Positions 1 to 64,000 of a stretch of DNA of 64,000 bases are shown here, piece by piece. A program made the position numbers and the translations under genes. How positions within the stretch are numbered: the stretch's first letter is position 1; every line of letters starts with the position of its first letter. Origin of the DNA: an uncultured Dokdonia sp. (lineage in GTDB: Bacteria; Bacteroidota; Bacteroidia; Flavobacteriales; Flavobacteriaceae); assembly GCF_947496725.1 (NCBI RefSeq), contig NZ_CANMDS010000001.1, positions 558,001-622,000 on the forward strand. Direction: 5' to 3'. The notes under the pieces are model-generated. The model made no database searches and was not told the origin of the DNA. It saw nothing but the letters and a program-made list of their open reading frames with translations.

Positions 1-397
1 AACAAATAACGGCCGGACTATCTTTTTTTATAATATAAATCTGGTCTTCCTCATAGGTAGGTGCGGCAATAAGATGCTCTGCACGACGTATAGCAATCTC
101 TTCTTCGCTAGATGAAAACTTATGAGCAATCTCCCCTTTCATACAGTATATGAACCTTAGAGAGTTTATACCATTATTTTCAAAATAGAACTCGGTATCA
201 TCGTGCATATCACAGTTTATGATATGTAAACCTATACCGTTAGGAAAATTAATACCCTTTATCTCTCCAGTACCTATGTGAGATGGCATTCTCACCGCAA
301 ACTCTCCAAAACTATTTGTAAAATTTACGCCAAAGGCATCTGCAATCTCAGGTACAAAGTCATCTACCTGTTCTATTTTAAGTTTGTAAGATTTCAT
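1..397 (-). CDS. AraC-like transcriptional regulator, N-terminal part (runs off the window)
   Basis: An open frame starts at ATG 397-395 and stays open for 132 codons to the window edge. The visible part has no signal peptide or membrane segment. It resembles the N-terminal sensing domain of Bacteroidota AraC regulators: a segment IINCDMHDDTEFYFENN is followed by LRFIYCMKGEIAH, matching their usual 'FEN...F.MKG...H' pattern. The DNA-binding helix-turn-helix would lie outside the window, so the class is inferred from the N-terminus only. It lies 45 bp downstream of the heme oxygenase gene on the same strand, so it may be the last gene of the phytochrome operon. Confidence 0.55.
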   Translation of the reverse strand, partial: MKSYKLKIEQVDDFVPEIADAFGVNFTNSFGEFAVRMPSHIGTGEIKGINFPNGIGLHIINCDMHDDTEFYFENNGINSLRFIYCMKGEIAHKFSSSEEEIAIRRAEHLIAAPTYEEDQIYIIKKDSPAVIC

Positions 398-442
398 AAG
401 TCTCTAAAAAAAAGTAAATCGTAGTAATGATATGAGGTGATA

Positions 443-1018
443 CTACATTGTGGGCTTTTTATAAGCTTTTTTAAAGTGCTCAAAAATATGAATGGCACTT
501 ACACCAGCCTTATCTATATCCTCACTTGTAAACTTGCAACTCAATACAGCTTCCTTAAATGATTTCCATCTAGTAGCAGCTACTTTTGTGTCTGTGTTAT
601 AAAAATTATGCGCTTCTATATGAGACAACTTCTCACAAGATTGTAGTTTTTTACTCATCATCATCCCTCCCATCATAGATCCCTCTATTACATATAAAGC
701 TCCTACAAGCGTACCTAAGTCACGAGGGCCTGTAATGGCTGTAGGTTGTGGTAATGGGAAGTTAGAAAAACCAGCTATATCCTTTGCCAGTGCATTTGTT
801 TTTTGATAACCAGCAAAGGGCTTAAGCTCGTCTGGCAAGTTATCATAACGTGCGTTTATAAAATCTTCAACCGCCTTGTAAACAGAAAAGTTTTGCCTCA
901 AGAGCTCTTCGTATTGCGCTTGATTTATACTGCCATCCATAATAAAGCCCGTAAGGTTATCTTCTTCTACCTCATCGTGTATCGCTTTAGTCTTTTCTTT
1001 AAGATGTTCTAATATCAT
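443..1018 (-). CDS. bphO: Heme oxygenase (biliverdin-producing, phytochrome-associated)
   Basis: A 191-residue soluble protein of the usual length for bacterial heme oxygenases. It would open heme to biliverdin IXalpha, CO and iron in the cytoplasm. The N-terminal helix carries the proximal heme ligand (KAIHDEVEE, His14). The glycine-rich distal helix is at about residues 109-121 (YVIEGSMMGGMMM). Its ATG overlaps the stop of the upstream receiver gene by four bases (ATGA), which points to translational coupling. Placement in the bacteriophytochrome operon explains its role: biliverdin is the chromophore that the phytochrome binds. Function is assigned from motifs and context. Confidence 0.9.
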   Translation of the reverse strand: MILEHLKEKTKAIHDEVEEDNLTGFIMDGSINQAQYEELLRQNFSVYKAVEDFINARYDNLPDELKPFAGYQKTNALAKDIAGFSNFPLPQPTAITGPRDLGTLVGALYVIEGSMMGGMMMSKKLQSCEKLSHIEAHNFYNTDTKVAATRWKSFKEAVLSCKFTSEDIDKAGVSAIHIFEHFKKAYKKPTM

Positions 1019-1560
1019 AGGGATTTTTTAATTTTTTCTAGATGTTCTCTTATTTTAGCAATGCGCTCTTGATGAGTAATGTTTTCTTTATTAATATCAT
1101 CCATATAATCTTTAATGTCATTAACAAGATCTGTACTCTGTTTTATTCTGTTTCTTGTGTTTTGAACGATTATAGGTCTATTTTTTATTTTATCTATATA
1201 AGGTGACAACTTAGATGCTAGTACGTTTATATGCTTTTTAAGTATGAAACCATCTGCGCCATTTAATATAGTTTCTGCCGCTAGTTCTTCATCTTGTAAT
1301 GTGCCTGTAACAAAAAGAAAAACAGCAGTAGGTGACTTATCTCTAGATAACTCTAACACCTCCATCCCAGTACAAGTAGGAAGGTTGTAATCAGAAATTA
1401 TGAGTTGAGGATTAAAAGTTTTTATCGCAACCTCTAGATCAGACAGATTATCTACTACTTGAACTTTATAATTTTTATCTAATTTGTGTATTTGTCTAGT
1501 GATAAGAGCAGCATCAGAGTCTGTATCTTCTACTAGTAATATATGTACTTCTGTTGCCAT
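1015..1560 (-). CDS. Response regulator, receiver domain with C-terminal helical tail
   Basis: The protein has 181 residues. Residues 1-125 form a receiver domain: acidic pair E11/D12, phospho-acceptor D57 (IISDYNLP), switch Thr85 (VTGT) and Lys108 or Lys109. A helical, charged tail of about 55 residues follows (DLVNDIKDYMDDINKEN and onward). There is no DNA-binding or enzymatic output domain, so it probably passes phosphate or binds a partner, as receivers next to phytochromes often do. The gene sits 2 bp after the preceding receiver gene and overlaps the heme oxygenase start by 4 bp. The tail is unusual for a single-domain receiver and might dimerise or dock to a kinase; that is inference. 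Confidence 0.85.
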   Translation of the reverse strand: MATEVHILLVEDTDSDAALITRQIHKLDKNYKVQVVDNLSDLEVAIKTFNPQLIISDYNLPTCTGMEVLELSRDKSPTAVFLFVTGTLQDEELAAETILNGADGFILKKHINVLASKLSPYIDKIKNRPIIVQNTRNRIKQSTDLVNDIKDYMDDINKENITHQERIAKIREHLEKIKKSL

Positions 1561-1562
1561 AA

Positions 1563-1970
1563 TTATTTATTTAGGGTTAACCAGTAGTTTGAAATTACAG
1601 GTAACATTTCTTTTAACTCTGTATAACTTTTAGGCTTTTCTAAATAGCTATTTGCACCGTATGCATAAGCCTTATCTCTATCACTTAGTTGGTCTGAAGA
1701 GCTCATTATAACAATAGGTGAATTTGTAAAAAGCTCTATTTTTCTAATTTCTTTTAGTAAGCTTAGCCCATCTAATTTAGGCATTTTTATATCTAACAGA
1801 ATTAAATCTGGAGTATTTTTAACATCCTTAAAGCTCTGAAACCAGGCTAGCGCAGTAAGAGAGTCCTCTAAAATATGGATTTTTACTAAGGGCATCTCAC
1901 GCTCAAAAATGCGCCTCATTAAGGCACAGTCATTTGCGTTATCTTCTACAGAAACTATAAATCCTTTCAT
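1563..1970 (-). CDS. Single-domain response regulator (Rcp1-like phytochrome partner)
   Basis: The protein has 135 residues, all receiver. Acidic residues E9/D10, phospho-acceptor D60 (LILLDIKMPKLDG), Ser90 (IMSSS) and Lys112 (LEKPKSY) are present. Its start overlaps the stop of the bacteriophytochrome gene by one base (TAATG), a typical coupling junction. Small receivers of this type next to phytochrome kinases (Rcp1 family) are known to accept the phosphate from the light-regulated kinase. That this one does so is inferred from position and fold. Confidence 0.88.
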   Translation of the reverse strand: MKGFIVSVEDNANDCALMRRIFEREMPLVKIHILEDSLTALAWFQSFKDVKNTPDLILLDIKMPKLDGLSLLKEIRKIELFTNSPIVIMSSSDQLSDRDKAYAYGANSYLEKPKSYTELKEMLPVISNYWLTLNK

Positions 1971-4177
1971 TATCTAATAGGGAGTTGAAAATAAAAAGTG
2001 GCTCCTTGATCTACCTTTCCTTCTGCCCAGATAGTTCCCTTATGTTTATCTACAACACGCTGTGCTATGGCTAGGCCTATACCAGATCCCTCAAACTCAT
2101 CTTTTACAAGTCTATTAAAAACGCCAAATATTTTTTCCTTATGAGCCTCATTAAAACCTATACCATTGTCTTTTATAAAAAAAACTGCTGGAGACTCATC
2201 TCTTCTTGCTCCTATATATATGGTAGGATTTTCCTCTGTATGACTATATTTTAAAGCATTACCTATGAGGTTACTTAATAACTGAAAAATCATCCCTCTA
2301 TCTCCATATGCTTTGGGTAAATCTCCCTCTACCTCTATAGTGTTGTTATTATATTTTTTATCGAGCTGTAAAAATTGCAACACCTCACCTACTAGCTCTT
2401 GCATATCAAAAACTCCCATAGCAATTTGATCCTTCCCTATACCAGAAAATGCTAGTATATCATCTATAAGGGTGTTCATCTTACTTGTTGAGTCTATAAT
2501 GGTCTGTATGGCATTCTTACCATAATCATCTAGGCTCTCAAAATAATCTTCCTTTATTATCTGAGCAAATCCATCTATACCTCTTAATGGTGACCTTAAA
2601 TCGTGAGAAACACTGTAACTAAAGGACTCTAATTCCTTGTAAGCCTCTTTTAATTTATCATTAAGCTCTTTTACTTCTTGATATCTACTTATAATGATAT
2701 TAGATATACTTGTTCTTAAAGCTTGTGCAGAAGCAATTTCATAATCTTTCCAAGGTAGTGACGTAAGTACTTGCTCTTGGTTCCATTTTGCAAAAGATTT
2801 ACGAGGCGTCAAGCGCTTACCTTCTTCTACCACAGCTTTTTCTGGATTTCCACCCCAAGATATTACTTGTTTCAACTCTGGCTTAAACCAGAGAATACAG
2901 TCTTTTTCACCCTTTGCAATAAAAACACAAAGTACTCCGGAAGCCATTTTGGCGAAAGCCTTACCCTTATCATACTCTTTTGTGAGATTATGAGAGGTGT
3001 ATGTATCACCCATTTGCGAGTTATAAATCCAGTCTACAAGGTCTAATATATCTTCACTTGCAGGTGTCTCCCCTACTGTAGAAATCTTATTTTCTAAAAA
3101 TATAGCGCCACCAGTTGCCTCTGTGATGCTCAACATAGATGTGGTTTTTTCTGTAAGACCACTATGTACATCCCACCCATCACTCATTTGCTCCACGAGT
3201 TTTGTTCGGGTGGCTACAGTTGCATTAATACGAGTGAGTACCTCATTTGAAGATCGCAATGTAAGCTGCGTAGAGAAAACCTGTGTCAAAAATTTTATAG
3301 TCTGTCTCTGGTAGTAATTTATAAACTTAGGACTGTAATGGTGGCAAGCAATAAGCCCCCACAAGTTACCATTGCTTATTATTGCTGCCGTGAGTGTTGC
3401 TCCCACTTTCATATTCTCTAGATACTCTATATGTATAGGAGAAGATGCTCTGGACTCGCAATTTGTGAGGTCTAAAGGAAAACCCTGTTCATTAAGTTCT
3501 GGATAAACAGCAGCTGTCTTAGATTTTACATCTGCTATAATACGCACGCCTTGCGTTAAAAATGCCTTACGTGCTTGCTGTGGTATATCTGTGGCAGGAT
3601 AATGCATCCCTAGCCAGCTTTCTAGGGCTACATCACGAGACTCAGAGATAATGGTCCCGTTCCAGTTTTGGTCAAATTTATAAACCATTACTCGGTCGTA
3701 TCCAGTAAGCTCTTTTATAAGGTTTGCCGTTTTATCACACATCCCGCTCACCGTAATAGCCTGACTGAGATCTGTAATAATATCAGAAAGCTGTCGCTGC
3801 ACTATGTGAGCTTCTGCTTGTGCCACTATAGGCTCTAGCTCTATATAAATAAGGTCTTCTTTGTAATGAGTAATTACTACATATCTCTTCTCTTTAACTT
3901 CGACTTCAATAGCCTGGGTATTTTTACCTTCAATATGAGTATTGATAGTGCCAGCAGTTGATCCAAATATATCTTCAAGAGAGATTGTATGAATGTCTTC
4001 ACGCTTTCGCGAAAGCAAATTAAATACATTCTCAGAAACACGTACGAGTTGTTTTTTAAGTGCATCTATCACAAAAAGATAGGCGTGCGACTGTACTTGT
4101 CCTAATAAATGTATAGGCTCCTTATCACAATTAGTAAGGTCTATCTTTTTTGGATATAATTTCGAAGGGGTTGACAT
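1970..4177 (-). CDS. bphP: Bacteriophytochrome histidine kinase
   Basis: A red/far-red photoreceptor kinase of 735 residues. Cys17, in DLTNCDKEPIH, matches the biliverdin-attaching cysteine of bacteriophytochromes. Order: PAS (about 5-110), GAF (about 125-290, with YPATDIPQQAR, the form of the chromophore-pocket PxSDIP motif), PHY (about 300-480, with the tongue motif PRKSF), HisKA (His525 in SVSHDLRSP) and HATPase (NLIGNALKY, DNGIGF, GSGIGLA). I chose the ATG at 4177, because the in-frame GTG/ATG candidates further upstream lie inside the preceding gene; 4177 is 4 bp after that gene's stop. A copy of the iterated palindrome (4003-4016) encodes LSRK at residues 55-58 in the PAS domain. The next gene starts in its stop codon. 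Confidence 0.95.
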   Translation of the reverse strand: MSTPSKLYPKKIDLTNCDKEPIHLLGQVQSHAYLFVIDALKKQLVRVSENVFNLLSRKREDIHTISLEDIFGSTAGTINTHIEGKNTQAIEVEVKEKRYVVITHYKEDLIYIELEPIVAQAEAHIVQRQLSDIITDLSQAITVSGMCDKTANLIKELTGYDRVMVYKFDQNWNGTIISESRDVALESWLGMHYPATDIPQQARKAFLTQGVRIIADVKSKTAAVYPELNEQGFPLDLTNCESRASSPIHIEYLENMKVGATLTAAIISNGNLWGLIACHHYSPKFINYYQRQTIKFLTQVFSTQLTLRSSNEVLTRINATVATRTKLVEQMSDGWDVHSGLTEKTTSMLSITEATGGAIFLENKISTVGETPASEDILDLVDWIYNSQMGDTYTSHNLTKEYDKGKAFAKMASGVLCVFIAKGEKDCILWFKPELKQVISWGGNPEKAVVEEGKRLTPRKSFAKWNQEQVLTSLPWKDYEIASAQALRTSISNIIISRYQEVKELNDKLKEAYKELESFSYSVSHDLRSPLRGIDGFAQIIKEDYFESLDDYGKNAIQTIIDSTSKMNTLIDDILAFSGIGKDQIAMGVFDMQELVGEVLQFLQLDKKYNNNTIEVEGDLPKAYGDRGMIFQLLSNLIGNALKYSHTEENPTIYIGARRDESPAVFFIKDNGIGFNEAHKEKIFGVFNRLVKDEFEGSGIGLAIAQRVVDKHKGTIWAEGKVDQGATFYFQLPIR
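4003..4016. repeat. Iterated palindrome copy 1 (in bphP)
   Basis: Perfect GCTTTCGCGAAAGC inside the bacteriophytochrome gene, read as LSRK. Confidence 0.95.
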
Positions 4178-4181
4178 ATGC

Positions 4182-7100
4182 TTACTTTTTAATTTTAAAG
4201 TAAAATGTACTACCCACATTTACTTGAGAGTCTACCCAGATACTACCATCGTGCAGTTTTACAATTTTCTCACAATGTGCAAGACCTACTCCAGTACCTT
4301 CATATTTATGCTGTGTAGATGCTCTACCAAAAATTTTAAATACATTATCCAGGTCTTCTTGAGCAATGCCTATACCGTTATCATTTATAACAAATGTCCA
4401 GAAAACATCATCTTCAAAAGAAGATATTCTTACCATCGGGCTTACATCTGGCTTACAATACTTAAGAGAGTTACCTATTAGATTTTGAAACAATAATCTA
4501 AGCTCTGTCTTATATGCCCAGATAGATGGCATCCTGCTTAGGTGTATTTCACCTTTGCATTCTCTTAATCGTTTACCTAGGTCATATTTTACAATCTCAA
4601 GTAATTCTTGCACATCTACCTCTGTACGCTCTAACTCTTGACCTATACGACTATGCTCTAACAATCCTTTTATTTGGTCTGCCATTCTACCCGCTGCACC
4701 ATAGATATAACCTAGATACTCTGTAGCTTTTGGATCAAGATTTTCACCAAATTTCTTTAAGATTACATCACTACTAAAGCGTATTGTACCTAGAGGTTCT
4801 TGTAAATCGTGCGAGCAAATAGAGACAAACTGCTCTAGGTCTGTATTAATGCGTTGCAGCTCCTCGTTCTTATCATACATAAGTTGCTGCGCCTCTTGTA
4901 GGTCAGATATATTTACTAATGTAGATCTTGAGTACGAGGGTCCTTCATCTGGTATAACAAGTTCTGAATTGAGAATAATAGGTATTTCTACTCCATCTAT
5001 ATCTACCAGAGTCATTTGTTCCCCCTCTATAACACCTGTTTTTTGAATTTGATCTAGAAGTCCCAGGCCTTTTGCCTTAGACTTATCTGTATAAAAATCA
5101 AAGATGCGTCTGCCTATAGCTTCCTCCCTTGACTCGAGCTTAAGGGTGTCTATAAATATTTTATTACACTCTACAATACGTCCTGTAGAAGGATCTACAC
5201 TAGCGTGCATCACTGGGTCATTTTCATAAAAGTCCTTAAACTTCTGCTGGCTTTCTTTCAGTTTCTTTTGAGATTCTACTGTTTTTGTAATGTCTACAAA
5301 GGTAATTACAGAGCCCTCTATTTTATTAGTTCCTGTATAAAATGGTGATATACGTCTTATATATGAGCGACCATCTCTTTTATTAATTTGAGTCTCATTT
5401 ACATTACCTGTCTTCATCACTTTTTCAATCTTTTCTTTAAGTGATGATTTTTTTCCAGTTCCTAGTTGCGTTAAGAAATGCTCAATGGGTCTCCCCAGGT
5501 CTTGTTTCATTAACTTAAAGTGCTCTTGTATAGATGGCGTAAATTTTCTTATAGTAAGCTGCCTATCTAAAAATATGGTAGCAATTTGCGTACTATTAAG
5601 AATGTTGTCCATATCTGCATTAAGTAATGCTAGATCATCCATTTTTTCGATATGCTCAACATTTACTGTATGTAGCTCCTCGTTTACACTTTGTAATTCT
5701 TCATTTGTGCTTTGTAGTTCCTCATTTGAGGCTAGTAGCTCTTCATTAAGTGTTTGTAATTCTTCATTACTAGTCTCTGCGTCCTCTAAAGCTTTTTTGA
5801 GCTCACCACGAGTTTCTTCTATCTCATCTATGAGGTCTTTAATACGCTCGTCTGGTTGTGCAGCAAGATTCATAGTGCCTCGTTCAATCGCAGCATCAGG
5901 ATTTAAGGCTTGTTCTATAAAGGTGATGACATAGCTACAGTCATCTGTGTTATTATTAAAAACTGGCTTTACTAGTACGTTAATTGTGGTCTCAACACCT
6001 GCTTTTATAGCCACTACATTATTATAAATAAAATCTTTTTTAGAACGTTTTGCCTTCCTAGCTGCAGAGTTTACCGCAGTTTTGAGATTATCGGGAAGCA
6101 TCTTAAGTAGATCTAAAGAAAAACCACTGTCTGGTAGTTGTGCATATTTAGAAAAAGATCCCATTGCATCCACCACCTTAAAGTCTTGATCTACAAAAAC
6201 GCTGGCTGTATCAAATTGAGAAATAAGCGCATTGCTTATTTTCATTTTAATATCACTAGTAAATGTCTCCTTTGGTTGTACCTGGGTCTTTTTTTGCTTT
6301 CGCGAAAGCATAAAGCTACTCTTATCTGCATTTGAAGTAAGTAACTCACTATGTAATCGCTCTGAGGGGTGTATGTTCTTAAATATTTTAAGCTTTGCAT
6401 TAATGGTCTCAAAATAGTTACGCAAAGCCGTATTAGACTCGCTAGAGCCTAAAAATAAGTAACCATTAAGCTTTAACGCATAATGTAATGTATGTAAAAC
6501 GGCAGTTTGCACTTCTGGCTTTAAGTAGATAAGTAAATTTCTACACACGACCATATCCATATTTTTAAAAGGAGGATCCTTTAAAATATCGTGATTAGAA
6601 AAAATTATTTTCTTTCTTAAATCTGGATGAATTCTATACTCATCATCATCTTTTATAAAGTATGTGTGTAATTTACTAGGAGGTACACTCTGTGTCACTG
6701 TGCTAGGAAAAACTCCTTGAGATGCTTGCTGTATATGCTCTTCAGAAATATCTGTAGCAAATATTTTGAGCTTTATATCCTTATCCTGTCTTTTTATCTC
6801 CTCTTGAAAAAGTATCGCCAGTGAGTAAGCCTCTTCTCCAGTAGAGCAAGCAACGTCCCACACTTTTACAGTATCACCATCACGCTTGTTTGTAACGATA
6901 TTAGGTATTGTCTCAGCTTCTAGTAAATTCCAAGCTTTTGTATCCCTAAAGAACTTTGTCACACCTATTAAAAACTCTTTATATAGAATTGAGACTTCTT
7001 CTGGATGAATTTTGAGATATGCTATATAAGCATCAAAACTTCCCATCTTGAGGTTAGTCATACGCCTTTCTGTACGGCGTAAGATGGTAGGTCTTTTGTA

Positions 7101-7778
7101 ATAATTAAAATTAATATTTGTGTTAGTGTGTAAGATATTTAAAATTACACGTAGACGCTCGTTGTCTTCTATCGTAATTTCATCTCCAAAGTTAAGTGCG
7201 TCTCCACTATTGTAATAACGATGTATCTCGTCTATCATTTCTCCGGCAGGCACGATATAATCTACATCACCCGTATTTATAGCACTAGATGGCATTCCGT
7301 CAAAACTTGCATCTTCCGGTTGTTGCACAAGTACTAGGCCTCCTGCTTTTTTTATAGCCTGCACACCCTTTGTACCATCACTACCCGTACCACTTAAAAT
7401 AACACCTACAGCTTCTTTACCATAAGCATTACCTAATGACTCCATAAATAAGTCTATAGGTAAATTAAGTGTTTTGGCTTCTGGCTTGTCTAATAATCTT
7501 AAATGGTTTTCATCTATGATTAAATTCATAGATGGAGGTATTACATAAATGTGATTCCTCTCAATTATAGAATCGTCTGTAACTGCCACGATAGGCACCT
7601 CTGTCTTTTTAGAAAGCAGCTCTGCCATAAGACTTTTATGGTCTGGAGATAGATGTTGTATGATAACGTAACTGTAGTCATAATTTTCTACTACATTATC
7701 AAAAAAAGCGTTTAGAGCTTCTAGACCTCCAGCACTTGCTCCTACAGCAACAATGATGTGTTTTTTATTTTCTGACAC
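4182..7778 (-). CDS. CheB/CheR fusion with PAS domains and histidine kinase
   Basis: The protein has 1198 residues and a GTG start at 7778. Order: CheB methylesterase (1-190; catalytic Ser15 in GASAGG, His42, Asp134 in GTGSDGT); CheR methyltransferase (about 205-470; STGEEAYSLA and CRNLLIYL); a linker holding a palindrome-encoded LSRK; PAS (about 520-640); a coiled coil of repeated 'NEELQ' heptads (about 650-720); two PAS domains (about 730-965); HisKA (His990 in CSHDLQEP); HATPase (NDNGIGI, GTGVGLA). Such CheB-CheR-PAS-kinase fusions are known outside chemotaxis operons. No chemoreceptor or CheA gene is visible here, so its methylation target is unknown. It is the first gene of the phytochrome operon and likely shares the downstream receivers. 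Confidence 0.93.
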   Translation of the reverse strand: MSENKKHIIVAVGASAGGLEALNAFFDNVVENYDYSYVIIQHLSPDHKSLMAELLSKKTEVPIVAVTDDSIIERNHIYVIPPSMNLIIDENHLRLLDKPEAKTLNLPIDLFMESLGNAYGKEAVGVILSGTGSDGTKGVQAIKKAGGLVLVQQPEDASFDGMPSSAINTGDVDYIVPAGEMIDEIHRYYNSGDALNFGDEITIEDNERLRVILNILHTNTNINFNYYKRPTILRRTERRMTNLKMGSFDAYIAYLKIHPEEVSILYKEFLIGVTKFFRDTKAWNLLEAETIPNIVTNKRDGDTVKVWDVACSTGEEAYSLAILFQEEIKRQDKDIKLKIFATDISEEHIQQASQGVFPSTVTQSVPPSKLHTYFIKDDDEYRIHPDLRKKIIFSNHDILKDPPFKNMDMVVCRNLLIYLKPEVQTAVLHTLHYALKLNGYLFLGSSESNTALRNYFETINAKLKIFKNIHPSERLHSELLTSNADKSSFMLSRKQKKTQVQPKETFTSDIKMKISNALISQFDTASVFVDQDFKVVDAMGSFSKYAQLPDSGFSLDLLKMLPDNLKTAVNSAARKAKRSKKDFIYNNVVAIKAGVETTINVLVKPVFNNNTDDCSYVITFIEQALNPDAAIERGTMNLAAQPDERIKDLIDEIEETRGELKKALEDAETSNEELQTLNEELLASNEELQSTNEELQSVNEELHTVNVEHIEKMDDLALLNADMDNILNSTQIATIFLDRQLTIRKFTPSIQEHFKLMKQDLGRPIEHFLTQLGTGKKSSLKEKIEKVMKTGNVNETQINKRDGRSYIRRISPFYTGTNKIEGSVITFVDITKTVESQKKLKESQQKFKDFYENDPVMHASVDPSTGRIVECNKIFIDTLKLESREEAIGRRIFDFYTDKSKAKGLGLLDQIQKTGVIEGEQMTLVDIDGVEIPIILNSELVIPDEGPSYSRSTLVNISDLQEAQQLMYDKNEELQRINTDLEQFVSICSHDLQEPLGTIRFSSDVILKKFGENLDPKATEYLGYIYGAAGRMADQIKGLLEHSRIGQELERTEVDVQELLEIVKYDLGKRLRECKGEIHLSRMPSIWAYKTELRLLFQNLIGNSLKYCKPDVSPMVRISSFEDDVFWTFVINDNGIGIAQEDLDNVFKIFGRASTQHKYEGTGVGLAHCEKIVKLHDGSIWVDSQVNVGSTFYFKIKK
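6296..6309. repeat. Iterated palindrome copy 2 (in CheB/CheR fusion)
   Basis: Perfect 14-mer in the linker after the CheR domain, read as LSRK. Confidence 0.95.
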
Positions 7779-8047
7779 TTTAAAAAGTAGGGATTTAGTG
7801 CGATATATTTTACATATTTAAGACACTTACTACTACAGCAAAGACTTAAAAATATTTCGCATTAGAAATTTACGACTTATTTTAACATTTTCATAATGTG
7901 TTAAATTAAATCGGCATTGTGTGGTTTGCAATATTGTAATAGCGTTTACAATTGTATCAATAGCGACCTATTTAACAAATAATTAAGAAATCAAAATTAG
8001 GCAAAATTATCAACTCTGCTATTGTCTATGCCTACTATAAAAATTTA
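7779..8047. other. AT-rich intergenic region upstream of the phytochrome operon
   Basis: 269 bp between the DUF3467 stop and the CheB/CheR-kinase start. No gene is visible. Two minus-strand TAATTTTG sequences (7992-7999 and 8002-8009) fit the Bacteroidota -7 element, but no matching -33 element stands out. The operon promoter should be here, though I cannot place it firmly. Confidence 0.4.
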
Positions 8048-8368
8048 TTAAGCTTGACCTGTAGGTCCAAAATTAAGCGGCACTGGCTGCTTCTCGTAAT
8101 CTTTAATAACGCCGTGCGCATTTTCAAAACGTTTTACATTATCTGCTAGTGCCTTTGCAAGACGCTTTGCGTGTTGAGGTGTAAGGATAATGCGACTCTT
8201 CACTTTACTTTTAGGAGTACCAGGCATAATGTTTACAAAATCAACCACAAACTCAGATACTGAATGATTTATTATTGCAAGGTTAGAATAAGTTCCTTGA
8301 GCCATATCTTCAGTAAGTTCTATGTTTATTTTCTTCTGGTTTGCATTTTGTTTTTTATCGTCTGCCAT
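8048..8368 (-). CDS. DUF3467 family protein
   Basis: A 106-residue soluble protein with no signal peptide. The core (TYSNLAIINHSVSEFVVDFV...MPG...RIILTPQHAKRLAKAL) is typical of the DUF3467 family, which is widespread in Bacteroidota and has no established function as far as I know. It lies downstream of rpoC on the same strand, the usual place in this lineage, but a strong rpoC terminator lies between them, so it is probably transcribed at least partly from its own promoter. The family call is firm; the role is unknown. Confidence 0.85.
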   Translation of the reverse strand: MADDKKQNANQKKINIELTEDMAQGTYSNLAIINHSVSEFVVDFVNIMPGTPKSKVKSRIILTPQHAKRLAKALADNVKRFENAHGVIKDYEKQPVPLNFGPTGQA

Positions 8369-8457
8369 TAGGGTGTCTTTATAGATTTGTAAATAATTAA
8401 AGGGGGTAAATGATATCTATACCTCACTTTGTATATGGTGAAGGTAAGGATTGGTGC

Positions 8458-8471
8458 GCTTTCGCGAAAGC
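8458..8471. repeat. Iterated palindrome copy 3 (intergenic)
   Basis: Perfect 14-mer between the rpoC terminator and the DUF3467 gene. The symmetric core extends to CGCTTTCGCGAAAGCG. Confidence 0.95.
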
Positions 8472-8542
8472 GTAATAAACAACTTCATCCTCTCACACAA
8501 AATCATAACTACCGTGTATGTAAAAAATGTAGTGCATTTCTG

Positions 8543-8582
8543 AAATAAAAAAAATCCCGTTTGGCTCTAGCCAAACGGGATT
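8543..8582 (-). terminator. rpoC intrinsic terminator
   Basis: A 14-bp perfect stem (arms 8553-8566 and 8569-8582) closes on a 2-base turn and is followed on the minus strand by a run of eight T. It lies about 35 bp after the rpoC stop and should end the rpl-rpo operon. Confidence 0.93.
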
Positions 8583-8615
8583 ATATATCTAACTGTTACG
8601 TTAGTACAATAAGTA

Positions 8616-11600
8616 CTAGTTATAGTTTACTTCTTGCTTTTCTTGCATCATATTTGCTAGATCTTCCTTGCTACCTACAAGAATGTCATCATAACGACGC
8701 ATACCTGTTCCAGCTGGAATCTTATGACCTACAATTACATTTTCTTTAAGACCTTCTAAGTAATCTATCTTACCGCTTACAGCAGCTTCGTTAAGTACTT
8801 TTGTTGTCTCTTGGAAAGATGCTGCAGAGATAAATGACTTAGTCTGTAGCGATGCTCTTGTAATACCTTGAAGGATAGGAGAAGCAGTAGCTGGTTGTAC
8901 ATCACGTGCAGTTACTTGATTCTTATCTTCTCTTCTTAGTAAAGAATTTTCATCACGAAGTTCACGTGGAGTTACTAGCTGTCCTGGTTTCAGGTTTTCA
9001 GATTCTCCTGCATCTTCTACGACTTTCATTCCGTACATAGCATCATTCTCTTCGATAAAGTCTGCTTTGTGAATAAGCTGGTTCTCTAAGAAAATAGTAT
9101 CACCCGGATCTTGTATACGTACTTTACGCATCATCTGGCGTACTACAACCTCAAAGTGCTTATCGTTAATCTTCACCCCTTGTAGACGATATACTTCTTG
9201 TACTTCGTTAACAAGGTACTGCTGTACTGCAGATGGGCCTTTGATATTTAATATATCGTTAGGCGTTACAGAACCATCAGAAAGTGGCATACCTGCTCTT
9301 ACATAATCATTTTCTTGTACAAGAATCTGGTTAGATAATTTTACTAGGTACTTCTTAACTTCACCAAGTTTTGACTCTACGATAATCTCACGATTACCAC
9401 GCTTTATTTTTCCGAAAGATACTACACCGTCTATCTCAGACACTACTGCTGGGTTAGATGGGTTACGCGCTTCAAATAATTCTGTTACACGTGGTAGACC
9501 TCCTGTAATATCTCCAGCCTTTGCAGACCTACGAGGTATTTTTACAAGAATTTTTCCTTCTTTAATCTTATCTCCATCATCTATCATAAGGTGAGCTCCT
9601 ACTGGTAAGTTGTAAGAACGTAGCGCGTTTCCTTTGCTATCCTCAATGATTAATGTTGGTATTTTCTTCTTATCTCTAGATTCAGAAATTACTTTTTCTT
9701 GGAAACCTGTTTGCTCATCTGTCTCTACACGGTACGTTATACCTTGCTCAATAGACTCAAACTTAATTTTTCCAGCAAATTCTGAAATCACAACTCCGTT
9801 AAATGGATCCCACTTACAGATTACCTCTCCAGCTTTCACCTTATCACCAGACTTGGCAAATATTTGTGAACCGTAAGGAATTGTATTTGTACTAAGTGTG
9901 ATACCCGTCTTAGGATCTGAAACTTTTGCTTCAGAAGTACGAGAGATTACGATTTCTGCAGGGTTACCTTCATTATCTTCTCCCATTACTGTCTTAAGAT
10001 CTTCTATCTCCAGTTTACCATCAAACTTAGCTGTTACGCTAGAGTCTTCAGATACACCTCCTGCAACCCCTCCTACGTGGAAGGTACGAAGTGTAAGCTG
10101 TGTTCCTGGTTCTCCAATAGACTGTGCTGCAACTACTCCTACTGCCTCACCCATTTGTACCGTTTTATTAGTAGCTAGGTTACGACCGTAACATTTTACA
10201 CAAATACCTTTCTTAGCCTCACAAGTAAGCGCAGAACGTACTTCTACAGTTTCTATTGGTGCAGCGCCTATAAGCTCTGCGATATCTTCATCTATCTCAA
10301 CACCAGCCTCAACGATTACCTCGTTAGTAAGCGGGTTTATAACATCATTAAGAGATGTACGACCTACTATACGAGCACTTAGAGATTCTATCACCTCTTC
10401 GTTTTTCTTTAACGCAGCTACTTCTACTCCTCTTAACGTACCACAATCTGTACTGTTTATGATTACATCTTGAGATACATCTACTAGACGACGTGTTAAG
10501 TAACCTGCATCTGCCGTTTTAAGAGCGGTATCTGCAAGACCTTTACGTGCACCGTGCGTAGAGATAAAGTACTCAAGAATTGAAAGACCTTCCTTAAAGT
10601 TAGAAAGAATCGGGTTTTCAATAATAGCCCCACCTCCATCGTTAGATTTCTTAGGTTTTGCCATAAGACCACGCATACCTGTAAGCTGACGTATCTGCTC
10701 TTTAGATCCACGTGCTCCTGAGTCAAGCATCATATACACCGAGTTAAACCCTTGTTGATCCTCACGGATACGCTTCATAGAAAGCTCAGTAAGAGTAGCG
10801 TTTGTAGATGTCCACACATCAATAACTTGGTTATAACGCTCTGTATTAGTAATAAGACCCATATTATAAGATCCTGTAATACCTTCTACCTGCTCGTTTG
10901 CTTCGTCTATCATACCGTGCTTTTCTGCTGGTATAATGATATCTCCTAGTGAGAATGATAATCCTCCACGGAATGCAAATCCATATCCCATAGTCTTAAT
11001 ACGGTCAAGGAAAGCTGCAGTAACTGGTACACTTGTAACCTTAAGAATACCACCTATAATATCACGAAGTGACTTTTTAGTCAATACTTCGTTAATATAT
11101 CCAGCTTCTTCTGGTACAGCCTCATTAAATAGCACACGACCTACAGTCGTCTCCATTACTTTGTATACAAGCTCTTTGTTTTCATTAAAATCCTTAGCAC
11201 GTATTTTAATGATAGCATTAATGTCTACACGTTTCTCATTGTAGGCAATGTTTACCTCTTCTGCAGAGTAGAAAGTAATTCCTTCTCCTTTTACGTGAAA
11301 CTCTGGAGTCGATTTTCTGGCCTTTGTCATATAGTAAAGACCTAATACCATATCCTGAGAAGGTACTGCTACTGGAGCACCATTTGCAGGGTTTAAGATA
11401 TTGTGAGACGCTAGCATTAATAACTGTGCTTCAAGTATCGCCTCTGGCCCAAGTGGTAAGTGCACTGCCATCTGGTCACCGTCAAAATCGGCGTTAAATG
11501 CTGTACACACAAGTGGGTGTAATTGTATCGCTTTACCTTCAATAAGCTTAGGCTGGAATGCCTGTATACCTAGACGGTGAAGCGTAGGAGCACGGTTAAG

Positions 11601-12917
11601 GAGGATAGGGTGTCCTTTAAGAACGTTCTCTAATATATCCCAAACTACTGGCTCTTTTTTGTCTATTATTTTCTTTGCAGATTTTACAGTCTTTACAATA
11701 CCACGCTCTATAAGCTTACGTATTACAAAAGGCTTGTAAAGCTCTGCTGCCATTCCCTTAGGAATACCACATTCAAATAACTTTAATTCTGGTCCTACAA
11801 CAATTACAGAACGTGCTGAGTAATCTACACGCTTACCAAGTAAGTTCTGACGGAAACGTCCTTGCTTACCTTTTAAAGAATCAGAAAGAGACTTTAATGG
11901 TCTGTTAGAATCTGTTTTTACTGCAGAAGATTTACGTGTGTTATCAAAAAGTGAATCTACAGATTCCTGTAGCATACGCTTCTCATTACGTAAGATTACC
12001 TCTGGCGCTTTGATTTCCATCAATCGCTTAAGACGGTTGTTACGTATAATTACACGACGGTAAAGATCATTAAGGTCTGATGTTGCAAAACGACCCCCAT
12101 CTAGTGGTACTAGTGGGCGTAATTCTGGTGGAATTACTGGTACAACCTTCATAATCATCCATTCTGGAAGATTCTCACGGTTTTTATTTGCATCACGTAG
12201 TGCCTCTACAACTTGAAGACGTTTAAGTGCCTCCGTTTTACGCTGCTTAGACGTCTCGTTATTTGCTTTGTGACGTAACTCATAAGAAAGCTCGTTAAGG
12301 TCTATTCTTCTTAAAAGTTCGATCAAACATTCAGCACCCATTTTGGCGATAAATTTGTTTGGATCTTCATCATCAAGGTATAGGTTTTCTTGCGGTAAAC
12401 TATCAAGTATGTTTAAGTACTCTTCTTCCGTAAGGAAATCCATTTTATTAAGGTCTTCACCCTCTTCATTCTTTGCAATACCTGGTTGTATAACCACGTA
12501 GCGCTCGTAATAAATGATCATATCTAATTTCTTAGATGGTAGACCAAGTAAGTACCCTATTTTATTAGGTAAAGATCTAAAGTACCAGATGTGAGCCACA
12601 GGAACCACAAGGTTAATGTGTCCTACACGATCACGACGTACTTTCTTCTCTGTCACCTCTACACCACAACGGTCACAAACGATCCCTTTGTAGCGTATTC
12701 TTTTATATTTACCACAAGCACACTCATAATCCTTTACGGGACCAAAAATACGCTCACAGAACAACCCATCACGCTCTGGCTTGTGCGTTCTGTAGTTGAT
12801 TGTTTCCGGCTTTAAAACTTCTCCTCTTGATGCCCCTAGAATAGATTCTGGAGACGCAAGACCAATAGAGATAGCGTTAAACTTCGGCTGTTGTACATTG
12901 TCATTATTTCTTGCCAT
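8616..12917 (-). CDS. rpoC: DNA-directed RNA polymerase subunit beta'
   Basis: Catalytic beta' subunit of RNA polymerase, 1433 residues, the usual length in Bacteroidota. The N-terminal zinc site is Cys66, Cys68, Cys81 and Cys84. The Mg-binding active-site loop NADFDGD is at 475-481. The second zinc cluster contains [11 protein letters not shown]. It follows rpoB after a 96-bp gap that holds one iterated palindrome, and ends at a strong intrinsic terminator. There is no palindrome copy within its 4.3 kb. Confidence 0.99.
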
Positions 12918-12965
12918 AATTCTGTGTATGTCGAATTAATTATTGTTGTGAATGGTTGTTGTTAC

Positions 12966-12979
12966 GCTTTCGCGAAAGC
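12966..12979. repeat. Iterated palindrome copy 4 (rpoB-rpoC spacer)
   Basis: Perfect 14-mer in the short spacer between rpoB and rpoC. It must be transcribed within the operon and could form a compact RNA hairpin. Confidence 0.95.
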
Positions 12980-13013
12980 GGAATCCCGAGAGACTCCACT
13001 TTCCAAAAACCAT

Positions 13014-16000
13014 TTACTTTTCTTCTAGACGAATGTCTAGTCCCAGTCCTTTAAGCTCGTGCATTAATACGTTGAAAGATTCAGGAAGACCTGGCTCTGG
13101 CATAGGCTCTCCTTTTACAATACTTTCATACGTCTTAGCACGACCAATCACGTCATCAGACTTTACAGTAAGGATCTCACGCAATGTTGCCGAAGCTCCA
13201 TATGCCTCAAGAGCCCATACCTCCATCTCACCAAAACGTTGCCCTCCAAACTGCGCCTTACCTCCAAGAGGTTGTTGCGTAATAAGAGAGTACGGCCCGA
13301 TAGAACGCGCGTGCATCTTATCATCTACCATATGCCCTAGTTTAAGCATATAGATAACTCCTACCGTTGCTGGTTGATCAAAACGATCTCCAGTACCTCC
13401 GTCATATAAATATGTATGACCAAAGCGTGGTATACCTGCCTCGTCTGTAAGTGCGTTAATCTGATCTAGTGTTGCTCCATCAAAAATAGGCGTCGCATAA
13501 GTTCTTCCTAATTTTTGACCTGCCCATCCTAACACGGTCTCATAAATCTGACCAATGTTCATACGTGATGGTACACCTAGTGGGTTAAGAACGATGTCTA
13601 CAGGAGTTCCATCCTCAAGGAATGGCATATCCTCTTGACGTACGATACGTGCAACGATACCTTTGTTACCGTGACGTCCCGCCATCTTATCTCCTACTTT
13701 AAGCTTACGTTTTTTAGCAATATAAACCTTAGCAAGTTTGATGATACCAGCTGGTAGCTCATCTCCTACTGAGATTGTAAATTTCTCACGACGTAAGTTA
13801 CCTTGTAGATCGTTTTCTTTAATCTTATAGTTGTGTAATAAGTCTGCAATAAGTGTATTAGTCTTATCATCTGTAGTCCAAGTACCTTGTGTAAGGTGCG
13901 TGTAATCTTCTACAGAGTTAAGCATCTTGAGTGTAAATTTCTTTCCTTTAGGAAGTACTTCTTCACCTAGATCATTCATTACACCTTGAGCAGTCTTACC
14001 ATTTACAAGTTTGAATAATTTTTCAATTAATACAGCCTGTAAATCGTCAAACTTCACATCATACTTATCTTCGAGTACTGCGATGTCTTCTTTATCTTTT
14101 GCACGTTTACGCTTATCTTTTATCGCTCTAGCAAACAATTTCTTGTTTATAACTACACCGTGTAAAGATGGTGATGCTTTAAGGGAAGCATCTTTTACGT
14201 CTCCTGCTTTATCTCCAAATATTGCGCGAAGTAATTTTTCTTCTGGAGTAGGATCAGACTCTCCTTTTGGAGTAATCTTACCTATTAATATATCTCCAGG
14301 TTTTACTTCTGCACCTATACGAATCATTCCGTTCTCATCAAGGTCTTTTGTAGCCTCTTCAGAAACGTTAGGAATATCATTAGTAAGCTCTTCGTTACCT
14401 AACTTCGTATCTCTTACATCAAGAGAGTACTCATCAATGTGTATAGAAGTAAAGATATCGTCACGCACTACCTTTTCTGATATTACAATCGCATCCTCAA
14501 AGTTATATCCCTTCCAAGGCATAAAGGCCACCTTCATATTACGTCCTAGTGCAAGCTCACCTTTCTCGGTAGCATACCCTTGACATAATACTTGACCACG
14601 CTCAACTCTATCTCCTACTTTTACAATAGGTTTAAGGTTGATATTTGTACCCTGGTTAGTCTTACGGAATTTAATAAGATTGTAAGATTTAGAATCCTCG
14701 TCAAAACTTACGAGACGCTCATCATCTGTACGATCATATTTTATAGTAATCATATTTGCGTCTACATACTCTACTGTACCTGCACCTTCTGCATTAATTA
14801 GTACTCTAGAATCTGTAGCTACTTGACGTTCCAGACCTGTTCCCACGATAGGCGCATCTGCCATAATAAGTGGTACTGCCTGGCGCATCATATTCGACCC
14901 CATCAGTGCACGGTTTGCATCATCGTGTTCCAAGAATGGAATAAGTGATGCAGAGATAGATGCAATCTGGTTAGGACTAACATCTGCATAATGTACTGTA
15001 TCTGGATCTACTACTGGGAAATCACCTTCCATACGTGCAATTACTTTTTCTTCAGTAATTGTACCTTCATCATTCATAGGGTTGTTTGCTTGCGCTATTA
15101 ACATCCCTTCTTCTTCCTCAGCACTTAAGTATTGTGGTTCTGATTTTAAATCTATCTTACCACCTTCAACCTTACGATATGGAGTCTCAATGAATCCCAT
15201 ATTATTCACCTTAGCATAAACAGCTAGTGAAGATATAAGACCAATGTTTGGTCCCTCTGGTGTTTCAATAGGACATAATCTACCGTAGTGTGTGTAGTGC
15301 ACATCACGCACCTCAAATCCTGCACGCTCACGTGATAAACCTCCAGGCCCAAGTGCAGATAGACGACGCTTGTGCGTAATCTCAGCAAGTGGATTAGTTT
15401 GGTCCATAAACTGTGACAACTGGTTTGTACCAAAGAATGAATTAATTACAGAAGACAATGTCTTTGCATTAATCAAATCTATAGGAGTAAACACTTCATT
15501 ATCACGTACGTTCATACGCTCACGTATTGTACGAGCCATACGAGCAAGACCTACACCAAACTGGGCAGAAAGTTGCTCACCTACAGTACGTACACGACGG
15601 TTTGATAAGTGATCAATATCATCAATCTCTGCTTTTGCATTGATTAACTCAATTAGGTATTTTATAATGGTAATAATATCTAGCTTAGTAAGCACCTGCT
15701 TATCCATCTCGATATCAAGACCTAATTTCTTATTCATTCTATAACGACCTACTTCACCTAAGTTGTAACGTTGGTCTGAGAAGAATAACTTATCTATAAT
15801 ACCACGTGCAGTTTCCTCATCTGGCGGTTCTGCATTACGTAATTGTCTATAGATATGCTCAACAGCTTCTTTTTCAGAATTTGTTGGATCCTTCTGTAAT
15901 GTATTATGGATAATCGCATAATCTGCCTGCTGATTATCTTCTTTGTGAAGTAATACAGTTTTTGCTCCAGCCTCAAGAATTTCTTCTACGTGCTCTTTTT

Positions 16001-16835
16001 CTAGAACTGTATCACGATCAAGTACTATCTCATTACGCTCGATAGATACTACTTCACCTGTATCTTCATCAACAAAATCTTCGTGCCAAGTGTTAAGAAC
16101 ACGTGCAGCAAGCTTGCGACCAAGATATTTTTTAAGCCCTGTTTTAGAAACTTTAACCTCCTCTGCAAGATCAAATATCTCAAGGATATCTTTATCTCTT
16201 TCAAAACCGATAGCACGGAAAAGTGTAGTAACAGGTAATTTCTTTTTACGATCAATATAAGCGTACATAACGCTATTAATATCTGTCGCAAATTCTATCC
16301 ACGAACCTTTAAAAGGAATTACACGTGCAGAATATAATTTTGTTCCATTTGCGTGGAACGACTGTCCAAAGAATACCCCTGGAGAACGGTGTAATTGAGA
16401 AACAACAACACGCTCTGCGCCGTTGATCACAAATGTTCCGCTAGGAGTCATATATGGGATTGTACCAAGATATACATCTTGTACGATTGTTTCAAAATCT
16501 TCGTGTTCCTCGTCTGTACAGTATAATTTTAGACGCGCTTTTAACGGCACACTATAAGTAAGTCCACGCTCTATACACTCTTGTATAGAATATCTAGGTG
16601 GATCAACAAAATAATCTAAAAACTCGAGTACAAAGTTGTTACGAGTATCTGTAATTGGGAAGTTCTCGAGAAAAGTATTGTAAAGACCCTCATCACCTCT
16701 CTCATCAGACTTTGTTTCCAGCTGGAAGAAATCTTGGAAAGACTTTACTTGAATATCCAAAAAGTCTGGATAATCAGGTCTATTCTTTACCGATGAGAAA
16801 CTGATTCTTTCTCCTTGTTTTGCATCTTGCATCAT
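13014..16835 (-). CDS. rpoB: DNA-directed RNA polymerase subunit beta
   Basis: The beta subunit, about 1273 residues. The rifampicin-region segment around [23 protein letters not shown] is intact, as are [12 protein letters not shown] and the C-terminal segment [20 protein letters not shown] that contacts beta'. I place the start at the ATG ending at 16835; the codon before it is TTG and the next one is also ATG, so the exact start is uncertain by one codon. It is separated from rplL by 190 bp containing a long hairpin. No palindrome copy lies within the gene. Confidence 0.98.
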
Positions 16836-16960
16836 CAACGAACGGAATTTGATTAGAACTAAACTTGCCCCTTAGCAAGTCTAAAAAGATTTTATATTAA
16901 CGACCAAAATCGAGAAAAAGTCGAGTTACATAAAAAAGGTAACTACTTTATACGACAAAT

Positions 16961-17006
16961 GGTTTAGACCAAATTGCGCCTTTGACAGACACAACTAGTC
17001 TAAACC
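16961..17006 (-). other. Hairpin in the rplL-rpoB spacer (attenuator or processing site)
   Basis: Nine-base arms GGTTTAGAC (16961-16969) and GTCTAAACC (16998-17006) enclose 28 nt, just after rplL. No T-run follows, so full termination is unlikely. In E. coli the same spacer holds an attenuator and an RNase III site that set the ratio of L12 to beta; a similar role is inferred here. Confidence 0.5.
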
Positions 17007-17029
17007 TTTATCTATTTATTATGGTAAGC

Positions 17030-17404
17030 TTACTTAAGCTCAACTTCTGCACCAGCTTCTTCTAACTGAGCTTTAAGTGCTTCTGCCTCATCTTTAGCAA
17101 CACCTTCTTTAACTGGAGATGGAGCACCATCTACTAATCCTTTAGCGTCTTTAAGACCTAATCCAGTTAATTCTTTTACAAGCTTAACTACAGCAAGCTT
17201 AGAAGCTCCAGCAGCCTTAAGGATTACGTCAAATTCTGACTTCTCCTCAGCAGCGTCTCCACCACCAGCTCCACCAGCAGCAACAGCTACAGCTGCAGCA
17301 GCAGGCTCGATACCATACTCATCTTTTAAAATAGTAGCTAACTCATTTACTTCTTTTACTGTAAGGTTAACTAATTGTTCTGCGAATTCTTTTAAATCTG
17401 CCAT
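17030..17404 (-). CDS. rplL: 50S ribosomal protein L7/L12
   Basis: A 124-residue stalk protein. The N-terminal dimerisation helix region is followed by an Ala/Gly-rich hinge ([15 protein letters not shown], about 35-50), then the C-terminal factor-binding domain with [20 protein letters not shown]. It recruits EF-Tu and EF-G to the ribosome. It lies 56 bp after rplJ and precedes the hairpin-containing rpoB leader. Confidence 0.99.
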
Positions 17405-17460
17405 TTTCTATCGTTTTTGAAAATTGTAATTGTTATATAATAAATAATAGTGCGTACTGC

Positions 17461-17982
17461 TTAACCTTCCTTCTCAGAAAGGGTTTTGATAATACCAGCA
17501 AGGGTTCCTCCACTTGACTTAAGAGCGCTAACAACGTTCTTAGCAGGCGATTGAAGTAATCCAATGATGTCTCCAATAAGTTCCTCTCTTGATTTGATAT
17601 TTACCAGGTTATCTAGTTGATCATCTCCAACGTAGATAGCTTCTTCTATAAATGCTCCTTTTAATAAAGGCTTCTCAGATTTCTTACGAAACTCCTTAAT
17701 TACCTTTGCTGGTGCATTTCCAGTCTCAGAAAACATAATTGCAGTGTTTCCTTTTAAAACTTCAGGAAGTTCTGCAAAATCTTTGTCTGATGCTTCCATT
17801 GCTTTTGCAAGCAATGTGTTCTTAACTACAGATAAACTTACTCCTGCCTTGAAACAAGCACGACGTAAATTTGAAGTCGTCCCAGCATCTAGTCCAGAAA
17901 TATCAGTAAGGTATATGTGAGCGTTCTCTCCTAACTGCGTAGTTAAATCTTGAATTACTATTGATTTTTCTTCTCTTGTCAT
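17461..17982 (-). CDS. rplJ: 50S ribosomal protein L10
   Basis: 173 residues, beginning with MTREEKSIVI and containing YLTDISGLDAGTTSNLRRAC, typical of bacterial L10. It anchors the L7/L12 stalk. Only 15 bp separate it from rplA, so there is no room for a separate long L10-binding leader of the E. coli type directly before the gene. It is part of the rplKAJL cluster. Confidence 0.98.
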   Translation of the reverse strand: MTREEKSIVIQDLTTQLGENAHIYLTDISGLDAGTTSNLRRACFKAGVSLSVVKNTLLAKAMEASDKDFAELPEVLKGNTAIMFSETGNAPAKVIKEFRKKSEKPLLKGAFIEEAIYVGDDQLDNLVNIKSREELIGDIIGLLQSPAKNVVSALKSSGGTLAGIIKTLSEKEG

Positions 17983-17997
17983 AATCTAAAATTTAAA

Positions 17998-18696
17998 CTA
18001 GTCAGTAGCAAAACGCTTAGTATCAACCTCTACAGAAGGGCTCATTGTACTTGACATAAAAATACTTTTTATGTAAACACCCTTTGCAGTTGTAGGCTTA
18101 AGCTTTACTAATGTTGTTATTAATTCTCTTGCGTTACCAGCAATTTTTTCTGCATCAAAAGATGCCTTACCTACAGAGGCGTGGATGATACCAGTCTTAT
18201 CAACTTTAAAGTCAATTTTACCAGCTTTCACATCAGAAACTGCTTTTGCAATATCCATAGTTACTGTACCTGTCTTTGGGTTAGGCATTAAACCACGTGG
18301 TCCTAAGACACGTCCTAAAGGTCCTAATTTACCCATTACACTAGGCATTGTGATTATAACGTCTACATCTGTCCAACCACCTTTGATTTTCTCAAGGTAC
18401 TCATCAAGACCTACGTAGTCTGCTCCTGCTGCCTCAGCTTCTCCCGCTTTATCCGGAGTAACAAGAGCTAGCACTTTTACGTCTTTACCTGTTCCGTGAG
18501 GAAGAGTTACCACGCCACGCACCATCTGGTTTGCTTTACGAGGATCTACATTAAGACGTACAGCAATATCTACAGAAGGGTCAAAGTTTACGTTACTTAC
18601 TTCTTTGATTAAAGCAGAAGCGTCAGCTAGATTGTAGGTTTGACCCGCTTCAATCTTAGACTGATTTTCTTTTTGCTTTTTTGTTAATTTTGCCAT
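17998..18696 (-). CDS. rplA: 50S ribosomal protein L1
   Basis: 232 residues. The L1 signature region is visible ([25 protein letters not shown]). It binds 23S rRNA at the E-site stalk and in many bacteria represses its own operon by binding the mRNA. It lies 21 bp downstream of rplK. Confidence 0.98.
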
Positions 18697-18717
18697 TATT
18701 GTTTTCTTTTTAAGCTG

Positions 18718-19158
18718 TTAAGCTGGTGCATCTCCACCTTTAACCGTTATACCCATTGAACGAGCTGTACCTGCTACCATTTTCATTGCACTTTCTACAG
18801 TGAATGCATTAAGGTCAGGCATTTTGTCCTCTGCAATTGCACGTACTTGATCCCAAGTAACTTTTGCAACCTTCTTACGGTTTGGTTCACCAGATCCACT
18901 CTTTACTTTAGCTGCTTCCAATAGTTGAACTGCTGCAGGAGGAGTCTTGATTACAAAATCAAAAGACTTATCCTTATATACAGTTATCGCAACAGGAAGT
19001 ACTTTACCAGCTTTATCTTGAGTTCTAGCATTAAACTGCTTACAGAACTCCATAATATTTACGCCGGCAGCACCTAAAGCAGGTCCTACTGGTGGAGAAG
19101 GGTTTGCGGCACCTCCTCGTACTTGTAACTTTACAACCTTACTTACTTCTTTTGCCAT
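18718..19158 (-). CDS. rplK: 50S ribosomal protein L11
   Basis: 146 residues. The conserved N-terminal proline-rich stretch ([25 protein letters not shown]) and the C-terminal GTARSMGI motif are present. It forms the base of the factor-binding stalk. It is first in the rplKA pair, following nusG with an 82-bp gap. Confidence 0.98.
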
Positions 19159-19240
19159 TTCTAAAAATTTAAACTGATCTGTTCATAAAGTGGAAGCAAT
19201 AGAACAAAATCCAAAATATATTAATGTAACAATTAATTTC

Positions 19241-19795
19241 TTATACCTTTTCAACCTGCATATAGCTAAGCTCTAATGGTGTTTTTCTTCCAAAAATTTT
19301 AACCATCACCTCAAGCTTACGCTTCTCTTCATTTACTTTTTCAACAGTTCCATTAAAACCATTAAAAGGACCATCTATTACCTTGATAGTCTCTCCTATA
19401 GTAAATGGTATTGCAACGCTGTCTTGTTTTACAGCAAGCTCATCTACCTTACCTAGCATACGGTTTACCTCTGCCTTTCTTAACGGCACAGGATCACCAC
19501 CTTTTACTTCTCCTAAAAATCCTATAACACCATTAATAGACTTAATGATGTGAGGTATTTCTCCAGCTAGATTTGCTTTAACCATTATGTAACCTGGAAA
19601 ATAAACACGTTCTTTGTTTACTTTCTTACCGTTACGTATTTGAATAACCTTTTCTGTAGGCACTAAAACCTCCTCAATGTTATCTTCTAGACTTAATCGT
19701 GAAATTTCTTGCTCGATATATGCCTTAACTTTATTCTCTTGACCACTAACGGCCCTTACCACATACCACTGTTTGGTGCTGTTTGCTTTAGCCAT
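19241..19795 (-). CDS. nusG: Transcription termination/antitermination factor NusG
   Basis: 184 residues. The NGN domain (WYVVRAVSGQENKVKAYIE...FPGYIMVKA) is followed by a C-terminal KOW domain (GETIKVIDGPFNGFNGTVEKVN). It binds RNA polymerase and links it to the ribosome or Rho. It is 10 bp after secE, the classical secE-nusG pair. Confidence 0.98.
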   Translation of the reverse strand: MAKANSTKQWYVVRAVSGQENKVKAYIEQEISRLSLEDNIEEVLVPTEKVIQIRNGKKVNKERVYFPGYIMVKANLAGEIPHIIKSINGVIGFLGEVKGGDPVPLRKAEVNRMLGKVDELAVKQDSVAIPFTIGETIKVIDGPFNGFNGTVEKVNEEKRKLEVMVKIFGRKTPLELSYMQVEKV

Positions 19796-19805
19796 ATCGT
19801 CTTAA

Positions 19806-20009
19806 TTAATTTATTCCTACTATTTTATCAAAGTATAACTTAATTACATTGCTAAAAACAGTATCAACACCCCATATAGCTAAAGAAAATAATATCGAAA
19901 ACACAGCTACTACAACCATAAGACGCTGAGCCTCTGGAAGTGGTGTCCACGTTACGTGATTTTTCAATTCGTTATATGATTCTTGAACGTAATTAATTAA
20001 TCCAGCCAT
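19806..20009 (-). CDS. secE: Preprotein translocase subunit SecE
   Basis: 67 residues with one membrane segment (about 30-52, MVVVAVFSILFSLAIWGV), preceded by the conserved amphipathic region ELKNHVTWTPLPEAQRL. This is the short single-span form of SecE. It stabilises SecY in the inner membrane. It lies between tRNA-Trp and nusG. Confidence 0.97.
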   Translation of the reverse strand: MAGLINYVQESYNELKNHVTWTPLPEAQRLMVVVAVFSILFSLAIWGVDTVFSNVIKLYFDKIVGIN

Positions 20010-20111
20010 AATAGTTATATCGTTTTAGAAGTAGATAAGATATCTAATAATCTTCTAGTAAATTCCAAAATTCTAATGAGCAAGACACATTGTGTAAATA
20101 CTCATAAATTG

Positions 20112-20184
20112 CACGGGTTGAGAGACTCGAACTCACGACACCTGGTTTTGGAGACCAGTGCTCTACCAACTGAGCTAAACCCGT
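20112..20184 (-). tRNA. tRNA-Trp (CCA)
   Basis: 73 nt. The acceptor ACGGGTT pairs with AACCCGT, the D-arm starts GCTCAG, the anticodon loop is CTCCAAA (anticodon CCA), and the T-arm has GTTCGAGTC. No CCA tail is encoded directly. It lies between tuf and secE, as in many bacteria. Confidence 0.97.
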
Positions 20185-20220
20185 ATCCGTAGGACTAACC
20201 TACTTGAGATAAATTTTTAC

Positions 20221-20234
20221 GCTTTCGCGAAAGC
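20221..20234. repeat. Iterated palindrome copy 5 (tuf-tRNA-Trp spacer)
   Basis: Perfect 14-mer, preceded by TTAC, between tuf and the Trp tRNA. Confidence 0.95.
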
Positions 20235-20262
20235 GCAATAACCTTCTCTTTAACAAAAGTCA

Positions 20263-20288
20263 AGGCGTTCTGAAAAAACAGAACACCT
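20263..20288 (-). terminator. Hairpin after tuf (weak terminator or processing site)
   Basis: Arms AGGCGTTCTG and CAGAACACCT (one mismatch) enclose six A, 28 bp after the tuf stop. On the minus strand only a short interrupted T-run follows, so termination is probably partial. Confidence 0.5.
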
Positions 20289-20315
20289 TTACTTTTATTT
20301 ATTATCTAGATAAAA

Positions 20316-21503
20316 TTAATCTAAAATCTCAGTAACCTGACCAGCTCCTACAGTCCTACCACCTTCACGTACTGCAAAACGAAGTCCGATGTTAAGTGCA
20401 ATAGGCTGGATAAGCTCAACAGTAATAGTTAAGTTATCACCAGGCATTACCATCTCGATTCCATCAGGAAGACCGATGTTACCAGTTACGTCAGTTGTAC
20501 GTACGTAAAACTGTGGACGGTAGTTATTGTGGAATGGAGTGTGACGTCCACCTTCTTCTTTCTTAAGGATATAAACCTCAGCTTTAAACTTAGCGTGTGG
20601 TGTTACAGATCCTGGCTTAACGATTACCATACCTCTAGAGATTTGAGACTTCTCAATACCTCTTAATAAGATACCAGCGTTATCTCCAGCCTCACCTCTA
20701 TCAAGGATCTGACGGAACATCTCAATACCTGTAATAGTAGAAGTAAGTTTCTCAGCACCCATACCGATGATCTCAACAGGATCTCCAGTGTTTGCGATAC
20801 CAGTTTCGATACGACCTGTAGCAACAGTTCCACGACCAGTAATAGAGAATACATCCTCGATAGGCATTAGGAAATCTTTTTCAGTCTCACGTAATGGCTC
20901 TTCGATCCAAGAATCAACAGCAGCCATAAGCTCTAATACTGTATCAACCCATTTTTGCTCACCGTTTAACGCTCCAAGTGCAGAACCAGCTACAACAGGA
21001 CCATTATCTCCATCATACTCGTAGAAAGAAAGAAGATCTCTGATCTCCATCTCTACAAGCTCAAGAAGCTCCTCATCATCAACCATATCTACTTTATTCA
21101 TAAATACAACGATACGTGGAATACCTACCTGACGACCAAGAAGGATGTGCTCACGAGTTTGTGGCATAGGACCATCTGTAGCAGCAACCACAAGAATAGC
21201 ACCATCCATTTGAGCAGCACCAGTTACCATATTCTTTACGTAATCGGCGTGACCTGGACAGTCAACGTGTGCGTAGTGACGGTTTTCAGTCGCATACTCA
21301 ACGTGTGAAGAGTTAATTGTTATACCTCTTTCTTTTTCCTCAGGAGCATTATCAATTTGATCAAAAGCAGAAGCTTCTGAAAAACCAGCATCTGCCAATA
21401 CTTTCGTAATCGCAGCAGTTAAAGTTGTTTTACCGTGATCTACGTGCCCGATAGTTCCAACATTTAAATGGGGTTTCGAACGATCATATGTTTCCTTTGC
21501 CAT
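20316..21503 (-). CDS. tuf: Elongation factor Tu
   Basis: 395 residues, full length. The GTPase motifs are G1 GHVDHGKT (19-26), DCPGHADY and NKVDMVDD. The C-terminal domains end with [15 protein letters not shown]. It delivers aminoacyl-tRNA to the ribosome. It follows a four-tRNA cluster (Thr-Tyr-Gly-Thr) on the same strand and is followed by tRNA-Trp and secE, the same order as the E. coli tufB locus. Confidence 0.99.
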
Positions 21504-21582
21504 AATGTAATTATTTAATCTTAGTTATTATTAGTGTACTATTTACTAGTGATCGAGTCCCTTCTCATTTAAACACGAAAAG

Positions 21583-21601
21583 TGAGTGCGACCAGCACTC
21601 A
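21583..21601 (-). other. Short hairpin between tRNA-Thr(GGU) and tuf
   Basis: TGAGTGC and GCACTCA arms around a 5-nt loop, 18 bp downstream of the tRNA. It could mark 3' processing of the tRNA away from the tuf message; no T-run of note follows. Confidence 0.4.
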
Positions 21602-21619
21602 TTATTAATATTTTTTTTG

Positions 21620-21691
21620 AGCCAACGACGGGAATTGAACCCGTGGCCTCTTCCTTACCAAGGAAACGCTCTACCCCTGAGCTACGTCGGC
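21620..21691 (-). tRNA. tRNA-Thr (GGU)
   Basis: 72 nt. The acceptor GCCGACG/CGTTGGC has one G-U pair, and the anticodon loop is TTGGTAA (anticodon GGU, reading ACC/ACU). It is the last of the four tRNAs before tuf. Confidence 0.97.
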
Positions 21692-21704
21692 TGGTAAATT
21701 TTAC

Positions 21705-21718
21705 GCTTTCGCGAAAGC
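21705..21718. repeat. Iterated palindrome copy 6 (between two tRNAs)
   Basis: Perfect 14-mer in the spacer between tRNA-Gly and tRNA-Thr(GGU), so it is transcribed in the tRNA precursor. Confidence 0.95.
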
Positions 21719-21740
21719 TCAACACCTCAAAGGTATTTAG

Positions 21741-21813
21741 AGCGGGAGACCAGGTTCGAACTGGCGACATTCAGCTTGGAAGGCTGACGCTCTACCAACT
21801 GAGCTACTCCCGC
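21741..21813 (-). tRNA. tRNA-Gly (UCC)
   Basis: 73 nt. Acceptor GCGGGAG/CTCCCGC, anticodon loop CTTCCAA (anticodon UCC, reading GGA/GGG), T-loop GTTCGAACC. Confidence 0.97.
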
Positions 21814-21861
21814 ATTTATAAACTCACTCTATATTACATATATAAAGTGAGATTAAAGGTG

Positions 21862-21943
21862 TGGGGAGAGCAGGATTCGAACCTGCGAAGTTAAAAACAA
21901 CTGAGTTACAGTCAGTCCTCGTTGGCCGCTTGAGTATCTCCCC
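21862..21943 (-). tRNA. tRNA-Tyr (GUA)
   Basis: 82 nt with a long variable arm, as expected for bacterial tRNA-Tyr. Acceptor GGGGAGA/TCTCCCC, anticodon loop CTGTAAC (anticodon GUA). Confidence 0.97.
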
Positions 21944-22044
21944 TATTTGTTATCAAATTTCAGTGCGCAAAACTAAGCAAATCTTTTTGATAATAAAACA
22001 ATATTTTAAAGAACTTTTTAACTTTATTTTTAAGTTAAAAAAAG

Positions 22045-22118
22045 AGCCGATGGAGGGACTCGAACCCACGACCTGCTGATTACAAATCAGCTGCTCTAGC
22101 CAGCTGAGCTACATCGGC
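22045..22118 (-). tRNA. tRNA-Thr (UGU)
   Basis: 74 nt. Acceptor GCCGATG/CATCGGC, anticodon loop TTTGTAA (anticodon UGU, reading ACA/ACG). First gene of the tRNA-tuf-secE operon, about 60 bp after a strong promoter. Confidence 0.97.
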
Positions 22119-22151
22119 TTTTTACTCACTCATACTTCCCAAAAGAAGCAT

Positions 22152-22178
22152 AAAAAAGTCCGCTATTTCTAACGGACT
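22152..22178 (-). terminator. hpf intrinsic terminator
   Basis: Arms AGTCCG (22157-22162) and CGGACT (22173-22178), followed on the minus strand by six T. It lies about 50 bp after the hpf stop and overlaps the predicted start point of the tRNA operon. Confidence 0.75.
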
Positions 22179-22179
22179 G

Positions 22180-22210
22180 CAAATGTAGGTAATTTTTATC
22201 CCTACCCAAA
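22180..22210 (-). promoter_or_regulatory. Promoter of the tRNA-tuf operon
   Basis: Bacteroidota-type promoter: TTTG (minus strand, 22210-22207), 19 bp spacer, then TACATTTG (22187-22180), matching TAnnTTTG. The predicted start is near 22175, ahead of tRNA-Thr(UGU). Confidence 0.75.
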
Positions 22211-22228
22211 CTTTTTTTTGAAAAAAAT

Positions 22229-22534
22229 TTACATCACACGTGATCTTATTTTTTCTTTTCTTTTTAAAAGTATCCTCTCCATAGACTGAACACACACATC
22301 TGTAGCCTCTTCGAAAGATTTTGCCATCTTTTTAACGATAAATTCATCACCTGGCACACTTACTAATAATTCTACAATTTTATTATTTGGTCTCTCGTTT
22401 GGCTCTAGTTTTAGATAAACATCAGTATGAATAATCTTATCATAAAAATGTTCCAATTTCCCGACTTTCTTCTTTATAAAATCAGTGAGTTTGACATCTG
22501 CATCAAACTTTGGGGCTTCTACAGTTACTTTCAT
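22229..22534 (-). CDS. hpf: Ribosome hibernation factor, HPF/RaiA family (short form)
   Basis: 101 residues, the length of short HPF/YfiA proteins. The fold pattern is visible: MKVTVEAPKFDADVKLTDFI at the start, a lysine-rich region KKVGKLEHFYDKI, and a C-terminal basic tail KRKEKIRSRVM. It binds the 30S subunit in stationary phase. It lies 69 bp downstream of xerC, probably co-transcribed, and has its own terminator. Confidence 0.92.
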   Translation of the reverse strand: MKVTVEAPKFDADVKLTDFIKKKVGKLEHFYDKIIHTDVYLKLEPNERPNNKIVELLVSVPGDEFIVKKMAKSFEEATDVCVQSMERILLKRKEKIRSRVM

Positions 22535-22603
22535 AAGAATATGGTTTAATTGGTTACAACATAAAACACTCTCATAGTGCTCTACTTACTAAACGTCCCC
22601 TCA

Positions 22604-23494
22604 CTACTTTTTAGTACGAGGATGTGCCTTAGAGTACACGTCTTTTAATGCCTTTATACTATTATGAGTATACACCTGAGTAGAGGCTAGACTGGCGTGA
22701 CCTAAAAGCTCTTTCACAACGTTTAAATCTGCTCCTTGATTAAGTAAGTGAGTTGCAAATGAATGTCTCAATATATGCGGGCTCGTCTTAAACTTATCTG
22801 AAGCCTCACTAAAGTAACGATTTATAACTCTGTAAACAAGGGTGCTATACACTTTTAACCCTTTTACAGTTACAATTAATGGCTCCGAACTCCCCTCTCC
22901 AGCTATACGAGACCTCTCAATTAAATACCTATCAAGAGTACTTATCACTCCTGGAAGAAGAGGAATGAGACGTTCTTTGTTGCGCTTACCTAGTACTTTT
23001 AATGTTTTTTGAGAAAAATCTACACTACCTAGTGTTAGGTCTATAAGCTCTGCTCTTCTCATCCCAGTACCATATAACAATTCAACCATAAGAAGATCTC
23101 GCAAAGAGACAAAATCTTGTGTCTCTCGCAAATCTTGCAATACGAGACCCACCTCCTTTTCTGAAAATGGAATCTGTACACGCTTAGAGACCTTAAGAGA
23201 TTTGTGTTTCACCAGAGGCGATATAGCCACATCCCCCACTTTGAGCAAAAATTTATAGTAAGCCTTGAGAGATGACACCTTTCTATTTACACTCTGGTTA
23301 GAGACTCCAGCATCTACTAAAGAAACGATCCACGCTCTTATTTGCGCATACGCAACAGCAATAGGATCATCTTGCCCGTAATTCTCCTTTAAAAAGACAA
23401 AAAAAGCAGTCACATCCTTTTCATAAGCCAGCACTGTATGCTTACTATAATTCTTCTCAAGGTTGAGATACTCTAAGAAAGGATTGAGGGACAT
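22604..23494 (-). CDS. xerC: Tyrosine recombinase XerC
   Basis: 296 residues, typical of XerC/XerD. The N-terminal SAM-like DNA-binding domain (YLNLEKNYSKHTVLAYEKDV) is followed by the catalytic domain with GTGMRRAEL (first Arg), HILRHSFATHLLNQGAD (His-x-x-Arg), LLGHASLAS and a terminal Tyr in TQVYTH. It resolves chromosome dimers at dif during division. Its place between rpsU and hpf is the conserved housekeeping locus in Flavobacteriia, so it is not a phage integrase. Confidence 0.93.
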   Translation of the reverse strand: MSLNPFLEYLNLEKNYSKHTVLAYEKDVTAFFVFLKENYGQDDPIAVAYAQIRAWIVSLVDAGVSNQSVNRKVSSLKAYYKFLLKVGDVAISPLVKHKSLKVSKRVQIPFSEKEVGLVLQDLRETQDFVSLRDLLMVELLYGTGMRRAELIDLTLGSVDFSQKTLKVLGKRNKERLIPLLPGVISTLDRYLIERSRIAGEGSSEPLIVTVKGLKVYSTLVYRVINRYFSEASDKFKTSPHILRHSFATHLLNQGADLNVVKELLGHASLASTQVYTHNSIKALKDVYSKAHPRTKK

Positions 23495-23535
23495 TACAAC
23501 TATATATTTAAAAGTAATAACTTATTCTAGACAAC

Positions 23536-23583
23536 AAAAAAAAACCGTTGCACTGTAAAGATACACTTTACAACACAACGGTT
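23536..23583 (-). terminator. rpsU terminator (nested hairpin with T-run)
   Basis: Outer arms AACCGTTG (23543-23550) and CAACGGTT (23576-23583) contain inner arms TGTAAAG/CTTTACA. A run of at least seven T follows on the minus strand. It separates rpsU from xerC, so xerC expression would need read-through or its own promoter. Confidence 0.85.
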
Positions 23584-23614
23584 ATATATGGTTGAGAGAG
23601 GATTAGTCTCCCTG

Positions 23615-23650
23615 TTAATCCAGATCACGTTACACGTGACGACGGATTAA
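23615..23650 (-). other. Second nested hairpin just after rpsU
   Basis: Arms TTAATCC (23615-23621) and GGATTAA (23644-23650) enclose TCACGT/ACGTGA around a 3-nt loop. It starts 6 bp after the rpsU stop and has no T-run. It might protect the 3' end of the short rpsU message. Confidence 0.5.
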
Positions 23651-23656
23651 TGAATA

Positions 23657-23851
23657 TTAGATATTCTCTGCATCTCTCATTCCTTGAATGTATGATGCTT
23701 TTTGAATCTCACGTCTTCTTACTACAGAAGGCTTTGTAAACTGCTTGCGCTCTCTAAGATTACGCATAGTCTTTGTGCGATCAAATTTACGCTTAAAACG
23801 TTTAAGCGCTCTATCTATATTTTCTCCGTCTTTTACTGGTATAATTAACAT
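23657..23851 (-). CDS. rpsU: 30S ribosomal protein S21
   Basis: 64 residues, very basic, starting MLIIPVKDGENIDRALKRFKR. Tyr54 (ASYIQGMRD) is present. From memory of published Flavobacterium ribosome work, bS21 and this Tyr help hide the anti-Shine-Dalgarno tail of 16S rRNA. The gene has its own promoter, a perfect Shine-Dalgarno and its own terminator. This suggests it is made independently and controlled by its own product. Confidence 0.97.
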   Translation of the reverse strand: MLIIPVKDGENIDRALKRFKRKFDRTKTMRNLRERKQFTKPSVVRRREIQKASYIQGMRDAENI

Positions 23852-23857
23852 AGTGGG

Positions 23858-23866
23858 ACCTCCTTT
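23858..23866 (-). promoter_or_regulatory. Strong Shine-Dalgarno of rpsU
   Basis: AAAGGAGGT on the minus strand, 6 nt before the rpsU ATG. It is complementary to the 16S 3' end over its whole length. Most other genes in the window show no such motif. Confidence 0.9.
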
Positions 23867-23895
23867 CTTTAAATTCTTATTCGGTTTTCAGACTG

Positions 23896-23925
23896 CAAAG
23901 ATACGCTTAAAAAACAATCCCGCAA
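23896..23925 (-). promoter_or_regulatory. rpsU promoter
   Basis: TTG (minus, 23925-23923), 19 bp spacer, TATCTTTG (23903-23896), a full match to the Bacteroidota housekeeping consensus. It lies between the acyl-CoA dehydrogenase stop and rpsU. Confidence 0.78.
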
Positions 23926-23934
23926 CAGTAACCT

Positions 23935-25119
23935 TTATTTTTTTGAAATTTCTTCAGTTTTAGGCTTGTAAGTCTTCTTATCGATAACCATTTTTGCGAT
24001 GATTTCTCGTAAAATTTCAGATGTTCCTCCACCTATAGGACCTAGGCGACTATCACGTAACATACGTGCTAGCGGGTATTCTTCCATATAACCGTAACCT
24101 CCTAACATCTGTAAACAATCATAAATTACCTCATCTGCAATTTTTGTTGCTGTAAGCTTAGACATCGTAGCTTCTTTTACAACATACTCGCCATTACCTA
24201 GGCGATGAGCCACTGTATAATTAAAAGCTTTAGACATCTCCACCTCTGCAGTACGTTCTGCTAGCTTGTGACGTAATGCCTGAAACTTATCTATAGTAAC
24301 TCCAAAAGCGGTACGCTCTTTCATATAACCTAACGCATACTCTATAGCATACTCTGCTCTAGCGTGTGCATTAATACCCATAATTAAACGTTCTGATGCA
24401 AAGTGCTGCATTATGTACCCAAAACCAGCATTCTCCTCTCCCATTAGATTTTCGGCAGGAACTTTTACATTGTCAAAAGAAATCTCACCAGTATCTGATG
24501 CTCTCCAACCTAGTTTATCAAGTTTTGTAGCGTTAATACCAGGCATATCTCTATCTAAAAGGAATATACTCATACCCTTCCCTCCTAGTTCTGGTGCCGT
24601 CTTTGCAGCAACAACTAGATAGTCTGAGTAAACACCATTTGTAATAAAGGTTTTTGATCCATTTATAATGTAGTGATCACCTTCTTTTACAGCTGTTGTG
24701 CGCATACCTGCAACATCACTTCCCCCAAAAGGTTCTGTAATACACAAGCACCCTATTTTATCACCTGCAATACTTGCTGCTAGATATTCAGATTTTATTC
24801 TAGTATCTCCCTCTGCATTAAGGTGCGTCATTGCTAGATAAGCGTGCGCCCATATGGCAGCAGCAAATCCACCACTATTAATTTTCTGTAACTCTTCTAG
24901 TAGTATTACAGTATAAAAGAAATCAAGGTTCATCCCTCCATACTCTTCTGGATAAGCAATCCCGAAGAATCCCATATCTCCAAATTTCTTCCAGATAAAA
25001 CGTTCTATCTGTCCAGTTTCCTCCCATTTATCAAGGTGTGGGACTACTTCCTTTTGAAGAAAATCTTTTAAGCTTTCGCGAAAGAGGTTATGTTCCTCTG
25101 TAAAATACATATCTGTCAT
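23935..25119 (-). CDS. Acyl-CoA dehydrogenase
   Basis: About 394 residues from the ATG at 25119; a TTG further upstream is less likely. It is an FAD-dependent enzyme that makes a trans-2-enoyl-CoA in fatty-acid or amino-acid breakdown. Visible family motifs: CITEPFGGSDVAGMRTTA (substrate and FAD binding), GEISFDNVKVP, and the C-terminal LQMLGGYGYMEEYPLARMLRD and GGTSEILREIIA. The palindrome core at 25073-25084 encodes LFRES in the N-terminal helix. Substrate chain length cannot be told from motifs. Confidence 0.92.
   Translation of the reverse strand: MTDMYFTEEHNLFRESLKDFLQKEVVPHLDKWEETGQIERFIWKKFGDMGFFGIAYPEEYGGMNLDFFYTVILLEELQKINSGGFAAAIWAHAYLAMTHLNAEGDTRIKSEYLAASIAGDKIGCLCITEPFGGSDVAGMRTTAVKEGDHYIINGSKTFITNGVYSDYLVVAAKTAPELGGKGMSIFLLDRDMPGINATKLDKLGWRASDTGEISFDNVKVPAENLMGEENAGFGYIMQHFASERLIMGINAHARAEYAIEYALGYMKERTAFGVTIDKFQALRHKLAERTAEVEMSKAFNYTVAHRLGNGEYVVKEATMSKLTATKIADEVIYDCLQMLGGYGYMEEYPLARMLRDSRLGPIGGGTSEILREIIAKMVIDKKTYKPKTEEISKK
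25072..25085. repeat. Iterated palindrome copy 7, degenerate (in acyl-CoA dehydrogenase)
   Basis: GCTTTCGCGAAAGA: 13 of 14 bases match; read as LFRES. Confidence 0.85.
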
Positions 25120-25173
25120 ATTCTTATTTTTATCCCTGCTTACTGAAGATATCGCAGGCAATCATAGCACATT

Positions 25174-26058
25174 TTAATTTATTTGTAAATATAACGCTAT
25201 TATATCATATTTGAAGTCTGTCATACCCTCCAAATCTTTCAATTCTTCTAGTGAGCTAATTCCCTCTCTAAGCGTACGATAGTCTACTATTTCTTTTGCC
25301 AAATCAAAATTAAGCAATGGAACGGTAGAAAGGTCTGATGCTGTCGCGGTATTTACGTTTACAAAACGTATTTCTGGTTTGTTTTTTACCGTATAATGAT
25401 TAAGCACAAGTCTCTTTATAGATTTATCTACACCATAGACACTGTAAATCTGAAAATCTACTTGATAACCTCCCACCTTATCACGGTGTCGTATAATAGC
25501 AGTAGCAGCATTTTCATCTACGCCCTCTATTGCGAGTAAATCTTCATAAGTTATGCTATTGAGCATTCCTTTCTCTTCGGCGGTTTTCCACTTCTTCTTA
25601 TAATTATTTTTCTTTTGTGGATTCTTGCGTTGCTCTAGCAACCATTTTGGCCATTTAAAATAGGGAGATATTTGCGCCAGTAGTGAGTCTGATACTTTTG
25701 AGACTTGCTGAAACTCTGCTGCAGAGTTAAACCATTTTCCGCTTTCGCGAAAGCGTACTACTCTATCTATCTCTTCTGTACTCATCCCGAGTTTATACCC
25801 ATTATAATCTGTGAGTAATGTAGGGTTAAAAGGATAAATTTTAGGCTTTCTTCTTTCTAGTTCAATCGCTTTAAGCGAGTCTATTTCTTTTTGAAAAGCA
25901 AGCACACGAGCATCTTCTTGCAGTGGCGATACGGGTGAATCTGTAAGATTTTTACTAACAGCAATAACTCCTAGACACGCAAGACAAAGTATGGCAAAAA
26001 ATAAAATCCCATTTCGCTTACGTCTGTCGTAAACAAAATGGGATTTAAATAGTCTCAT
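25174..26058 (-). CDS. ComEA-like helix-hairpin-helix protein, membrane-anchored
   Basis: 294 residues. The N-terminal segment KSHFVYDRRKRNGILFF is followed by one membrane helix (about 18-36, ILFFAILCLACLGVIAV). The rest lies outside and carries repeated helix-hairpin-helix units: LLTDYNGYKLGMSTEEIDRVVRFRESG, ITYEDLLAIEGVDENAATAIIRHRD, VNTATASDLSTVPLLNFDLAKEIVDYR. Proteins of this type bind DNA and relate to the uptake protein ComEA, but a role in transformation is not shown here. The palindrome encodes RFRES in the first unit. A terminator-shaped hairpin covers codons 5-18. It lies 11 bp downstream of the symporter gene. Confidence 0.8.
   Translation of the reverse strand: MRLFKSHFVYDRRKRNGILFFAILCLACLGVIAVSKNLTDSPVSPLQEDARVLAFQKEIDSLKAIELERRKPKIYPFNPTLLTDYNGYKLGMSTEEIDRVVRFRESGKWFNSAAEFQQVSKVSDSLLAQISPYFKWPKWLLEQRKNPQKKNNYKKKWKTAEEKGMLNSITYEDLLAIEGVDENAATAIIRHRDKVGGYQVDFQIYSVYGVDKSIKRLVLNHYTVKNKPEIRFVNVNTATASDLSTVPLLNFDLAKEIVDYRTLREGISSLEELKDLEGMTDFKYDIIALYLQIN
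25741..25754. repeat. Iterated palindrome copy 8 (in ComEA-like gene)
   Basis: Perfect 14-mer followed by GTA, read as RFRES. Confidence 0.95.
25996..26046 (-). terminator. Terminator-shaped hairpin inside the start of the ComEA-like gene
   Basis: Perfect 11-base arms (26004-26014 and 26036-26046) with inner arms TTACG/CGTAA, followed on the minus strand by TTTTATTTTTT. It begins 24 bp after the symporter stop, so it is well placed to end that transcript, yet it is coding sequence of the next gene. Confidence 0.65.
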
Positions 26059-26069
26059 TTTATATGATC

Positions 26070-27758
26070 TTAGTCTATAGCTTGCTCCTTAAGCTTTATA
26101 GCATCAAGGTATCTTTTAAGCTGCTTTTTCACCACTGGGAATAAGAAGAAAAGACCTACCATATTAGGAAATACCATTGCAAATATCATTGCGTCTGAGA
26201 ATGCCCATATTGAATTCATACTTGCAGAAGCTCCTACCACTACAAAGGTTAAGAATAACATTTTATATACAAGATCTGCTACTTTACCACGCCCGAAAAG
26301 GAATTTCCAAGACTGTAACCCGTAGTAAGACCAAGAAATCATAGTTGATACTGCAAATAGTACAACTGCTATCGTTAAGAACACGTTAGAGTAAGGAATA
26401 TATTCTGCAAAAGCCTTTGATGTAATACCTGCTCCCTCAAAAGATTCTCCACCTATTAATACTGCTCCAGAACCATCACCACCGTACTCAAAGAATCCTC
26501 CAAAGTTGAAAATGATAATTACTAATGCAGTCATAGAACAGATAAGTACCGTATCAATAAACGGCTCTAGTAATGCTACTAGACCTTCACTTGCAGAGTA
26601 TTTTGTACGTACTGCAGAGTGTGCAATAGAAGCAGAACCTGCACCTGCCTCATTTGAAAAGGCAGCTCTTTTAAATCCAACTAGTAGTACTCCTATAAAT
26701 CCACCCACACCAATTGCTGTAGGGTTAAATGCTTCTTGTACAATAAGTGCTACTGCGTCATCTATAAGACTAAAGTTACTTAGTATGATATATAAACAAG
26801 CAAGTACATACATAATCGCCATAAATGGTACTACCTTCTCAGTTACCTGAGCAATACGTTTTATACCGCCTATGATGATAATACCTACTATAATAGCAAG
26901 AACAATACCTACTATAAAACCAGAGGCTGCACTTGTCATATTAAACATTTCTTTAAGTACAATAGTTGCTTGGTTAGATTGTGCAGCGTTACCTCCACCA
27001 AAAGATCCACCTATACAGAAGATTGCAAAAATTACAGCTGCTACTTTACCTAGCGTTGCAAATCCTTTTGCTTTAAGTCCTTTAGTAAGGTAATACATAG
27101 GTCCTCCGTATACGGTACCATCTTCACCTACATCTCTGTATTGTACTCCTAGAGTACACTCTACAAATTTTGTAGACATCCCCAGTAAACCACAAACTAT
27201 CATCCAGAATGTTGCACCTGGTCCTCCTAATGCGATTGCTAGTGCAACCCCTGCAATGTTACCATTACCTACGGTTCCAGAAACTGCTGTTGCCAGTGCT
27301 TGAAAGTGAGAAACTTCACCATCTGAACTTTCATCACGTATCGTGTCTACAATGTCGCCATCTATAGCGAGGTCATCATCTATCTTTTCAATATGATCTT
27401 CAATATCTACTTTAGTAAGATCTTGCCCTTGAGCGATACCATCTTCACCATAAAGCTCTGCAGCCCCGTGCTTTTCAATATCCTCATATTTACCACGTAC
27501 TGTTTGAATAGCTCTCCAAAAAAATCTAATGTTTGGAAAACCAAAGTAAATTGTAAAAAATGCAGCACTTGCTACAAGTAATATAAGTACAAACGGTGTA
27601 CCTGCTACTTCAAAAAATACGATAGCAGAAAAGAAATCTGAAACAGGCTGGAATGCTTGATCAATTTTTTGATCAATTCCTACTTCTTGATTGTTTTGTG
27701 CAAATGAAATTAATGGAATAAATGCTGATAAAATGAATAGAAGATATTTCTTCATCAT
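26070..27758 (-). CDS. Alanine/glycine:Na+ symporter (AGCS family)
   Basis: 562 residues, inner-membrane transporter taking up alanine or glycine with Na+. AGCS signatures are visible: TAVSGTVGNGNIAGVALAIALGGPGATFWM, GGPMYYL, GGNAAQSNQ and RAAFSNEAGAGSASIAHSAV. Two extra N-terminal features stand out. One is a cleavable-looking signal sequence (LLFILSAFIPLISFAQ). The other is an acidic insert of about 55 residues after the first membrane helix (KYEDIEKHG... to DESSDGE), with many Asp/Glu. Usual AGCS proteins are nearer 450-480 residues. A Na+-coupled carrier fits a marine habitat. Confidence 0.9.
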   Translation of the reverse strand: MMKKYLLFILSAFIPLISFAQNNQEVGIDQKIDQAFQPVSDFFSAIVFFEVAGTPFVLILLVASAAFFTIYFGFPNIRFFWRAIQTVRGKYEDIEKHGAAELYGEDGIAQGQDLTKVDIEDHIEKIDDDLAIDGDIVDTIRDESSDGEVSHFQALATAVSGTVGNGNIAGVALAIALGGPGATFWMIVCGLLGMSTKFVECTLGVQYRDVGEDGTVYGGPMYYLTKGLKAKGFATLGKVAAVIFAIFCIGGSFGGGNAAQSNQATIVLKEMFNMTSAASGFIVGIVLAIIVGIIIIGGIKRIAQVTEKVVPFMAIMYVLACLYIILSNFSLIDDAVALIVQEAFNPTAIGVGGFIGVLLVGFKRAAFSNEAGAGSASIAHSAVRTKYSASEGLVALLEPFIDTVLICSMTALVIIIFNFGGFFEYGGDGSGAVLIGGESFEGAGITSKAFAEYIPYSNVFLTIAVVLFAVSTMISWSYYGLQSWKFLFGRGKVADLVYKMLFLTFVVVGASASMNSIWAFSDAMIFAMVFPNMVGLFFLFPVVKKQLKRYLDAIKLKEQAID

Positions 27759-27852
27759 ATGTATGTGTTTGGTTATAATAAAAATTCAGCTAGCAATATC
27801 TAAAAAAATGCACCTTATTCAAAGGAAAGTATCTTAAAATCCTACACATTTA

Positions 27853-28872
27853 CTAAATACCGAAAGTAGCGTGTAGTTTTTTGATTTGTTCAGGTCTTCC
27901 TATAACGATGAGTTTAGACTCTTTTTCTATTCTCATATCTGCCTCAGGGTTAACTATGTACTTACCAGATGGAGACCTATATCCTATAATTGTACACCCA
28001 GTTCTGTAACGTAAGTTAATTTCTTTAATAGTAGCTTCTTTACCATCTAGACATACCTGGCTAAAACCTATTTCCTCTACATTAATACTATCCTCCTCTC
28101 CCACTACAGATAAGTTGTCTAAAAATTCAATAAGGTCTGGAACAACCACAAGAGATGCCATATGGTCTCCACCTATGCGATCTGGCATAATCACATTATC
28201 TGCGCCAGCAAGTTTGAGTTTTTTTTGTGAAGTTTCTGCCGTGGCTCTACTTATAATTTTTAATGTACTGTTAAGCTGCCTTGCACTTAAAACAATAAAG
28301 AGATTATCTGCATCTTCTGGAAGCGCACATAATAAAGCAGATGCTCTATCTATACCGGCTTTTTCCAGTGTCTCATCTTCATTTGCATTACCATTTACAA
28401 AGTGAATATTTGTATCAGACTCATACTTCTCTATGATATCTGTGTCCATCTCAATCACAACAAATTGCTTATTATAAGCCATTAATTTTTGCACAGCCTC
28501 TTGACCATTACGACCATAACCACACACTATAATGTGATCATTCATTTTATCTATTTCCTGTTGCACCTTTCTATGTATTAAATCATTGTACGAGCTCCTA
28601 CTCAATATATATTCTGAAATTACCGTAATGGCAAAACCAACTATAACCACACTAAGGAGGATGAGTATTATTGTAAAAATTTTTGCTTCTGGGGTGAGCG
28701 GCACTACTTCACCAAAACCAACCGTGGTAATGGTTATGACCGTCATATACATAGCATCTACCCAAGTATAATCTGCAATAAATCTATACCCTACAATACC
28801 AATAAAAAGGGTAATTACAAGAAGTATAACAGCAAGATAAATCTTATGTTTAAATAGAGAGAATAGTCTCAT
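27853..28872 (-). CDS. Two-helix K+ channel with TrkA (RCK) gating domains
   Basis: 339 residues. The first membrane helix (about 11-30) is followed by the pore loop with selectivity filter TTVGFGE (49-55) and the second helix (about 65-88). A cytoplasmic RCK_N domain follows with Rossmann motif VCGYGRNGQEAV (about 115-126), then an RCK_C domain (about 255-339). This is the layout of ligand-gated prokaryotic K+ channels such as MthK. Its ATG overlaps the stop of the PspC-like gene by four bases, so the two are coupled. Confidence 0.92.
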   Translation of the reverse strand: MRLFSLFKHKIYLAVILLVITLFIGIVGYRFIADYTWVDAMYMTVITITTVGFGEVVPLTPEAKIFTIILILLSVVIVGFAITVISEYILSRSSYNDLIHRKVQQEIDKMNDHIIVCGYGRNGQEAVQKLMAYNKQFVVIEMDTDIIEKYESDTNIHFVNGNANEDETLEKAGIDRASALLCALPEDADNLFIVLSARQLNSTLKIISRATAETSQKKLKLAGADNVIMPDRIGGDHMASLVVVPDLIEFLDNLSVVGEEDSINVEEIGFSQVCLDGKEATIKEINLRYRTGCTIIGYRSPSGKYIVNPEADMRIEKESKLIVIGRPEQIKKLHATFGI

Positions 28873-29099
28873 AGATCAAAAACAGAGGTTCGTTTTGTAT
28901 AAATGAGATCCTTTAATTTAAGCCAGAAAGCTACAGTCAAGTACAAGGCAAAACCAACACCTAGGGTTGCAAATGAGACGTAGATAAAAAATAAACGCAC
29001 ATTCTTTGCTCGCATTCCTAGTCTATCTGCCAGTCTAGATGACACGTAAAAACCACGTTTTTCAAAATAGTGTCGTATGTTATAAACAAATTTTAGCAT
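28869..29099 (-). CDS. PspC-domain small membrane protein
   Basis: 76 residues. The PspC core is visible: RLADRLGMRAKNVRLFFIYVS followed by one membrane helix (FATLGVGFALYLTVAFWL). PspC proteins act in envelope-stress signalling in some bacteria, but stand-alone short forms are common in Bacteroidota with unknown role. It overlaps the K+ channel start (ATGA), suggesting a joint function, perhaps at the membrane; that is inference. Confidence 0.82.
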   Translation of the reverse strand: MLKFVYNIRHYFEKRGFYVSSRLADRLGMRAKNVRLFFIYVSFATLGVGFALYLTVAFWLKLKDLIYTKRTSVFDL

Positions 29100-29145
29100 C
29101 GTGATATTTTCAAAAACTATAGTAACTAAAAGTGGATGTGGTTGA

Positions 29146-29189
29146 GATGGTTTTTGTTACGCTTTCGCGAAAGCGTAACAAAAACCATC
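29146..29189. repeat. 44-bp perfect palindrome built on iterated palindrome copy 9
   Basis: The 14-mer at 29161-29174 is the centre of a perfect 22+22 bp inverted repeat, with arms GATGGTTTTTGTTACGCTTTCG. It lies between the recQ stop and the PspC-like gene. It is the longest dyad around any copy in the window. Confidence 0.95.
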
Positions 29190-29202
29190 AAGTTACAAAT
29201 AA

Positions 29203-31398
29203 CTAGTTTGCAACCTCGCTCATAAACTTGATTCTATACAGACGTAGCTCCTCATCTTCATAATCACCATCAAACTCTTCCATAGCGACATCTATTTTAT
29301 CTGTCTCTGCCTCCATAAAGTAATCGTGTAACTCTTCTTGTTGATCTTCATCAAGTATGTCATTAATCCAATAGTCTATATTGAGTCTGGTACCACTAAA
29401 AACTATGGCTTCCATCTCTTTTATAAAATCTGGCATTTCCTTACCCTTTGCAGATGCAAGATCATCGAGAGGTAACTTACGGTCTACGTTTTGAATAATA
29501 TACAATTTGAGACCACTGTTTGCACCTGTACTTTTTACTACGAGATCATCTGGACGAAGAATATCATTTTCATCTACATAAGCTTTTATGAGGCTAACAA
29601 AGTCCTTACCGTACTTTTTTGCTTTTCCGTCTCCTACACCGTGCACGTTACCTAGCTCTTGTATCGTAATAGGATACTTTATCGCCATATCTTGTAATGA
29701 TGGATCTTGAAAAACTACAAATGGTGGTACGTCGAGCTTTTTTGCAACCTTCTTACGAAGATCTCTGAGCATTTCCATAAGTTTCTTATCTGCTCCCCCT
29801 TGCTTTTGAGATGAGATAATAGCATTATCTACATCTGCCCCAAAGGTATGATCATCTGTCATCATAAATGACACAGGCTTATCTATAAAAGCAAGCCCCT
29901 TTGGCGTCATTTTTACAACACCATAAGTTTCTATATCCTTTTTGATATATCCAGCAACAATAGCTTGTCGCATTAATGCAAACCAATATTCTTTACTTTG
30001 ATCTTTACCTATACCAAAAAATGCTTGTTCGTGTGTTTTATGAGAAGTGATAATAGCATTTTCTTCTCCTCTTAAAGTAAAGACTACTTCCTTACTCTTA
30101 TATATTTGTTTTGTATCACGTATAACAGTAAGCACTTTTACAAGCTCATCTTGTGCCTCGTGTTTCTTTTTTGGGTTGCGCATATTATCATCTAGCATCC
30201 CACCTTCTCCTGTAGCGTTATCAAATTCTTCACCAAAATAATGAAGGATAAACTTTCTTCTAGAAATACTCGTCTCTGCAAATGCAACTACTTCTTGTAA
30301 TAATGCGTGACCTATTTCCTGCTCTGCAACAGGCTTACCACTCATAAACTTCTCAAGCTTCTCAATATCCTTATAGGCATAAAATGCGAGACAATGTCCC
30401 TCACCTCCATCGCGACCAGCACGACCTGTTTCTTGATAATAGCTCTCTATACTCTTAGGTATATCGTGGTGAATTACAAAGCGCACATCTGGCTTATCTA
30501 TACCCATACCAAAGGCTATAGTTGCAACCACAACATCTACATCTTCCATTAAGAACATATCTTGATGTCGCGCTCTAGTCTTTGCATCTAGGCCTGCGTG
30601 ATAAGGCACTGCTTTAAGACCATTAACTTGTAAAGTCTGGGCAAGCTCTTCTACACGTTTACGTGCAAGGCAATAGATTATGCCACTCTTACCTTCATTT
30701 TGTTTTACAAACCGAATGATATCTGCATCTACTTGTGCTGTTTTAGGGCGTACTTCATAATAAAGGTTAGGCCTATTAAAGGATGCTTTAAAAGTATTTG
30801 CATTTGTTATCCCTAAGTTTTTAAGAATATCTTCTTGCACTTTTGGTGTGGCAGTTGCCGTAACAGCTATAATAGGTATTCCCTCACCTATTCTTCCTAT
30901 AATCTTTCTAAGGTTTCTATACTCAGGTCTAAAATCGTGTCCCCACTCTGAGATACAGTGTGCCTCGTCTATAGCTAGAAAAGATATTTTCTGCTCGCGT
31001 AAGAATTCTACATTCTCTTCTTTGGTAAGTGATTCTGGGGCAACATACAGCAATTTTGTAACACCACTTGCTATATCCTCCTTAACCGTTTTAATCTCTC
31101 CTTTGGTAAGAGAGCTATTTAAAACGTGGGCAATGCCCTCATCTTGTGAGATACCTCGTAAGGCATCTACTTGATTTTTCATAAGAGCTATGAGAGGAGA
31201 TACCACAATAGCGGTTCCCTCTGCTATAAGAGCTGGCAGTTGGTAACAGAGTGATTTACCACCACCTGTAGGCATTATAACAAAGGTGTGATTTCCTCCT
31301 ACAATGCTTTTAATTACCTCTTCCTGCAAACCCTTAAACTGACCAAAGCCAAAATATTTCTTAAGTTCTTTGTGTAAGTCTATTTGTTCTGTCTTCAT
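29203..31398 (-). CDS. recQ: ATP-dependent DNA helicase RecQ
   Basis: 731 residues. Helicase core: Walker A MPTGGGKSLCYQLPAL (about 40-55), DEAH box (AIDEAHCISEWGHDFRPEY), and motif VI region QETGRAGRDG. A winged-helix RQC region follows, then an HRDC-like segment (QDMAIKYPITIQELGNVHGVGDGKAKKYG). It unwinds recombination and fork intermediates 3' to 5'. The usual RQC zinc cysteines are not obvious here, as in some Bacteroidota RecQ proteins. It is divergent from kdsD. Confidence 0.95.
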   Translation of the reverse strand: MKTEQIDLHKELKKYFGFGQFKGLQEEVIKSIVGGNHTFVIMPTGGGKSLCYQLPALIAEGTAIVVSPLIALMKNQVDALRGISQDEGIAHVLNSSLTKGEIKTVKEDIASGVTKLLYVAPESLTKEENVEFLREQKISFLAIDEAHCISEWGHDFRPEYRNLRKIIGRIGEGIPIIAVTATATPKVQEDILKNLGITNANTFKASFNRPNLYYEVRPKTAQVDADIIRFVKQNEGKSGIIYCLARKRVEELAQTLQVNGLKAVPYHAGLDAKTRARHQDMFLMEDVDVVVATIAFGMGIDKPDVRFVIHHDIPKSIESYYQETGRAGRDGGEGHCLAFYAYKDIEKLEKFMSGKPVAEQEIGHALLQEVVAFAETSISRRKFILHYFGEEFDNATGEGGMLDDNMRNPKKKHEAQDELVKVLTVIRDTKQIYKSKEVVFTLRGEENAIITSHKTHEQAFFGIGKDQSKEYWFALMRQAIVAGYIKKDIETYGVVKMTPKGLAFIDKPVSFMMTDDHTFGADVDNAIISSQKQGGADKKLMEMLRDLRKKVAKKLDVPPFVVFQDPSLQDMAIKYPITIQELGNVHGVGDGKAKKYGKDFVSLIKAYVDENDILRPDDLVVKSTGANSGLKLYIIQNVDRKLPLDDLASAKGKEMPDFIKEMEAIVFSGTRLNIDYWINDILDEDQQEELHDYFMEAETDKIDVAMEEFDGDYEDEELRLYRIKFMSEVAN

Positions 31399-31419
31399 CT
31401 ATTCAAATGCATTTTTACA

Positions 31420-31427
31420 TACCTTTG
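31420..31427 (+). promoter_or_regulatory. Putative -7 element of kdsD
   Basis: TACCTTTG matches TAnnTTTG, about 57 bp before kdsD. No clear -33 TTG at the right spacing. Confidence 0.4.
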
Positions 31428-31483
31428 TGTTTTCTAAAGATAGTAATTTCCCCACGTTAAACAAATCATAACAAAACCAAGTT

Positions 31484-32449
31484 TTGAACATTACTCAGCA
31501 AATCATTGCTAGCGCACAGAAAACCATTAACATAGAGCAAGCCGCCATTGCAAATCTATCGTCTCTTATAGATGAAGAATTTGCTCAAGCAGTGCAAGCT
31601 ATTTACTCATCAAAGGGTAGAGTTGTTATTACAGGTATAGGTAAAAGCGCCATTATAGCTCAAAAAATAGTTGCAACACTTAACAGTACAGGTACTCCTG
31701 CACTATTTATGCACGCGGCAGATGCGATACACGGCGACCTAGGGAGTATACTTATAGATGATATTGTAATATGCATCTCAAAGAGTGGTACAACACCAGA
31801 GATTAAAGCCTTAGTCCCACTTATTAAAAAAACTGAGAATACACTCATTGCAATTACTTCAAATAAAACATCATTTTTAGGTAATGAGGCAGACTATGTT
31901 TTACACGCTTTTGTAAAAGAAGAGGCTTGCCCCAACAACCTTGCTCCTACTACAAGCACAACTGCACAGCTCGTTATAGGCGATGCGGTTGCTGTAGCCC
32001 TACTAGATCTAAGAGGTTTTACAGAAAAAGACTTTGCAAAGTATCACCCAGGAGGTGCGCTAGGCAAACGATTATATCTTACAGTACAAGATATATGTGC
32101 TACACACCAAAACCCTGCAGTAACACCAGATGCAAGTATTAAAGAGGTTATCGTTGAAATCTCTAAAAAAAGATTAGGTGTAACCGCCGTCGTTCTAAAC
32201 GGAGTTATCCAAGGAATAATCACAGATGGAGACCTACGTAGAATGCTTGCAAAAAACGACTCACTAGAAGGCCTTACAGCACAACAGATTATGAGCGAAA
32301 ATCCAAAAACTGTAAATCACACAGCTATGGCAATTGCTGCAAAAGATATTCTAGAAGAACATAACATAAGCCAGCTACTGGTTGTAAAAGATGGGAACTA
32401 TGCTGGCGTTGTACATATACACGACCTCATAAAAGAAGGAATCGCATAA
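31484..32449 (+). CDS. kdsD: D-arabinose 5-phosphate isomerase (KdsD/KpsF family)
   Basis: 321 residues. A SIS sugar-isomerase domain (about 1-185; GIGKSAIIAQKIVATLNSTGTPA, HAADAIHGDLG, SKSGTTPEIK) is followed by two CBS domains (about 205-320; GVTAVVLNGVIQGIITDGDLRRML, SQLLVVKDGNYAGVVHIHDL). It converts ribulose 5-phosphate to arabinose 5-phosphate for Kdo synthesis in lipopolysaccharide. The start is a TTG; no in-frame ATG precedes it. tatC begins in its stop codon (TAATG). Confidence 0.92.
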   Translation: MNITQQIIASAQKTINIEQAAIANLSSLIDEEFAQAVQAIYSSKGRVVITGIGKSAIIAQKIVATLNSTGTPALFMHAADAIHGDLGSILIDDIVICISKSGTTPEIKALVPLIKKTENTLIAITSNKTSFLGNEADYVLHAFVKEEACPNNLAPTTSTTAQLVIGDAVAVALLDLRGFTEKDFAKYHPGGALGKRLYLTVQDICATHQNPAVTPDASIKEVIVEISKKRLGVTAVVLNGVIQGIITDGDLRRMLAKNDSLEGLTAQQIMSENPKTVNHTAMAIAAKDILEEHNISQLLVVKDGNYAGVVHIHDLIKEGIA

Positions 32450-33288
32450 TGGCAAAAAAAGAAAAAAAACACCCAGATGAGATGTCCTTTCTGGATCATC
32501 TTGAAGAATTAAGATGGCATTTAATAAGGGCAACCCTAGCAGTAGTTATCATAGGTGTAGTCGCTTTTATTTTTAAGGGAACACTTTTTAAAATCATCTT
32601 TGGGCCACAAAGCCCTGACTTTGTTTCTTACGACATACTTTGTGAGATATCACGCTTCTTTGGGGCCGAAAAAGGATGTATTGCCGATGGTGATATGGAT
32701 TTTATCATACAGAGTAGAAAGGTTGCAGGACAGTTTAGCGCAGCTATATGGACCTCCATTATGGCGGGCGTTGTGATAGGTTTTCCATACATACTTTATG
32801 AATTTTGGAAATTTATCTCACCAGGCTTATATGAGAATGAGCGCAAATCTAGTAAGGGTTTTATAGTAGTTGCCTCATTGCTTTTCTTTATGGGAGCAGC
32901 ATTTGGATACTTTGTAGTAGCACCACTTTCTATAAACTTCCTTGCCACTTTTAAAATATCTGAAGCCGTTCAAAATGAATTTGACATAGACTCATTTATA
33001 GGGCTCGTGCGTGCATCTGTACTAGCTTCTGGTTTTATATTTGAACTACCTATCATTATGTATTTTTTAACTAAAATAGGCCTAGTTACACCAGAATTTT
33101 TAAAGAAAAACAGAAAGTATGCGCTTGTAATTGTATTAATTTTGGCGGCCATAATCACACCGCCAGATATATCAACACAAGTAATTGTTGCTATACCTAT
33201 AATTATACTTTACGAGGTTAGTATTTTTATCTCAAGAGGTGTAATAAGAAGAGAAAAACGCCGACTCAAGAAAGCCGGTCTCGCATAA
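32449..33288 (+). CDS. tatC: Sec-independent protein translocase TatC
   Basis: 279 residues with six predicted membrane helices. The N-terminal conserved region MSFLDHLEELRWHLIRA and the loop FWKFISPGLYENERK with its Glu are typical of TatC, the twin-arginine signal receptor. The first periplasmic loop (about 50-95, with two Cys) is longer than in E. coli, a feature I associate with Bacteroidota TatC. Translationally coupled to kdsD. Confidence 0.96.
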   Translation: MAKKEKKHPDEMSFLDHLEELRWHLIRATLAVVIIGVVAFIFKGTLFKIIFGPQSPDFVSYDILCEISRFFGAEKGCIADGDMDFIIQSRKVAGQFSAAIWTSIMAGVVIGFPYILYEFWKFISPGLYENERKSSKGFIVVASLLFFMGAAFGYFVVAPLSINFLATFKISEAVQNEFDIDSFIGLVRASVLASGFIFELPIIMYFLTKIGLVTPEFLKKNRKYALVIVLILAAIITPPDISTQVIVAIPIIILYEVSIFISRGVIRREKRRLKKAGLA

Positions 33289-33325
33289 GGAACAGGTGAA
33301 AATTATTAATAATTAATCGTTGTAC

Positions 33326-33339
33326 GCTTTCGCGAAAGC
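33326..33339. repeat. Iterated palindrome copy 10 (intergenic)
   Basis: Perfect 14-mer extended to 20 bp (TACGCTTTCGCGAAAGCGTA), 20 bp before the AhpD-like gene and so in its leader. Confidence 0.95.
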
Positions 33340-33358
33340 GTAAACCCCCACTTACATT

Positions 33359-33718
33359 ATGAGTAACAATATAATAGACGACTTTAATAGCTATCGTTCA
33401 AAAATGAATGATAAAATACTCGCAGACAATAACAAAATTGTAAAGCGCATCTTTAACCTTGACACAAACGCTTTTACCGCGGGTGCTCTAGACAAAAAGA
33501 CAAAAGAACTTTTAGGTCTTGTTGCCTCTACAGTGCTACGTTGTGATGACTGTGTAAAATATCACTTAGAGAGCTGCCACGACGAGGGCGTGACTAAAGA
33601 GGAGGTGATGGAAACACTTAGTATAGGTACTCTTGTAGGAGGAACTATAGTAATACCACACCTACGCCGTGCTTATGAGTACTGGGAAGCCCTAGATGAA
33701 AAAAAAGGAAATCAATAA
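33359..33718 (+). CDS. Carboxymuconolactone decarboxylase / AhpD-like protein
   Basis: 119 residues, a single CMD domain. The redox pair in RCDDCVKYHLESCHDEG gives Cys-x-x-Cys followed by His, the pattern of AhpD-like peroxidase partners and CMD-family proteins. The downstream helix TKEEVMETLSIGTLVGGTIVIPHLRRAYEYW is typical. It probably reduces peroxides or a thiol partner; the substrate is unknown. It lies between tatC and lptB. Confidence 0.85.
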   Translation: MSNNIIDDFNSYRSKMNDKILADNNKIVKRIFNLDTNAFTAGALDKKTKELLGLVASTVLRCDDCVKYHLESCHDEGVTKEEVMETLSIGTLVGGTIVIPHLRRAYEYWEALDEKKGNQ

Positions 33719-33735
33719 GCATTTCTTTTTTGTTA

Positions 33736-33780
33736 TAAAGATCTACAATGCTCGTTCTTAATGAGCGTTATAGATCTTTA
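33736..33780. other. Long imperfect hairpin between ahpD-like gene and lptB
   Basis: Ten-base arms TAAAGATCTA and TAGATCTTTA enclose a further imperfect stem around GCTC/GAGC. No T-run follows on the plus strand, so it is not a standard terminator; a 3' stabiliser or operator is possible. Confidence 0.45.
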
Positions 33781-33802
33781 AAATAAAGGCTTAAACAATA
33801 CG

Positions 33803-33810
33803 TATATTTG
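33803..33810 (+). promoter_or_regulatory. -7 element next to the lptB start
   Basis: TATATTTG matches TAnnTTTG and ends 6 nt before the lptB ATG, so the transcript would have almost no leader. The -33 element is not clear. Confidence 0.5.
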
Positions 33811-33816
33811 TTACAT

Positions 33817-34554
33817 ATGAAACTACGCGCAGAAAACTTAATGAAATCTTACAAAGGCCGAAAGGTTGTAAAGGGGATTTCTGTAGAGGTTAACCAAGGT
33901 GAAATTGTAGGTCTCTTAGGCCCTAATGGAGCCGGGAAGACTACGTCGTTTTATATGATAGTGGGTCTTGTAAAGCCTAATGGCGGTAACATATACCTAG
34001 ACCAGCAAGATATTACTAAATACCCTATGTATAAAAGAGCGCAAAACGGTATAGGCTACCTAGCGCAGGAAGCTTCTGTTTTTAGAAAACTGAGTATAGA
34101 AGATAATATACTAAGCGTTTTACAACTTACTAAACTGTCTAAAAAAGAGCAACTTCACAAGATGGAGGAGCTTATAGAAGAGTTTAGCTTAGGGCATATA
34201 CGTAAAAGCCGTGGTGACCTTTTATCTGGTGGAGAGCGTAGACGTACAGAAATTGCTAGAGCTCTTGCTACCTCACCATCTTTTATATTACTAGATGAGC
34301 CCTTTGCCGGTGTAGACCCGGTTGCTGTAGAAGATATACAGCGCATCGTTGCACAGCTCAAAAATAAAAATATAGGCATCCTTATCACAGATCACAATGT
34401 GCAAGAAACGCTGGCTATCACAGACCGCACTTACCTAATGTTTGAAGGAAGTATACTCAAACACGGAGAGCCAGAAGAACTCGCAGCAGATGAGATGGTG
34501 AGAAAAGTTTATCTAGGTCAGAATTTTGAACTAAGAAAAAAGAAGCTTTTTTAA
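33817..34554 (+). CDS. lptB: Lipopolysaccharide export ABC ATPase LptB
   Basis: 245 residues from the ATG at 33817; a TTG 9 bp earlier falls in the promoter element and is rejected. Walker [14 protein letters not shown], signature [15 protein letters not shown] and Walker [14 protein letters not shown] are complete. The tail [20 protein letters not shown] is characteristic of LptB. It powers LPS extraction from the inner membrane with LptFG, which are not in the window. Confidence 0.95.
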
Positions 34555-34606
34555 TTAAAGCTTACATACAATCTTATAATTAAGATCACCCTCTATACAT
34601 CTTGTT

Positions 34607-35455
34607 ATGAAATATACTTATACACTCATACTCGTAGTCCTATTTTCTGTTTTTTGTAAAGCACAAACACCTATTCCTTCTCAAGAGCAAGATACTCTGG
34701 GGATTTTAAAACTTGCTTTTTACGATACAAAGGTGATGCTTAAAGGTATAGGCCACGCATATACAGGCCCTCTGCGATGGAAAAAAGATGACTTTATTGT
34801 GGCAGGAGCCATTGTAGGTGGTACTGCGCTCCTCTACTTTGTAGATGATAATGTAGAAAACTATTTTATAGATAGAAGAGAAGATATCCCTACGGTACTT
34901 GATGAAGCTGGAGAGCGACTAGGTAGCCCTCAAGTAGCTTATGGAATTACAGCCGGCACTTATCTTTTTGGGTTATTTACAAAAAATGAAAAAGTACGTC
35001 GTACTGGAGCTTTAATGACCTCATCTGCAGTAACCGCTGGATTATTACAAACACTTCTTAAAGCATCAACAGGAAGAAGTAGACCTACTAATGGTCAAGG
35101 TAAATTTAGCTTTAATCCTTATAGTGGCGAGGCTGGTTTTAGAGCATTCCCTTCTGGTCACACCATTCTTTCTGTAACAATGGCCCACGCAGTAGCAAAG
35201 CAATTTGATAATGTTTGGGTAAAGGTTGGTATTTATGCTATAGGCTCTATAGCTCCTTTACAAAGGTTATGGGGTGGAGCGCACTGGCTTACAGATGTGG
35301 CCCTTAGTGCTGCACTTAGTATTGTGATTGTAGATTCTATAGATAACTATATGAACAAGGCAAATGTATATCCCGACGGCTCTAAGAAAAACAATAGCAT
35401 TTCTTGGAAATTTAATGTAGGCTTAGGTCGCGCCGGGCTTACTGGTACTTTCTAG
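34607..35455 (+). CDS. PAP2-family phosphatase, secreted or membrane-associated
   Basis: 282 residues with a signal peptide (LILVVLFSVFCKAQ). The three acid-phosphatase motifs are present: KASTGRSRP, FPSGHT and QRLWGGAHWLTD. It probably dephosphorylates a lipid such as phosphatidic acid or undecaprenyl pyrophosphate, or lipid A; the substrate is not determined. It ends 1 bp from the convergent ExbB-like gene. Confidence 0.9.
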   Translation: MKYTYTLILVVLFSVFCKAQTPIPSQEQDTLGILKLAFYDTKVMLKGIGHAYTGPLRWKKDDFIVAGAIVGGTALLYFVDDNVENYFIDRREDIPTVLDEAGERLGSPQVAYGITAGTYLFGLFTKNEKVRRTGALMTSSAVTAGLLQTLLKASTGRSRPTNGQGKFSFNPYSGEAGFRAFPSGHTILSVTMAHAVAKQFDNVWVKVGIYAIGSIAPLQRLWGGAHWLTDVALSAALSIVIVDSIDNYMNKANVYPDGSKKNNSISWKFNVGLGRAGLTGTF

Positions 35456-35456
35456 A

Positions 35457-35834
35457 TTAACTTACTGGTAAATTTTCTTGCTTCTGTGCTTTTATAGTAA
35501 GCACAAGCATTGCTACCCTACTTATCACAAAACATAACAATCCAAAAACGGTACATAGCAAGGCTACCTTGAGCCCTCCTGCCATCATAGGCTGTGAGAT
35601 ATTTCCATTTCCCTCTATAGCATCAAAAGCTGTAATAAGACCTATAGTAGACCCGAGAAGTCCCCACATAAGTGCAAAAAGACTGAGATGACCTATGAGC
35701 TCTAGTGTATTTCTTACACGCTTTTTACCTACAAGTGCTAAAATAAATAAGACTAGTACTGCAAGTAAAACTAGTAAAATAGGCACCATAAATAGTGGCC
35801 CTCCTTCATTAATACGATCGATAATTTGTGACAT
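35457..35834 (-). CDS. Short MotA/TolQ/ExbB-type membrane protein
   Basis: 125 residues with three hydrophobic segments. The last two carry the family pattern LMWGLLGSTIGLITAFDAIEGNG and MMAGGLKVALLCTVFGLLCF. It is shorter than ExbB or TolQ and has no visible ExbD/TolR partner next to it. It may form part of a proton-driven complex with genes elsewhere; function unproven. Confidence 0.75.
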   Translation of the reverse strand: MSQIIDRINEGGPLFMVPILLVLLAVLVLFILALVGKKRVRNTLELIGHLSLFALMWGLLGSTIGLITAFDAIEGNGNISQPMMAGGLKVALLCTVFGLLCFVISRVAMLVLTIKAQKQENLPVS

Positions 35835-36045
35835 AACTTTAGTTTTTAAGATTAATGTGATGTAAATCTAGAGAGATAAAACACTTCTTAATATTATTTG
35901 CGACGAGTGCCCATTTATACTTCCAATATAGCAATTTAAAATCCGTCAACGAATAACCACCAGCCTGTTAGGTTATAGACAGCATATAAAGCGTTATTCA
36001 TCTCAAAATAAATAAGGGCTATCATTTTTTTGTCATCTTTGTGAG
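35835..36045. other. Divergent spacer between ExbB-like and LytS-type genes
   Basis: 211 bp, AT-rich, no gene seen. A near-match to the -7 element (CATCTTTG, 36034-36041) sits 4 nt before the histidine kinase ATG. Confidence 0.35.
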
Positions 36046-37119
36046 ATGCTAGCACCATTGCTTAAAAAAACCATTTACTTACCTATACATATTGTACTAT
36101 GGGTATTAGTATGGTTATTTTACATTTATTTCTTTAGCTATGCGGCAGATAATGATCAGTTTGTCATACACTTTGCAACTAGTCTCTTGCCTATTACTAT
36201 CGTAGTAACCTACATTATTGCTTATTATCTAATACCACGTTTCCTTCTCAAAAAGAGATATATTGTTTTTACTGCATACCTATTATACACTGTAGTAGGC
36301 TCACTTTTTTTAATAATTATCATCACCTTCATAAACTTTATCTTCTTATCTAATTATGATATGAAGCAAATGCCCTTGCTCACGCGCAACTTTGTTTTTG
36401 TTTTTATACTTGTGTACCTCGTGGCTGGATTAGTCTCACTTGCACAACTGCTCAAATACAACTACAAGGCAATACATCGCAATAGTGTATTAGAAAATAA
36501 AATTCTAGAAGGGCAATTACTACTTAAAGAAAAGGAACTCCATTACCTTAAAGAACAAATACACCCACATTTTTTATTTAACACACTTAATACGATTTAT
36601 GGAGCGGCCCTAAAAGAATCTAAGCACACTCCTGACCTCATTCTCAAATTATCTAATTTACTAGACTACTCGCTTAATCAAATAAAGAAAAAGACCGTTG
36701 CCATATCTGAAGAGACTGGATATATAGATTCTTATATAGGTCTTGAGCAGGTGCGTTTTAGAGAGTCTCTAAGTGTCACCTTTACAAAAAACATACAGCG
36801 AGATATTCAAGTCCCGCCTATGTTATTTATCGCCTTTGTAGAAAATGCTTTTAAACACGGAGGGCCTATAGATGAGTTCCTTATTATAAACATACATCTC
36901 GAGGTGGTAGATAAACGATTACATTTTACAATAAAAAATACAGTAAAAGTTGCTCAAAACAACACGCTTAATCACGGTCTTGGGCTTAAAAACAGTAAAA
37001 AAAGACTTGATGTGCTTTACCCACAGAGATACACACTCACAAGTGAGCTAAAAGATAACTGGTTTTACCTAGAAGTAAACATTACATTAGATCAATGGGA
37101 ACGTACAATGCAATCATAA
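36046..37119 (+). CDS. LytS/YpdA-type sensor histidine kinase
   Basis: 357 residues. Four membrane helices (about 10-32, 43-64, 72-103, 115-135) are followed by a coiled linker and the His_kinase family domain with KEQIHPHFLFNTLNTIYG (phospho-acceptor His175). An ATPase domain lies at about 260-355 (FVENAFKHGG, HGLGLKNSKKRL). No ligand-binding extracellular domain is visible. It pairs with the LytTR regulator that overlaps its 3' end by 25 bp. Confidence 0.92.
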   Translation: MLAPLLKKTIYLPIHIVLWVLVWLFYIYFFSYAADNDQFVIHFATSLLPITIVVTYIIAYYLIPRFLLKKRYIVFTAYLLYTVVGSLFLIIIITFINFIFLSNYDMKQMPLLTRNFVFVFILVYLVAGLVSLAQLLKYNYKAIHRNSVLENKILEGQLLLKEKELHYLKEQIHPHFLFNTLNTIYGAALKESKHTPDLILKLSNLLDYSLNQIKKKTVAISEETGYIDSYIGLEQVRFRESLSVTFTKNIQRDIQVPPMLFIAFVENAFKHGGPIDEFLIINIHLEVVDKRLHFTIKNTVKVAQNNTLNHGLGLKNSKKRLDVLYPQRYTLTSELKDNWFYLEVNITLDQWERTMQS

Positions 37120-37793
37120 TAGACGACGAGCCTATGGCACGTGAGATTTTAGAAAGTCACCTTTCAAAAATTGGACAAATAAGCGTGGTAGCCTCTTGTA
37201 AAAATGCCGCACAGGGTTTTAGCGCTCTAAGTGCTCACGATGTAGACCTTGTATTTTTAGACATAAATATGCCAGAGGTTACAGGTCTTATGTTTGCCAG
37301 AGCAATACAAGGTAATACTAAGATTATTTTTACCACCGCTTATCGTGAGTACGCCATAGATGGTTTTGATCTTCAAGCAGTAGACTACCTACTTAAACCT
37401 ATCTCATTAGAAAGATTAATGAAGGCCCTACAGAAATTTTATAACGAAGTAGAAAAGCCAGCGCAAAAAACCATTACAGATACCTTTACATTTTTTAGAT
37501 CTGACCGTAAAATGGTGAAGGTAGACTTTAACAGTATACTTTATATAGAAAGTCTAGGTGACTATCTAAAAATTCACACGAACGATGAGATTATTGTTAC
37601 CCGAGAGACACTATCATCTGCTATAGAAAAATTGCCCACAAAACAATTCTTAAGAACCCATCGCTCATACGTAGTTGCTGTGCAAAAAATAGATAGCTAC
37701 ACAAATGAGCACATCACTATAGATAAAACCGTTATCCCTATAAGTAGAAGCTATCGAGATACAACGCTTCAGTCATTAAGTTCTATAAAATAA
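37095..37793 (+). CDS. LytTR-family response regulator
   Basis: 232 residues. A receiver domain (D10/D11, phospho-acceptor Asp56 in LVFLDINMPEVTG, Lys101 in YLLKPIS) is followed by a LytTR DNA-binding domain (about 125-228; ILYIESLGDYLKIHT, FLRTHRSYVVAVQKI). It overlaps the kinase gene by 25 bp, so the pair is co-translated. Targets are unknown. Confidence 0.93.
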   Translation: MGTYNAIIIDDEPMAREILESHLSKIGQISVVASCKNAAQGFSALSAHDVDLVFLDINMPEVTGLMFARAIQGNTKIIFTTAYREYAIDGFDLQAVDYLLKPISLERLMKALQKFYNEVEKPAQKTITDTFTFFRSDRKMVKVDFNSILYIESLGDYLKIHTNDEIIVTRETLSSAIEKLPTKQFLRTHRSYVVAVQKIDSYTNEHITIDKTVIPISRSYRDTTLQSLSSIK

Positions 37794-37807
37794 CGCAGTT
37801 TATTGCG

Positions 37808-37815
37808 TACCTTTG
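37808..37815 (+). promoter_or_regulatory. Putative -7 element of folE
   Basis: TACCTTTG, 15 bp after the LytTR regulator stop. It gives a leader of about 95 nt that contains a palindrome copy. No clear -33 element. Confidence 0.4.
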
Positions 37816-37865
37816 CAAGCCTTTAAAAGTCTTAACGACTGAGGTGAAAATAATGTGTTGATTAC

Positions 37866-37879
37866 GCTTTCGCGAAAGC
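37866..37879. repeat. Iterated palindrome copy 11 (folE leader)
   Basis: Perfect 14-mer within the full 22-bp form TTACGCTTTCGCGAAAGCGTAA, 34 bp before the folE ATG. Confidence 0.95.
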
Positions 37880-37913
37880 GTAAAAGACCCCATTAAAAGG
37901 AGTACCGCATACT

Positions 37914-38597
37914 ATGAAAACAGAATTAGAAAGACAATTAGATCAAATTGAAGCAATAGGTGATGACCACATAGGGACCAGCGCGGTTACCCCATTGCGT
38001 GCAGATGCTTTTGAAATGAGCAATGCAGATAAACTTGCAAGCATCCAGAAGGACGTCGCTCACATTATGGAAACCCTAGGGCTAGATATGACAGACGACA
38101 GCCTTAAAGGAACACCAAAACGAGTGGCAAAGATGTTTGTAAACGAGATATTTTCTGGTTTACATCCTGATAATAAGCCTAATGTTTCAGTATTTGATAA
38201 TAATTACAAATACGGAGAGATGCTAGTTGAAAAAAACATCACAGTATACTCTACCTGTGAGCATCACTTACTACCTATAGTAGGTCGTGCACACGTAGCA
38301 TACATCTCAAACGGAACCGTGGTAGGGCTTAGTAAAATGAACCGCATTGTAGACTACTATGCAAAGCGTCCTCAAGTACAAGAGCGACTCACTATGCAAA
38401 TCGTGCAAGAATTACAACGTGCTATGGGCACAGAAGATGTAGCCTGCGTTATAGACGCAAAACACCTTTGTGTAAACAGCCGTGGTATACGTGATATAGA
38501 AAGTAGCACGGTAACCAGCGAGTTTGGCGGGAAGTTTAAAGAAGAAGCTACACGTAGAGAATTTTTAGACTACATCAAGCTAGACACAGATTTTTAA
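37914..38597 (+). CDS. folE: GTP cyclohydrolase I
   Basis: 227 residues. It makes 7,8-dihydroneopterin triphosphate from GTP, the first step of folate and pterin synthesis. The zinc-site motif TCEHHLLPIVGRAHVAYI and the second cysteine motif HLCVNSRGI are present, as is GLSKMNRIVDYYAKRPQVQE. A purine-rich AAAAGGAG lies about 11 nt before the ATG. It ends just before a clear terminator. Confidence 0.97.
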   Translation: MKTELERQLDQIEAIGDDHIGTSAVTPLRADAFEMSNADKLASIQKDVAHIMETLGLDMTDDSLKGTPKRVAKMFVNEIFSGLHPDNKPNVSVFDNNYKYGEMLVEKNITVYSTCEHHLLPIVGRAHVAYISNGTVVGLSKMNRIVDYYAKRPQVQERLTMQIVQELQRAMGTEDVACVIDAKHLCVNSRGIRDIESSTVTSEFGGKFKEEATRREFLDYIKLDTDF

Positions 38598-38627
38598 GAA
38601 GCTACAGCTTGCTTATGCATACCTATA

Positions 38628-38659
38628 AAAAAGCGGTTTCTTTTTAGTGACCGCTTTTT
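38628..38659 (+). terminator. folE intrinsic terminator
   Basis: Arms AAAAAGCGGT (38628-38637) and ACCGCTTTTT (38650-38659). T-rich on the 3' side; the A-rich 5' side would also serve the opposite strand. Confidence 0.85.
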
Positions 38660-38688
38660 GAGTTTTACAATTAAGATATTTACCTTCG
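38658..38688 (+). promoter_or_regulatory. cysS promoter
   Basis: TTG (38658-38660), 20 bp spacer, TACCTTCG (38681-38688), one mismatch to TAnnTTTG. The -33 element overlaps the end of the folE terminator. Confidence 0.5.
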
Positions 38689-38712
38689 TTACACACATAA
38701 ATAGCACATCAA

Positions 38713-40197
38713 ATGCCTTTATACCAAGATCAAGAACTCACAGTTTACAACTCGCTTTCTGGAAAGAAAGAAATCTTCACACCTCTACTCGAGGGTTATG
38801 TAGGTATGTATGTGTGCGGTCCTACGGTATATAGTAATGTACACTTAGGTAATGTGCGCACCTTTATGAGTTTTGATATGATATTTAGGTATCTCAAACA
38901 CTTAGGTTATAAAGTGCGCTATGTGCGTAATATTACAGATGCTGGTCACCTCACAGATGATGCAGATCAAGGAGAAGACAAGATTGCAAAAAAAGCAAGA
39001 CTAGAGCAAATTGAGCCTATGGAAGTTGTACAGAAGTACACGCTAGACTTTCACGACATTCTCAATAAATTTAACTTCTTACCTCCTAGTATAGAACCTA
39101 CAGCTACAGGTCACATCATAGAGCAAATAGAAATAATCAAAAAGATTATAGACAACGGGTATGCTTATGAGAAAAATGGCTCTGTATACTTTGATGTAAT
39201 AAAATTTAATGAAGACCACGAGTATGGTAAACTCTCTGGCCGCAAGCTAGAAGATATGATTACAAACACTCGTGCCCTTAGTGCGCAAGATGAGAAGAAT
39301 AATCCTCAAGATTTTGCACTTTGGAAAAAAGCCGAACCTGAGCACATAATGCGCTGGCCTAGCCCGTGGGGTGATGGCTTCCCAGGGTGGCACCTAGAGT
39401 GTACGGCAATGAGTACAAAATATCTAGGAGAACAGTTTGATATACACGGTGGTGGTATGGATCTTAAGTTCCCTCACCACGAGTGTGAGATTGCTCAAAA
39501 TGAAGCTGCAATAGGTACAGAGCCAGTAAAGTACTGGCTACACGCAAATATGCTCACTCTTAACGGCCAGAAAATGGCAAAGAGTACTGGTAACAGTATC
39601 AACCCAGGTGAGATTTTTACTGGAGACAGTCCCCACTTAACAAAAGGATTTGCTCCTAGCGTTGCACGGTTTTTTATCTTACAGAGTAGCTACCGCAGCA
39701 TTATGGACTTCTCAAACGATGCATTACTAGCGAGTGAAAAAGGTTTTAACAGACTAATGGAAGCGCTTAAGATTGCAAAAAATCTAGACACATCTAAAGA
39801 AAGTAGCTTTAATGTAAACGACTGGAAGGCGTCTTGCTACGCCGCGATGAATGACGATTTTAACACTCCGATACTCATTGCACATCTTTTTGATGCAGTA
39901 AAGCAAATACACCTTATTAAAGACGGAAAAGCAACCATCACTGCAAGTGATCTGAAGTTATTACTTGAGACGATTAATGCTTTCGTTTTTGACGTACTTG
40001 GACTTGAAGACAATAACGCTTTCGCGAAAGCGGACGACTCAAAATTAAGTGGCACCGTAGAGTTACTTATAAAACTTCGTAAAGAAGCACGTGAAAACAA
40101 AGATTTTGCACTAAGTGACAAAATACGAGATGAACTTATAGCGCTGGGTATCCAGCTAAAAGATGGTCGTGAGGGTACTACCTTTACTGTAAACTAA
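38713..40197 (+). CDS. cysS: Cysteine-tRNA ligase
   Basis: 494 residues. Class I signatures: the HIGH-type region [17 protein letters not shown] with a zinc-binding Cys, the further zinc ligands in [10 protein letters not shown] and [10 protein letters not shown], and KMSKS as KMAKSTGN. The C-terminal part carries a palindrome copy read as AFAKA in a loop ([10 protein letters not shown]) just before the final helices. yidD starts inside its stop codon (TAATG). Confidence 0.97.
40018..40031. repeat. Iterated palindrome copy 12 (in cysS)
   Basis: Perfect 14-mer, read as AFAKA near the C-terminus of cysteinyl-tRNA synthetase. Confidence 0.95.
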
Positions 40198-40451
40198 TGG
40201 CTTCTGCAAAGAAAATAGCAATTGCTCCCTTTTTAGGAATCATCTGGTTTTACCAAAAATTTATCTCCTCGTGGACACCTAGCACCTGTCGCTACTTACC
40301 CACTTGCTCTCATTACACCAAGACCGCTTTACAAAGGCACGGACTTTTAACAGGTGGAAAGCTGTCATTAAAACGTATTTTATCTTGCCATCCTTGGGGT
40401 GGCCAAGGATATGATCCTGTGCCAGAAAAAGAACCCTTAAATAATGACTAA
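40197..40451 (+). CDS. yidD: Membrane protein insertion efficiency factor YidD
   Basis: 84 residues. The family pattern is complete: [24 protein letters not shown] (with three Cys in the window), then [19 protein letters not shown]. It helps YidC-dependent membrane insertion. Coupled to cysS by a TAATG junction; in many genomes it sits with rnpA-yidC instead. Confidence 0.95.
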
Positions 40452-40547
40452 AGCTTTTTACTATCTGCCATTAAGGTTTTAACTTGCTGTCTATAATTAT
40501 AAACACAGCGTCATAAGTACGGTGCTAGAAAGATCAAAATAGAAAAT

Positions 40548-41486
40548 ATGTTTGCACTCAAATTTACTTGGAACCCAGTATCTGGATTAGATTTAGGTTT
40601 TATAACCATTCATTTTTACAGTTTGATGTTTGTAGTGGCATTCTCACTAGGTTTTTACCTAATGAAAAAAATGTTTCAACGTGAAGAGGTTGCTATAGAA
40701 AAGTTAGATAGTCTTTTTATCTACGCAGTCGTTTCTATACTACTGGGAGCGCGGTTAGGTCACGTATTTTTTTATCAAACAGAGCTTTTATGGGAAGACC
40801 CACTATCTGTAATACTTCCGTTTAGGTTTGTTCCAGAATTTGAGTTTACTGGTTTTAGAGGCCTTGCCAGTCACGGTGCTGCCATCGCGACTATATTTGG
40901 TCTTTATTTATACAATAAAAAAATCTTACATAAATCTGTGCTATGGATTTTAGACCGCGTAGTTATTACCTGCGCATCTGGAGCCATTTTTGTACGCATA
41001 GGTAACTTTTTAAACTCAGAAATGGTGGGTAAGATTACAGATGGCCCACTAGGTATACAGTTTGTGCAAGATGAGATTTCTGAGCGACGTGCTGTAAGCC
41101 TTACAAACATACAAAACCCAAAAAAGGCATATCAAGCCCTTACAGAAGATCCACAATTTGCCGAAATAATAAGTAGTATTCCTTACCGATACCCGGGGCA
41201 ACTTATGGAAGCATTTGGCTATGTATTTGTATTTATCATATTATACCTTTTATACTGGAAAACTGAGGCACGTAAAAAACCTGGATTCTTGTTTGGATTA
41301 TTTTTACTTCTTCTTATGACAGTGCGTCTTGTGGTCGAAAACTTTAAGAGAGAACAAGTAGAAGGTAGAGAGGACTGGATATTTAACCTTAACACAGGGC
41401 AAGTATTGAGTATTCCCTTTATCCTTATTGGACTCTACTTTGTTATTACCGCATTTACTAAAAAACCTATTAATGAAACTAATTAA
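40548..41486 (+). CDS. lgt: Prolipoprotein diacylglyceryl transferase
   Basis: 312 residues, about seven membrane helices. Lgt motifs are visible: FRGLASHGAAI, the signature RIGNFLNSEMVG, and the C-terminal YPGQLMEAFGY. It transfers diacylglycerol to the lipobox cysteine of lipoproteins. An internal loop of about 35 residues (SERRAVSLTNIQNPKKAYQ...) extends the usual form. Its 3' end overlaps the following lipoprotein gene by 14 bp, a fitting pairing of enzyme and substrate. Confidence 0.96.
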   Translation: MFALKFTWNPVSGLDLGFITIHFYSLMFVVAFSLGFYLMKKMFQREEVAIEKLDSLFIYAVVSILLGARLGHVFFYQTELLWEDPLSVILPFRFVPEFEFTGFRGLASHGAAIATIFGLYLYNKKILHKSVLWILDRVVITCASGAIFVRIGNFLNSEMVGKITDGPLGIQFVQDEISERRAVSLTNIQNPKKAYQALTEDPQFAEIISSIPYRYPGQLMEAFGYVFVFIILYLLYWKTEARKKPGFLFGLFLLLLMTVRLVVENFKREQVEGREDWIFNLNTGQVLSIPFILIGLYFVITAFTKKPINETN

Positions 41487-41970
41487 ACCCTTTACGCTAT
41501 CACTCGCTGCCTTATTAACATTAAGTAGTTGTAATAATACTAGTGGCTCTGATAAAGTAATAACTATGGAGACTCCCGCATTTAATAAAGAGGGAGAATT
41601 ATCACTATATAAAGCTTCTGGCAAACTTATAAGAACAATAGATGTAGAAGTAGCAGATACTGCCTTTGAGCAAGAAACAGATCTTAAAAATAGAGACCTC
41701 TTAAAAGCCCACCAAGGTATGTTATTCTTGTACCCAGAAGAAGATTTACGTGGGTACTTTATGAAAGACATACGCTACCCACTAGATATTATATTTATAA
41801 ATGGAGATAATAGAATCGTGAGCTTTGCAGAGAATACAACTCCTCTAGATGATAGTACATTTTTACCTTCTCAAGTACCAGCACAACTCGTATTAAAAAT
41901 AAATGGAGGTCTGTCTGAAGAATGGGTTATAGAAGTAGGCGACTATGTAGAATGGAAATTTACTAACTAA
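41473..41970 (+). CDS. DUF192 lipoprotein
   Basis: 165 residues from the ATG at 41473, which gives a proper lipoprotein signal (KLIKPFTLSLAALLTLSSC); an upstream TTG would bury it. The DUF192 domain follows (VEVADTAFEQETDLKNRD, GMLFLYPEEDLRGYFMKDIRYPLDIIFIN, VLKINGG). Function of the family is unknown. It is exported and lipid-anchored by inference from the lipobox LSSC. A strong terminator follows. Confidence 0.9.
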   Translation: MKLIKPFTLSLAALLTLSSCNNTSGSDKVITMETPAFNKEGELSLYKASGKLIRTIDVEVADTAFEQETDLKNRDLLKAHQGMLFLYPEEDLRGYFMKDIRYPLDIIFINGDNRIVSFAENTTPLDDSTFLPSQVPAQLVLKINGGLSEEWVIEVGDYVEWKFTN

Positions 41971-42025
41971 TACGATTTTACACCCACTAGTTACAATAAA
42001 GTGCTTTCTTAAAATAAACCACATA

Positions 42026-42069
42026 ACAAATCCTCCTATCAAACTTTTGATAGGAGGATTTGTTTTTTG
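42026..42069 (+). terminator. Strong terminator after lgt-DUF192
   Basis: A perfect 18-bp stem (42026-42043 and 42046-42063) with a 2-nt turn, then a T-run. It ends the plus-strand group that meets the minus-strand rpmB group. Confidence 0.93.
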
Positions 42070-42093
42070 TGCTCTTTTAAATAGATAGAGCAC

Positions 42094-42126
42094 AAAAAAC
42101 CCGCCTCAATAAATGAAACGGGTTTT
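42094..42126 (-). terminator. Terminator of the rpmB-rpmG-DUF4295 operon
   Basis: Arms AAAACCCG (42096-42103) and CGGGTTTT (42119-42126), followed on the minus strand by a T-run, 20 bp after the DUF4295 stop. Confidence 0.8.
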
Positions 42127-42146
42127 GAACTATCTTAAAGTAAAGC

Positions 42147-42299
42147 TTATTTCTTAGCTAAGAAATCGCTTACTTGATCTGGAGACATTACTGACTCAAC
42201 AAAAGTGTAAGCTCCAGTTTTTGGAGATTTTACCATTTTGATCGCTTTAGTTAAACGCTTTGATCCTGTCTGTAACGATGCAACTGATTTCTTTGCCAT
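42147..42299 (-). CDS. DUF4295 small basic protein
   Basis: A 50-codon gene with ATG at 42299 and TAA at 42147. The product starts MAKKSVASLQTGSKRLTKAI and ends DQVSDFLAKK; it is strongly basic in the first half. This matches DUF4295, a Bacteroidota family always seen beside rpmG, so a ribosome-linked role is plausible but unproven. It starts 3 bp after the rpmG stop. In relatives ftsY usually follows; here a terminator follows instead. Confidence 0.9.
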   Translation of the reverse strand: MAKKSVASLQTGSKRLTKAIKMVKSPKTGAYTFVESVMSPDQVSDFLAKK

Positions 42300-42302
42300 A
42301 AC

Positions 42303-42485
42303 TTATTTGATTTCTTTATGAACAGTCATCTTCTTAAGTACGTTGTTGAATTTCTTCAACTCCATACGGTCAGGTGTGTTCTTTTTATTTTTTGTCGTGA
42401 TGTATCTTGACGTTCCTGGTTGACCAGTCGCTTTGTGCTCTGTGCACTCTAAGATTACTTGTACTCTATTCCCTTTCTTTGCCAT
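42303..42485 (-). CDS. rpmG: 50S ribosomal protein L33
   Basis: 60 residues, starting [17 protein letters not shown] and containing [22 protein letters not shown], typical of L33. Only one Cys remains, so this is a zinc-free (C-minus) form. Middle gene of the rpmB-rpmG-DUF4295 group. Confidence 0.97.
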
Positions 42486-42504
42486 CTCGGTTTACTTTAT
42501 GGGA

Positions 42505-42744
42505 TTATTTAGTTAAGAATCCGTTTGCGCGAGCCTCTTTAACAACCGCGTCGATTCCTTTCTTATTGATATTTTTTAATGCAGATGCAGACACTTTCAA
42601 AGTGATCCACTTATCCTCTGCTGGAAGGTAAAAACGTTTTTTCATAAGATTCACGTTAAATTTACGCTTCGTCTTATTCATCGCGTGGGAAACATTGTTT
42701 CCTACCATTGCTTTTTTACCTGTAAGCTCACAAACTCTAGACAT
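42505..42744 (-). CDS. rpmB: 50S ribosomal protein L28
   Basis: 79 residues, starting MSRVCELTGKKAMVGNNVSHAMNKTKR, the L28 signature. First gene of the small operon with rpmG and DUF4295. Confidence 0.98.
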   Translation of the reverse strand: MSRVCELTGKKAMVGNNVSHAMNKTKRKFNVNLMKKRFYLPAEDKWITLKVSASALKNINKKGIDAVVKEARANGFLTK

Positions 42745-42906
42745 TCCTAAAACTTTAAATAGTTATTTCAAAACAGGGTGCAAAAATACGTAATTTTATA
42801 GGTCACTACAAAACTTATTTCTAGTTTTTTCCTGTTAATTTATTTTATGGCTCTTATTTTTTACAATAGAGCTCTCTAATTTATATAATTGAAGGGGTTT
42901 TATCAC

Positions 42907-42920
42907 GCTTTCGCGAAAGC
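42907..42920. repeat. Iterated palindrome copy 13 (intergenic)
   Basis: Perfect 14-mer in the spacer between cinA and rpmB, 15 bp downstream of the cinA stop. Confidence 0.95.
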
Positions 42921-42935
42921 GTACCAAAAAACATT

Positions 42936-44186
42936 TTATCCCTCCTTACGTATCACATCTCTTAATAGCTCAAGTGCTTTATTAACACTCTTACCTATTA
43001 CTCTCTTGCGGTGATTACCCATCATAAAGTGATGTGCAGTAACTCCTTTATCTGTAGCGATACCTATGTATACTGTACCTACCTCTGCATCACTATCACC
43101 CTTAGAAGGTCCAGCATTACCCGTGGTAGATATCCCTATATCTGATTTATAGAGGCGCTTTGCGTTTACAGCCATTTGTGACGCTACCTCTGCACTTACT
43201 ACAGAATGTTTATCTATAACAGCAGGGTCAACACCTAGTATGTCTATTTTAGACTGTGTGGCATAGGTTACTAGACTTCCTTTAAGATATTGAGATGCGC
43301 CACCGTGCTTTGTAAAACGCTCTACCATTTGACCTCCTGTACAGCTCTCTGCAATGGCTATTGTTTTATTATGATCTACCAGCAGTTTTGAAACAACTTC
43401 TTCTAGCTCTCCATCACTTTCAAAACCGATAAAAATATCATCTATAAGTGGCAAAAGCTTTTTAGTCTGGATAGCCATTTCTTTTTCAAGCACATCTTGT
43501 TCTGGTCCAGATGTAGATAGACGTAAGCGCACTCTACCTAGTGATGGTAAGTAGGCTAGCTTTATAGTAGCGGGCAACTCATTTTCAAAAGTTTCTATAC
43601 GCTCTGCGATAGCACTCTCTCCCATTCCATAGGTCAGGAAGGTTTTATGCAGTATGTAGGGTAACTTAAACTGCTCTTGAAGCCTTGGTAGCACTTCGTT
43701 TTCCATAAGTCCCTTCATTTCATAAGGGACTCCTGGCATTGAGATAAAGACGGTGTCTTTATCTTCAATCCACATACCAGGTGCTGTACCAAATTTATTT
43801 ACAAGGATTTGTGCCTTACTAGGCACTAGCGCTTGTGTCTTATTTGCTTCAAGCATAGGTTTTTTTACATACTCCTTAAACAAGTATGTCACGTGATCAA
43901 GCACACTTTGATCAAGTACTAGCTCATCGCTGAAGTATTCACAAAGCGTATGCTTTGTAATATCATCTTTAGTAGGGCCTAGCCCTCCTGTGATTATGAC
44001 AAGGTCTGTACGACTTTGTGCTGCCGCAAAAGCTTCTAAGAGATGTGCCTTATCATCTTGTATAGACGTAATCTGATATACAGAAACCCCTATTTTGTTA
44101 AGAACTGAAGATATGTAAGCACTATTTGTATCTACAATCTGGCCTATGAGTATCTCATCACCTATTGTAATTATTTCTGCTCTCAT
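42936..44186 (-). CDS. cinA: CinA-family protein (nicotinamide-nucleotide amidase type)
   Basis: 416 residues. The N-terminal MoCF-type domain (about 1-170; TIGDEILIGQIVDTNSAYIS, TGGLGPTKDDITKH) joins a C-terminal CinA amidase domain (about 250-416; IAIAESCTGGQMVERFT, SVVSAEVASQMA, STTGNAGPSKGDSDAEVGTVYIG). It recycles NMN to nicotinate mononucleotide and cleans ADP-ribose-type nucleotides. Despite the name, a competence role is not implied. It begins directly after the Hpt gene. Confidence 0.94.
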   Translation of the reverse strand: MRAEIITIGDEILIGQIVDTNSAYISSVLNKIGVSVYQITSIQDDKAHLLEAFAAAQSRTDLVIITGGLGPTKDDITKHTLCEYFSDELVLDQSVLDHVTYLFKEYVKKPMLEANKTQALVPSKAQILVNKFGTAPGMWIEDKDTVFISMPGVPYEMKGLMENEVLPRLQEQFKLPYILHKTFLTYGMGESAIAERIETFENELPATIKLAYLPSLGRVRLRLSTSGPEQDVLEKEMAIQTKKLLPLIDDIFIGFESDGELEEVVSKLLVDHNKTIAIAESCTGGQMVERFTKHGGASQYLKGSLVTYATQSKIDILGVDPAVIDKHSVVSAEVASQMAVNAKRLYKSDIGISTTGNAGPSKGDSDAEVGTVYIGIATDKGVTAHHFMMGNHRKRVIGKSVNKALELLRDVIRKEG

Positions 44187-44522
44187 CTAGAAGTCTTCTT
44201 GTAACTCTTCAATTACCGTAGTAAGTGTATTTGTAATATCATCTAGCTTAGTCTGTATGGCAGATGTAGGCTTATTTGTATCACTCCACTTCTCCATTGC
44301 CTTAATTTGATCTAGAAGATCTATACCAAACATATCTAAGTTCGGTTTCATCTTATGCGCAAACTGATATGCCATTTTATGGTTTACATTCTCAATAGCA
44401 TTTTGCATAGACTCAAGATCTGGCGGTATCTCTTGTAAGAAAGTTGCTACTATTACTCCAACAAAATCTTCATCACCACCGGCGATCTCTCTTACTTTTT
44501 CTAGATTGTAATGTCTTGACAT
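44187..44522 (-). CDS. Stand-alone Hpt domain protein
   Basis: 111 residues, all helical. The phospho-acceptor histidine is His56 in YQFAHKMKPNLDMFG, the Hpt signature. It would shuttle phosphate in a multi-step relay. No cognate kinase lies beside it; candidates in the window are the hybrid-like kinases and lone receivers of the phytochrome locus, but that link is speculation. It lies 1 bp from the FAH-family gene and adjacent to cinA, which may be co-transcription only. Confidence 0.82.
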   Translation of the reverse strand: MSRHYNLEKVREIAGGDEDFVGVIVATFLQEIPPDLESMQNAIENVNHKMAYQFAHKMKPNLDMFGIDLLDQIKAMEKWSDTNKPTSAIQTKLDDITNTLTTVIEELQEDF

Positions 44523-44523
44523 A

Positions 44524-45138
44524 TTACTTTACGTTTATTGAGAACATCTCTGTATCTCCTATAAATCCTTTTAACTTATCATTTTCTTGCACTCGTGCAA
44601 CACCAGCTGGGGTACCTGTAAATATAACATCTCCTATCTTAAGTGTAAAATACTGAGAGACATAGCTTATTAAAGCATCTATTTTCCAGAGCATCTCCTT
44701 TGTAGAACCCTGCTGCACAACCTCTCCATTAGACTCTAGTCTAAATGAGATATCATCTACAGTCTCAAAATCTGATACTGGTAACCATTTAGTCCCTATA
44801 ACCGCAGCACCATCAAATCCCTTTGCCTTTTCCCAAGGTAATCCTTTTTCTTTAAGCTGCGCTTGTAGATCTCTCGCGGTAAAATCTATACCAAGACCTA
44901 TCTCATCATAATAGGTAGCAGCAAACTTCTCATCTATATATTTTCCTATCTTTTTAATTTTAATAAGCACCTCAACTTCGTGATGCACATCATTAGAAAA
45001 TGGTGGGATTACAAAGGGGTGTTTACTTAATAATATAGAAGAGTCTGGCTTCAAAAAAACAACCGGATGCTCTGGTCGTTCATTATCTAGCTCTTCTATA
45101 TGCTTTGCATAATTGCGACCTATACAAATAAGTTTCAT
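44524..45138 (-). CDS. Fumarylacetoacetate hydrolase family protein
   Basis: 204 residues, a compact FAH-fold enzyme. Visible motifs: ICIGRNYAKHIEEL, metal-binding EVEVLIKIKK, GIDFTARDLQ and FTGTPAGVARV. Members cleave or decarboxylate beta-diketo acids such as acylpyruvates. The exact substrate is not evident. It lies between the Hpt and DnaQ-like genes with 1-3 bp gaps. Confidence 0.9.
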   Translation of the reverse strand: MKLICIGRNYAKHIEELDNERPEHPVVFLKPDSSILLSKHPFVIPPFSNDVHHEVEVLIKIKKIGKYIDEKFAATYYDEIGLGIDFTARDLQAQLKEKGLPWEKAKGFDGAAVIGTKWLPVSDFETVDDISFRLESNGEVVQQGSTKEMLWKIDALISYVSQYFTLKIGDVIFTGTPAGVARVQENDKLKGFIGDTEMFSINVK

Positions 45139-45141
45139 AAA

Positions 45142-45915
45142 TTATCCTTTAGTATTAAGCTTACGTAGTTTTATTGCAGTAAGCACCTTCTTGGTATATA
45201 ATGGAAAGTCTGCATTTTGAATCCACCCAAAATATCCTGGCTCTTTATCCAGCACTTCTTCTACCTTCTTACCCTTATGTTTTCCAAATGTAAAAATCTC
45301 TACATCATCCTTATCATAACCTATAAAACCAGCAAAATCTGCATTTCTTTTACGCGTACTGAAGTCGCCTAAAAATTTCATATCGTTCTCCAGCTCATCA
45401 TATCTATCCAGCTGAGATTTTAAAACCTCATAGGTAGCCCAGGTATCTGCAGATGCGCTGTGTGCATTAGTTAGATCCTTATCACAATAAAACTTGTATG
45501 CTGCAACCAGTGTGCGCTGCTCCATTTTATGAAAAATATTTTGCACGTCTATCGCGTTGCGATTTTTCATATCAAAGTCTATGCCCGATCGCAGTAGCTC
45601 CTCAACCAGAAGCGGTATATCAAATCTGTTTGAATTAAAACCAGCAAGATCTGAGTCTTTTATAATATCATAAATCTCCTTTGCTCGCTCTGCAAAGGTA
45701 GGCTTGTCTGCCACATCTGCATCACTTATACCGTGTACTGCAGTCGTTACTGCTGGTATAGCTACCGTGGGATTTATACGTTCTGTAAACTCCTCCTCTC
45801 TTCCATCTGGAAAAACTTTAAGGATAGATATCTCTACAATTCTGTCTTTTGCAACATTGACACCAGTAGTCTCAAGGTCAAAAAAACAAATAGGTCTTGT
45901 GATTTTTAACTGCAT
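45142..45915 (-). CDS. DnaQ-like 3'-5' exonuclease
   Basis: 257 residues. DEDDh exonuclease motifs: Exo I FFDLETTG (Asp13, Glu15), Exo II GFNSNRFDIPLL and Exo III HSASADTWATYEV. A short C-terminal region follows (FTFGKHKGKKVEEVLDKEPGYFGWI), often attached to exonucleases in this phylum. It may serve as the proofreading epsilon or in repair. A -7 element abuts the ATG, which predicts a leaderless message. Confidence 0.9.
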   Translation of the reverse strand: MQLKITRPICFFDLETTGVNVAKDRIVEISILKVFPDGREEEFTERINPTVAIPAVTTAVHGISDADVADKPTFAERAKEIYDIIKDSDLAGFNSNRFDIPLLVEELLRSGIDFDMKNRNAIDVQNIFHKMEQRTLVAAYKFYCDKDLTNAHSASADTWATYEVLKSQLDRYDELENDMKFLGDFSTRKRNADFAGFIGYDKDDVEIFTFGKHKGKKVEEVLDKEPGYFGWIQNADFPLYTKKVLTAIKLRKLNTKG

Positions 45916-45919
45916 CTCA

Positions 45920-45927
45920 CAAAAATA
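45920..45927 (-). promoter_or_regulatory. -7 element abutting the DnaQ-like gene
   Basis: TATTTTTG on the minus strand, ending 4 nt before the ATG. A leaderless start is predicted; no clear -33 element. Confidence 0.45.
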
Positions 45928-46013
45928 CTTGTTTATAATTACAATATTTAAACCTCTAACTATTAAAAATCAAAGAAATGTTATCTTGGTATAAGATTTG
46001 ATTTCATTCTGTT

Positions 46014-46484
46014 ATGAATATAAAATACTTAAGTATCATTGTTGTTTTTTTCGCTTTCGCGAAAGTTTCCTTTGCCCAAACCTCGGCCTTTACTACACAA
46101 GATGTGATAGGGACCTATACAAATGATTACAGAAAAGCACTCATCACAAACCCCGAAGTGACTAGCCTACCTGTGCAATGGCATCTTATACTATCGCCAG
46201 ATGGAACTTTTGAATACCACAACTCAAGACAATTAAAAGGACAGCCAGAAGAGCATTGGTATGCAAGAGGGCAATGGACTTTTAAAGGTAAAATAGTGTC
46301 ATTTACAAGCTCATCACAAGATATAGATGATAAGTACGCCATAAATCTAAACGGTTCAAAGGCCCGATTTTTTAAAAAATCACCACGTAATAACTCCCCA
46401 AAACCTCAACCTACCTACATTCATTTTTTCAAATCTGAGTATGCAGTAACCAAAAGCTTAAAACTTCACAAAACCAATGAATAG
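46014..46484 (+). CDS. Small secreted protein, possibly lipocalin-like
   Basis: 156 residues with a signal peptide ending near VSFAQ. The mature part is beta-rich (GTYTNDYRKALITNPE, WHLILSPDGTFEYHNSR, GQWTFKGKIVSFTSS), loosely like lipocalin-type families, but I cannot assign a family with confidence. A palindrome copy encodes AFAK inside the signal-peptide core. It overlaps the next gene by 8 bp, and both products are exported, so they may act together. Confidence 0.65.
   Translation: MNIKYLSIIVVFFAFAKVSFAQTSAFTTQDVIGTYTNDYRKALITNPEVTSLPVQWHLILSPDGTFEYHNSRQLKGQPEEHWYARGQWTFKGKIVSFTSSSQDIDDKYAINLNGSKARFFKKSPRNNSPKPQPTYIHFFKSEYAVTKSLKLHKTNE
46053..46066. repeat. Iterated palindrome copy 14, degenerate (in a signal peptide)
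   Basis: GCTTTCGCGAAAGT, 13 of 14 bases; read as AFAK within the signal peptide of the small secreted protein. Confidence 0.88.
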
Positions 46485-47130
46485 ATTAAAACTTATATAC
46501 ACCGTCTTACTTACTGTGAGTATGGTATTTTTCGCGAAAGCGCAAAACACCTCCACCCCAGATGTAGAGCTCATAGAAGAGAAGCAGCCTAAGCGATGGC
46601 TTCTTTATGCCCAAAACAATACAGATCAAGAACAAGAAGCTTTTCTCATTGTACAGGGCGAAGGCTTTAGACGTAGTGCAGATAGACCGGTTATAAAAAA
46701 AATACCGCCTAATGAAAAGGTACTTATGATTACTTTAATACCGTTAAGAGGTGCCACACCTACGTATACTAAGATATTTAACTACAACAACAAGCTACAA
46801 TCTATAAGTAAGCGCAAAGGCGAAGACGACGAAGCTTACGTAAACATACGTCCTATTATAGCAAGTGAGTTTACGGTCTTTACAGAAGATAACTGTGACA
46901 AATGTGAAGTGCTTATTAATTACCTAAATGACAACCACCTTAAATACCGAACTCTCGTCGTATCAAAACATAAAAAGGTAGCAGATTTTATGTTTCAACA
47001 TCTCAAAAGTGATGGCCACGATGGCAGTAAAGTAGGTTTACCCGTTATTATGCACAAAGGCAAAAAGAACTATGATATAGAAGATATAGATGCTTTTATA
47101 AGTAGTTATGACTGGAGCACCTTAGAATAG
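46477..47130 (+). CDS. Secreted protein with glutaredoxin-like C-terminal domain
   Basis: 217 residues. A signal peptide (about 1-23, ending FFAKAQ) is followed by an N-terminal beta domain of about 110 residues that I do not recognise. The C-terminal part (about 130-217) resembles glutaredoxin: FTVFTEDNCDKCEVLINYL with redox Cys140-x-x-Cys143, then VGLPVIMHKGK with the cis-proline. An oxidoreductase role outside the cytoplasm is inferred. The signal peptide contains a half-degenerate palindrome. Confidence 0.75.
   Translation: MNRLKLIYTVLLTVSMVFFAKAQNTSTPDVELIEEKQPKRWLLYAQNNTDQEQEAFLIVQGEGFRRSADRPVIKKIPPNEKVLMITLIPLRGATPTYTKIFNYNNKLQSISKRKGEDDEAYVNIRPIIASEFTVFTEDNCDKCEVLINYLNDNHLKYRTLVVSKHKKVADFMFQHLKSDGHDGSKVGLPVIMHKGKKNYDIEDIDAFISSYDWSTLE
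46529..46542. repeat. Iterated palindrome copy 15, degenerate (in a signal peptide)
   Basis: TTTTTCGCGAAAGC: the right half is intact and two left bases are changed; read as FFAKA. Confidence 0.7.
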
Positions 47131-47150
47131 AAAACAATAAGTGATCTTAT

Positions 47151-47183
47151 AAAAAAAGCGCAACCTGAGGTTGCGCTTTTTTT
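47151..47183. terminator. Bidirectional terminator between convergent genes
   Basis: Stem AAAAAAAGCGCAACC / GGTTGCGCTTTTTTT (15 bp) with a 3-nt loop, A-run on one side and T-run on the other. It serves both the glutaredoxin-like gene (plus) and the E2 gene (minus). Confidence 0.92.
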
Positions 47184-47208
47184 ATATAGTCATTGATAAT
47201 AAATATAA

Positions 47209-48528
47209 TTATATCTCTCTATTTACATCAAAGTTTTCTAAGTACTCTGCTACTCTCTTTACAAACTGACCCCCTAGCGCTCCATTTACCACGCGGTGAT
47301 CATAAGAGTGAGATAAGAACATCTTCATACGTATACCTATAAAGTCCCCATCTGGAGTTTCTATCACTGCAGGCACTTTGCGTATAGCTCCAAGAGCAAG
47401 TATAGCAACTTGTGGCTGGTTTATAATAGGTGTTCCCATTATAGATCCAAAGGTACCTACATTAGTAACTGTATACGTTCCTCCAGCGGTATCGTCTGGT
47501 TTTAACTTACCGTCACGAGCTCTACCAGCAAGATCATTTACAGATTTTGCCATTCCTACAAGGTTAAGCTGGTCTGCATTTTTTATAACCGGTACAATAA
47601 GGTTACCATCTGGTAAAGCTGCCGCCATACCTAGGTTTATGTTTTTACGTTTTATAATACGATCACCATCTACTGCGATGTTTATGAGTGGGTAATCACG
47701 TATTGCTTTTGCCACTGCCTCCATAAATATAGGAGTAAATGTAAGGTTCTCACCTTCCTTCTTTGCAAATGCATCTTTATTCTTCTTACGCCAGTTCCAG
47801 ATGTTAGTCACATCTGCCTCAATAAATGATTGTACGTGAGCACTGGTCTGCACAGATGCCACCATATGGTGCGATATGAGTTTACCCATACGAGTCATCT
47901 CTATCACTTCATCTTCACCATTTACACTTACTGGAGCGGCTTTTTTGGCTGGTGCGCTTTTTTGTGCTGGCTGCGCCTTAACACCTTGTGCTGCTGGAGC
48001 GGCTTTTTGAGTACCGCGATTTGCAAGGTATGACACCATATCATCCTTAGTCACACGACCGTCCTTTCCAGATCCTTGTATTGCATCAAGTTCAGATTGA
48101 GAGATTCCTTCTTGCTTTGCCATATTGCGCACAAGCGGCGAGTAAAATCTATCTCCAGAACTTACTGGTGCTGCTACCGCATCTTGGGCTGCTGTTACCG
48201 TTTGAGCCACGGCAGCTGCCTCTGCAGGAGCTTCTTCTACAACCTCTTTTACAGTAGTCTCTGTAGTTGCTGTATCACCACCTTCACCATCTGTTTCTAT
48301 AATAGCAATGGTTTGCCCCACTTCTATCACAGCATCTACATCAAAAAGTTTTTCGACTAGTACTCCGTCTACTTCACTAGGCACTTCACTATCTACCTTA
48401 TCTGTTGCGATCTCAAGTACAGGCTCGTCTGCCTCTATGACATCTCCTACTTCTTTTAACCACGATGTAAGCGTTGCTTCTGCAACACTCTCTCCCATTT
48501 TTGGTAGCTTTAATTCAAATCTTGCCAT
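47209..48528 (-). CDS. Dihydrolipoamide acyltransferase (2-oxo acid dehydrogenase E2)
   Basis: 439 residues. Lipoyl domain (1-75; lipoyl-lysine Lys44 in EIATDKVDSEVP), an Ala/Pro-rich linker, E3-binding domain (about 128-165; YSPLVRNMAKQEGISQSELDAI), another linker, and the catalytic domain (about 205-439). The active-site motif reads HRVVNG (His411, Asn415) where the usual form is HxxxDG. The specific complex (pyruvate, 2-oxoglutarate or branched-chain) is not decided by sequence alone; a stand-alone gene like this is often the branched-chain type in Flavobacteriia. Confidence 0.92.
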   Translation of the reverse strand: MARFELKLPKMGESVAEATLTSWLKEVGDVIEADEPVLEIATDKVDSEVPSEVDGVLVEKLFDVDAVIEVGQTIAIIETDGEGGDTATTETTVKEVVEEAPAEAAAVAQTVTAAQDAVAAPVSSGDRFYSPLVRNMAKQEGISQSELDAIQGSGKDGRVTKDDMVSYLANRGTQKAAPAAQGVKAQPAQKSAPAKKAAPVSVNGEDEVIEMTRMGKLISHHMVASVQTSAHVQSFIEADVTNIWNWRKKNKDAFAKKEGENLTFTPIFMEAVAKAIRDYPLINIAVDGDRIIKRKNINLGMAAALPDGNLIVPVIKNADQLNLVGMAKSVNDLAGRARDGKLKPDDTAGGTYTVTNVGTFGSIMGTPIINQPQVAILALGAIRKVPAVIETPDGDFIGIRMKMFLSHSYDHRVVNGALGGQFVKRVAEYLENFDVNREI

Positions 48529-48607
48529 ATTCGTAAAATGTAGCTGTTTTCAATTGTTATTTTTACAAAAATAGTAATTTATTCAGTTTTATGGTGAGAA
48601 TAAATCA

Positions 48608-49738
48608 CTATTCTATTTCAAACGTGATTATCTCTCCTCTTCCCTCACTACTATTACTGCCTATAGCAAAAGTACTCTTTTTAGGTATTAGTTTATAAGA
48701 AACACCACTACTGGCGTGTGTTATAATTTCCTTAATTATTTTCTCATAGCCCGTATACTGGGCATCAAAGAGTATTTCTCGACCCTTCTTTGTCGCAGAT
48801 AGCTCGTTTTGGGCCACTACCGTCTTTTTCACACTTTGTGACAACTTTCTCGCCAGATCATCATTATTAGACAGCAGTATATACTCTTTAATTTTTTGAT
48901 GATCTTTTATGACCGCTTGGTTTTTAAAATGAGTAATCCAAGACTTGCCTTTTGCAACACCTAAACCTAGTCTCACTATTGTTTGTTGAAATACATTTTT
49001 ATACAAATGCTTATCATAAAAGAGCTGCATTGCTCCATAAAAACGCTTTCTGTAACGTTTATCTTTTACGGTACTTTCTCCCTTAAAGTGTATAATAGCA
49101 GTATCCCCAAGGTAATAATTTACATAACCCGCTTGCAATACGGTATACGAGAGGTCTATATCTTCACCATACATAAAATAACGCTCGTCAAAACCGCCTA
49201 CTTCTGTATAAACTGCACGAGGCATAAACATAAAAGCACCTACAAGTACAGATACCTCTCCTATTTCATTGTTTGTAAGGTGTGAAGCATAATAATGTCT
49301 AGCATCACCTATCATCTTATTGAGCGATACTTTAAGTGTGGGGATGTTTCTTTTACTTTCTGGTAAAAATCTACCGGTTCCGTCCACCAGCTGTACTCCT
49401 ATAATGCCTAATTCTTGTTGCGCTTTCGCGAAAGCGTATACATCATTAAATGTGTTTTCACCCACTACCGTATCTGGATTGAGAATACAGACATACTCGC
49501 CTTGAGCTACAGCTACGCCTTGATTATTTGCTTTAGAAAAACCTACATTATCTTTATTTGCAATAAGAATAACCTGAGGAAACAGGTCTCTTACCATTGC
49601 TGCACTACCATCTATTGACGCATTATCTACGACTATAATCTCTGCATCTAGATTTTGTATACTAGCAGTAACACTATCTAAACAGAGATATAGATAGTCT
49701 TTTACATTATAGTTTACAATGACAATAGATAATTGCAA
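48608..49738 (-). CDS. Family 2 glycosyltransferase (rhamnosyltransferase-like)
   Basis: 376 residues with a TTG start; no in-frame ATG is near. The GT-A fold begins LSIVIVNYNV, with IIVVDNASIDGS and the metal-binding segment LNPDTV (residue about 91). GGFDERYFMYGEDIDLSYTV marks the acceptor region of the WbbL-like group. It probably adds a sugar in surface polysaccharide synthesis; donor and acceptor are unknown. The palindrome is read as YAFAKAQQE in a surface helix. Confidence 0.87.
   Translation of the reverse strand: MQLSIVIVNYNVKDYLYLCLDSVTASIQNLDAEIIVVDNASIDGSAAMVRDLFPQVILIANKDNVGFSKANNQGVAVAQGEYVCILNPDTVVGENTFNDVYAFAKAQQELGIIGVQLVDGTGRFLPESKRNIPTLKVSLNKMIGDARHYYASHLTNNEIGEVSVLVGAFMFMPRAVYTEVGGFDERYFMYGEDIDLSYTVLQAGYVNYYLGDTAIIHFKGESTVKDKRYRKRFYGAMQLFYDKHLYKNVFQQTIVRLGLGVAKGKSWITHFKNQAVIKDHQKIKEYILLSNNDDLARKLSQSVKKTVVAQNELSATKKGREILFDAQYTGYEKIIKEIITHASSGVSYKLIPKKSTFAIGSNSSEGRGEIITFEIE
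49422..49435. repeat. Iterated palindrome copy 16 (in glycosyltransferase)
   Basis: Perfect 14-mer within the 16-bp core CGCTTTCGCGAAAGCG, read as AFAKA. Confidence 0.95.
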
Positions 49739-49773
49739 GCAGGATTTTTTAAAGTGAGTATTCTATAAACTTT

Positions 49774-50391
49774 CTAACTCTTTAAGGAATTTTCGAAAGG
49801 TATGCGATGTAAGATACTTCTTCCTAGGGTAACCTCATCTGCATACTCAAGTTCATCACCTACAGAAATACCACGGGCAATGGTAGAGGTCTTAATGTCA
49901 TAAGCCTCCAGTTGTCTATAAATATAAAAATTTGTAGTGTCCCCTTCCATTGTGGAGCTCAATGCAAATATCACCTCCTTTACCTCTCCGCTTTTTGCCT
50001 TGCCTATGAGGGAGTAAATATTAAGATCTTGTGGACCTACACCATCCAGCGGACTAATCTTTCCGCCCAGCACGTGGTACAAGCCACGATACTGGCTTGT
50101 ATTCTCAATAGCCATCACGTCTCTCACATCTTCTACCACACAAACTAATGATGCATCCCTATTAGGGTTAGAGCAAATCTCGCATAACTCTACATCAGAT
50201 ATATTATGGCATTTTTTACAAAACTTGATGGTGTCTCGCATCGTGTTAAGCGCCTCAGTAAGATGGTGCGTCTGGCTCTCTGGCTGCCTTAATAAATGCA
50301 GCACAAGTCGTAAGGCTGTGCGCTTACCAACTCCCGGGAGTTGAGACATCTCATAGACTGCGTTTTCAAGAAGTTTTGAAGAGAATTCCAT
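49774..50391 (-). CDS. recR: Recombination protein RecR
   Basis: 205 residues. HhH region ([20 protein letters not shown]), zinc finger [16 protein letters not shown] (about 57-72) and Toprim domain ([30 protein letters not shown]). It acts with RecFO to load RecA at gaps. A -7 element ends 6 nt before its ATG, so the mRNA may be leaderless. Confidence 0.97.
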
Positions 50392-50397
50392 AGGTTA

Positions 50398-50405
50398 CAA
50401 AGATA
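50398..50405 (-). promoter_or_regulatory. -7 element abutting recR
   Basis: TATCTTTG on the minus strand, 6 nt before the recR ATG. The -33 element is not clear. Confidence 0.5.
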
Positions 50406-50449
50406 CTTCTTTAGAAAATAAGTAGTAGGCTCGGAACAATAGCCGTCCT

Positions 50450-51091
50450 TTAATTTTTATCCTCCAGTAATGGCACAAATCTAAATTCTCCATACTCTTT
50501 CTTTTCAAAAGAGGTTGCAGAGGTTCTTATATAGCGATGCATTATTTGCGGGTCGTCGCCTACGGGTATTACAAGCTTCCCTCCTATCTTGAGTTGTGCT
50601 AGTAATGGCTTAGGTACAAATGGTGCTCCGGCTGTCACTATAATGCTATCAAAAGGTGCATATTCTGGTAATCCTTTATAACCATCTCCAAAACTTAGAT
50701 AACGAGGTCTGTATCCCAGCTTTGTGAGGAATAATTTTGTCTTTTTGTACAGCTCCTGCTGGCGCTCTACAGAATATACTTTTGCACCAAGCTCACACAA
50801 CACCGCTGTTTGATACCCACTACCCGTACCTATTTCTAGTACATTGTGTCCTTTTTCTATCTCTAGCAACTCGCTCTGAAAAGCTACCGTATAAGGCTGA
50901 GAGATGGTTTGATCTGCCGCGATAGGAAACGCTTTATCTTGATAAGCGTGATGCTCAAAACTGCTATCCATAAAAAAGTGACGTGGTATTTTACCTATAG
51001 CCTTAAGTACTAGACTATTTGTAATACCCTTTTCTTTTAATATTTGTACGAGTTGGCGGCGTTTTCCTTGGTGGCGAGTAGTGTCTTTCAT
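50450..51091 (-). CDS. pcm: Protein-L-isoaspartate O-methyltransferase
   Basis: 213 residues. SAM-binding motif VLEIGTGSGYQTAVL, preceded by AFPIAADQTISQPYTVAFQ, the PCMT signature, and followed by DSIIVTAGAPFVP. It repairs isoaspartyl residues in damaged proteins. Confidence 0.95.
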   Translation of the reverse strand: MKDTTRHQGKRRQLVQILKEKGITNSLVLKAIGKIPRHFFMDSSFEHHAYQDKAFPIAADQTISQPYTVAFQSELLEIEKGHNVLEIGTGSGYQTAVLCELGAKVYSVERQQELYKKTKLFLTKLGYRPRYLSFGDGYKGLPEYAPFDSIIVTAGAPFVPKPLLAQLKIGGKLVIPVGDDPQIMHRYIRTSATSFEKKEYGEFRFVPLLEDKN

Positions 51092-51248
51092 CGGTTACTA
51101 AAATAGTTTTTTTACAATAAAACTCGCTCTCAATCACAAATGATTTATCAAGAGCACCGCATTTTATTTTCAAAATCAATGCTACCAGCTGGTTACTTAA
51201 AATCTTCACACCCTAAAATCAGGACATCATAAAAGCAACTAAAAACCT

Positions 51249-51256
51249 TATTTTTG
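51249..51256 (+). promoter_or_regulatory. Putative -7 element of the Gfo/Idh gene
   Basis: TATTTTTG, 16 nt before the ATG; fits TAnnTTTG. No clear -33 element. Confidence 0.4.
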
Positions 51257-51272
51257 TAAAAAACAATATACT

Positions 51273-52232
51273 ATGCTCAAAGCTGGCGTTCTAGGTGCAG
51301 GCCACTTAGGAAAAATACACTTAAAACTTCTTAAACTATCAGAAAACTATGAACTGGTAGGCTTTTACGACACCTCAAAAGAGGTACGTGACGCCATATC
51401 AACAGAGTTTGGCTATGTAGCATTTGATAGTGAAGAAGCACTTATAGACGCCTGTGATATGGTAGATGTTGTAACGCCTACCACATACCACTTCACAAGT
51501 GCAGAAAAAGTAATTAAAGCTGGAAAACATCTCTTTATAGAAAAACCTATCACAAGTACGGTAGAAGAAGCAGAGCAATTGCTCGCCCTAGCAAAGAAGC
51601 ACAATGTGTTAGGACAGGTAGGTCAAGTAGAGCGTTTTAACCCAGCATTTATGGCGGTAAATGATGGTATAAAGAGCCCTATGTTTATAGAAGCGCATAG
51701 ACTTGCAGAATTTAACCCTAGAGGTACAGATGTACCTGTTGTGCTAGACCTTATGATACACGACATAGATGCGATATTAAGCGTGGTACAAAGCCCTGTA
51801 AAAAGTGTAAACGCTAGCGGTGTCTCTGTTATATCTGAAACACCAGATATTGCAAACGCACGCATTGAGTTTGAAAACGGCTGTGTGGCAAACCTCACTT
51901 CTAGCCGCATCTCTATGAAAAATATGCGCAAGGCTCGTTTCTTTCAAAAAGACGCCTACATCTCTGTAGACTTTTTAGAGAAAAAAGTAGAAGTTGTAAA
52001 AATGAAGGATGCACCAGAAAATCCAGATGATTTTGCGATGATTCTTCAAAATGCAGAGGGGCTCAAAAAGCAAATATATTTTGACAATCCAGAGGTACCT
52101 AGCAATAATGCAATACTTGATGAGCTAGACGCTTTCGCGAAAGCAATAAAAGATAACACCACTCCTATCGTCTCACTTGAGGCAGGTACAGAGGCACTGC
52201 GCGTAGCCAAAATGATTATCGCAGATTTTTAA
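51273..52232 (+). CDS. Gfo/Idh/MocA family oxidoreductase
   Basis: 319 residues. NAD(P)-binding GVLGAGHLGKIHLK at the N-terminus, the family's EKP motif (HLFIEKPITST), and a C-terminal alpha/beta domain starting near GQVGQVERFNPAF. Substrate unknown. It is the first of four plus-strand genes (with hydroxyacyl-CoA dehydrogenase, DUF1015 and YggS) that I recall as a common neighbourhood in Flavobacteriia. The palindrome near the end reads AFAKA (LDAFAKAIKDN). Confidence 0.9.
   Translation: MLKAGVLGAGHLGKIHLKLLKLSENYELVGFYDTSKEVRDAISTEFGYVAFDSEEALIDACDMVDVVTPTTYHFTSAEKVIKAGKHLFIEKPITSTVEEAEQLLALAKKHNVLGQVGQVERFNPAFMAVNDGIKSPMFIEAHRLAEFNPRGTDVPVVLDLMIHDIDAILSVVQSPVKSVNASGVSVISETPDIANARIEFENGCVANLTSSRISMKNMRKARFFQKDAYISVDFLEKKVEVVKMKDAPENPDDFAMILQNAEGLKKQIYFDNPEVPSNNAILDELDAFAKAIKDNTTPIVSLEAGTEALRVAKMIIADF
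52131..52144. repeat. Iterated palindrome copy 17 (in Gfo/Idh gene)
   Basis: Perfect 14-mer, read as AFAKA in a C-terminal helix. Confidence 0.95.
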
Positions 52233-52290
52233 ACACACATATTCAAACACACACCCTTTCCCACTGGGAAAGAAACTAAGCATCACAATT

Positions 52291-53178
52291 ATGAAAAACA
52301 TAGCAGTTATAGGAGCAGGAACAATGGGTAATGGTATTGCTCACACTTTTGCCCAGAGCGGTTACAAAGTACAGCTTGTAGATATCTCACAAGAATCACT
52401 AGATAGAGGGATGAACACCATCTCAAAAAACCTAGATAGAATGGTTGCAAAAGAGCGTATCACTGCCATAGAAAAGCAACAAACGCTAGATAACATAACC
52501 ACTTTTACTAACCTAGAAGAAGGTGTAGAATATGCTGGACTTGTAGTAGAGGCTGCTACAGAAAACGTAGATCTCAAACTCAAAATTTTTGAATCGCTAG
52601 ATGAAGCTACTGGTGATGACTGTATCCTTGCCACAAATACTTCTTCTATCTCAATCACACAGATTGCGGCAGTAACAAAAAGACCTGAACTCGTTATAGG
52701 GATGCATTTTATGAATCCTGTACCTATTATGAAGCTTGTTGAAATCATAAGAGGATACTCTACTAGTGATGCAACCACGCAAACTATTATGGAGCTTTCA
52801 GAAAAGCTAGGCAAGGTACCTGTAGAGGTAAATGACTACCCGGGCTTTGTAGCAAACCGTATCCTTATGCCTATGATTAATGAGGCTATTGAGACTTTAT
52901 ATAATGGTGTAGCTGGCGTTTATGAAATAGACACCGTGATGAAGCTAGGTATGGCGCACCCTATGGGACCATTACAACTAGCAGATTTTATAGGTCTTGA
53001 CGTATGTTTATCTATACTTGAAGTAATGTATGAAGGTTTTAAAAACCCTAAGTACGCACCGTGCCCATTACTAGTAAATATGGTACGCGCAGGAAAGTAT
53101 GGAGTTAAGTCTGGCGAAGGTTTTTATGATTATAAAGAATCACGCAAGGCAGATAAGGTAGCTGCAATGTTTTCATAA
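52291..53178 (+). CDS. hbd: 3-hydroxybutyryl-CoA dehydrogenase
   Basis: 295 residues, the length of stand-alone short 3-hydroxyacyl-CoA dehydrogenases. NAD-binding GAGTMGNGIAHTFAQSGY, the signature HFMNPVPIMKLVEII with the catalytic His, and DYPGFVANRILMPMINEAI. It acts in short-chain acyl-CoA metabolism. Gap of 58 bp from the Gfo/Idh gene. Confidence 0.94.
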   Translation: MKNIAVIGAGTMGNGIAHTFAQSGYKVQLVDISQESLDRGMNTISKNLDRMVAKERITAIEKQQTLDNITTFTNLEEGVEYAGLVVEAATENVDLKLKIFESLDEATGDDCILATNTSSISITQIAAVTKRPELVIGMHFMNPVPIMKLVEIIRGYSTSDATTQTIMELSEKLGKVPVEVNDYPGFVANRILMPMINEAIETLYNGVAGVYEIDTVMKLGMAHPMGPLQLADFIGLDVCLSILEVMYEGFKNPKYAPCPLLVNMVRAGKYGVKSGEGFYDYKESRKADKVAAMFS

Positions 53179-53207
53179 TACTACACAACTAAGATACGCA
53201 TCATATT

Positions 53208-54428
53208 ATGGCAAAAATTTCCCCCTTCTGCGCTGTGCGACCTACAAGAGATAAAGTAGGTCTCGTAGCTACGCGCGCTTATCAATTTTATGATCAAGAG
53301 GGGCGAGATCATCGTATGGCACGTAATCCGTTTTCATTTTTACACATTATAAACCCTGGATATAAATTTCACAAAGAGATTACGGGTAAACAGCGATTTG
53401 AGCTTGTACGTAATAGGTATCAAGAGTTTAAAGAAGATGGTATTTTTATAAAAGAAGAGCGGCCTGCTTTTTACATATATAAGATTGTAGATAGAGACCA
53501 GAACACCTTTCACGGTATTGTGGCAAGCGCCTCTGTAGAAGACTATAAAAATGATGTCATAAAAAAGCACGAAGACACTCTGCAAGATCGTGAGCTACTC
53601 TTTAAAGACTACCTTGAGACGGTAGGTTTTAATGCAGAGGCTGTACTACTCACCTATCAAGATGACTCCAGTATAAAAGCGATATTGCAAGATGTAATGA
53701 GTACACGTGCAGAGTATGAATTTACAACCACGTACCGAGACACCCATTACCTATGGCCAGTTACAGATACTCAAACCATCACTACACTACAAGAAGCTTT
53801 TCATAAACTAGACAATCTTTACATAGCAGATGGGCACCATCGCTCCTCCTCCTCTGCGCTGCTATCTGATGCACACCCGGAGCATCAAGGTGCTTATCAT
53901 CACTTTATGAGCTTCTTAATACCAGAGTCTGAGTTGCTTATTTATGAGTTTAATAGACTTATAAAAGACCTAAACGGTTTGAGTAAGGAGGCTTTTCTTA
54001 TAGCATTAGACAGCCATTTTAGAATAGAAAATAGAGGCAATTTACCCTATAGACCATCTAAGAAACACCACTTTAGTATGTACCTAGATGGTGAGTATTA
54101 TAGTCTGTATTTACGTCATAAACTCAGAACTTTTAACACACCACTTGAGCGACTAGATACTCAAATATTATATGAGACTGTGTTAAAACCTATTTTGGGT
54201 ATCACAGATTTACGCAATGACAAGCGTATAGAATATATAGACGGGAGACGTGATATTGCGAGTCTTACAGACCGTGTAGACAGTAAGGAGTTTGTTGTGA
54301 GTTTTGGTATGCTTCCTATCACCATAGAAGACTTAAAAGAAATTGCAGACGCAGGGCTTAAAATGCCACCAAAAAGTACGTATATTGAACCTAAACTACG
54401 CAGCGGCGTAACGATTTACGAATTTTAA
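53208..54428 (+). CDS. DUF1015 family protein
   Basis: 406 residues, soluble. The DUF1015 marks are visible: N-terminal PFCAVRPTRDKVGLVATRAY, and the central LYIADGHHRSSSSAL, the family's most conserved motif. The family has no well-established enzymatic role that I can cite. It starts 29 bp after hbd and ends in a TAATG junction with yggS. Confidence 0.9.
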   Translation: MAKISPFCAVRPTRDKVGLVATRAYQFYDQEGRDHRMARNPFSFLHIINPGYKFHKEITGKQRFELVRNRYQEFKEDGIFIKEERPAFYIYKIVDRDQNTFHGIVASASVEDYKNDVIKKHEDTLQDRELLFKDYLETVGFNAEAVLLTYQDDSSIKAILQDVMSTRAEYEFTTTYRDTHYLWPVTDTQTITTLQEAFHKLDNLYIADGHHRSSSSALLSDAHPEHQGAYHHFMSFLIPESELLIYEFNRLIKDLNGLSKEAFLIALDSHFRIENRGNLPYRPSKKHHFSMYLDGEYYSLYLRHKLRTFNTPLERLDTQILYETVLKPILGITDLRNDKRIEYIDGRRDIASLTDRVDSKEFVVSFGMLPITIEDLKEIADAGLKMPPKSTYIEPKLRSGVTIYEF

Positions 54429-55075
54429 TGAGTATAGCAGAAAATATTTTACGCTTTCGCGAAAGCATCCCACAAAACGTAACTCTTGTAGCGGTTTCAA
54501 AAACAAAACCCGTAGCAGATCTTATGGAAGCCTATGAGGCTGGACAACGCATTTTTGGAGAAAATAAAATCCAAGAAATGACCGAGAAGTGGGAAGAAAT
54601 GCCAAAAGATATACAATGGCATATGATAGGCCACGTACAGACTAACAAGGTTAAGTTTATGGCTCCCTTTGTAAGTCTTGTGCACGCGGTAGATCGCATA
54701 AAGCTCCTTAAAGAAATTAACAAACAGGCACTTGCAAATAATCGTGTGATAGATGTACTTATACAGGTGAAAATTGCGCGAGAAGATTCAAAATTTGGTA
54801 TGGCGGTAGAAGATGTTACGGCACTTTTTCAATCTAAAGAGCTTGACAACTATCCTAATGTAAACGTGGTAGGCCTTATGGGTATGGCAACCTTTACAGA
54901 TGATCAACGCCAGGTACAGGCAGAGTTTGAGTTGCTAGAAGGGTTATTTTTACGCTTTCGCGAAAGCGCAAATCTCACCATTTTATCCTCAGGTATGAGT
55001 GGTGATTACAAACTAGCCATAGATAATGGAAGCACTATGATACGTGTAGGGAGTAGTATATTTGGCGCTAGATAG
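54428..55075 (+). CDS. yggS: YggS/PROSC-type PLP-binding protein
   Basis: 215 residues. Lys25 lies in the PLP-binding segment TLVAVSKTKPV, followed by IFGENKIQEM, WHMIGHVQTNK and LSSGMSGDYKLAI with the phosphate-binding serines. It keeps PLP homeostasis. Two palindrome copies fall in this one gene, both read as LRFRES, at about residues 8-13 and 175-180. It shares its start with the DUF1015 stop. Confidence 0.94.
   Translation: MSIAENILRFRESIPQNVTLVAVSKTKPVADLMEAYEAGQRIFGENKIQEMTEKWEEMPKDIQWHMIGHVQTNKVKFMAPFVSLVHAVDRIKLLKEINKQALANNRVIDVLIQVKIAREDSKFGMAVEDVTALFQSKELDNYPNVNVVGLMGMATFTDDQRQVQAEFELLEGLFLRFRESANLTILSSGMSGDYKLAIDNGSTMIRVGSSIFGAR
54453..54466. repeat. Iterated palindrome copy 18 (yggS, N-terminal)
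   Basis: Perfect 14-mer, preceded by TTTTA, read as LRFRES. Confidence 0.95.
54954..54967. repeat. Iterated palindrome copy 19 (yggS, C-terminal)
   Basis: Perfect 14-mer, preceded by TTTTTA, read as LRFRES; second copy in the same gene, 501 bp from the first. Confidence 0.95.
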
Positions 55076-55134
55076 CCATTATACAAACAACAATTTAATT
55101 ATAGCACTCGTTTTACGAGCAAAACAACAGACTT

Positions 55135-56514
55135 ATTTACGCAATACTAGACATAGAAACCACCGGTGGAAAATACAACGAAGAAGGTATTACGGAGATA
55201 GCTATTTATAAATTTGACGGGCAAACAGTTGTTGATGAGTTTGTCACACTTGTAAACCCAGAGCGACCTATACAAGCCTTTGTAGTAGGCCTTACGGGTA
55301 TTAACAATGAGATGTTACGGGATGCACCAAAATTTCACGAGGTTGCAAAACGTATTATAGAAATCACAGAGGGTTGTACCATTGTTGCTCATAATGCACA
55401 GTTTGACTACCGCATACTTAGTCTAGAGTTTGATAGGCTAGGATACAATTTTGAGAGAACTACCTTATGTACGGTAGAGCTGTCACAACAGTTACTGCCA
55501 GGGCACGACAGCTATAGCTTAGGTAAACTTACAAAGGCTTTAGGCATCTCAATGTCTAACCGCCATCGTGCAGATGGTGATGCCATTGCTACTGTAAAAC
55601 TATTTGAACTCTTATTATCAAAAGATCCAGAGCAAACAGTTTTTAAAAATGCAACACGCTCTTTTCCTAAAAAGCATATGGATACTAAGCTCAAGGAGCT
55701 CATAAAATCTGTTCCTTCTGAGACTGGAGTGTACTTTATGCATAATGTAAATGAGACCATTATTTACATTGGGAAAAGTAAAAATATGAAGAAGCGGCTT
55801 ACCCAGCATTTTACAAACGACAACCGAAAAAGTAAAAAAATACAAGATGAGGTTGAGCATATTACGTTTGTACAAACTGGAAGTGAGCTAGTAGCTTTAC
55901 TTAAAGAAAATGAAGCTATAAAGCAATATAAACCTAAATACAACCGAGCTCTGAGACGTACAAAGTTTAAAGTACAACTCACACACTTTACAGATGAGCA
56001 GGGCTACATACATCTTAAGACAGAACGTGCAGATGGTCGTAAGGAGTCTATAACTACTTACAGTAATACTATGAGTGCAAAGAGCAATATGGAGCGCATT
56101 ATAGCTTCTTACGACCTCTGTATGAACAAAACGCAGTTTAACTCAAAAACAGGTAGCTGCTTTAACTATGGTATTGAAAAATGCAATGGAGCTTGTGTAG
56201 AAAAAGAATCTCCAGAATCTTATAACAAACGTGTACAACAGTTTATAGATAAGCACAGTTATAAAAATAAAAGTATGATTATTACAGAGCGCGGGCGCAA
56301 GTCTAATGAGCGATCTTTTGTATACATAGAAAACGGAACTTTTAAAGGTACTGGCTTTTATGACCGCACTGTAGATATAAAGAACTTAGACTTTCTTGCT
56401 AGCGTTATAGAACCTATGACAGACAATAGAGATGCAAAGCACATCATACAAAGCTACTGTCGCAGTAGAAAGCGACTCAAGGTTATTGCTCTAGAGCAAA
56501 TAACTAACTCATAG
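55135..56514 (+). CDS. DnaQ-like exonuclease fused to GIY-YIG/UvrC-like nuclease
   Basis: About 459 residues. The exonuclease domain (1-170) needs sequence upstream of the first ATG (55312), because Exo I (ILDIETTGG, Asp6/Glu8) lies at 55144-55170. Between the in-frame stop (TAG at 55102) and this motif, the only near-standard start is ATT at 55135. Exo II and III follow (AHNAQFDYRIL; HRADGDA). A GIY-YIG domain (about 190-270; GVYFMHNVNETIIYIGKSKNMKKRL) and a UvrC/Cho-like part with several Cys (CMNKTQFNSKTGSCFNYGIEKCNGAC) complete it. Similar DnaQ-UvrC fusions are known in other bacteria (for example mycobacteria) and point to DNA repair. Confidence 0.82.
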   Translation: MYAILDIETTGGKYNEEGITEIAIYKFDGQTVVDEFVTLVNPERPIQAFVVGLTGINNEMLRDAPKFHEVAKRIIEITEGCTIVAHNAQFDYRILSLEFDRLGYNFERTTLCTVELSQQLLPGHDSYSLGKLTKALGISMSNRHRADGDAIATVKLFELLLSKDPEQTVFKNATRSFPKKHMDTKLKELIKSVPSETGVYFMHNVNETIIYIGKSKNMKKRLTQHFTNDNRKSKKIQDEVEHITFVQTGSELVALLKENEAIKQYKPKYNRALRRTKFKVQLTHFTDEQGYIHLKTERADGRKESITTYSNTMSAKSNMERIIASYDLCMNKTQFNSKTGSCFNYGIEKCNGACVEKESPESYNKRVQQFIDKHSYKNKSMIITERGRKSNERSFVYIENGTFKGTGFYDRTVDIKNLDFLASVIEPMTDNRDAKHIIQSYCRSRKRLKVIALEQITNS

Positions 56515-56553
56515 ATAAGTAGTACATTTATCACATAATAGGCATTACAAATA

Positions 56554-57414
56554 GTGACAAAAAACAGTACATCACCCTGGCGTAGAAAACTTCACGATAT
56601 CATTTATGAAGCAGATACGCCTGCCGGAAAGTTATTTGACGTAGTATTACTTATACTAATACTCGCAAGTATAGCCTTGGTAATGCTCGAGAGTGTTAAG
56701 AGCATTGATGCTAGATTTCACGATTATTTTGAAATAGGAGAATGGATTATCACCATATTCTTTACGCTAGAATATTTTGCCAGAATAATTACCATCAAAA
56801 AACCTAGCACTTACATTTTTAGTTTTTACGGTCTTATAGACTTCTTTTCTACCATACCACAATACTTAGCATTCTTCTTTATTGGCTCTAATGCACTATT
56901 AACCGTAAGAGCACTGCGCTTGCTTAGAGTCTTCAGGATTTTAAAGATTACAAGATATGTGGGGGAGTCTAATAAATTATCAAAAGCACTTAAAGACTCT
57001 CGTGCAAAAATTAGCATCTTTTTATTTGCCGTTCTTATACTTTGTATCATAGCGGGTACTGTTATGTATATGATAGAAGGAGAAGAGAGTGGCTTTTCTA
57101 GCATACCTGTAAGTGTATACTGGTGTATTGTAACGCTTACAACGGTAGGTTTTGGAGATATTGCACCTGTCACACCTCTTGGTCAATTTATAGCTGCCCT
57201 TATTATGATTTTAGGATACGGTATTATTGCTGTACCTACAGGAATCGTAAGCGCAGAGTATGCAAAAGATACAGAGCCTTCTAAAGTTACTATAGACGGT
57301 GAAGACTATGTACATATGAATACACAGTGCTGCCAAAATTGTAATGCAAAGAAGCATCGTGATGATGCAGAGTTTTGTCATAAATGCGGTAACTCTCTTG
57401 ATCGTGACTTCTAA
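56554..57414 (+). CDS. Six-helix voltage-gated-type K+ channel with C-terminal zinc ribbon
   Basis: 286 residues with a GTG start. Six membrane helices: an S4-like segment with regular arginines (VRALRLLRVFRILKITRY, 118-135) and a pore with filter TTVGFGD (196-202). The cytoplasmic tail ends in a four-cysteine zinc ribbon (Cys260, Cys263, Cys275, Cys278; QNCNAKKHRDDAEFCHKCG), an unusual ending for such a channel. It overlaps the miaA start by 11 bp. It is a second K+ channel type in the window, distinct from the TrkA-gated one. Confidence 0.9.
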   Translation: MTKNSTSPWRRKLHDIIYEADTPAGKLFDVVLLILILASIALVMLESVKSIDARFHDYFEIGEWIITIFFTLEYFARIITIKKPSTYIFSFYGLIDFFSTIPQYLAFFFIGSNALLTVRALRLLRVFRILKITRYVGESNKLSKALKDSRAKISIFLFAVLILCIIAGTVMYMIEGEESGFSSIPVSVYWCIVTLTTVGFGDIAPVTPLGQFIAALIMILGYGIIAVPTGIVSAEYAKDTEPSKVTIDGEDYVHMNTQCCQNCNAKKHRDDAEFCHKCGNSLDRDF

Positions 57415-58318
57415 GTATCTCATTGCCATTGTAGGACCAACCGCTATAGGTAAAACGGCTCTCTCTATAAAAGTCGCCCAGCATTTTAATACAGAGATTC
57501 TCTCTGCAGATAGTAGGCAATTTTTTAAGGAGATGTACATAGGTACGGCTGTACCAGAGCCAGAAGAACTTGCAGCAGCAACCCATCACTTTATACAACA
57601 CTTATCTGTAGATGAGCCTTACAGCGTAGGCCATTTTGAAAAAGATGCCATAAAAAAGATTACAACCTTGCACAAAACGCATAATGAACTCGTTATGGTA
57701 GGCGGTTCTGGAATGTATGTAGACGCTGTCATAAATGGTCTAGATGAATTTCCAGAGGTAAAACCTGGCGTGAGAGAAAATCTTAAAACTTTACTAGCAA
57801 CAGACGGCAAAACAGCTTTACAAAAGCTTCTTAAAGAAAAAGATCCCACCTATTATTCTCAAGTAGACATAGATAATACACAACGAGTGATTAGAGCACT
57901 CGAGGTCTGCCTATCATCTGGGGAGGCATTTTCATCTTTTAGAGATAAGCCCAGACCTGCCCGTGATTTTCAAACCATTAAAATAGGCCTTAAAGCAGAC
58001 CGTGAAATTATGTACGATCGCATAAACAGGCGTGTAGATATTATGGTTGAAAATGGACTCGTTGAGGAGGTAGAAAGTTTGCTTTCGCGAAAGCAAAATA
58101 ATGCACTTATCACTGTGGGTTACAGAGAGCTTTTTGAATATTTTGAAGGGAAAGTTACACTAGAGCGTGCTGTAGAAAATATAAAAACAAACACCCGAAG
58201 ATTTGCCAAAAGACAAATGACCTGGTACCGTAAAGATGCGAGTATACATTGGTTTGATTTTGAAACTCCTTTTGAAAAAATCGCTTCGTTTTTAAACAAG
58301 AAAACGCACCACTCATAA
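57404..58318 (+). CDS. miaA: tRNA dimethylallyltransferase
   Basis: 304 residues from a GTG at 57404; an earlier ATG at 57344 would extend 60 bp further into the channel gene with no family match. P-loop IVGPTAIGKTALS, DSRQFFKEMYIGTA and the later GGSGMYVDAV and RRFAKRQMTWYR are all MiaA motifs. It adds dimethylallyl to A37 of tRNAs reading UNN codons. A palindrome copy encodes LSRK in a surface loop. Confidence 0.95.
   Translation: MTSKYLIAIVGPTAIGKTALSIKVAQHFNTEILSADSRQFFKEMYIGTAVPEPEELAAATHHFIQHLSVDEPYSVGHFEKDAIKKITTLHKTHNELVMVGGSGMYVDAVINGLDEFPEVKPGVRENLKTLLATDGKTALQKLLKEKDPTYYSQVDIDNTQRVIRALEVCLSSGEAFSSFRDKPRPARDFQTIKIGLKADREIMYDRINRRVDIMVENGLVEEVESLLSRKQNNALITVGYRELFEYFEGKVTLERAVENIKTNTRRFAKRQMTWYRKDASIHWFDFETPFEKIASFLNKKTHHS
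58081..58094. repeat. Iterated palindrome copy 20 (in miaA)
   Basis: Perfect 14-mer, read as LSRK (LLSRKQNN). Confidence 0.95.
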
Positions 58319-58364
58319 AGTGGTACGTTTTATAAACTCACTAATATCTTTTGATATTAAATGC

Positions 58365-59075
58365 TTACTCGTCTTTCTTAACTACTAGACGGAAACCTTC
58401 TCCGTGTATGTTAAGAATCTCAACAACGTCATCTTTCTTTAAATACTTACGAAGCTTTGCGATGTATACATCCATACTACGTGAAGTAAAGTAGTTATCA
58501 TCTCTCCAGATTTTTGTAAGCGCTAGCTCACGTGGCATAAGATCATTCTCGTGCAGGGCAAGCATACGTAATAGCTCATTTTCCTTAGGAGATAATTTTA
58601 TAGGCTCTTCTTCTTTATACGTTAAGAAACGTAACTTAGAGTTAAGGTGGAAGTTCCCGATGTTAAACTCAAACTGTTTTGAGTCTGCGACAGAGTCTAC
58701 AGCTTTGCGCTGTATGATTGCCTTAATTTTCATAAGTAAGACCTCACTATCAAAAGGCTTATTAAGATAATCATCTGCTCCTACTTTGTATCCTTTAAGA
58801 ACATCTTCTTTAAGCGCTTTTGCAGTAAGGAAGATAATTGGAATTTCTTCGTTCTTCTCTCTTATTTCTTTTGCCAGTGTAAATCCATCTTTGTAAGGCA
58901 TCATCACGTCTAAAATACATAGATCGTAATCATCTTTTTTGAATTTTTCAAAACCTTCCATTCCATTCTTTGCGTGAGTGACATCATAGTCATTCATCAT
59001 AAGGTAATCCTTAAGAACAGTTCCAAAGTTTGGATCATCCTCTACTAGTAAAATCTTTTTGTTTTCAGTTTCCAT
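58365..59075 (-). CDS. OmpR/PhoB-family response regulator
   Basis: 236 residues. Receiver: D13/D14, phospho-acceptor Asp56 (LCILDVMMPYKDG), Lys105 (LNKPFDSE). A winged-helix DNA-binding domain follows (about 130-232; KLSPKENELLRMLALHEN, TSRSMDVYIAKLRKYLK). It resembles the RprY group of Bacteroidota. It follows the kinase gene by 1 bp. Confidence 0.94.
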   Translation of the reverse strand: METENKKILLVEDDPNFGTVLKDYLMMNDYDVTHAKNGMEGFEKFKKDDYDLCILDVMMPYKDGFTLAKEIREKNEEIPIIFLTAKALKEDVLKGYKVGADDYLNKPFDSEVLLMKIKAIIQRKAVDSVADSKQFEFNIGNFHLNSKLRFLTYKEEEPIKLSPKENELLRMLALHENDLMPRELALTKIWRDDNYFTSRSMDVYIAKLRKYLKKDDVVEILNIHGEGFRLVVKKDE

Positions 59076-59076
59076 A

Positions 59077-60684
59077 TTATAATGATATTAGTGGTAATTT
59101 GATTATGAATGTGCTCCCCATTCCTTTTTCGCTTTCGACAGAGATTTCACCTTGGTGATCATCTACTATTCGTTTTGCATAGGCAAGACCTAAGCCGTGT
59201 CCTTTTACGTTATGTATATCTCCCGTGTGCTCACGGTAAAATTTATCAAATACTTTTTTCTGCACAGTTTTAGACATTCCATCACCTTTGTCTTTAACCT
59301 TAATGATGATGGAATCTTTAGAGTTTTCTGTGTACACATCAATTTCTGGCGCTCTATCCTCTGGAGTATATTTTACTGCATTGTCCATTATATTGACTAA
59401 CACATTTGTAAAATGCGACTCATTTGCCAGTACTGGTGTGCGCTCTGCATCTAGATGTAAGTTTATATACCCACCACGATCTTCAACTAAAAGAAGTATG
59501 TGGTTACTAGCATCTTCAACAAGTTCGTGCATATCAAGGCGCTCCTTATTGATATCTAGTTCATTTTTTTCAAGCTTAGAGATGCGTAATACATTTTCTA
59601 CTTGACCGTGCATACGTTTATTTTCTTCCCTTATAAGACCTTGATAATAGCTTACCTTTTCTGGGTTACTTGAGATCTTTGAGTTTTTAAGTGCATCTAG
59701 CGCTAGGTTTATAGTAGCGATAGGTGTCTTAAACTCGTGGGTCATATTGTTTATAAAGTCTGTCTTTATCTGTGATATCTGTCGCTGCTTATTAAGCTGG
59801 TGTAAAGCACTAGAATATGCAATCACGATAATGAGAGTAAAAATAATAGACAACCCTGCCATACCTAGTATAGAAGAAATTACAAATTTCTTTTCACCAG
59901 GAAACTGAACGTATAAAGAGTAATCGCTTACATCCTTATTATATAGAAAAATAGGCTCACTATACCCTGGCGCCGATTTTCTAAATTTAAAATCTTTAGA
60001 TCGTACTCTTGTTAATAAATCATTACTATATACTCCAAATTCAAAATCTGTTTCAAGATTGCGCTCTACAAGCTCTATAGTAAGAAGTTTACTAATCTCC
60101 TCCTCTGTAACTCGCTTGTGTATAGGGATTCTATTTGCTATATCGCTTACAATTCCAGAAAATTGGTATTTTTCGTAATCGAGCAATCTAGAAAATTCTT
60201 GTATCCTATTCGACGTTGAACTTTCATTACCATCTAGACTACCCTTTTTTATGATTTGAGTAGATCTTCTGTTTGCATATCTTTTAAACTCTATACTATC
60301 TCCTTCTTCACCTGTAAATCCTGGAGCTGTGATTTTAAAGTCCTCTTGTAAAATGCCGCTACTGTATAAAGTAATCTCATTATTTACGAGATCTTCATTA
60401 ATATAAAAATATTCTTCAAAAGACAACTCGTCTGGAAGTCCAATACTATCTACCATTTTCTGTACCGGATAATAGTAATCCTCTAGCTCTCGATTTTCTA
60501 TCCTATCTACCGCAGCAGAGAGTGCCTGAGTAGCGTTAAAGCTAAATTGCTCACGCTTAGCATCTACACTACTAGATATCCAATAGCCTTGTACAAATAT
60601 GATACCTATAAGCGATAAGCTCATAAGCACAATTAATAAGTAAAATAGTTTTTTGTTCACTACCCAAAAATAAGATTTTAACAT
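59077..60684 (-). CDS. Membrane sensor histidine kinase (RprX-like)
   Basis: 535 residues from ATG 60684; a TTG 24 bp upstream is possible but less likely. Two membrane helices (about 11-35 and 265-292) flank a 230-residue extracytoplasmic sensor region. HisKA: His316 in NNMTHEFKTPIATI. HATPase: NIMDNAVKY, DKGDGM, GHGLGLAYAKRIV. It pairs with the OmpR-type regulator next to it. The stimulus is unknown. Confidence 0.93.
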   Translation of the reverse strand: MLKSYFWVVNKKLFYLLIVLMSLSLIGIIFVQGYWISSSVDAKREQFSFNATQALSAAVDRIENRELEDYYYPVQKMVDSIGLPDELSFEEYFYINEDLVNNEITLYSSGILQEDFKITAPGFTGEEGDSIEFKRYANRRSTQIIKKGSLDGNESSTSNRIQEFSRLLDYEKYQFSGIVSDIANRIPIHKRVTEEEISKLLTIELVERNLETDFEFGVYSNDLLTRVRSKDFKFRKSAPGYSEPIFLYNKDVSDYSLYVQFPGEKKFVISSILGMAGLSIIFTLIIVIAYSSALHQLNKQRQISQIKTDFINNMTHEFKTPIATINLALDALKNSKISSNPEKVSYYQGLIREENKRMHGQVENVLRISKLEKNELDINKERLDMHELVEDASNHILLLVEDRGGYINLHLDAERTPVLANESHFTNVLVNIMDNAVKYTPEDRAPEIDVYTENSKDSIIIKVKDKGDGMSKTVQKKVFDKFYREHTGDIHNVKGHGLGLAYAKRIVDDHQGEISVESEKGMGSTFIIKLPLISL

Positions 60685-60730
60685 TTCAGGCGGTTTCGGT
60701 TTAACCAAATGTTAACAAGCGGTAGTTATG

Positions 60731-61330
60731 CTATGTCCAGCCCTTGCCTATACGCACCATAATATGGGTGTGAATGCGTGCTACGGCCTTTTTTGCATCT
60801 TCAAGTATGATGTTTTCTATCACAACATCTGCCATTGCAGCCTTACGATCGTCAGACCATTGTGCTTTCATTCTCTTAATTACCTCGTTTTCTGTCGTAC
60901 CATCTCTTTTTATAGTACGTGAGATACGCTCTTTAATAGGTGCTGTAATTAATATGGTAAAGTCACATAATTTATATCCTCCATTTTCAAAAAGTATTGC
61001 AGCTTCTTGCATTACATAAGGAGCTTTTTGAACAGAAACCCACTCTTCAAAGTGTTTTCTAACTGTAGGATGTACTATAGCGTTGAGACTAGATAGCATT
61101 TTTTTTGAGTTAAACACTTTACTAGCAATAAATGGCCTATTTAAAACTCCATCTACATAAGCCTCTTTTCCGAGGAGGTTAATTATTTCTTGTTGCAATT
61201 GCTTATCTGTATTCATAAGCAACTTTGCTTCAACATCTGCAATATAGACAGGTATGCCTAATTCTTCAAAAAAACCAGAAACGGTTGTTTTGCCACTTCC
61301 TATACCTCCTGTGATTCCTACTACAACCAT
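60731..61330 (-). CDS. coaE: Dephospho-CoA kinase
   Basis: 199 residues. P-loop GITGGIGSGKTT (about 5-16), VYIADVEAK, and the substrate helix YVMQEAAILFENGGYKLCD. It performs the last step of CoA synthesis. It lies 2 bp after the YbbR-domain gene, a pairing I recall as frequent in Bacteroidota. Confidence 0.95.
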   Translation of the reverse strand: MVVVGITGGIGSGKTTVSGFFEELGIPVYIADVEAKLLMNTDKQLQQEIINLLGKEAYVDGVLNRPFIASKVFNSKKMLSSLNAIVHPTVRKHFEEWVSVQKAPYVMQEAAILFENGGYKLCDFTILITAPIKERISRTIKRDGTTENEVIKRMKAQWSDDRKAAMADVVIENIILEDAKKAVARIHTHIMVRIGKGWT

Positions 61331-61332
61331 AA

Positions 61333-62277
61333 TTAATTAATTACAATAAACTTAACCTGCTTATTAATGAGTCTGGCAACCTTAACACTTGCAGGTGCTT
61401 TAGATATTTTAAGAGGTAGGTAAGCATCTGTATCTGTTGCATTTGCATAATCACAAGTTACTAGAAAATCTGACGCAGTTATTTTGTCAAAATTTTCTAG
61501 CTCGACTATATAACTTACTTCTGCTATTTTAGGAAGAATTTTAACCTGAGCATCTGCGTCGTTTAATATAGTAATAGGTACCACTATCTTACCTTCGGTA
61601 AATTTTGATACATCTTGTATTACTGTTACTTCCTTTTGCGATAAGCGCACATCTTCTGGCAATTCTAACATAGATAGTGCAACTTGATCTTGTATCTTAC
61701 TATCTATCTCCAGTAATTCTTTTGAAGTCGTAAACACCTCGTTAACCTTTGTGATTGAGCCAGCCGGCCCTACTATGGTAATACTATCTGGTTCAATACG
61801 CATTTTACTCTTAGCGCCATATCCCGTTTTATATGAAAATGTAATTTTTGATAATACAGGTATACGCTTTGATGCTACAGAGTCTACCGCTATTACTACT
61901 TGAGAAGGAGCGATTGCAAGAACAGAGCCTTCATTATCTATAACCTCCTTAAGAGCAAGTGATCTTGCCGTAATATTATATTGATACGTCTCACCAGACA
62001 CCTTATTAAGTTCATTAAAGGGCAATCTTAATACCGGTGTGTCTATTGCATTTGTGAGTAAAGAAAAACCAGACCCCTCTGCATTTATCTTTATAAGTTC
62101 TGGATTTATCTCTTGTATCGTTCTGTCTAAAGGAATATCTACAACTTCGACAGTTACCTCATATTGCGTTTTATATGTCTTAGATAATTTTATGAGACCA
62201 GCAATGATAGTTGTAAACAGCAAGAAGAATAAAAACTCTCTTGCACTCACACTGTTAATCTTATTTCCTCTAAACAT
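61333..62277 (-). CDS. YbbR-domain protein, membrane-anchored
   Basis: 314 residues with one N-terminal membrane helix (about 14-28, EFLFFLLFTTIIAGLI). The outside part holds YbbR-type beta repeats (VVDIPLDRTIQEINPELIKINAEGSG; IEPDSITIVGPAGSITKVNEVFT). In Firmicutes, YbbR (CdaR) regulates the c-di-AMP cyclase CdaA; no cdaA lies here. Function in this lineage is not established. Confidence 0.83.
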   Translation of the reverse strand: MFRGNKINSVSAREFLFFLLFTTIIAGLIKLSKTYKTQYEVTVEVVDIPLDRTIQEINPELIKINAEGSGFSLLTNAIDTPVLRLPFNELNKVSGETYQYNITARSLALKEVIDNEGSVLAIAPSQVVIAVDSVASKRIPVLSKITFSYKTGYGAKSKMRIEPDSITIVGPAGSITKVNEVFTTSKELLEIDSKIQDQVALSMLELPEDVRLSQKEVTVIQDVSKFTEGKIVVPITILNDADAQVKILPKIAEVSYIVELENFDKITASDFLVTCDYANATDTDAYLPLKISKAPASVKVARLINKQVKFIVIN

Positions 62278-62292
62278 TTATGATGGTTCCTT

Positions 62293-63303
62293 TTATTTAT
62301 CTAATGTACTAAAAAAAAGATGTGGATAACGCTTTCGCGGAAGCTCTCTCAACCATTTTACTGCTATTGTAGAAGATAGAAAACCCGTACCATAGCCATA
62401 AAACTGAATACCGGTTGCAACAATACTTAGACAACCTATCACAAGGCTTTTATTTATGATACTTGAGTGCACAAAAATAATCACAACATACAATGCGTAA
62501 AGCTTGAGCAGTATTGTATTACCTAGCAATGTTATCATCAAGCTTACTACTAGACCTATGATAAACAAAGTGGGAAACCAGTAAGTGAGCTTTGCAGTAC
62601 TGGGGTGCCATAAATTAAGTATAGGTCGCACTAGTCCAAATTTATGAACTTGAGTATAGAACTTTTTCCAAGAGATGCGACGTTTATGATAGACAAAAGC
62701 TTCTGGTATAAGCGCCGTTTTAAAACCTAGATCCCATAATCGCAATACAAGATCTGGATCCTCTCCGGGATGAATATCTCCAAAACCTTTACTAGCTTGA
62801 AAAGCCTTTTTAGACAATCCCATATTAAAACTACGAGGTTGAAATTTTCCGGCATCTTCACTTCCGCCGCGTATACCTCCCGTGGTAAAAAACGACGTCA
62901 TACTATAACTTATAGCCTTCTGCAAGTTAGAAAAGTCTGGATGTGCTGCATCTGGACCGCCAAAACAATCTACATATCGCTCCTTTAACTTTTTATCCAT
63001 TACCTCAACATACTGTGGAGGCAACATACAATCTGAATCTAGTATGATAAAATAATTACCTCTCGCTCTCTCCATCCCATAGTTGCGAGAACTCCCTGGG
63101 CCTGAGTTAGGCTTTGTTAAATAAGTAATATCAAGATCTGGGTAAGCGTCTATAACTTCTTTACAAGGTATGCTGGAGCCATCTTCAATAATTACAATCT
63201 CATAAGGAATAGTGGTTTCTTGCTGGTCAAAACTAGCAAGGAGTTCGGCCACCTCATCTGGTCGATTATAAACGGGAATAATAAATGAATATGAAAGTTG
63301 CAT
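62293..63303 (-). CDS. Family 2 glycosyltransferase, membrane-associated
   Basis: 336 residues from ATG 63303. I reject the upstream ATG at 63357 because it lies inside the fabI terminator. The GT-A domain starts YSFIIPVYNRPDEV, with IVIIEDGSS and ILDSDCMLP (metal-binding DSD), and GGIRGGSEDAGKFQPRSFNMG. Two membrane helices follow (about 240-290). The C-terminal LPRKRYP comes from a degenerate palindrome. Substrate unknown. Confidence 0.88.
   Translation of the reverse strand: MQLSYSFIIPVYNRPDEVAELLASFDQQETTIPYEIVIIEDGSSIPCKEVIDAYPDLDITYLTKPNSGPGSSRNYGMERARGNYFIILDSDCMLPPQYVEVMDKKLKERYVDCFGGPDAAHPDFSNLQKAISYSMTSFFTTGGIRGGSEDAGKFQPRSFNMGLSKKAFQASKGFGDIHPGEDPDLVLRLWDLGFKTALIPEAFVYHKRRISWKKFYTQVHKFGLVRPILNLWHPSTAKLTYWFPTLFIIGLVVSLMITLLGNTILLKLYALYVVIIFVHSSIINKSLVIGCLSIVATGIQFYGYGTGFLSSTIAVKWLRELPRKRYPHLFFSTLDK
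62331..62344. repeat. Iterated palindrome copy 21, degenerate (in glycosyltransferase)
   Basis: GCTTTCGCGGAAGC: one central mismatch; read as LPRK rather than LSRK, so a point mutation away from the consensus. Confidence 0.85.
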
Positions 63304-63340
63304 ATAAAACAAAGCTAAGACATAGCTGCAGGCTAGACAA

Positions 63341-63370
63341 TAAAAAACCACCGACATATAGACGGTGGTT
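63341..63370 (-). terminator. fabI intrinsic terminator
   Basis: Arms AACCACCG (63346-63353) and CGGTGGTT (63363-63370), followed on the minus strand by a T-run. It sits 41 bp after the fabI stop. Confidence 0.85.
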
Positions 63371-63387
63371 GGTATGGGTTTGATTCC

Positions 63388-63401
63388 GCTTTCGCGAAAG
63401 C
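63388..63401. repeat. Iterated palindrome copy 22 (downstream of fabI)
   Basis: Perfect 14-mer between the fabI stop and its terminator, inside the 3' UTR. Confidence 0.95.
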
Positions 63402-63411
63402 GTACTAAAGT

Positions 63412-64000
63412 TTATTCGTGTCCTTCGGCCTTCATAAAAGCGTCCATCACCTCATTACTTACTCCCGTGTTGCTGAAACCTCCGTCATTATAAAGGTTTT
63501 GCATCGTTACACGCTTTGTAAGGTCTGAAAATAGTGAGATGGTATAATCTGCACAGTCTTGTGCCGTAGCATTACCTAGCGGGCTCATCTTCTCTGCATA
63601 AGCGATAAAACCGTCAAAACCTTTTACTCCTTGACCTGCCGTAGTAGGTGTAGGTGATTGTGATATTGTGTTTACACGTACGTTCTTTTCTTTACCATAA
63701 AAGTATCCAAAACTACGTGCGATAGACTCTAAGTATGCCTTATTATCTGCCATATCGTTATAATCTGGAAATACACGCTGCGCTGCCATATAGGTAAGAG
63801 CTACGATACTTCCCCACTCATTCATAGCATCTTGCTTGTAGAGTGTTTGCATTACTTTGTGAAAAGACATTGCAGATACATCTGTACCTTTTTGTGTCCA
63901 GTCATATTTTTGATCTGTATAAGCACGTCCTTTACGTACGTTTACAGACATCCCTATAGAGTGTAGTACAAAGTCTAACTTACCTCCTAGTATTTCTTGC
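63412..64000 (-). CDS. fabI: Enoyl-ACP reductase FabI, C-terminal part (runs off the window)
   Basis: The frame is open from the window edge (LDFVLHSIGMSVNVRKGR) to the stop at 63412, 195 codons shown, so the N-terminal NAD-binding motif is missing. The catalytic Tyr-x6-Lys is visible as YNDMADNK. The C-terminal SLFSDLTKRVTMQNLYNDGG is typical. It completes the last reductive step of fatty-acid elongation. It is not necessary to start at the ATG near 63951; that Met is internal. Confidence 0.95.
   Translation of the reverse strand, partial: QEILGGKLDFVLHSIGMSVNVRKGRAYTDQKYDWTQKGTDVSAMSFHKVMQTLYKQDAMNEWGSIVALTYMAAQRVFPDYNDMADNKAYLESIARSFGYFYGKEKNVRVNTISQSPTPTTAGQGVKGFDGFIAYAEKMSPLGNATAQDCADYTISLFSDLTKRVTMQNLYNDGGFSNTGVSNEVMDAFMKAEGHE

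Follow-up and report, generated by a model that had tools for sequence, protein, structure and literature searches.

What kind of site is GCTTTCGCGAAAGC, a 14-letter perfect palindrome that recurs throughout a stretch of Dokdonia DNA, and which process keeps it there? The stretch of 64,000 nucleotides that was analysed is called the window. A sequence-only reading had counted 22 copies in it, 18 perfect and 4 degenerate, and the recount of matches with up to two mismatches was identical, compared with a mean of 0.15 and a maximum of 2 in 100 dinucleotide shuffles. All listed starts were recovered except one, since the copy placed at 46529 begins at 46528 (Table 1). A first-order model gives 0.00013 expected exact copies, close to the earlier estimate of about 0.0002 per 64 kb. 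The iteration extends far beyond the window. The own genome of 3.29 Mb contains 905 exact copies (one per 3.6 kb) and the reversed control 0; matches with up to two mismatches, including the exact ones, number 1113 versus 13 for the control. Two outcomes had been named that would speak against the repeat, genome counts near random expectation and assignment of all copies to a known transposon or regulon, and neither was found.

Table 1. Copies of GCTTTCGCGAAAGC in the window. The site is symmetric and its strand is given as '.'.
Positions	Copy	Strand	Context
4003..4016	exact	.	within ORF 1970-4219(-), phytochrome-type histidine kinase
6296..6309	exact	.	within ORF 4182-7778(-), CheB/CheR-PAS-kinase protein
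8458..8471	exact	.	spacer 3' of rpoC (8616-12917(-))
12966..12979	exact	.	rpoB-rpoC spacer
20221..20234	exact	.	spacer 3' of tuf (20316-21503(-)); exact in G001, mutated in G005, G007, G008
21705..21718	exact	.	spacer upstream of tuf (our gene calls), overlapped by a mechanical 102-aa ORF; exact in G001, G005, G007, G008, G178
25072..25085	degenerate, GCTTTCGCGAAAGA	.	within ORF 23935-25161(-), acyl-CoA dehydrogenase
25741..25754	exact	.	within ORF 25174-26058(-)
29161..29174	exact	.	spacer after recQ (29203-31398(-)); 15-bp arm pairing, longest among 67 spacer copies
33326..33339	exact	.	spacer of 70 bp, flanking ORFs co-directional
37866..37879	exact	.	spacer; ORF end 37793, next ORF start 37914
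40018..40031	exact	.	within ORF 38713-40197(+), cysteinyl-tRNA synthetase; read AFAKA
42907..42920	exact	.	spacer after ORF 42936-44186(-); TTTTTCGCGAAAGC in G005 and G007
46053..46066	degenerate, GCTTTCGCGAAAGT	.	within ORF 46014-46484(+)
46528..46541	degenerate, TTTTTCGCGAAAGC	.	within ORF 46477-47130(+)
49422..49435	exact	.	within ORF 48608-49738(-); exact in G008, gaplessly absent in G005, G007
52131..52144	exact	.	within ORF 51273-52232(+), Gfo/Idh/MocA oxidoreductase
54453..54466	exact	.	within ORF 54428-55075(+), YggS-type PLP homeostasis protein; read FRES
54954..54967	exact	.	second in ORF 54428-55075(+); read FRES
58081..58094	exact	.	within ORF 57344-58318(+), tRNA isopentenyltransferase
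62331..62344	degenerate, GCTTTCGCGGAAGC	.	close to 3' end of ORF 62293-63357(-)
63388..63401	exact	.	spacer of 54 bp, (-) ORF on both sides

In a 462 kb sample, exact copies number 119, those with one mismatch 8 and those with two mismatches 22. By our own tally, 25 of the 30 mismatch variants depart from the exact site solely in the two outermost letters at an end, and the commonest variant is TTTTTCGCGAAAGC. The inner part of the site, TCGCGA, occurs 108 times outside exact copies, with 50.6 expected.

As a word of double-stranded DNA, GCTTTCGCGAAAGC is spread genome-wide and specific to a lineage. It was present in all 18 genomes examined of the genus (probably Dokdonia), with 369-905 copies each, in two probable Nonlabens genomes (578 and 664 copies) and in one genome of a third genus (408 copies). 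The remaining 294 of the 299 sampled genomes of the family have 0-19 copies, and 3 of the 203 sampled genera include a genome with more than 20. A weaker carrier, g162, has 26 exact, 7 one-mismatch and 13 two-mismatch copies in 200 kb. The fourth genus, g126, has 9 and 6 exact copies in its genomes, yet 86 and 74 matches with up to two mismatches (controls 20 and 10), which are eroded remnants. For two related phages whose recorded host belongs to the Nonlabens group (copy number of that host unchecked), 35 kb of each was scanned and contained 0 exact copies.

According to our gene calls, 67 of the 119 exact copies in the 462 kb are in spacers, which make up 11.4% of the DNA (enrichment about 5-fold), and 52 are in genes; in the window, 9 of 18 are in spacers. 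Gene type does not explain the copies, as had been stated before, but location matters. Copies are more evenly spaced than chance and are rarely found within approximately 1 kb of another. Compared with a null model allowing one copy per spacer, the coefficient of variation of the spacings in the 462 kb was 0.707 (null 0.955 ± 0.089; lowest of 2000 draws 0.720). Spacings below 1 kb numbered 7 of 118 (null mean 22.2, minimum 10). Twelve 20-kb samples of the G001 chromosome, taken without a located origin or terminus, hold 4-7 copies each, and no strong density change was seen among them. The five longest copy-free gaps in the 462 kb have 32-36% G+C compared with 37.5% overall. Copies are low in DNA which is likely foreign, i.e., phages and AT-rich gaps.

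Conservation was compared between species of 78-82% DNA identity. In G005 (82% identical), 34 of 39 alignable coding copies and 23 of 33 alignable spacer copies are letter-perfect, whereas control 14-mers are exact in 19.3% (coding) and 25.3% (spacer) of cases; the comparison with G000 leaves out copies not (fully) aligned, namely 39 of 103 in G005 and 47 of 119 in G000. Third codon positions within copies are identical at 165 of 173 places (95%) versus 63.7% elsewhere. The copy in the rpoB-rpoC spacer is exact and identically placed in each of the 16 other genomes of the genus in which this spacer was found (L030, L059-L073), and likewise in G178 (L031). In these alignments, GCTTTCGCGAAAGC is conserved base by base at orthologous places, including synonymous positions in genes, with selection acting directly on the DNA. 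Copies are gained and lost mainly by substitution: at 9 of 11 coding places with a copy only in G000 or only in G005 the alignment is gapless, and PDB homologues at four coding copies showed no insertion of a whole copy, with gaps of 1-3 residues at three of the four. Among the 10 aligned spacer copies inexact in G005, a gap is present in 4 and an insertion in 1. Because orthologous copies are letter-perfect and third codon positions are conserved, we conclude that GCTTTCGCGAAAGC is a symmetric recognition site in double-stranded DNA that is being maintained, rather than a hairpin, a regulon or a mobile repeat. With distance from shared copies, silent identity declines only weakly, from 0.67 down to 0.57, and no slope is seen within 3 kb when all copies are taken; therefore, a recombination footprint is not evident, which counts against uptake and exchange.

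The flanks had been said to often extend the dyad. This is true for the letter adjoining the core, which is C/G on 86% of arms in the 462 kb; the full TTAC...GTAA 22-mer is found on just 11 of the 119 exact copies. The arms in Dokdonia approximate TGGTTNTTATTAC - core - GTAATAANAACCA; they are symmetric, weakly specified and differ by genus, being mostly TAC in Dokdonia and TCC or TTC in Nonlabens. No covariation between the arms of one copy was detected, the mean paired arm of spacer copies being 2.00 versus 1.97 after shuffling, and their total arm pairing was less than shuffled (z -2.5), i.e., without excess hairpin pairing. Downstream of the dyad the sequence is A-rich, not T-rich. We strongly infer that a symmetric, probably dimeric protein of the carrier genera reads GCTTTCGCGAAAGC as double-stranded DNA. 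The predicted reader would certainly contact the core with the few letters adjoining it, and perhaps up to about 40 bp. Interspecies conservation past approximately the sixth arm letter is not above background and the arm bias in g162 stops near letter 7; therefore, a 40-bp footprint is not demonstrated.

The explanations were weighed against this picture. A selfish or mobile repeat of the REP/REPIN type, or the insertion into spacers of an RNA hairpin or terminator, would account for palindromic units enriched in spacers. It also agrees with the unrelated hairpins in the rpoB-rpoC spacer of other genera, with second-copy remnants beside the first copy in this spacer at five loci of the genus (L067-L069, L072, L073) and with the gaps and insertion at inexact spacer copies. 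It is very improbable given the many coding copies, mostly without insertion and with selection at synonymous sites, the arms without covariation and the A-rich downstream sequence; no conserved longer unit was seen. An inserted mobile unit confined to spacers is largely contradicted by coding copies and gapless differences, and the selfish element proposed by the sequence-only reading is further contradicted by orthologous conservation and third positions. The same reading had compared the repeat with HIP1 of cyanobacteria, and as a perfect palindrome with 905 copies, present in all 18 genomes of the genus, it is indeed highly iterated in this way. Like HIP1 and the alternate HIPs, it occurs in genes and spacers, is lineage-wide and has variants concentrated at its ends, the last as described for HIP1 in PMC4390886. 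Unlike the 8-bp HIP1, it has 14 bp with weak arms, a lower density and more than half of its copies in spacers. In a HIP1-type scheme, which follows Elhai's model (PMC4390886), a solitary methyltransferase would modify the whole site or the TCGCGA within it, and the palindromes would be made and kept through strand marking or methyl-directed repair. The main text of that paper contains neither a word beginning with Bacteroid nor TTTCGCGAAA. PF02086 methyltransferases were found in 6 of 11 carriers (6 of the 8 Dokdonia genomes searched), PF01555 in 3 (one below the cut-off) and PF00145 in 2, so that none of the three families is common to the carriers, and G007 and G223 match none. Methyltransferase sites are usually shorter than 14 bp, and TCGCGA outside exact copies is only 2.1-fold enriched, partly by decayed copies. 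A methylation target, as suggested before, is unsupported within these families and rather unlikely; no publication on a Dokdonia methylome was found in the literature searched. Even less likely is a palindromic, Chi-like signal for recombination or repair that a helicase-nuclease would read, its regular spacing serving the rescue of broken forks. Chi stands at about one per 4.6 kb in E. coli, which is near the density here, orientation does not matter for a palindrome, and even spacing and the absence of exact copies in two phages would fit; however, known Chi sites have 5-8 nt and are read on one strand.

Two of the candidate roles named before, uptake signal and chromosome organisation, are retained, and the fingerprint best fits uptake. 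A dimeric nucleoid protein on the roughly 900 sites might bridge, compact or anchor the chromosome evenly throughout, which is possible though somewhat doubtful. Noc, SlmA and MatP are dimers on 12-16 bp palindromes scattered over genes and spacers, and the perfect dyad with its long core and symmetric, non-covarying arms, the even spacing and density, the selection at single sites and the low density in AT-rich gaps are compatible with such a protein. The density of Noc, SlmA and MatP sites varies around the chromosome, unlike that in the G001 samples. No matching protein was found: an extra ParB (PF02195) confined to carriers was not detected, since 10 of the 11 carriers searched have a single match, G002 has 2 and 14 other genomes have 1-2, and the helix-turn-helix of the own ParB resembles by eye that of 12 non-carriers. 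Even spacing of uptake sequences was once interpreted in terms of compaction, replication or repair (PMC1939737). According to PMC1626085, binding sites of intracellular proteins do not usually have so sharp a consensus, and many more perfect than singly mismatched copies are a property of USS and DUS unlike regulator sites. GCTTTCGCGAAAGC has this property (weaker in g162). It further resembles the USS of Pasteurellaceae and the DUS of Neisseriaceae in a copy number of hundreds to thousands, in a spacing that is more even than random, in a preference for non-coding DNA with many coding copies, in being made by substitution, in stable orthologous places, in its limitation to a branch of a family and, for USS, in AT-rich flanks. 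It differs in being a perfect palindrome with two symmetric arms, in its density and in belonging to Bacteroidota. Known uptake sequences are described as non-palindromic (PMC1939737), which is perhaps not defining, and as standing near one per kb (PMC1626085). The uptake role is moderately favoured as the most likely one, with chromosome organisation as the main rival.

We tentatively put forward that GCTTTCGCGAAAGC may be a self-DNA recognition signal for uptake or exchange, like USS in Haemophilus and DUS in Neisseria. Kin fragments of a few kb would carry at least one copy and be preferentially bound and imported; biased import and recombination would multiply exact copies and keep them exact, a second copy less than 1 kb away would add little, and copies would erode where the reader was lost, as perhaps in g126. 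The fuller version, a palindromic uptake signal in Bacteroidota with a symmetric reader, arm dialects by genus and one related genus that lost the system and is eroding, is conceivable and put forward with more reserve. A literature search combining Dokdonia with natural transformation and competence gave nothing relevant. The GCTTTCGCGAAAGC string was absent from the literature searched, in agreement with the earlier statement that no function is described.

The maintenance of about 900 letter-perfect sites per genome across species of 78-82% DNA identity implies that a strong process acts on the whole genome of common marine bacteria, and no description of it was found. Since strong carriers, the weaker carrier g162 and the eroded genus g126 can be compared, the system bears on why the consensus of uptake sequences and of HIP1 is so strong. 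We know of no sequence-specific transformation in the phylum Bacteroidota; if the uptake reading is true, it would have evolved a third time. Whether the process is uptake, folding or repair, GCTTTCGCGAAAGC is a direct handle on it, and a labelled duplex can be used to fish for the reader.

The 14-bp palindrome GCTTTCGCGAAAGC occurs in the window as 18 exact and four near copies, as the sequence-only reading had counted, and the starts it listed were all recovered save one, the copy placed at 46529 starting at 46528. In 100 shuffles of the window, the mean number of matches was 0.15. Exact copies number 905 in the genome of the source (G000, 3.29 Mb), in which the window spans C1:558001-622000; the reversed palindrome, used as control, is absent from it. 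Most statistics were calculated for one contiguous region of 462 kb, i.e. 14% of this genome, in which genes were delineated by a simple, crude gene caller of our own (412 genes, 88.6% coding).

Of the 119 copies in the 462 kb, 67 are located in spacers and the other 52 within genes. Tandem, divergent and convergent spacers carry copies roughly in proportion to their occurrence, and within genes the frame AFAKA is the most frequent (30/52). Copy spacing is under-dispersed beyond the effect of the spacer preference, and 12 samples around the chromosome of G001, a complete genome of the same genus, contained 4-7 copies per 20 kb. Copy-bearing genes are slightly less conserved at codon positions 1 and 2 than the others (0.903, n = 36, versus 0.924, n = 204). 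The longest copy-free gap (see table) is perhaps recently acquired DNA. The hexamer CACGTG was 3-fold over-represented in the window (17 versus 5.5 expected); its 82 occurrences in the 462 kb share no longer context.

Conservation was determined between species, the tests covering few species pairs. All 18 exact window copies are kept in G001, which is 93% identical. The aligned window copies are exact in 13 of 17 cases in G005, 12 of 17 in G007 and 12 of 15 in G008, three further genomes of the genus; in G178, from another genus (g162), two of the 18 places could be aligned and both are exact. In the G005 alignment (263 kb, 82.3% identical), 34/39 coding and 23/33 spacer copies are exact versus 19.3% and 25.3% of control 14-mers, respectively, whereby 47 of the 119 copies were excluded as incompletely aligned. 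Third codon positions are identical at 165/173 places within copies versus 63.7% elsewhere (p = 6e-23, with letters within one copy being non-independent). Among 148 comparable spacers, G005 has a copy in 22 of the 33 with a copy in G000 versus three of the 115 without. Selection therefore acts on the DNA word and not on the protein alone. For copies not shared with G005, a new copy was found within 1.5 kb in 6/23 cases versus 2.3 ± 1.3, which is only suggestive of compensation of a lost copy by a new one nearby.

Coding places with a copy in only one of G000 and G005 were aligned without gaps in 9/11 cases (4/5 seen from G000, 5/6 from G005), and spacer differences seen from G000 in 5/10; 39 of the 103 G005 copies were without any alignment. 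As judged from these alignments, copies in genes arise mainly by substitution. PDB homologues were compared at the copies of five window proteins. Two matches were uninformative, as they ended short of the copy; at the four coding copies covered by the others, no insertion of a whole copy was seen, and three of these places had gaps of 1-3 residues.

The bias of the arms reaches about letter 13 in Dokdonia and stops near letter 7 in g162. In the 5' arm of Dokdonia, coding and spacer copies alike have little C between -3 and -13 (exception: 0.24 at -8 in coding copies) and strongly favour it at -1. Only the near-core arm letters 1, 3, 4 and 6 are conserved above distant ones between species. 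The two arms of the same copy pair no more than shuffled arms. With this anatomy, the palindrome is a symmetric double-stranded recognition site and not an RNA or cruciform structure; hairpin and terminator readings were rejected, also in view of the copies in genes and their conservation at third codon positions. In variants of the own genome with one or two mismatches, an outer dinucleotide is affected in 25/30 (tally).

The genus of the source (g1) has 369-905 copies in 18/18 genomes, the lowest two counts coming from assemblies 78% and 85% complete. Larger genomes have hardly more copies (905 at 3.3 Mb, 903 at 5.5 Mb), which would fit sites that are mainly part of the core genome. In a family sample of 299 genomes from 203 genera, five exceed 100 copies: G000 and G003 of g1, G026 (578) and G223 (664) of g10, and G178 (408) of g162. 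The remaining 294 have 1-19 copies (66 genomes) or zero (228). In genome_contigs (84,980 species), scanned on a subsample with five fixed letters added to the pattern, 27 stretches matched, by title nine Dokdonia, 11 Nonlabens, three Flavobacterium and four others, the last seven with a single copy each. The arm letters of the Dokdonia- and Nonlabens-titled loci agree with those of g1 (TAC) and g10 (TCC, TTC), respectively. Of the two longest alignments, one joins a Dokdonia locus to g1 only (74% over 3.2 kb) and the other a Nonlabens locus to g10 (73% over 6.0 kb), so g1 is probably Dokdonia and g10 probably Nonlabens. Most of these titled loci were without any match, however, and for four of the Nonlabens loci the sole match was to g1, whose set is much larger. 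In a quick RpoC tree (36 rows, mostly best RpoC matches), in which Nonlabens has a long branch, the carrier label needs two changes; a single origin may also account for it. One 20-kb sample from each of 13 other genera contained no other palindrome of comparable density. No description of the repeat was found in the literature, most subscription papers lying outside the search.

Allowing up to two mismatches, 11 carriers gave 722-1152 matches (control 9-48) and 20 non-carriers 8-31, near the reversed controls (5-34) and including some island copies. Two genomes of a further genus, g126, gave 86 and 74 matches (controls 20 and 10; exact 9 and 6), as would be expected of a decayed set.

Locations of further features (G000:C1, contig of the source; G084, a low-count genome; L, compared loci)
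Feature	Location	Observation
rpoB-rpoC spacer	window 12918-13013; L032-L058	Unrelated hairpin-like sequences in several other genera
Palindrome relative in this spacer, g126	L033, L034	3 mismatches, outer arm letters retained
Second-copy remnants	L067-L069, L072, L073	Adjoin intact rpoB-rpoC copy, about 25 bp upstream; e.g. GCGAAAGCGTAT in L068, L069
Longest copy-free gap in 462 kb	G000:C1:525934-545539	19.6 kb, 32.3% G+C
parB	G000:C1:662060 (in L023)	
Resistance islands	L107-L114, e.g. L107:240-17918; G084:C3:32-110 kb	RND pump, outer membrane efflux protein, multicopper oxidase, P-type ATPases, ArsP-type permease
Viral contig	L185 (IMGVR_UViG_2617271332_000001)	Three exact copies in 11 kb

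The copies of several low-count genomes form clusters (G084, 16/16 within 78 kb), with spacings of 933 and 2446 bp recurring across several genera; the copies are more scattered in G142, G296, G286 and G312. The eight stretches taken from such clusters, of which two overlap, consist of related DNA, and L107, the sole stretch annotated, was identified as an island of copper and heavy-metal resistance genes. The island is related between several Flavobacteriaceae genera and has the palindrome at shared places, its hosts having few or no copies elsewhere; the palindrome may mark DNA that has passed through a host of the Dokdonia/Nonlabens type. Between islands, a copy is exact in 56 of 98 non-independent comparisons versus 7.0 expected from flank identity (≤ 0.93, closer pairs excluded); island copies were thus likewise maintained for long, either during residence in carriers or by an island factor. 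No gap was present in 33/42 non-exact rows (tally, non-independent). In islands of non-carriers, the inner ten letters are affected in 8/9 one- or two-mismatch variants (a small, partly orthologous set); the inner core seems to be guarded where a reader, i.e. a putative protein recognising the copies, is present.

Several known kinds of repeat were considered. The REP reading was rejected, 52/119 copies being in genes and 9/11 coding differences gap-free. For HIP1-type palindromes of cyanobacteria, a methylation model described in PMC4390886 predicts a dedicated methyltransferase; three methyltransferase families were searched in 25 genomes and none is common to the 11 carriers, so this reading is not supported by these families. 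The ParB/Noc reading was rejected: ten of the 11 carriers have a single ParB and G002 has two, versus 1-2 in 14 other genomes, and by eye the helix-turn-helix of the own ParB resembles that of 12 non-carriers. Known parS consensus words gave poor matches only (2-3 mismatches) in the 462 kb around parB; this group may use a different ParB site. The five closest copy pairs in the 462 kb (126-656 bp apart) were inspected for an autoregulated reader gene, and only ordinary metabolic or housekeeping-type genes were recognised there by eye from the translations.

The palindrome is a maintained, symmetric, lineage-bound and evenly spaced DNA word, and its reader would be dimeric. Chromosome organisation may be compatible with the same traits as DNA uptake, because even spacing of uptake sequences had earlier been interpreted as pointing to replication, repair or compaction (PMC1939737). 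The uptake sequences of Haemophilus (USS) and Neisseria (DUS) are characterised in PMC1626085 by a strong consensus, regularity and a non-coding preference with coding copies, and further by lineage sharing, stability and non-insertion. The palindrome matches them in all these traits and differs in its palindromy and in the density of GCTTTCGCGAAAGC. By this analogy, its role in the carriers is conjectured to be that of a DNA uptake signal.
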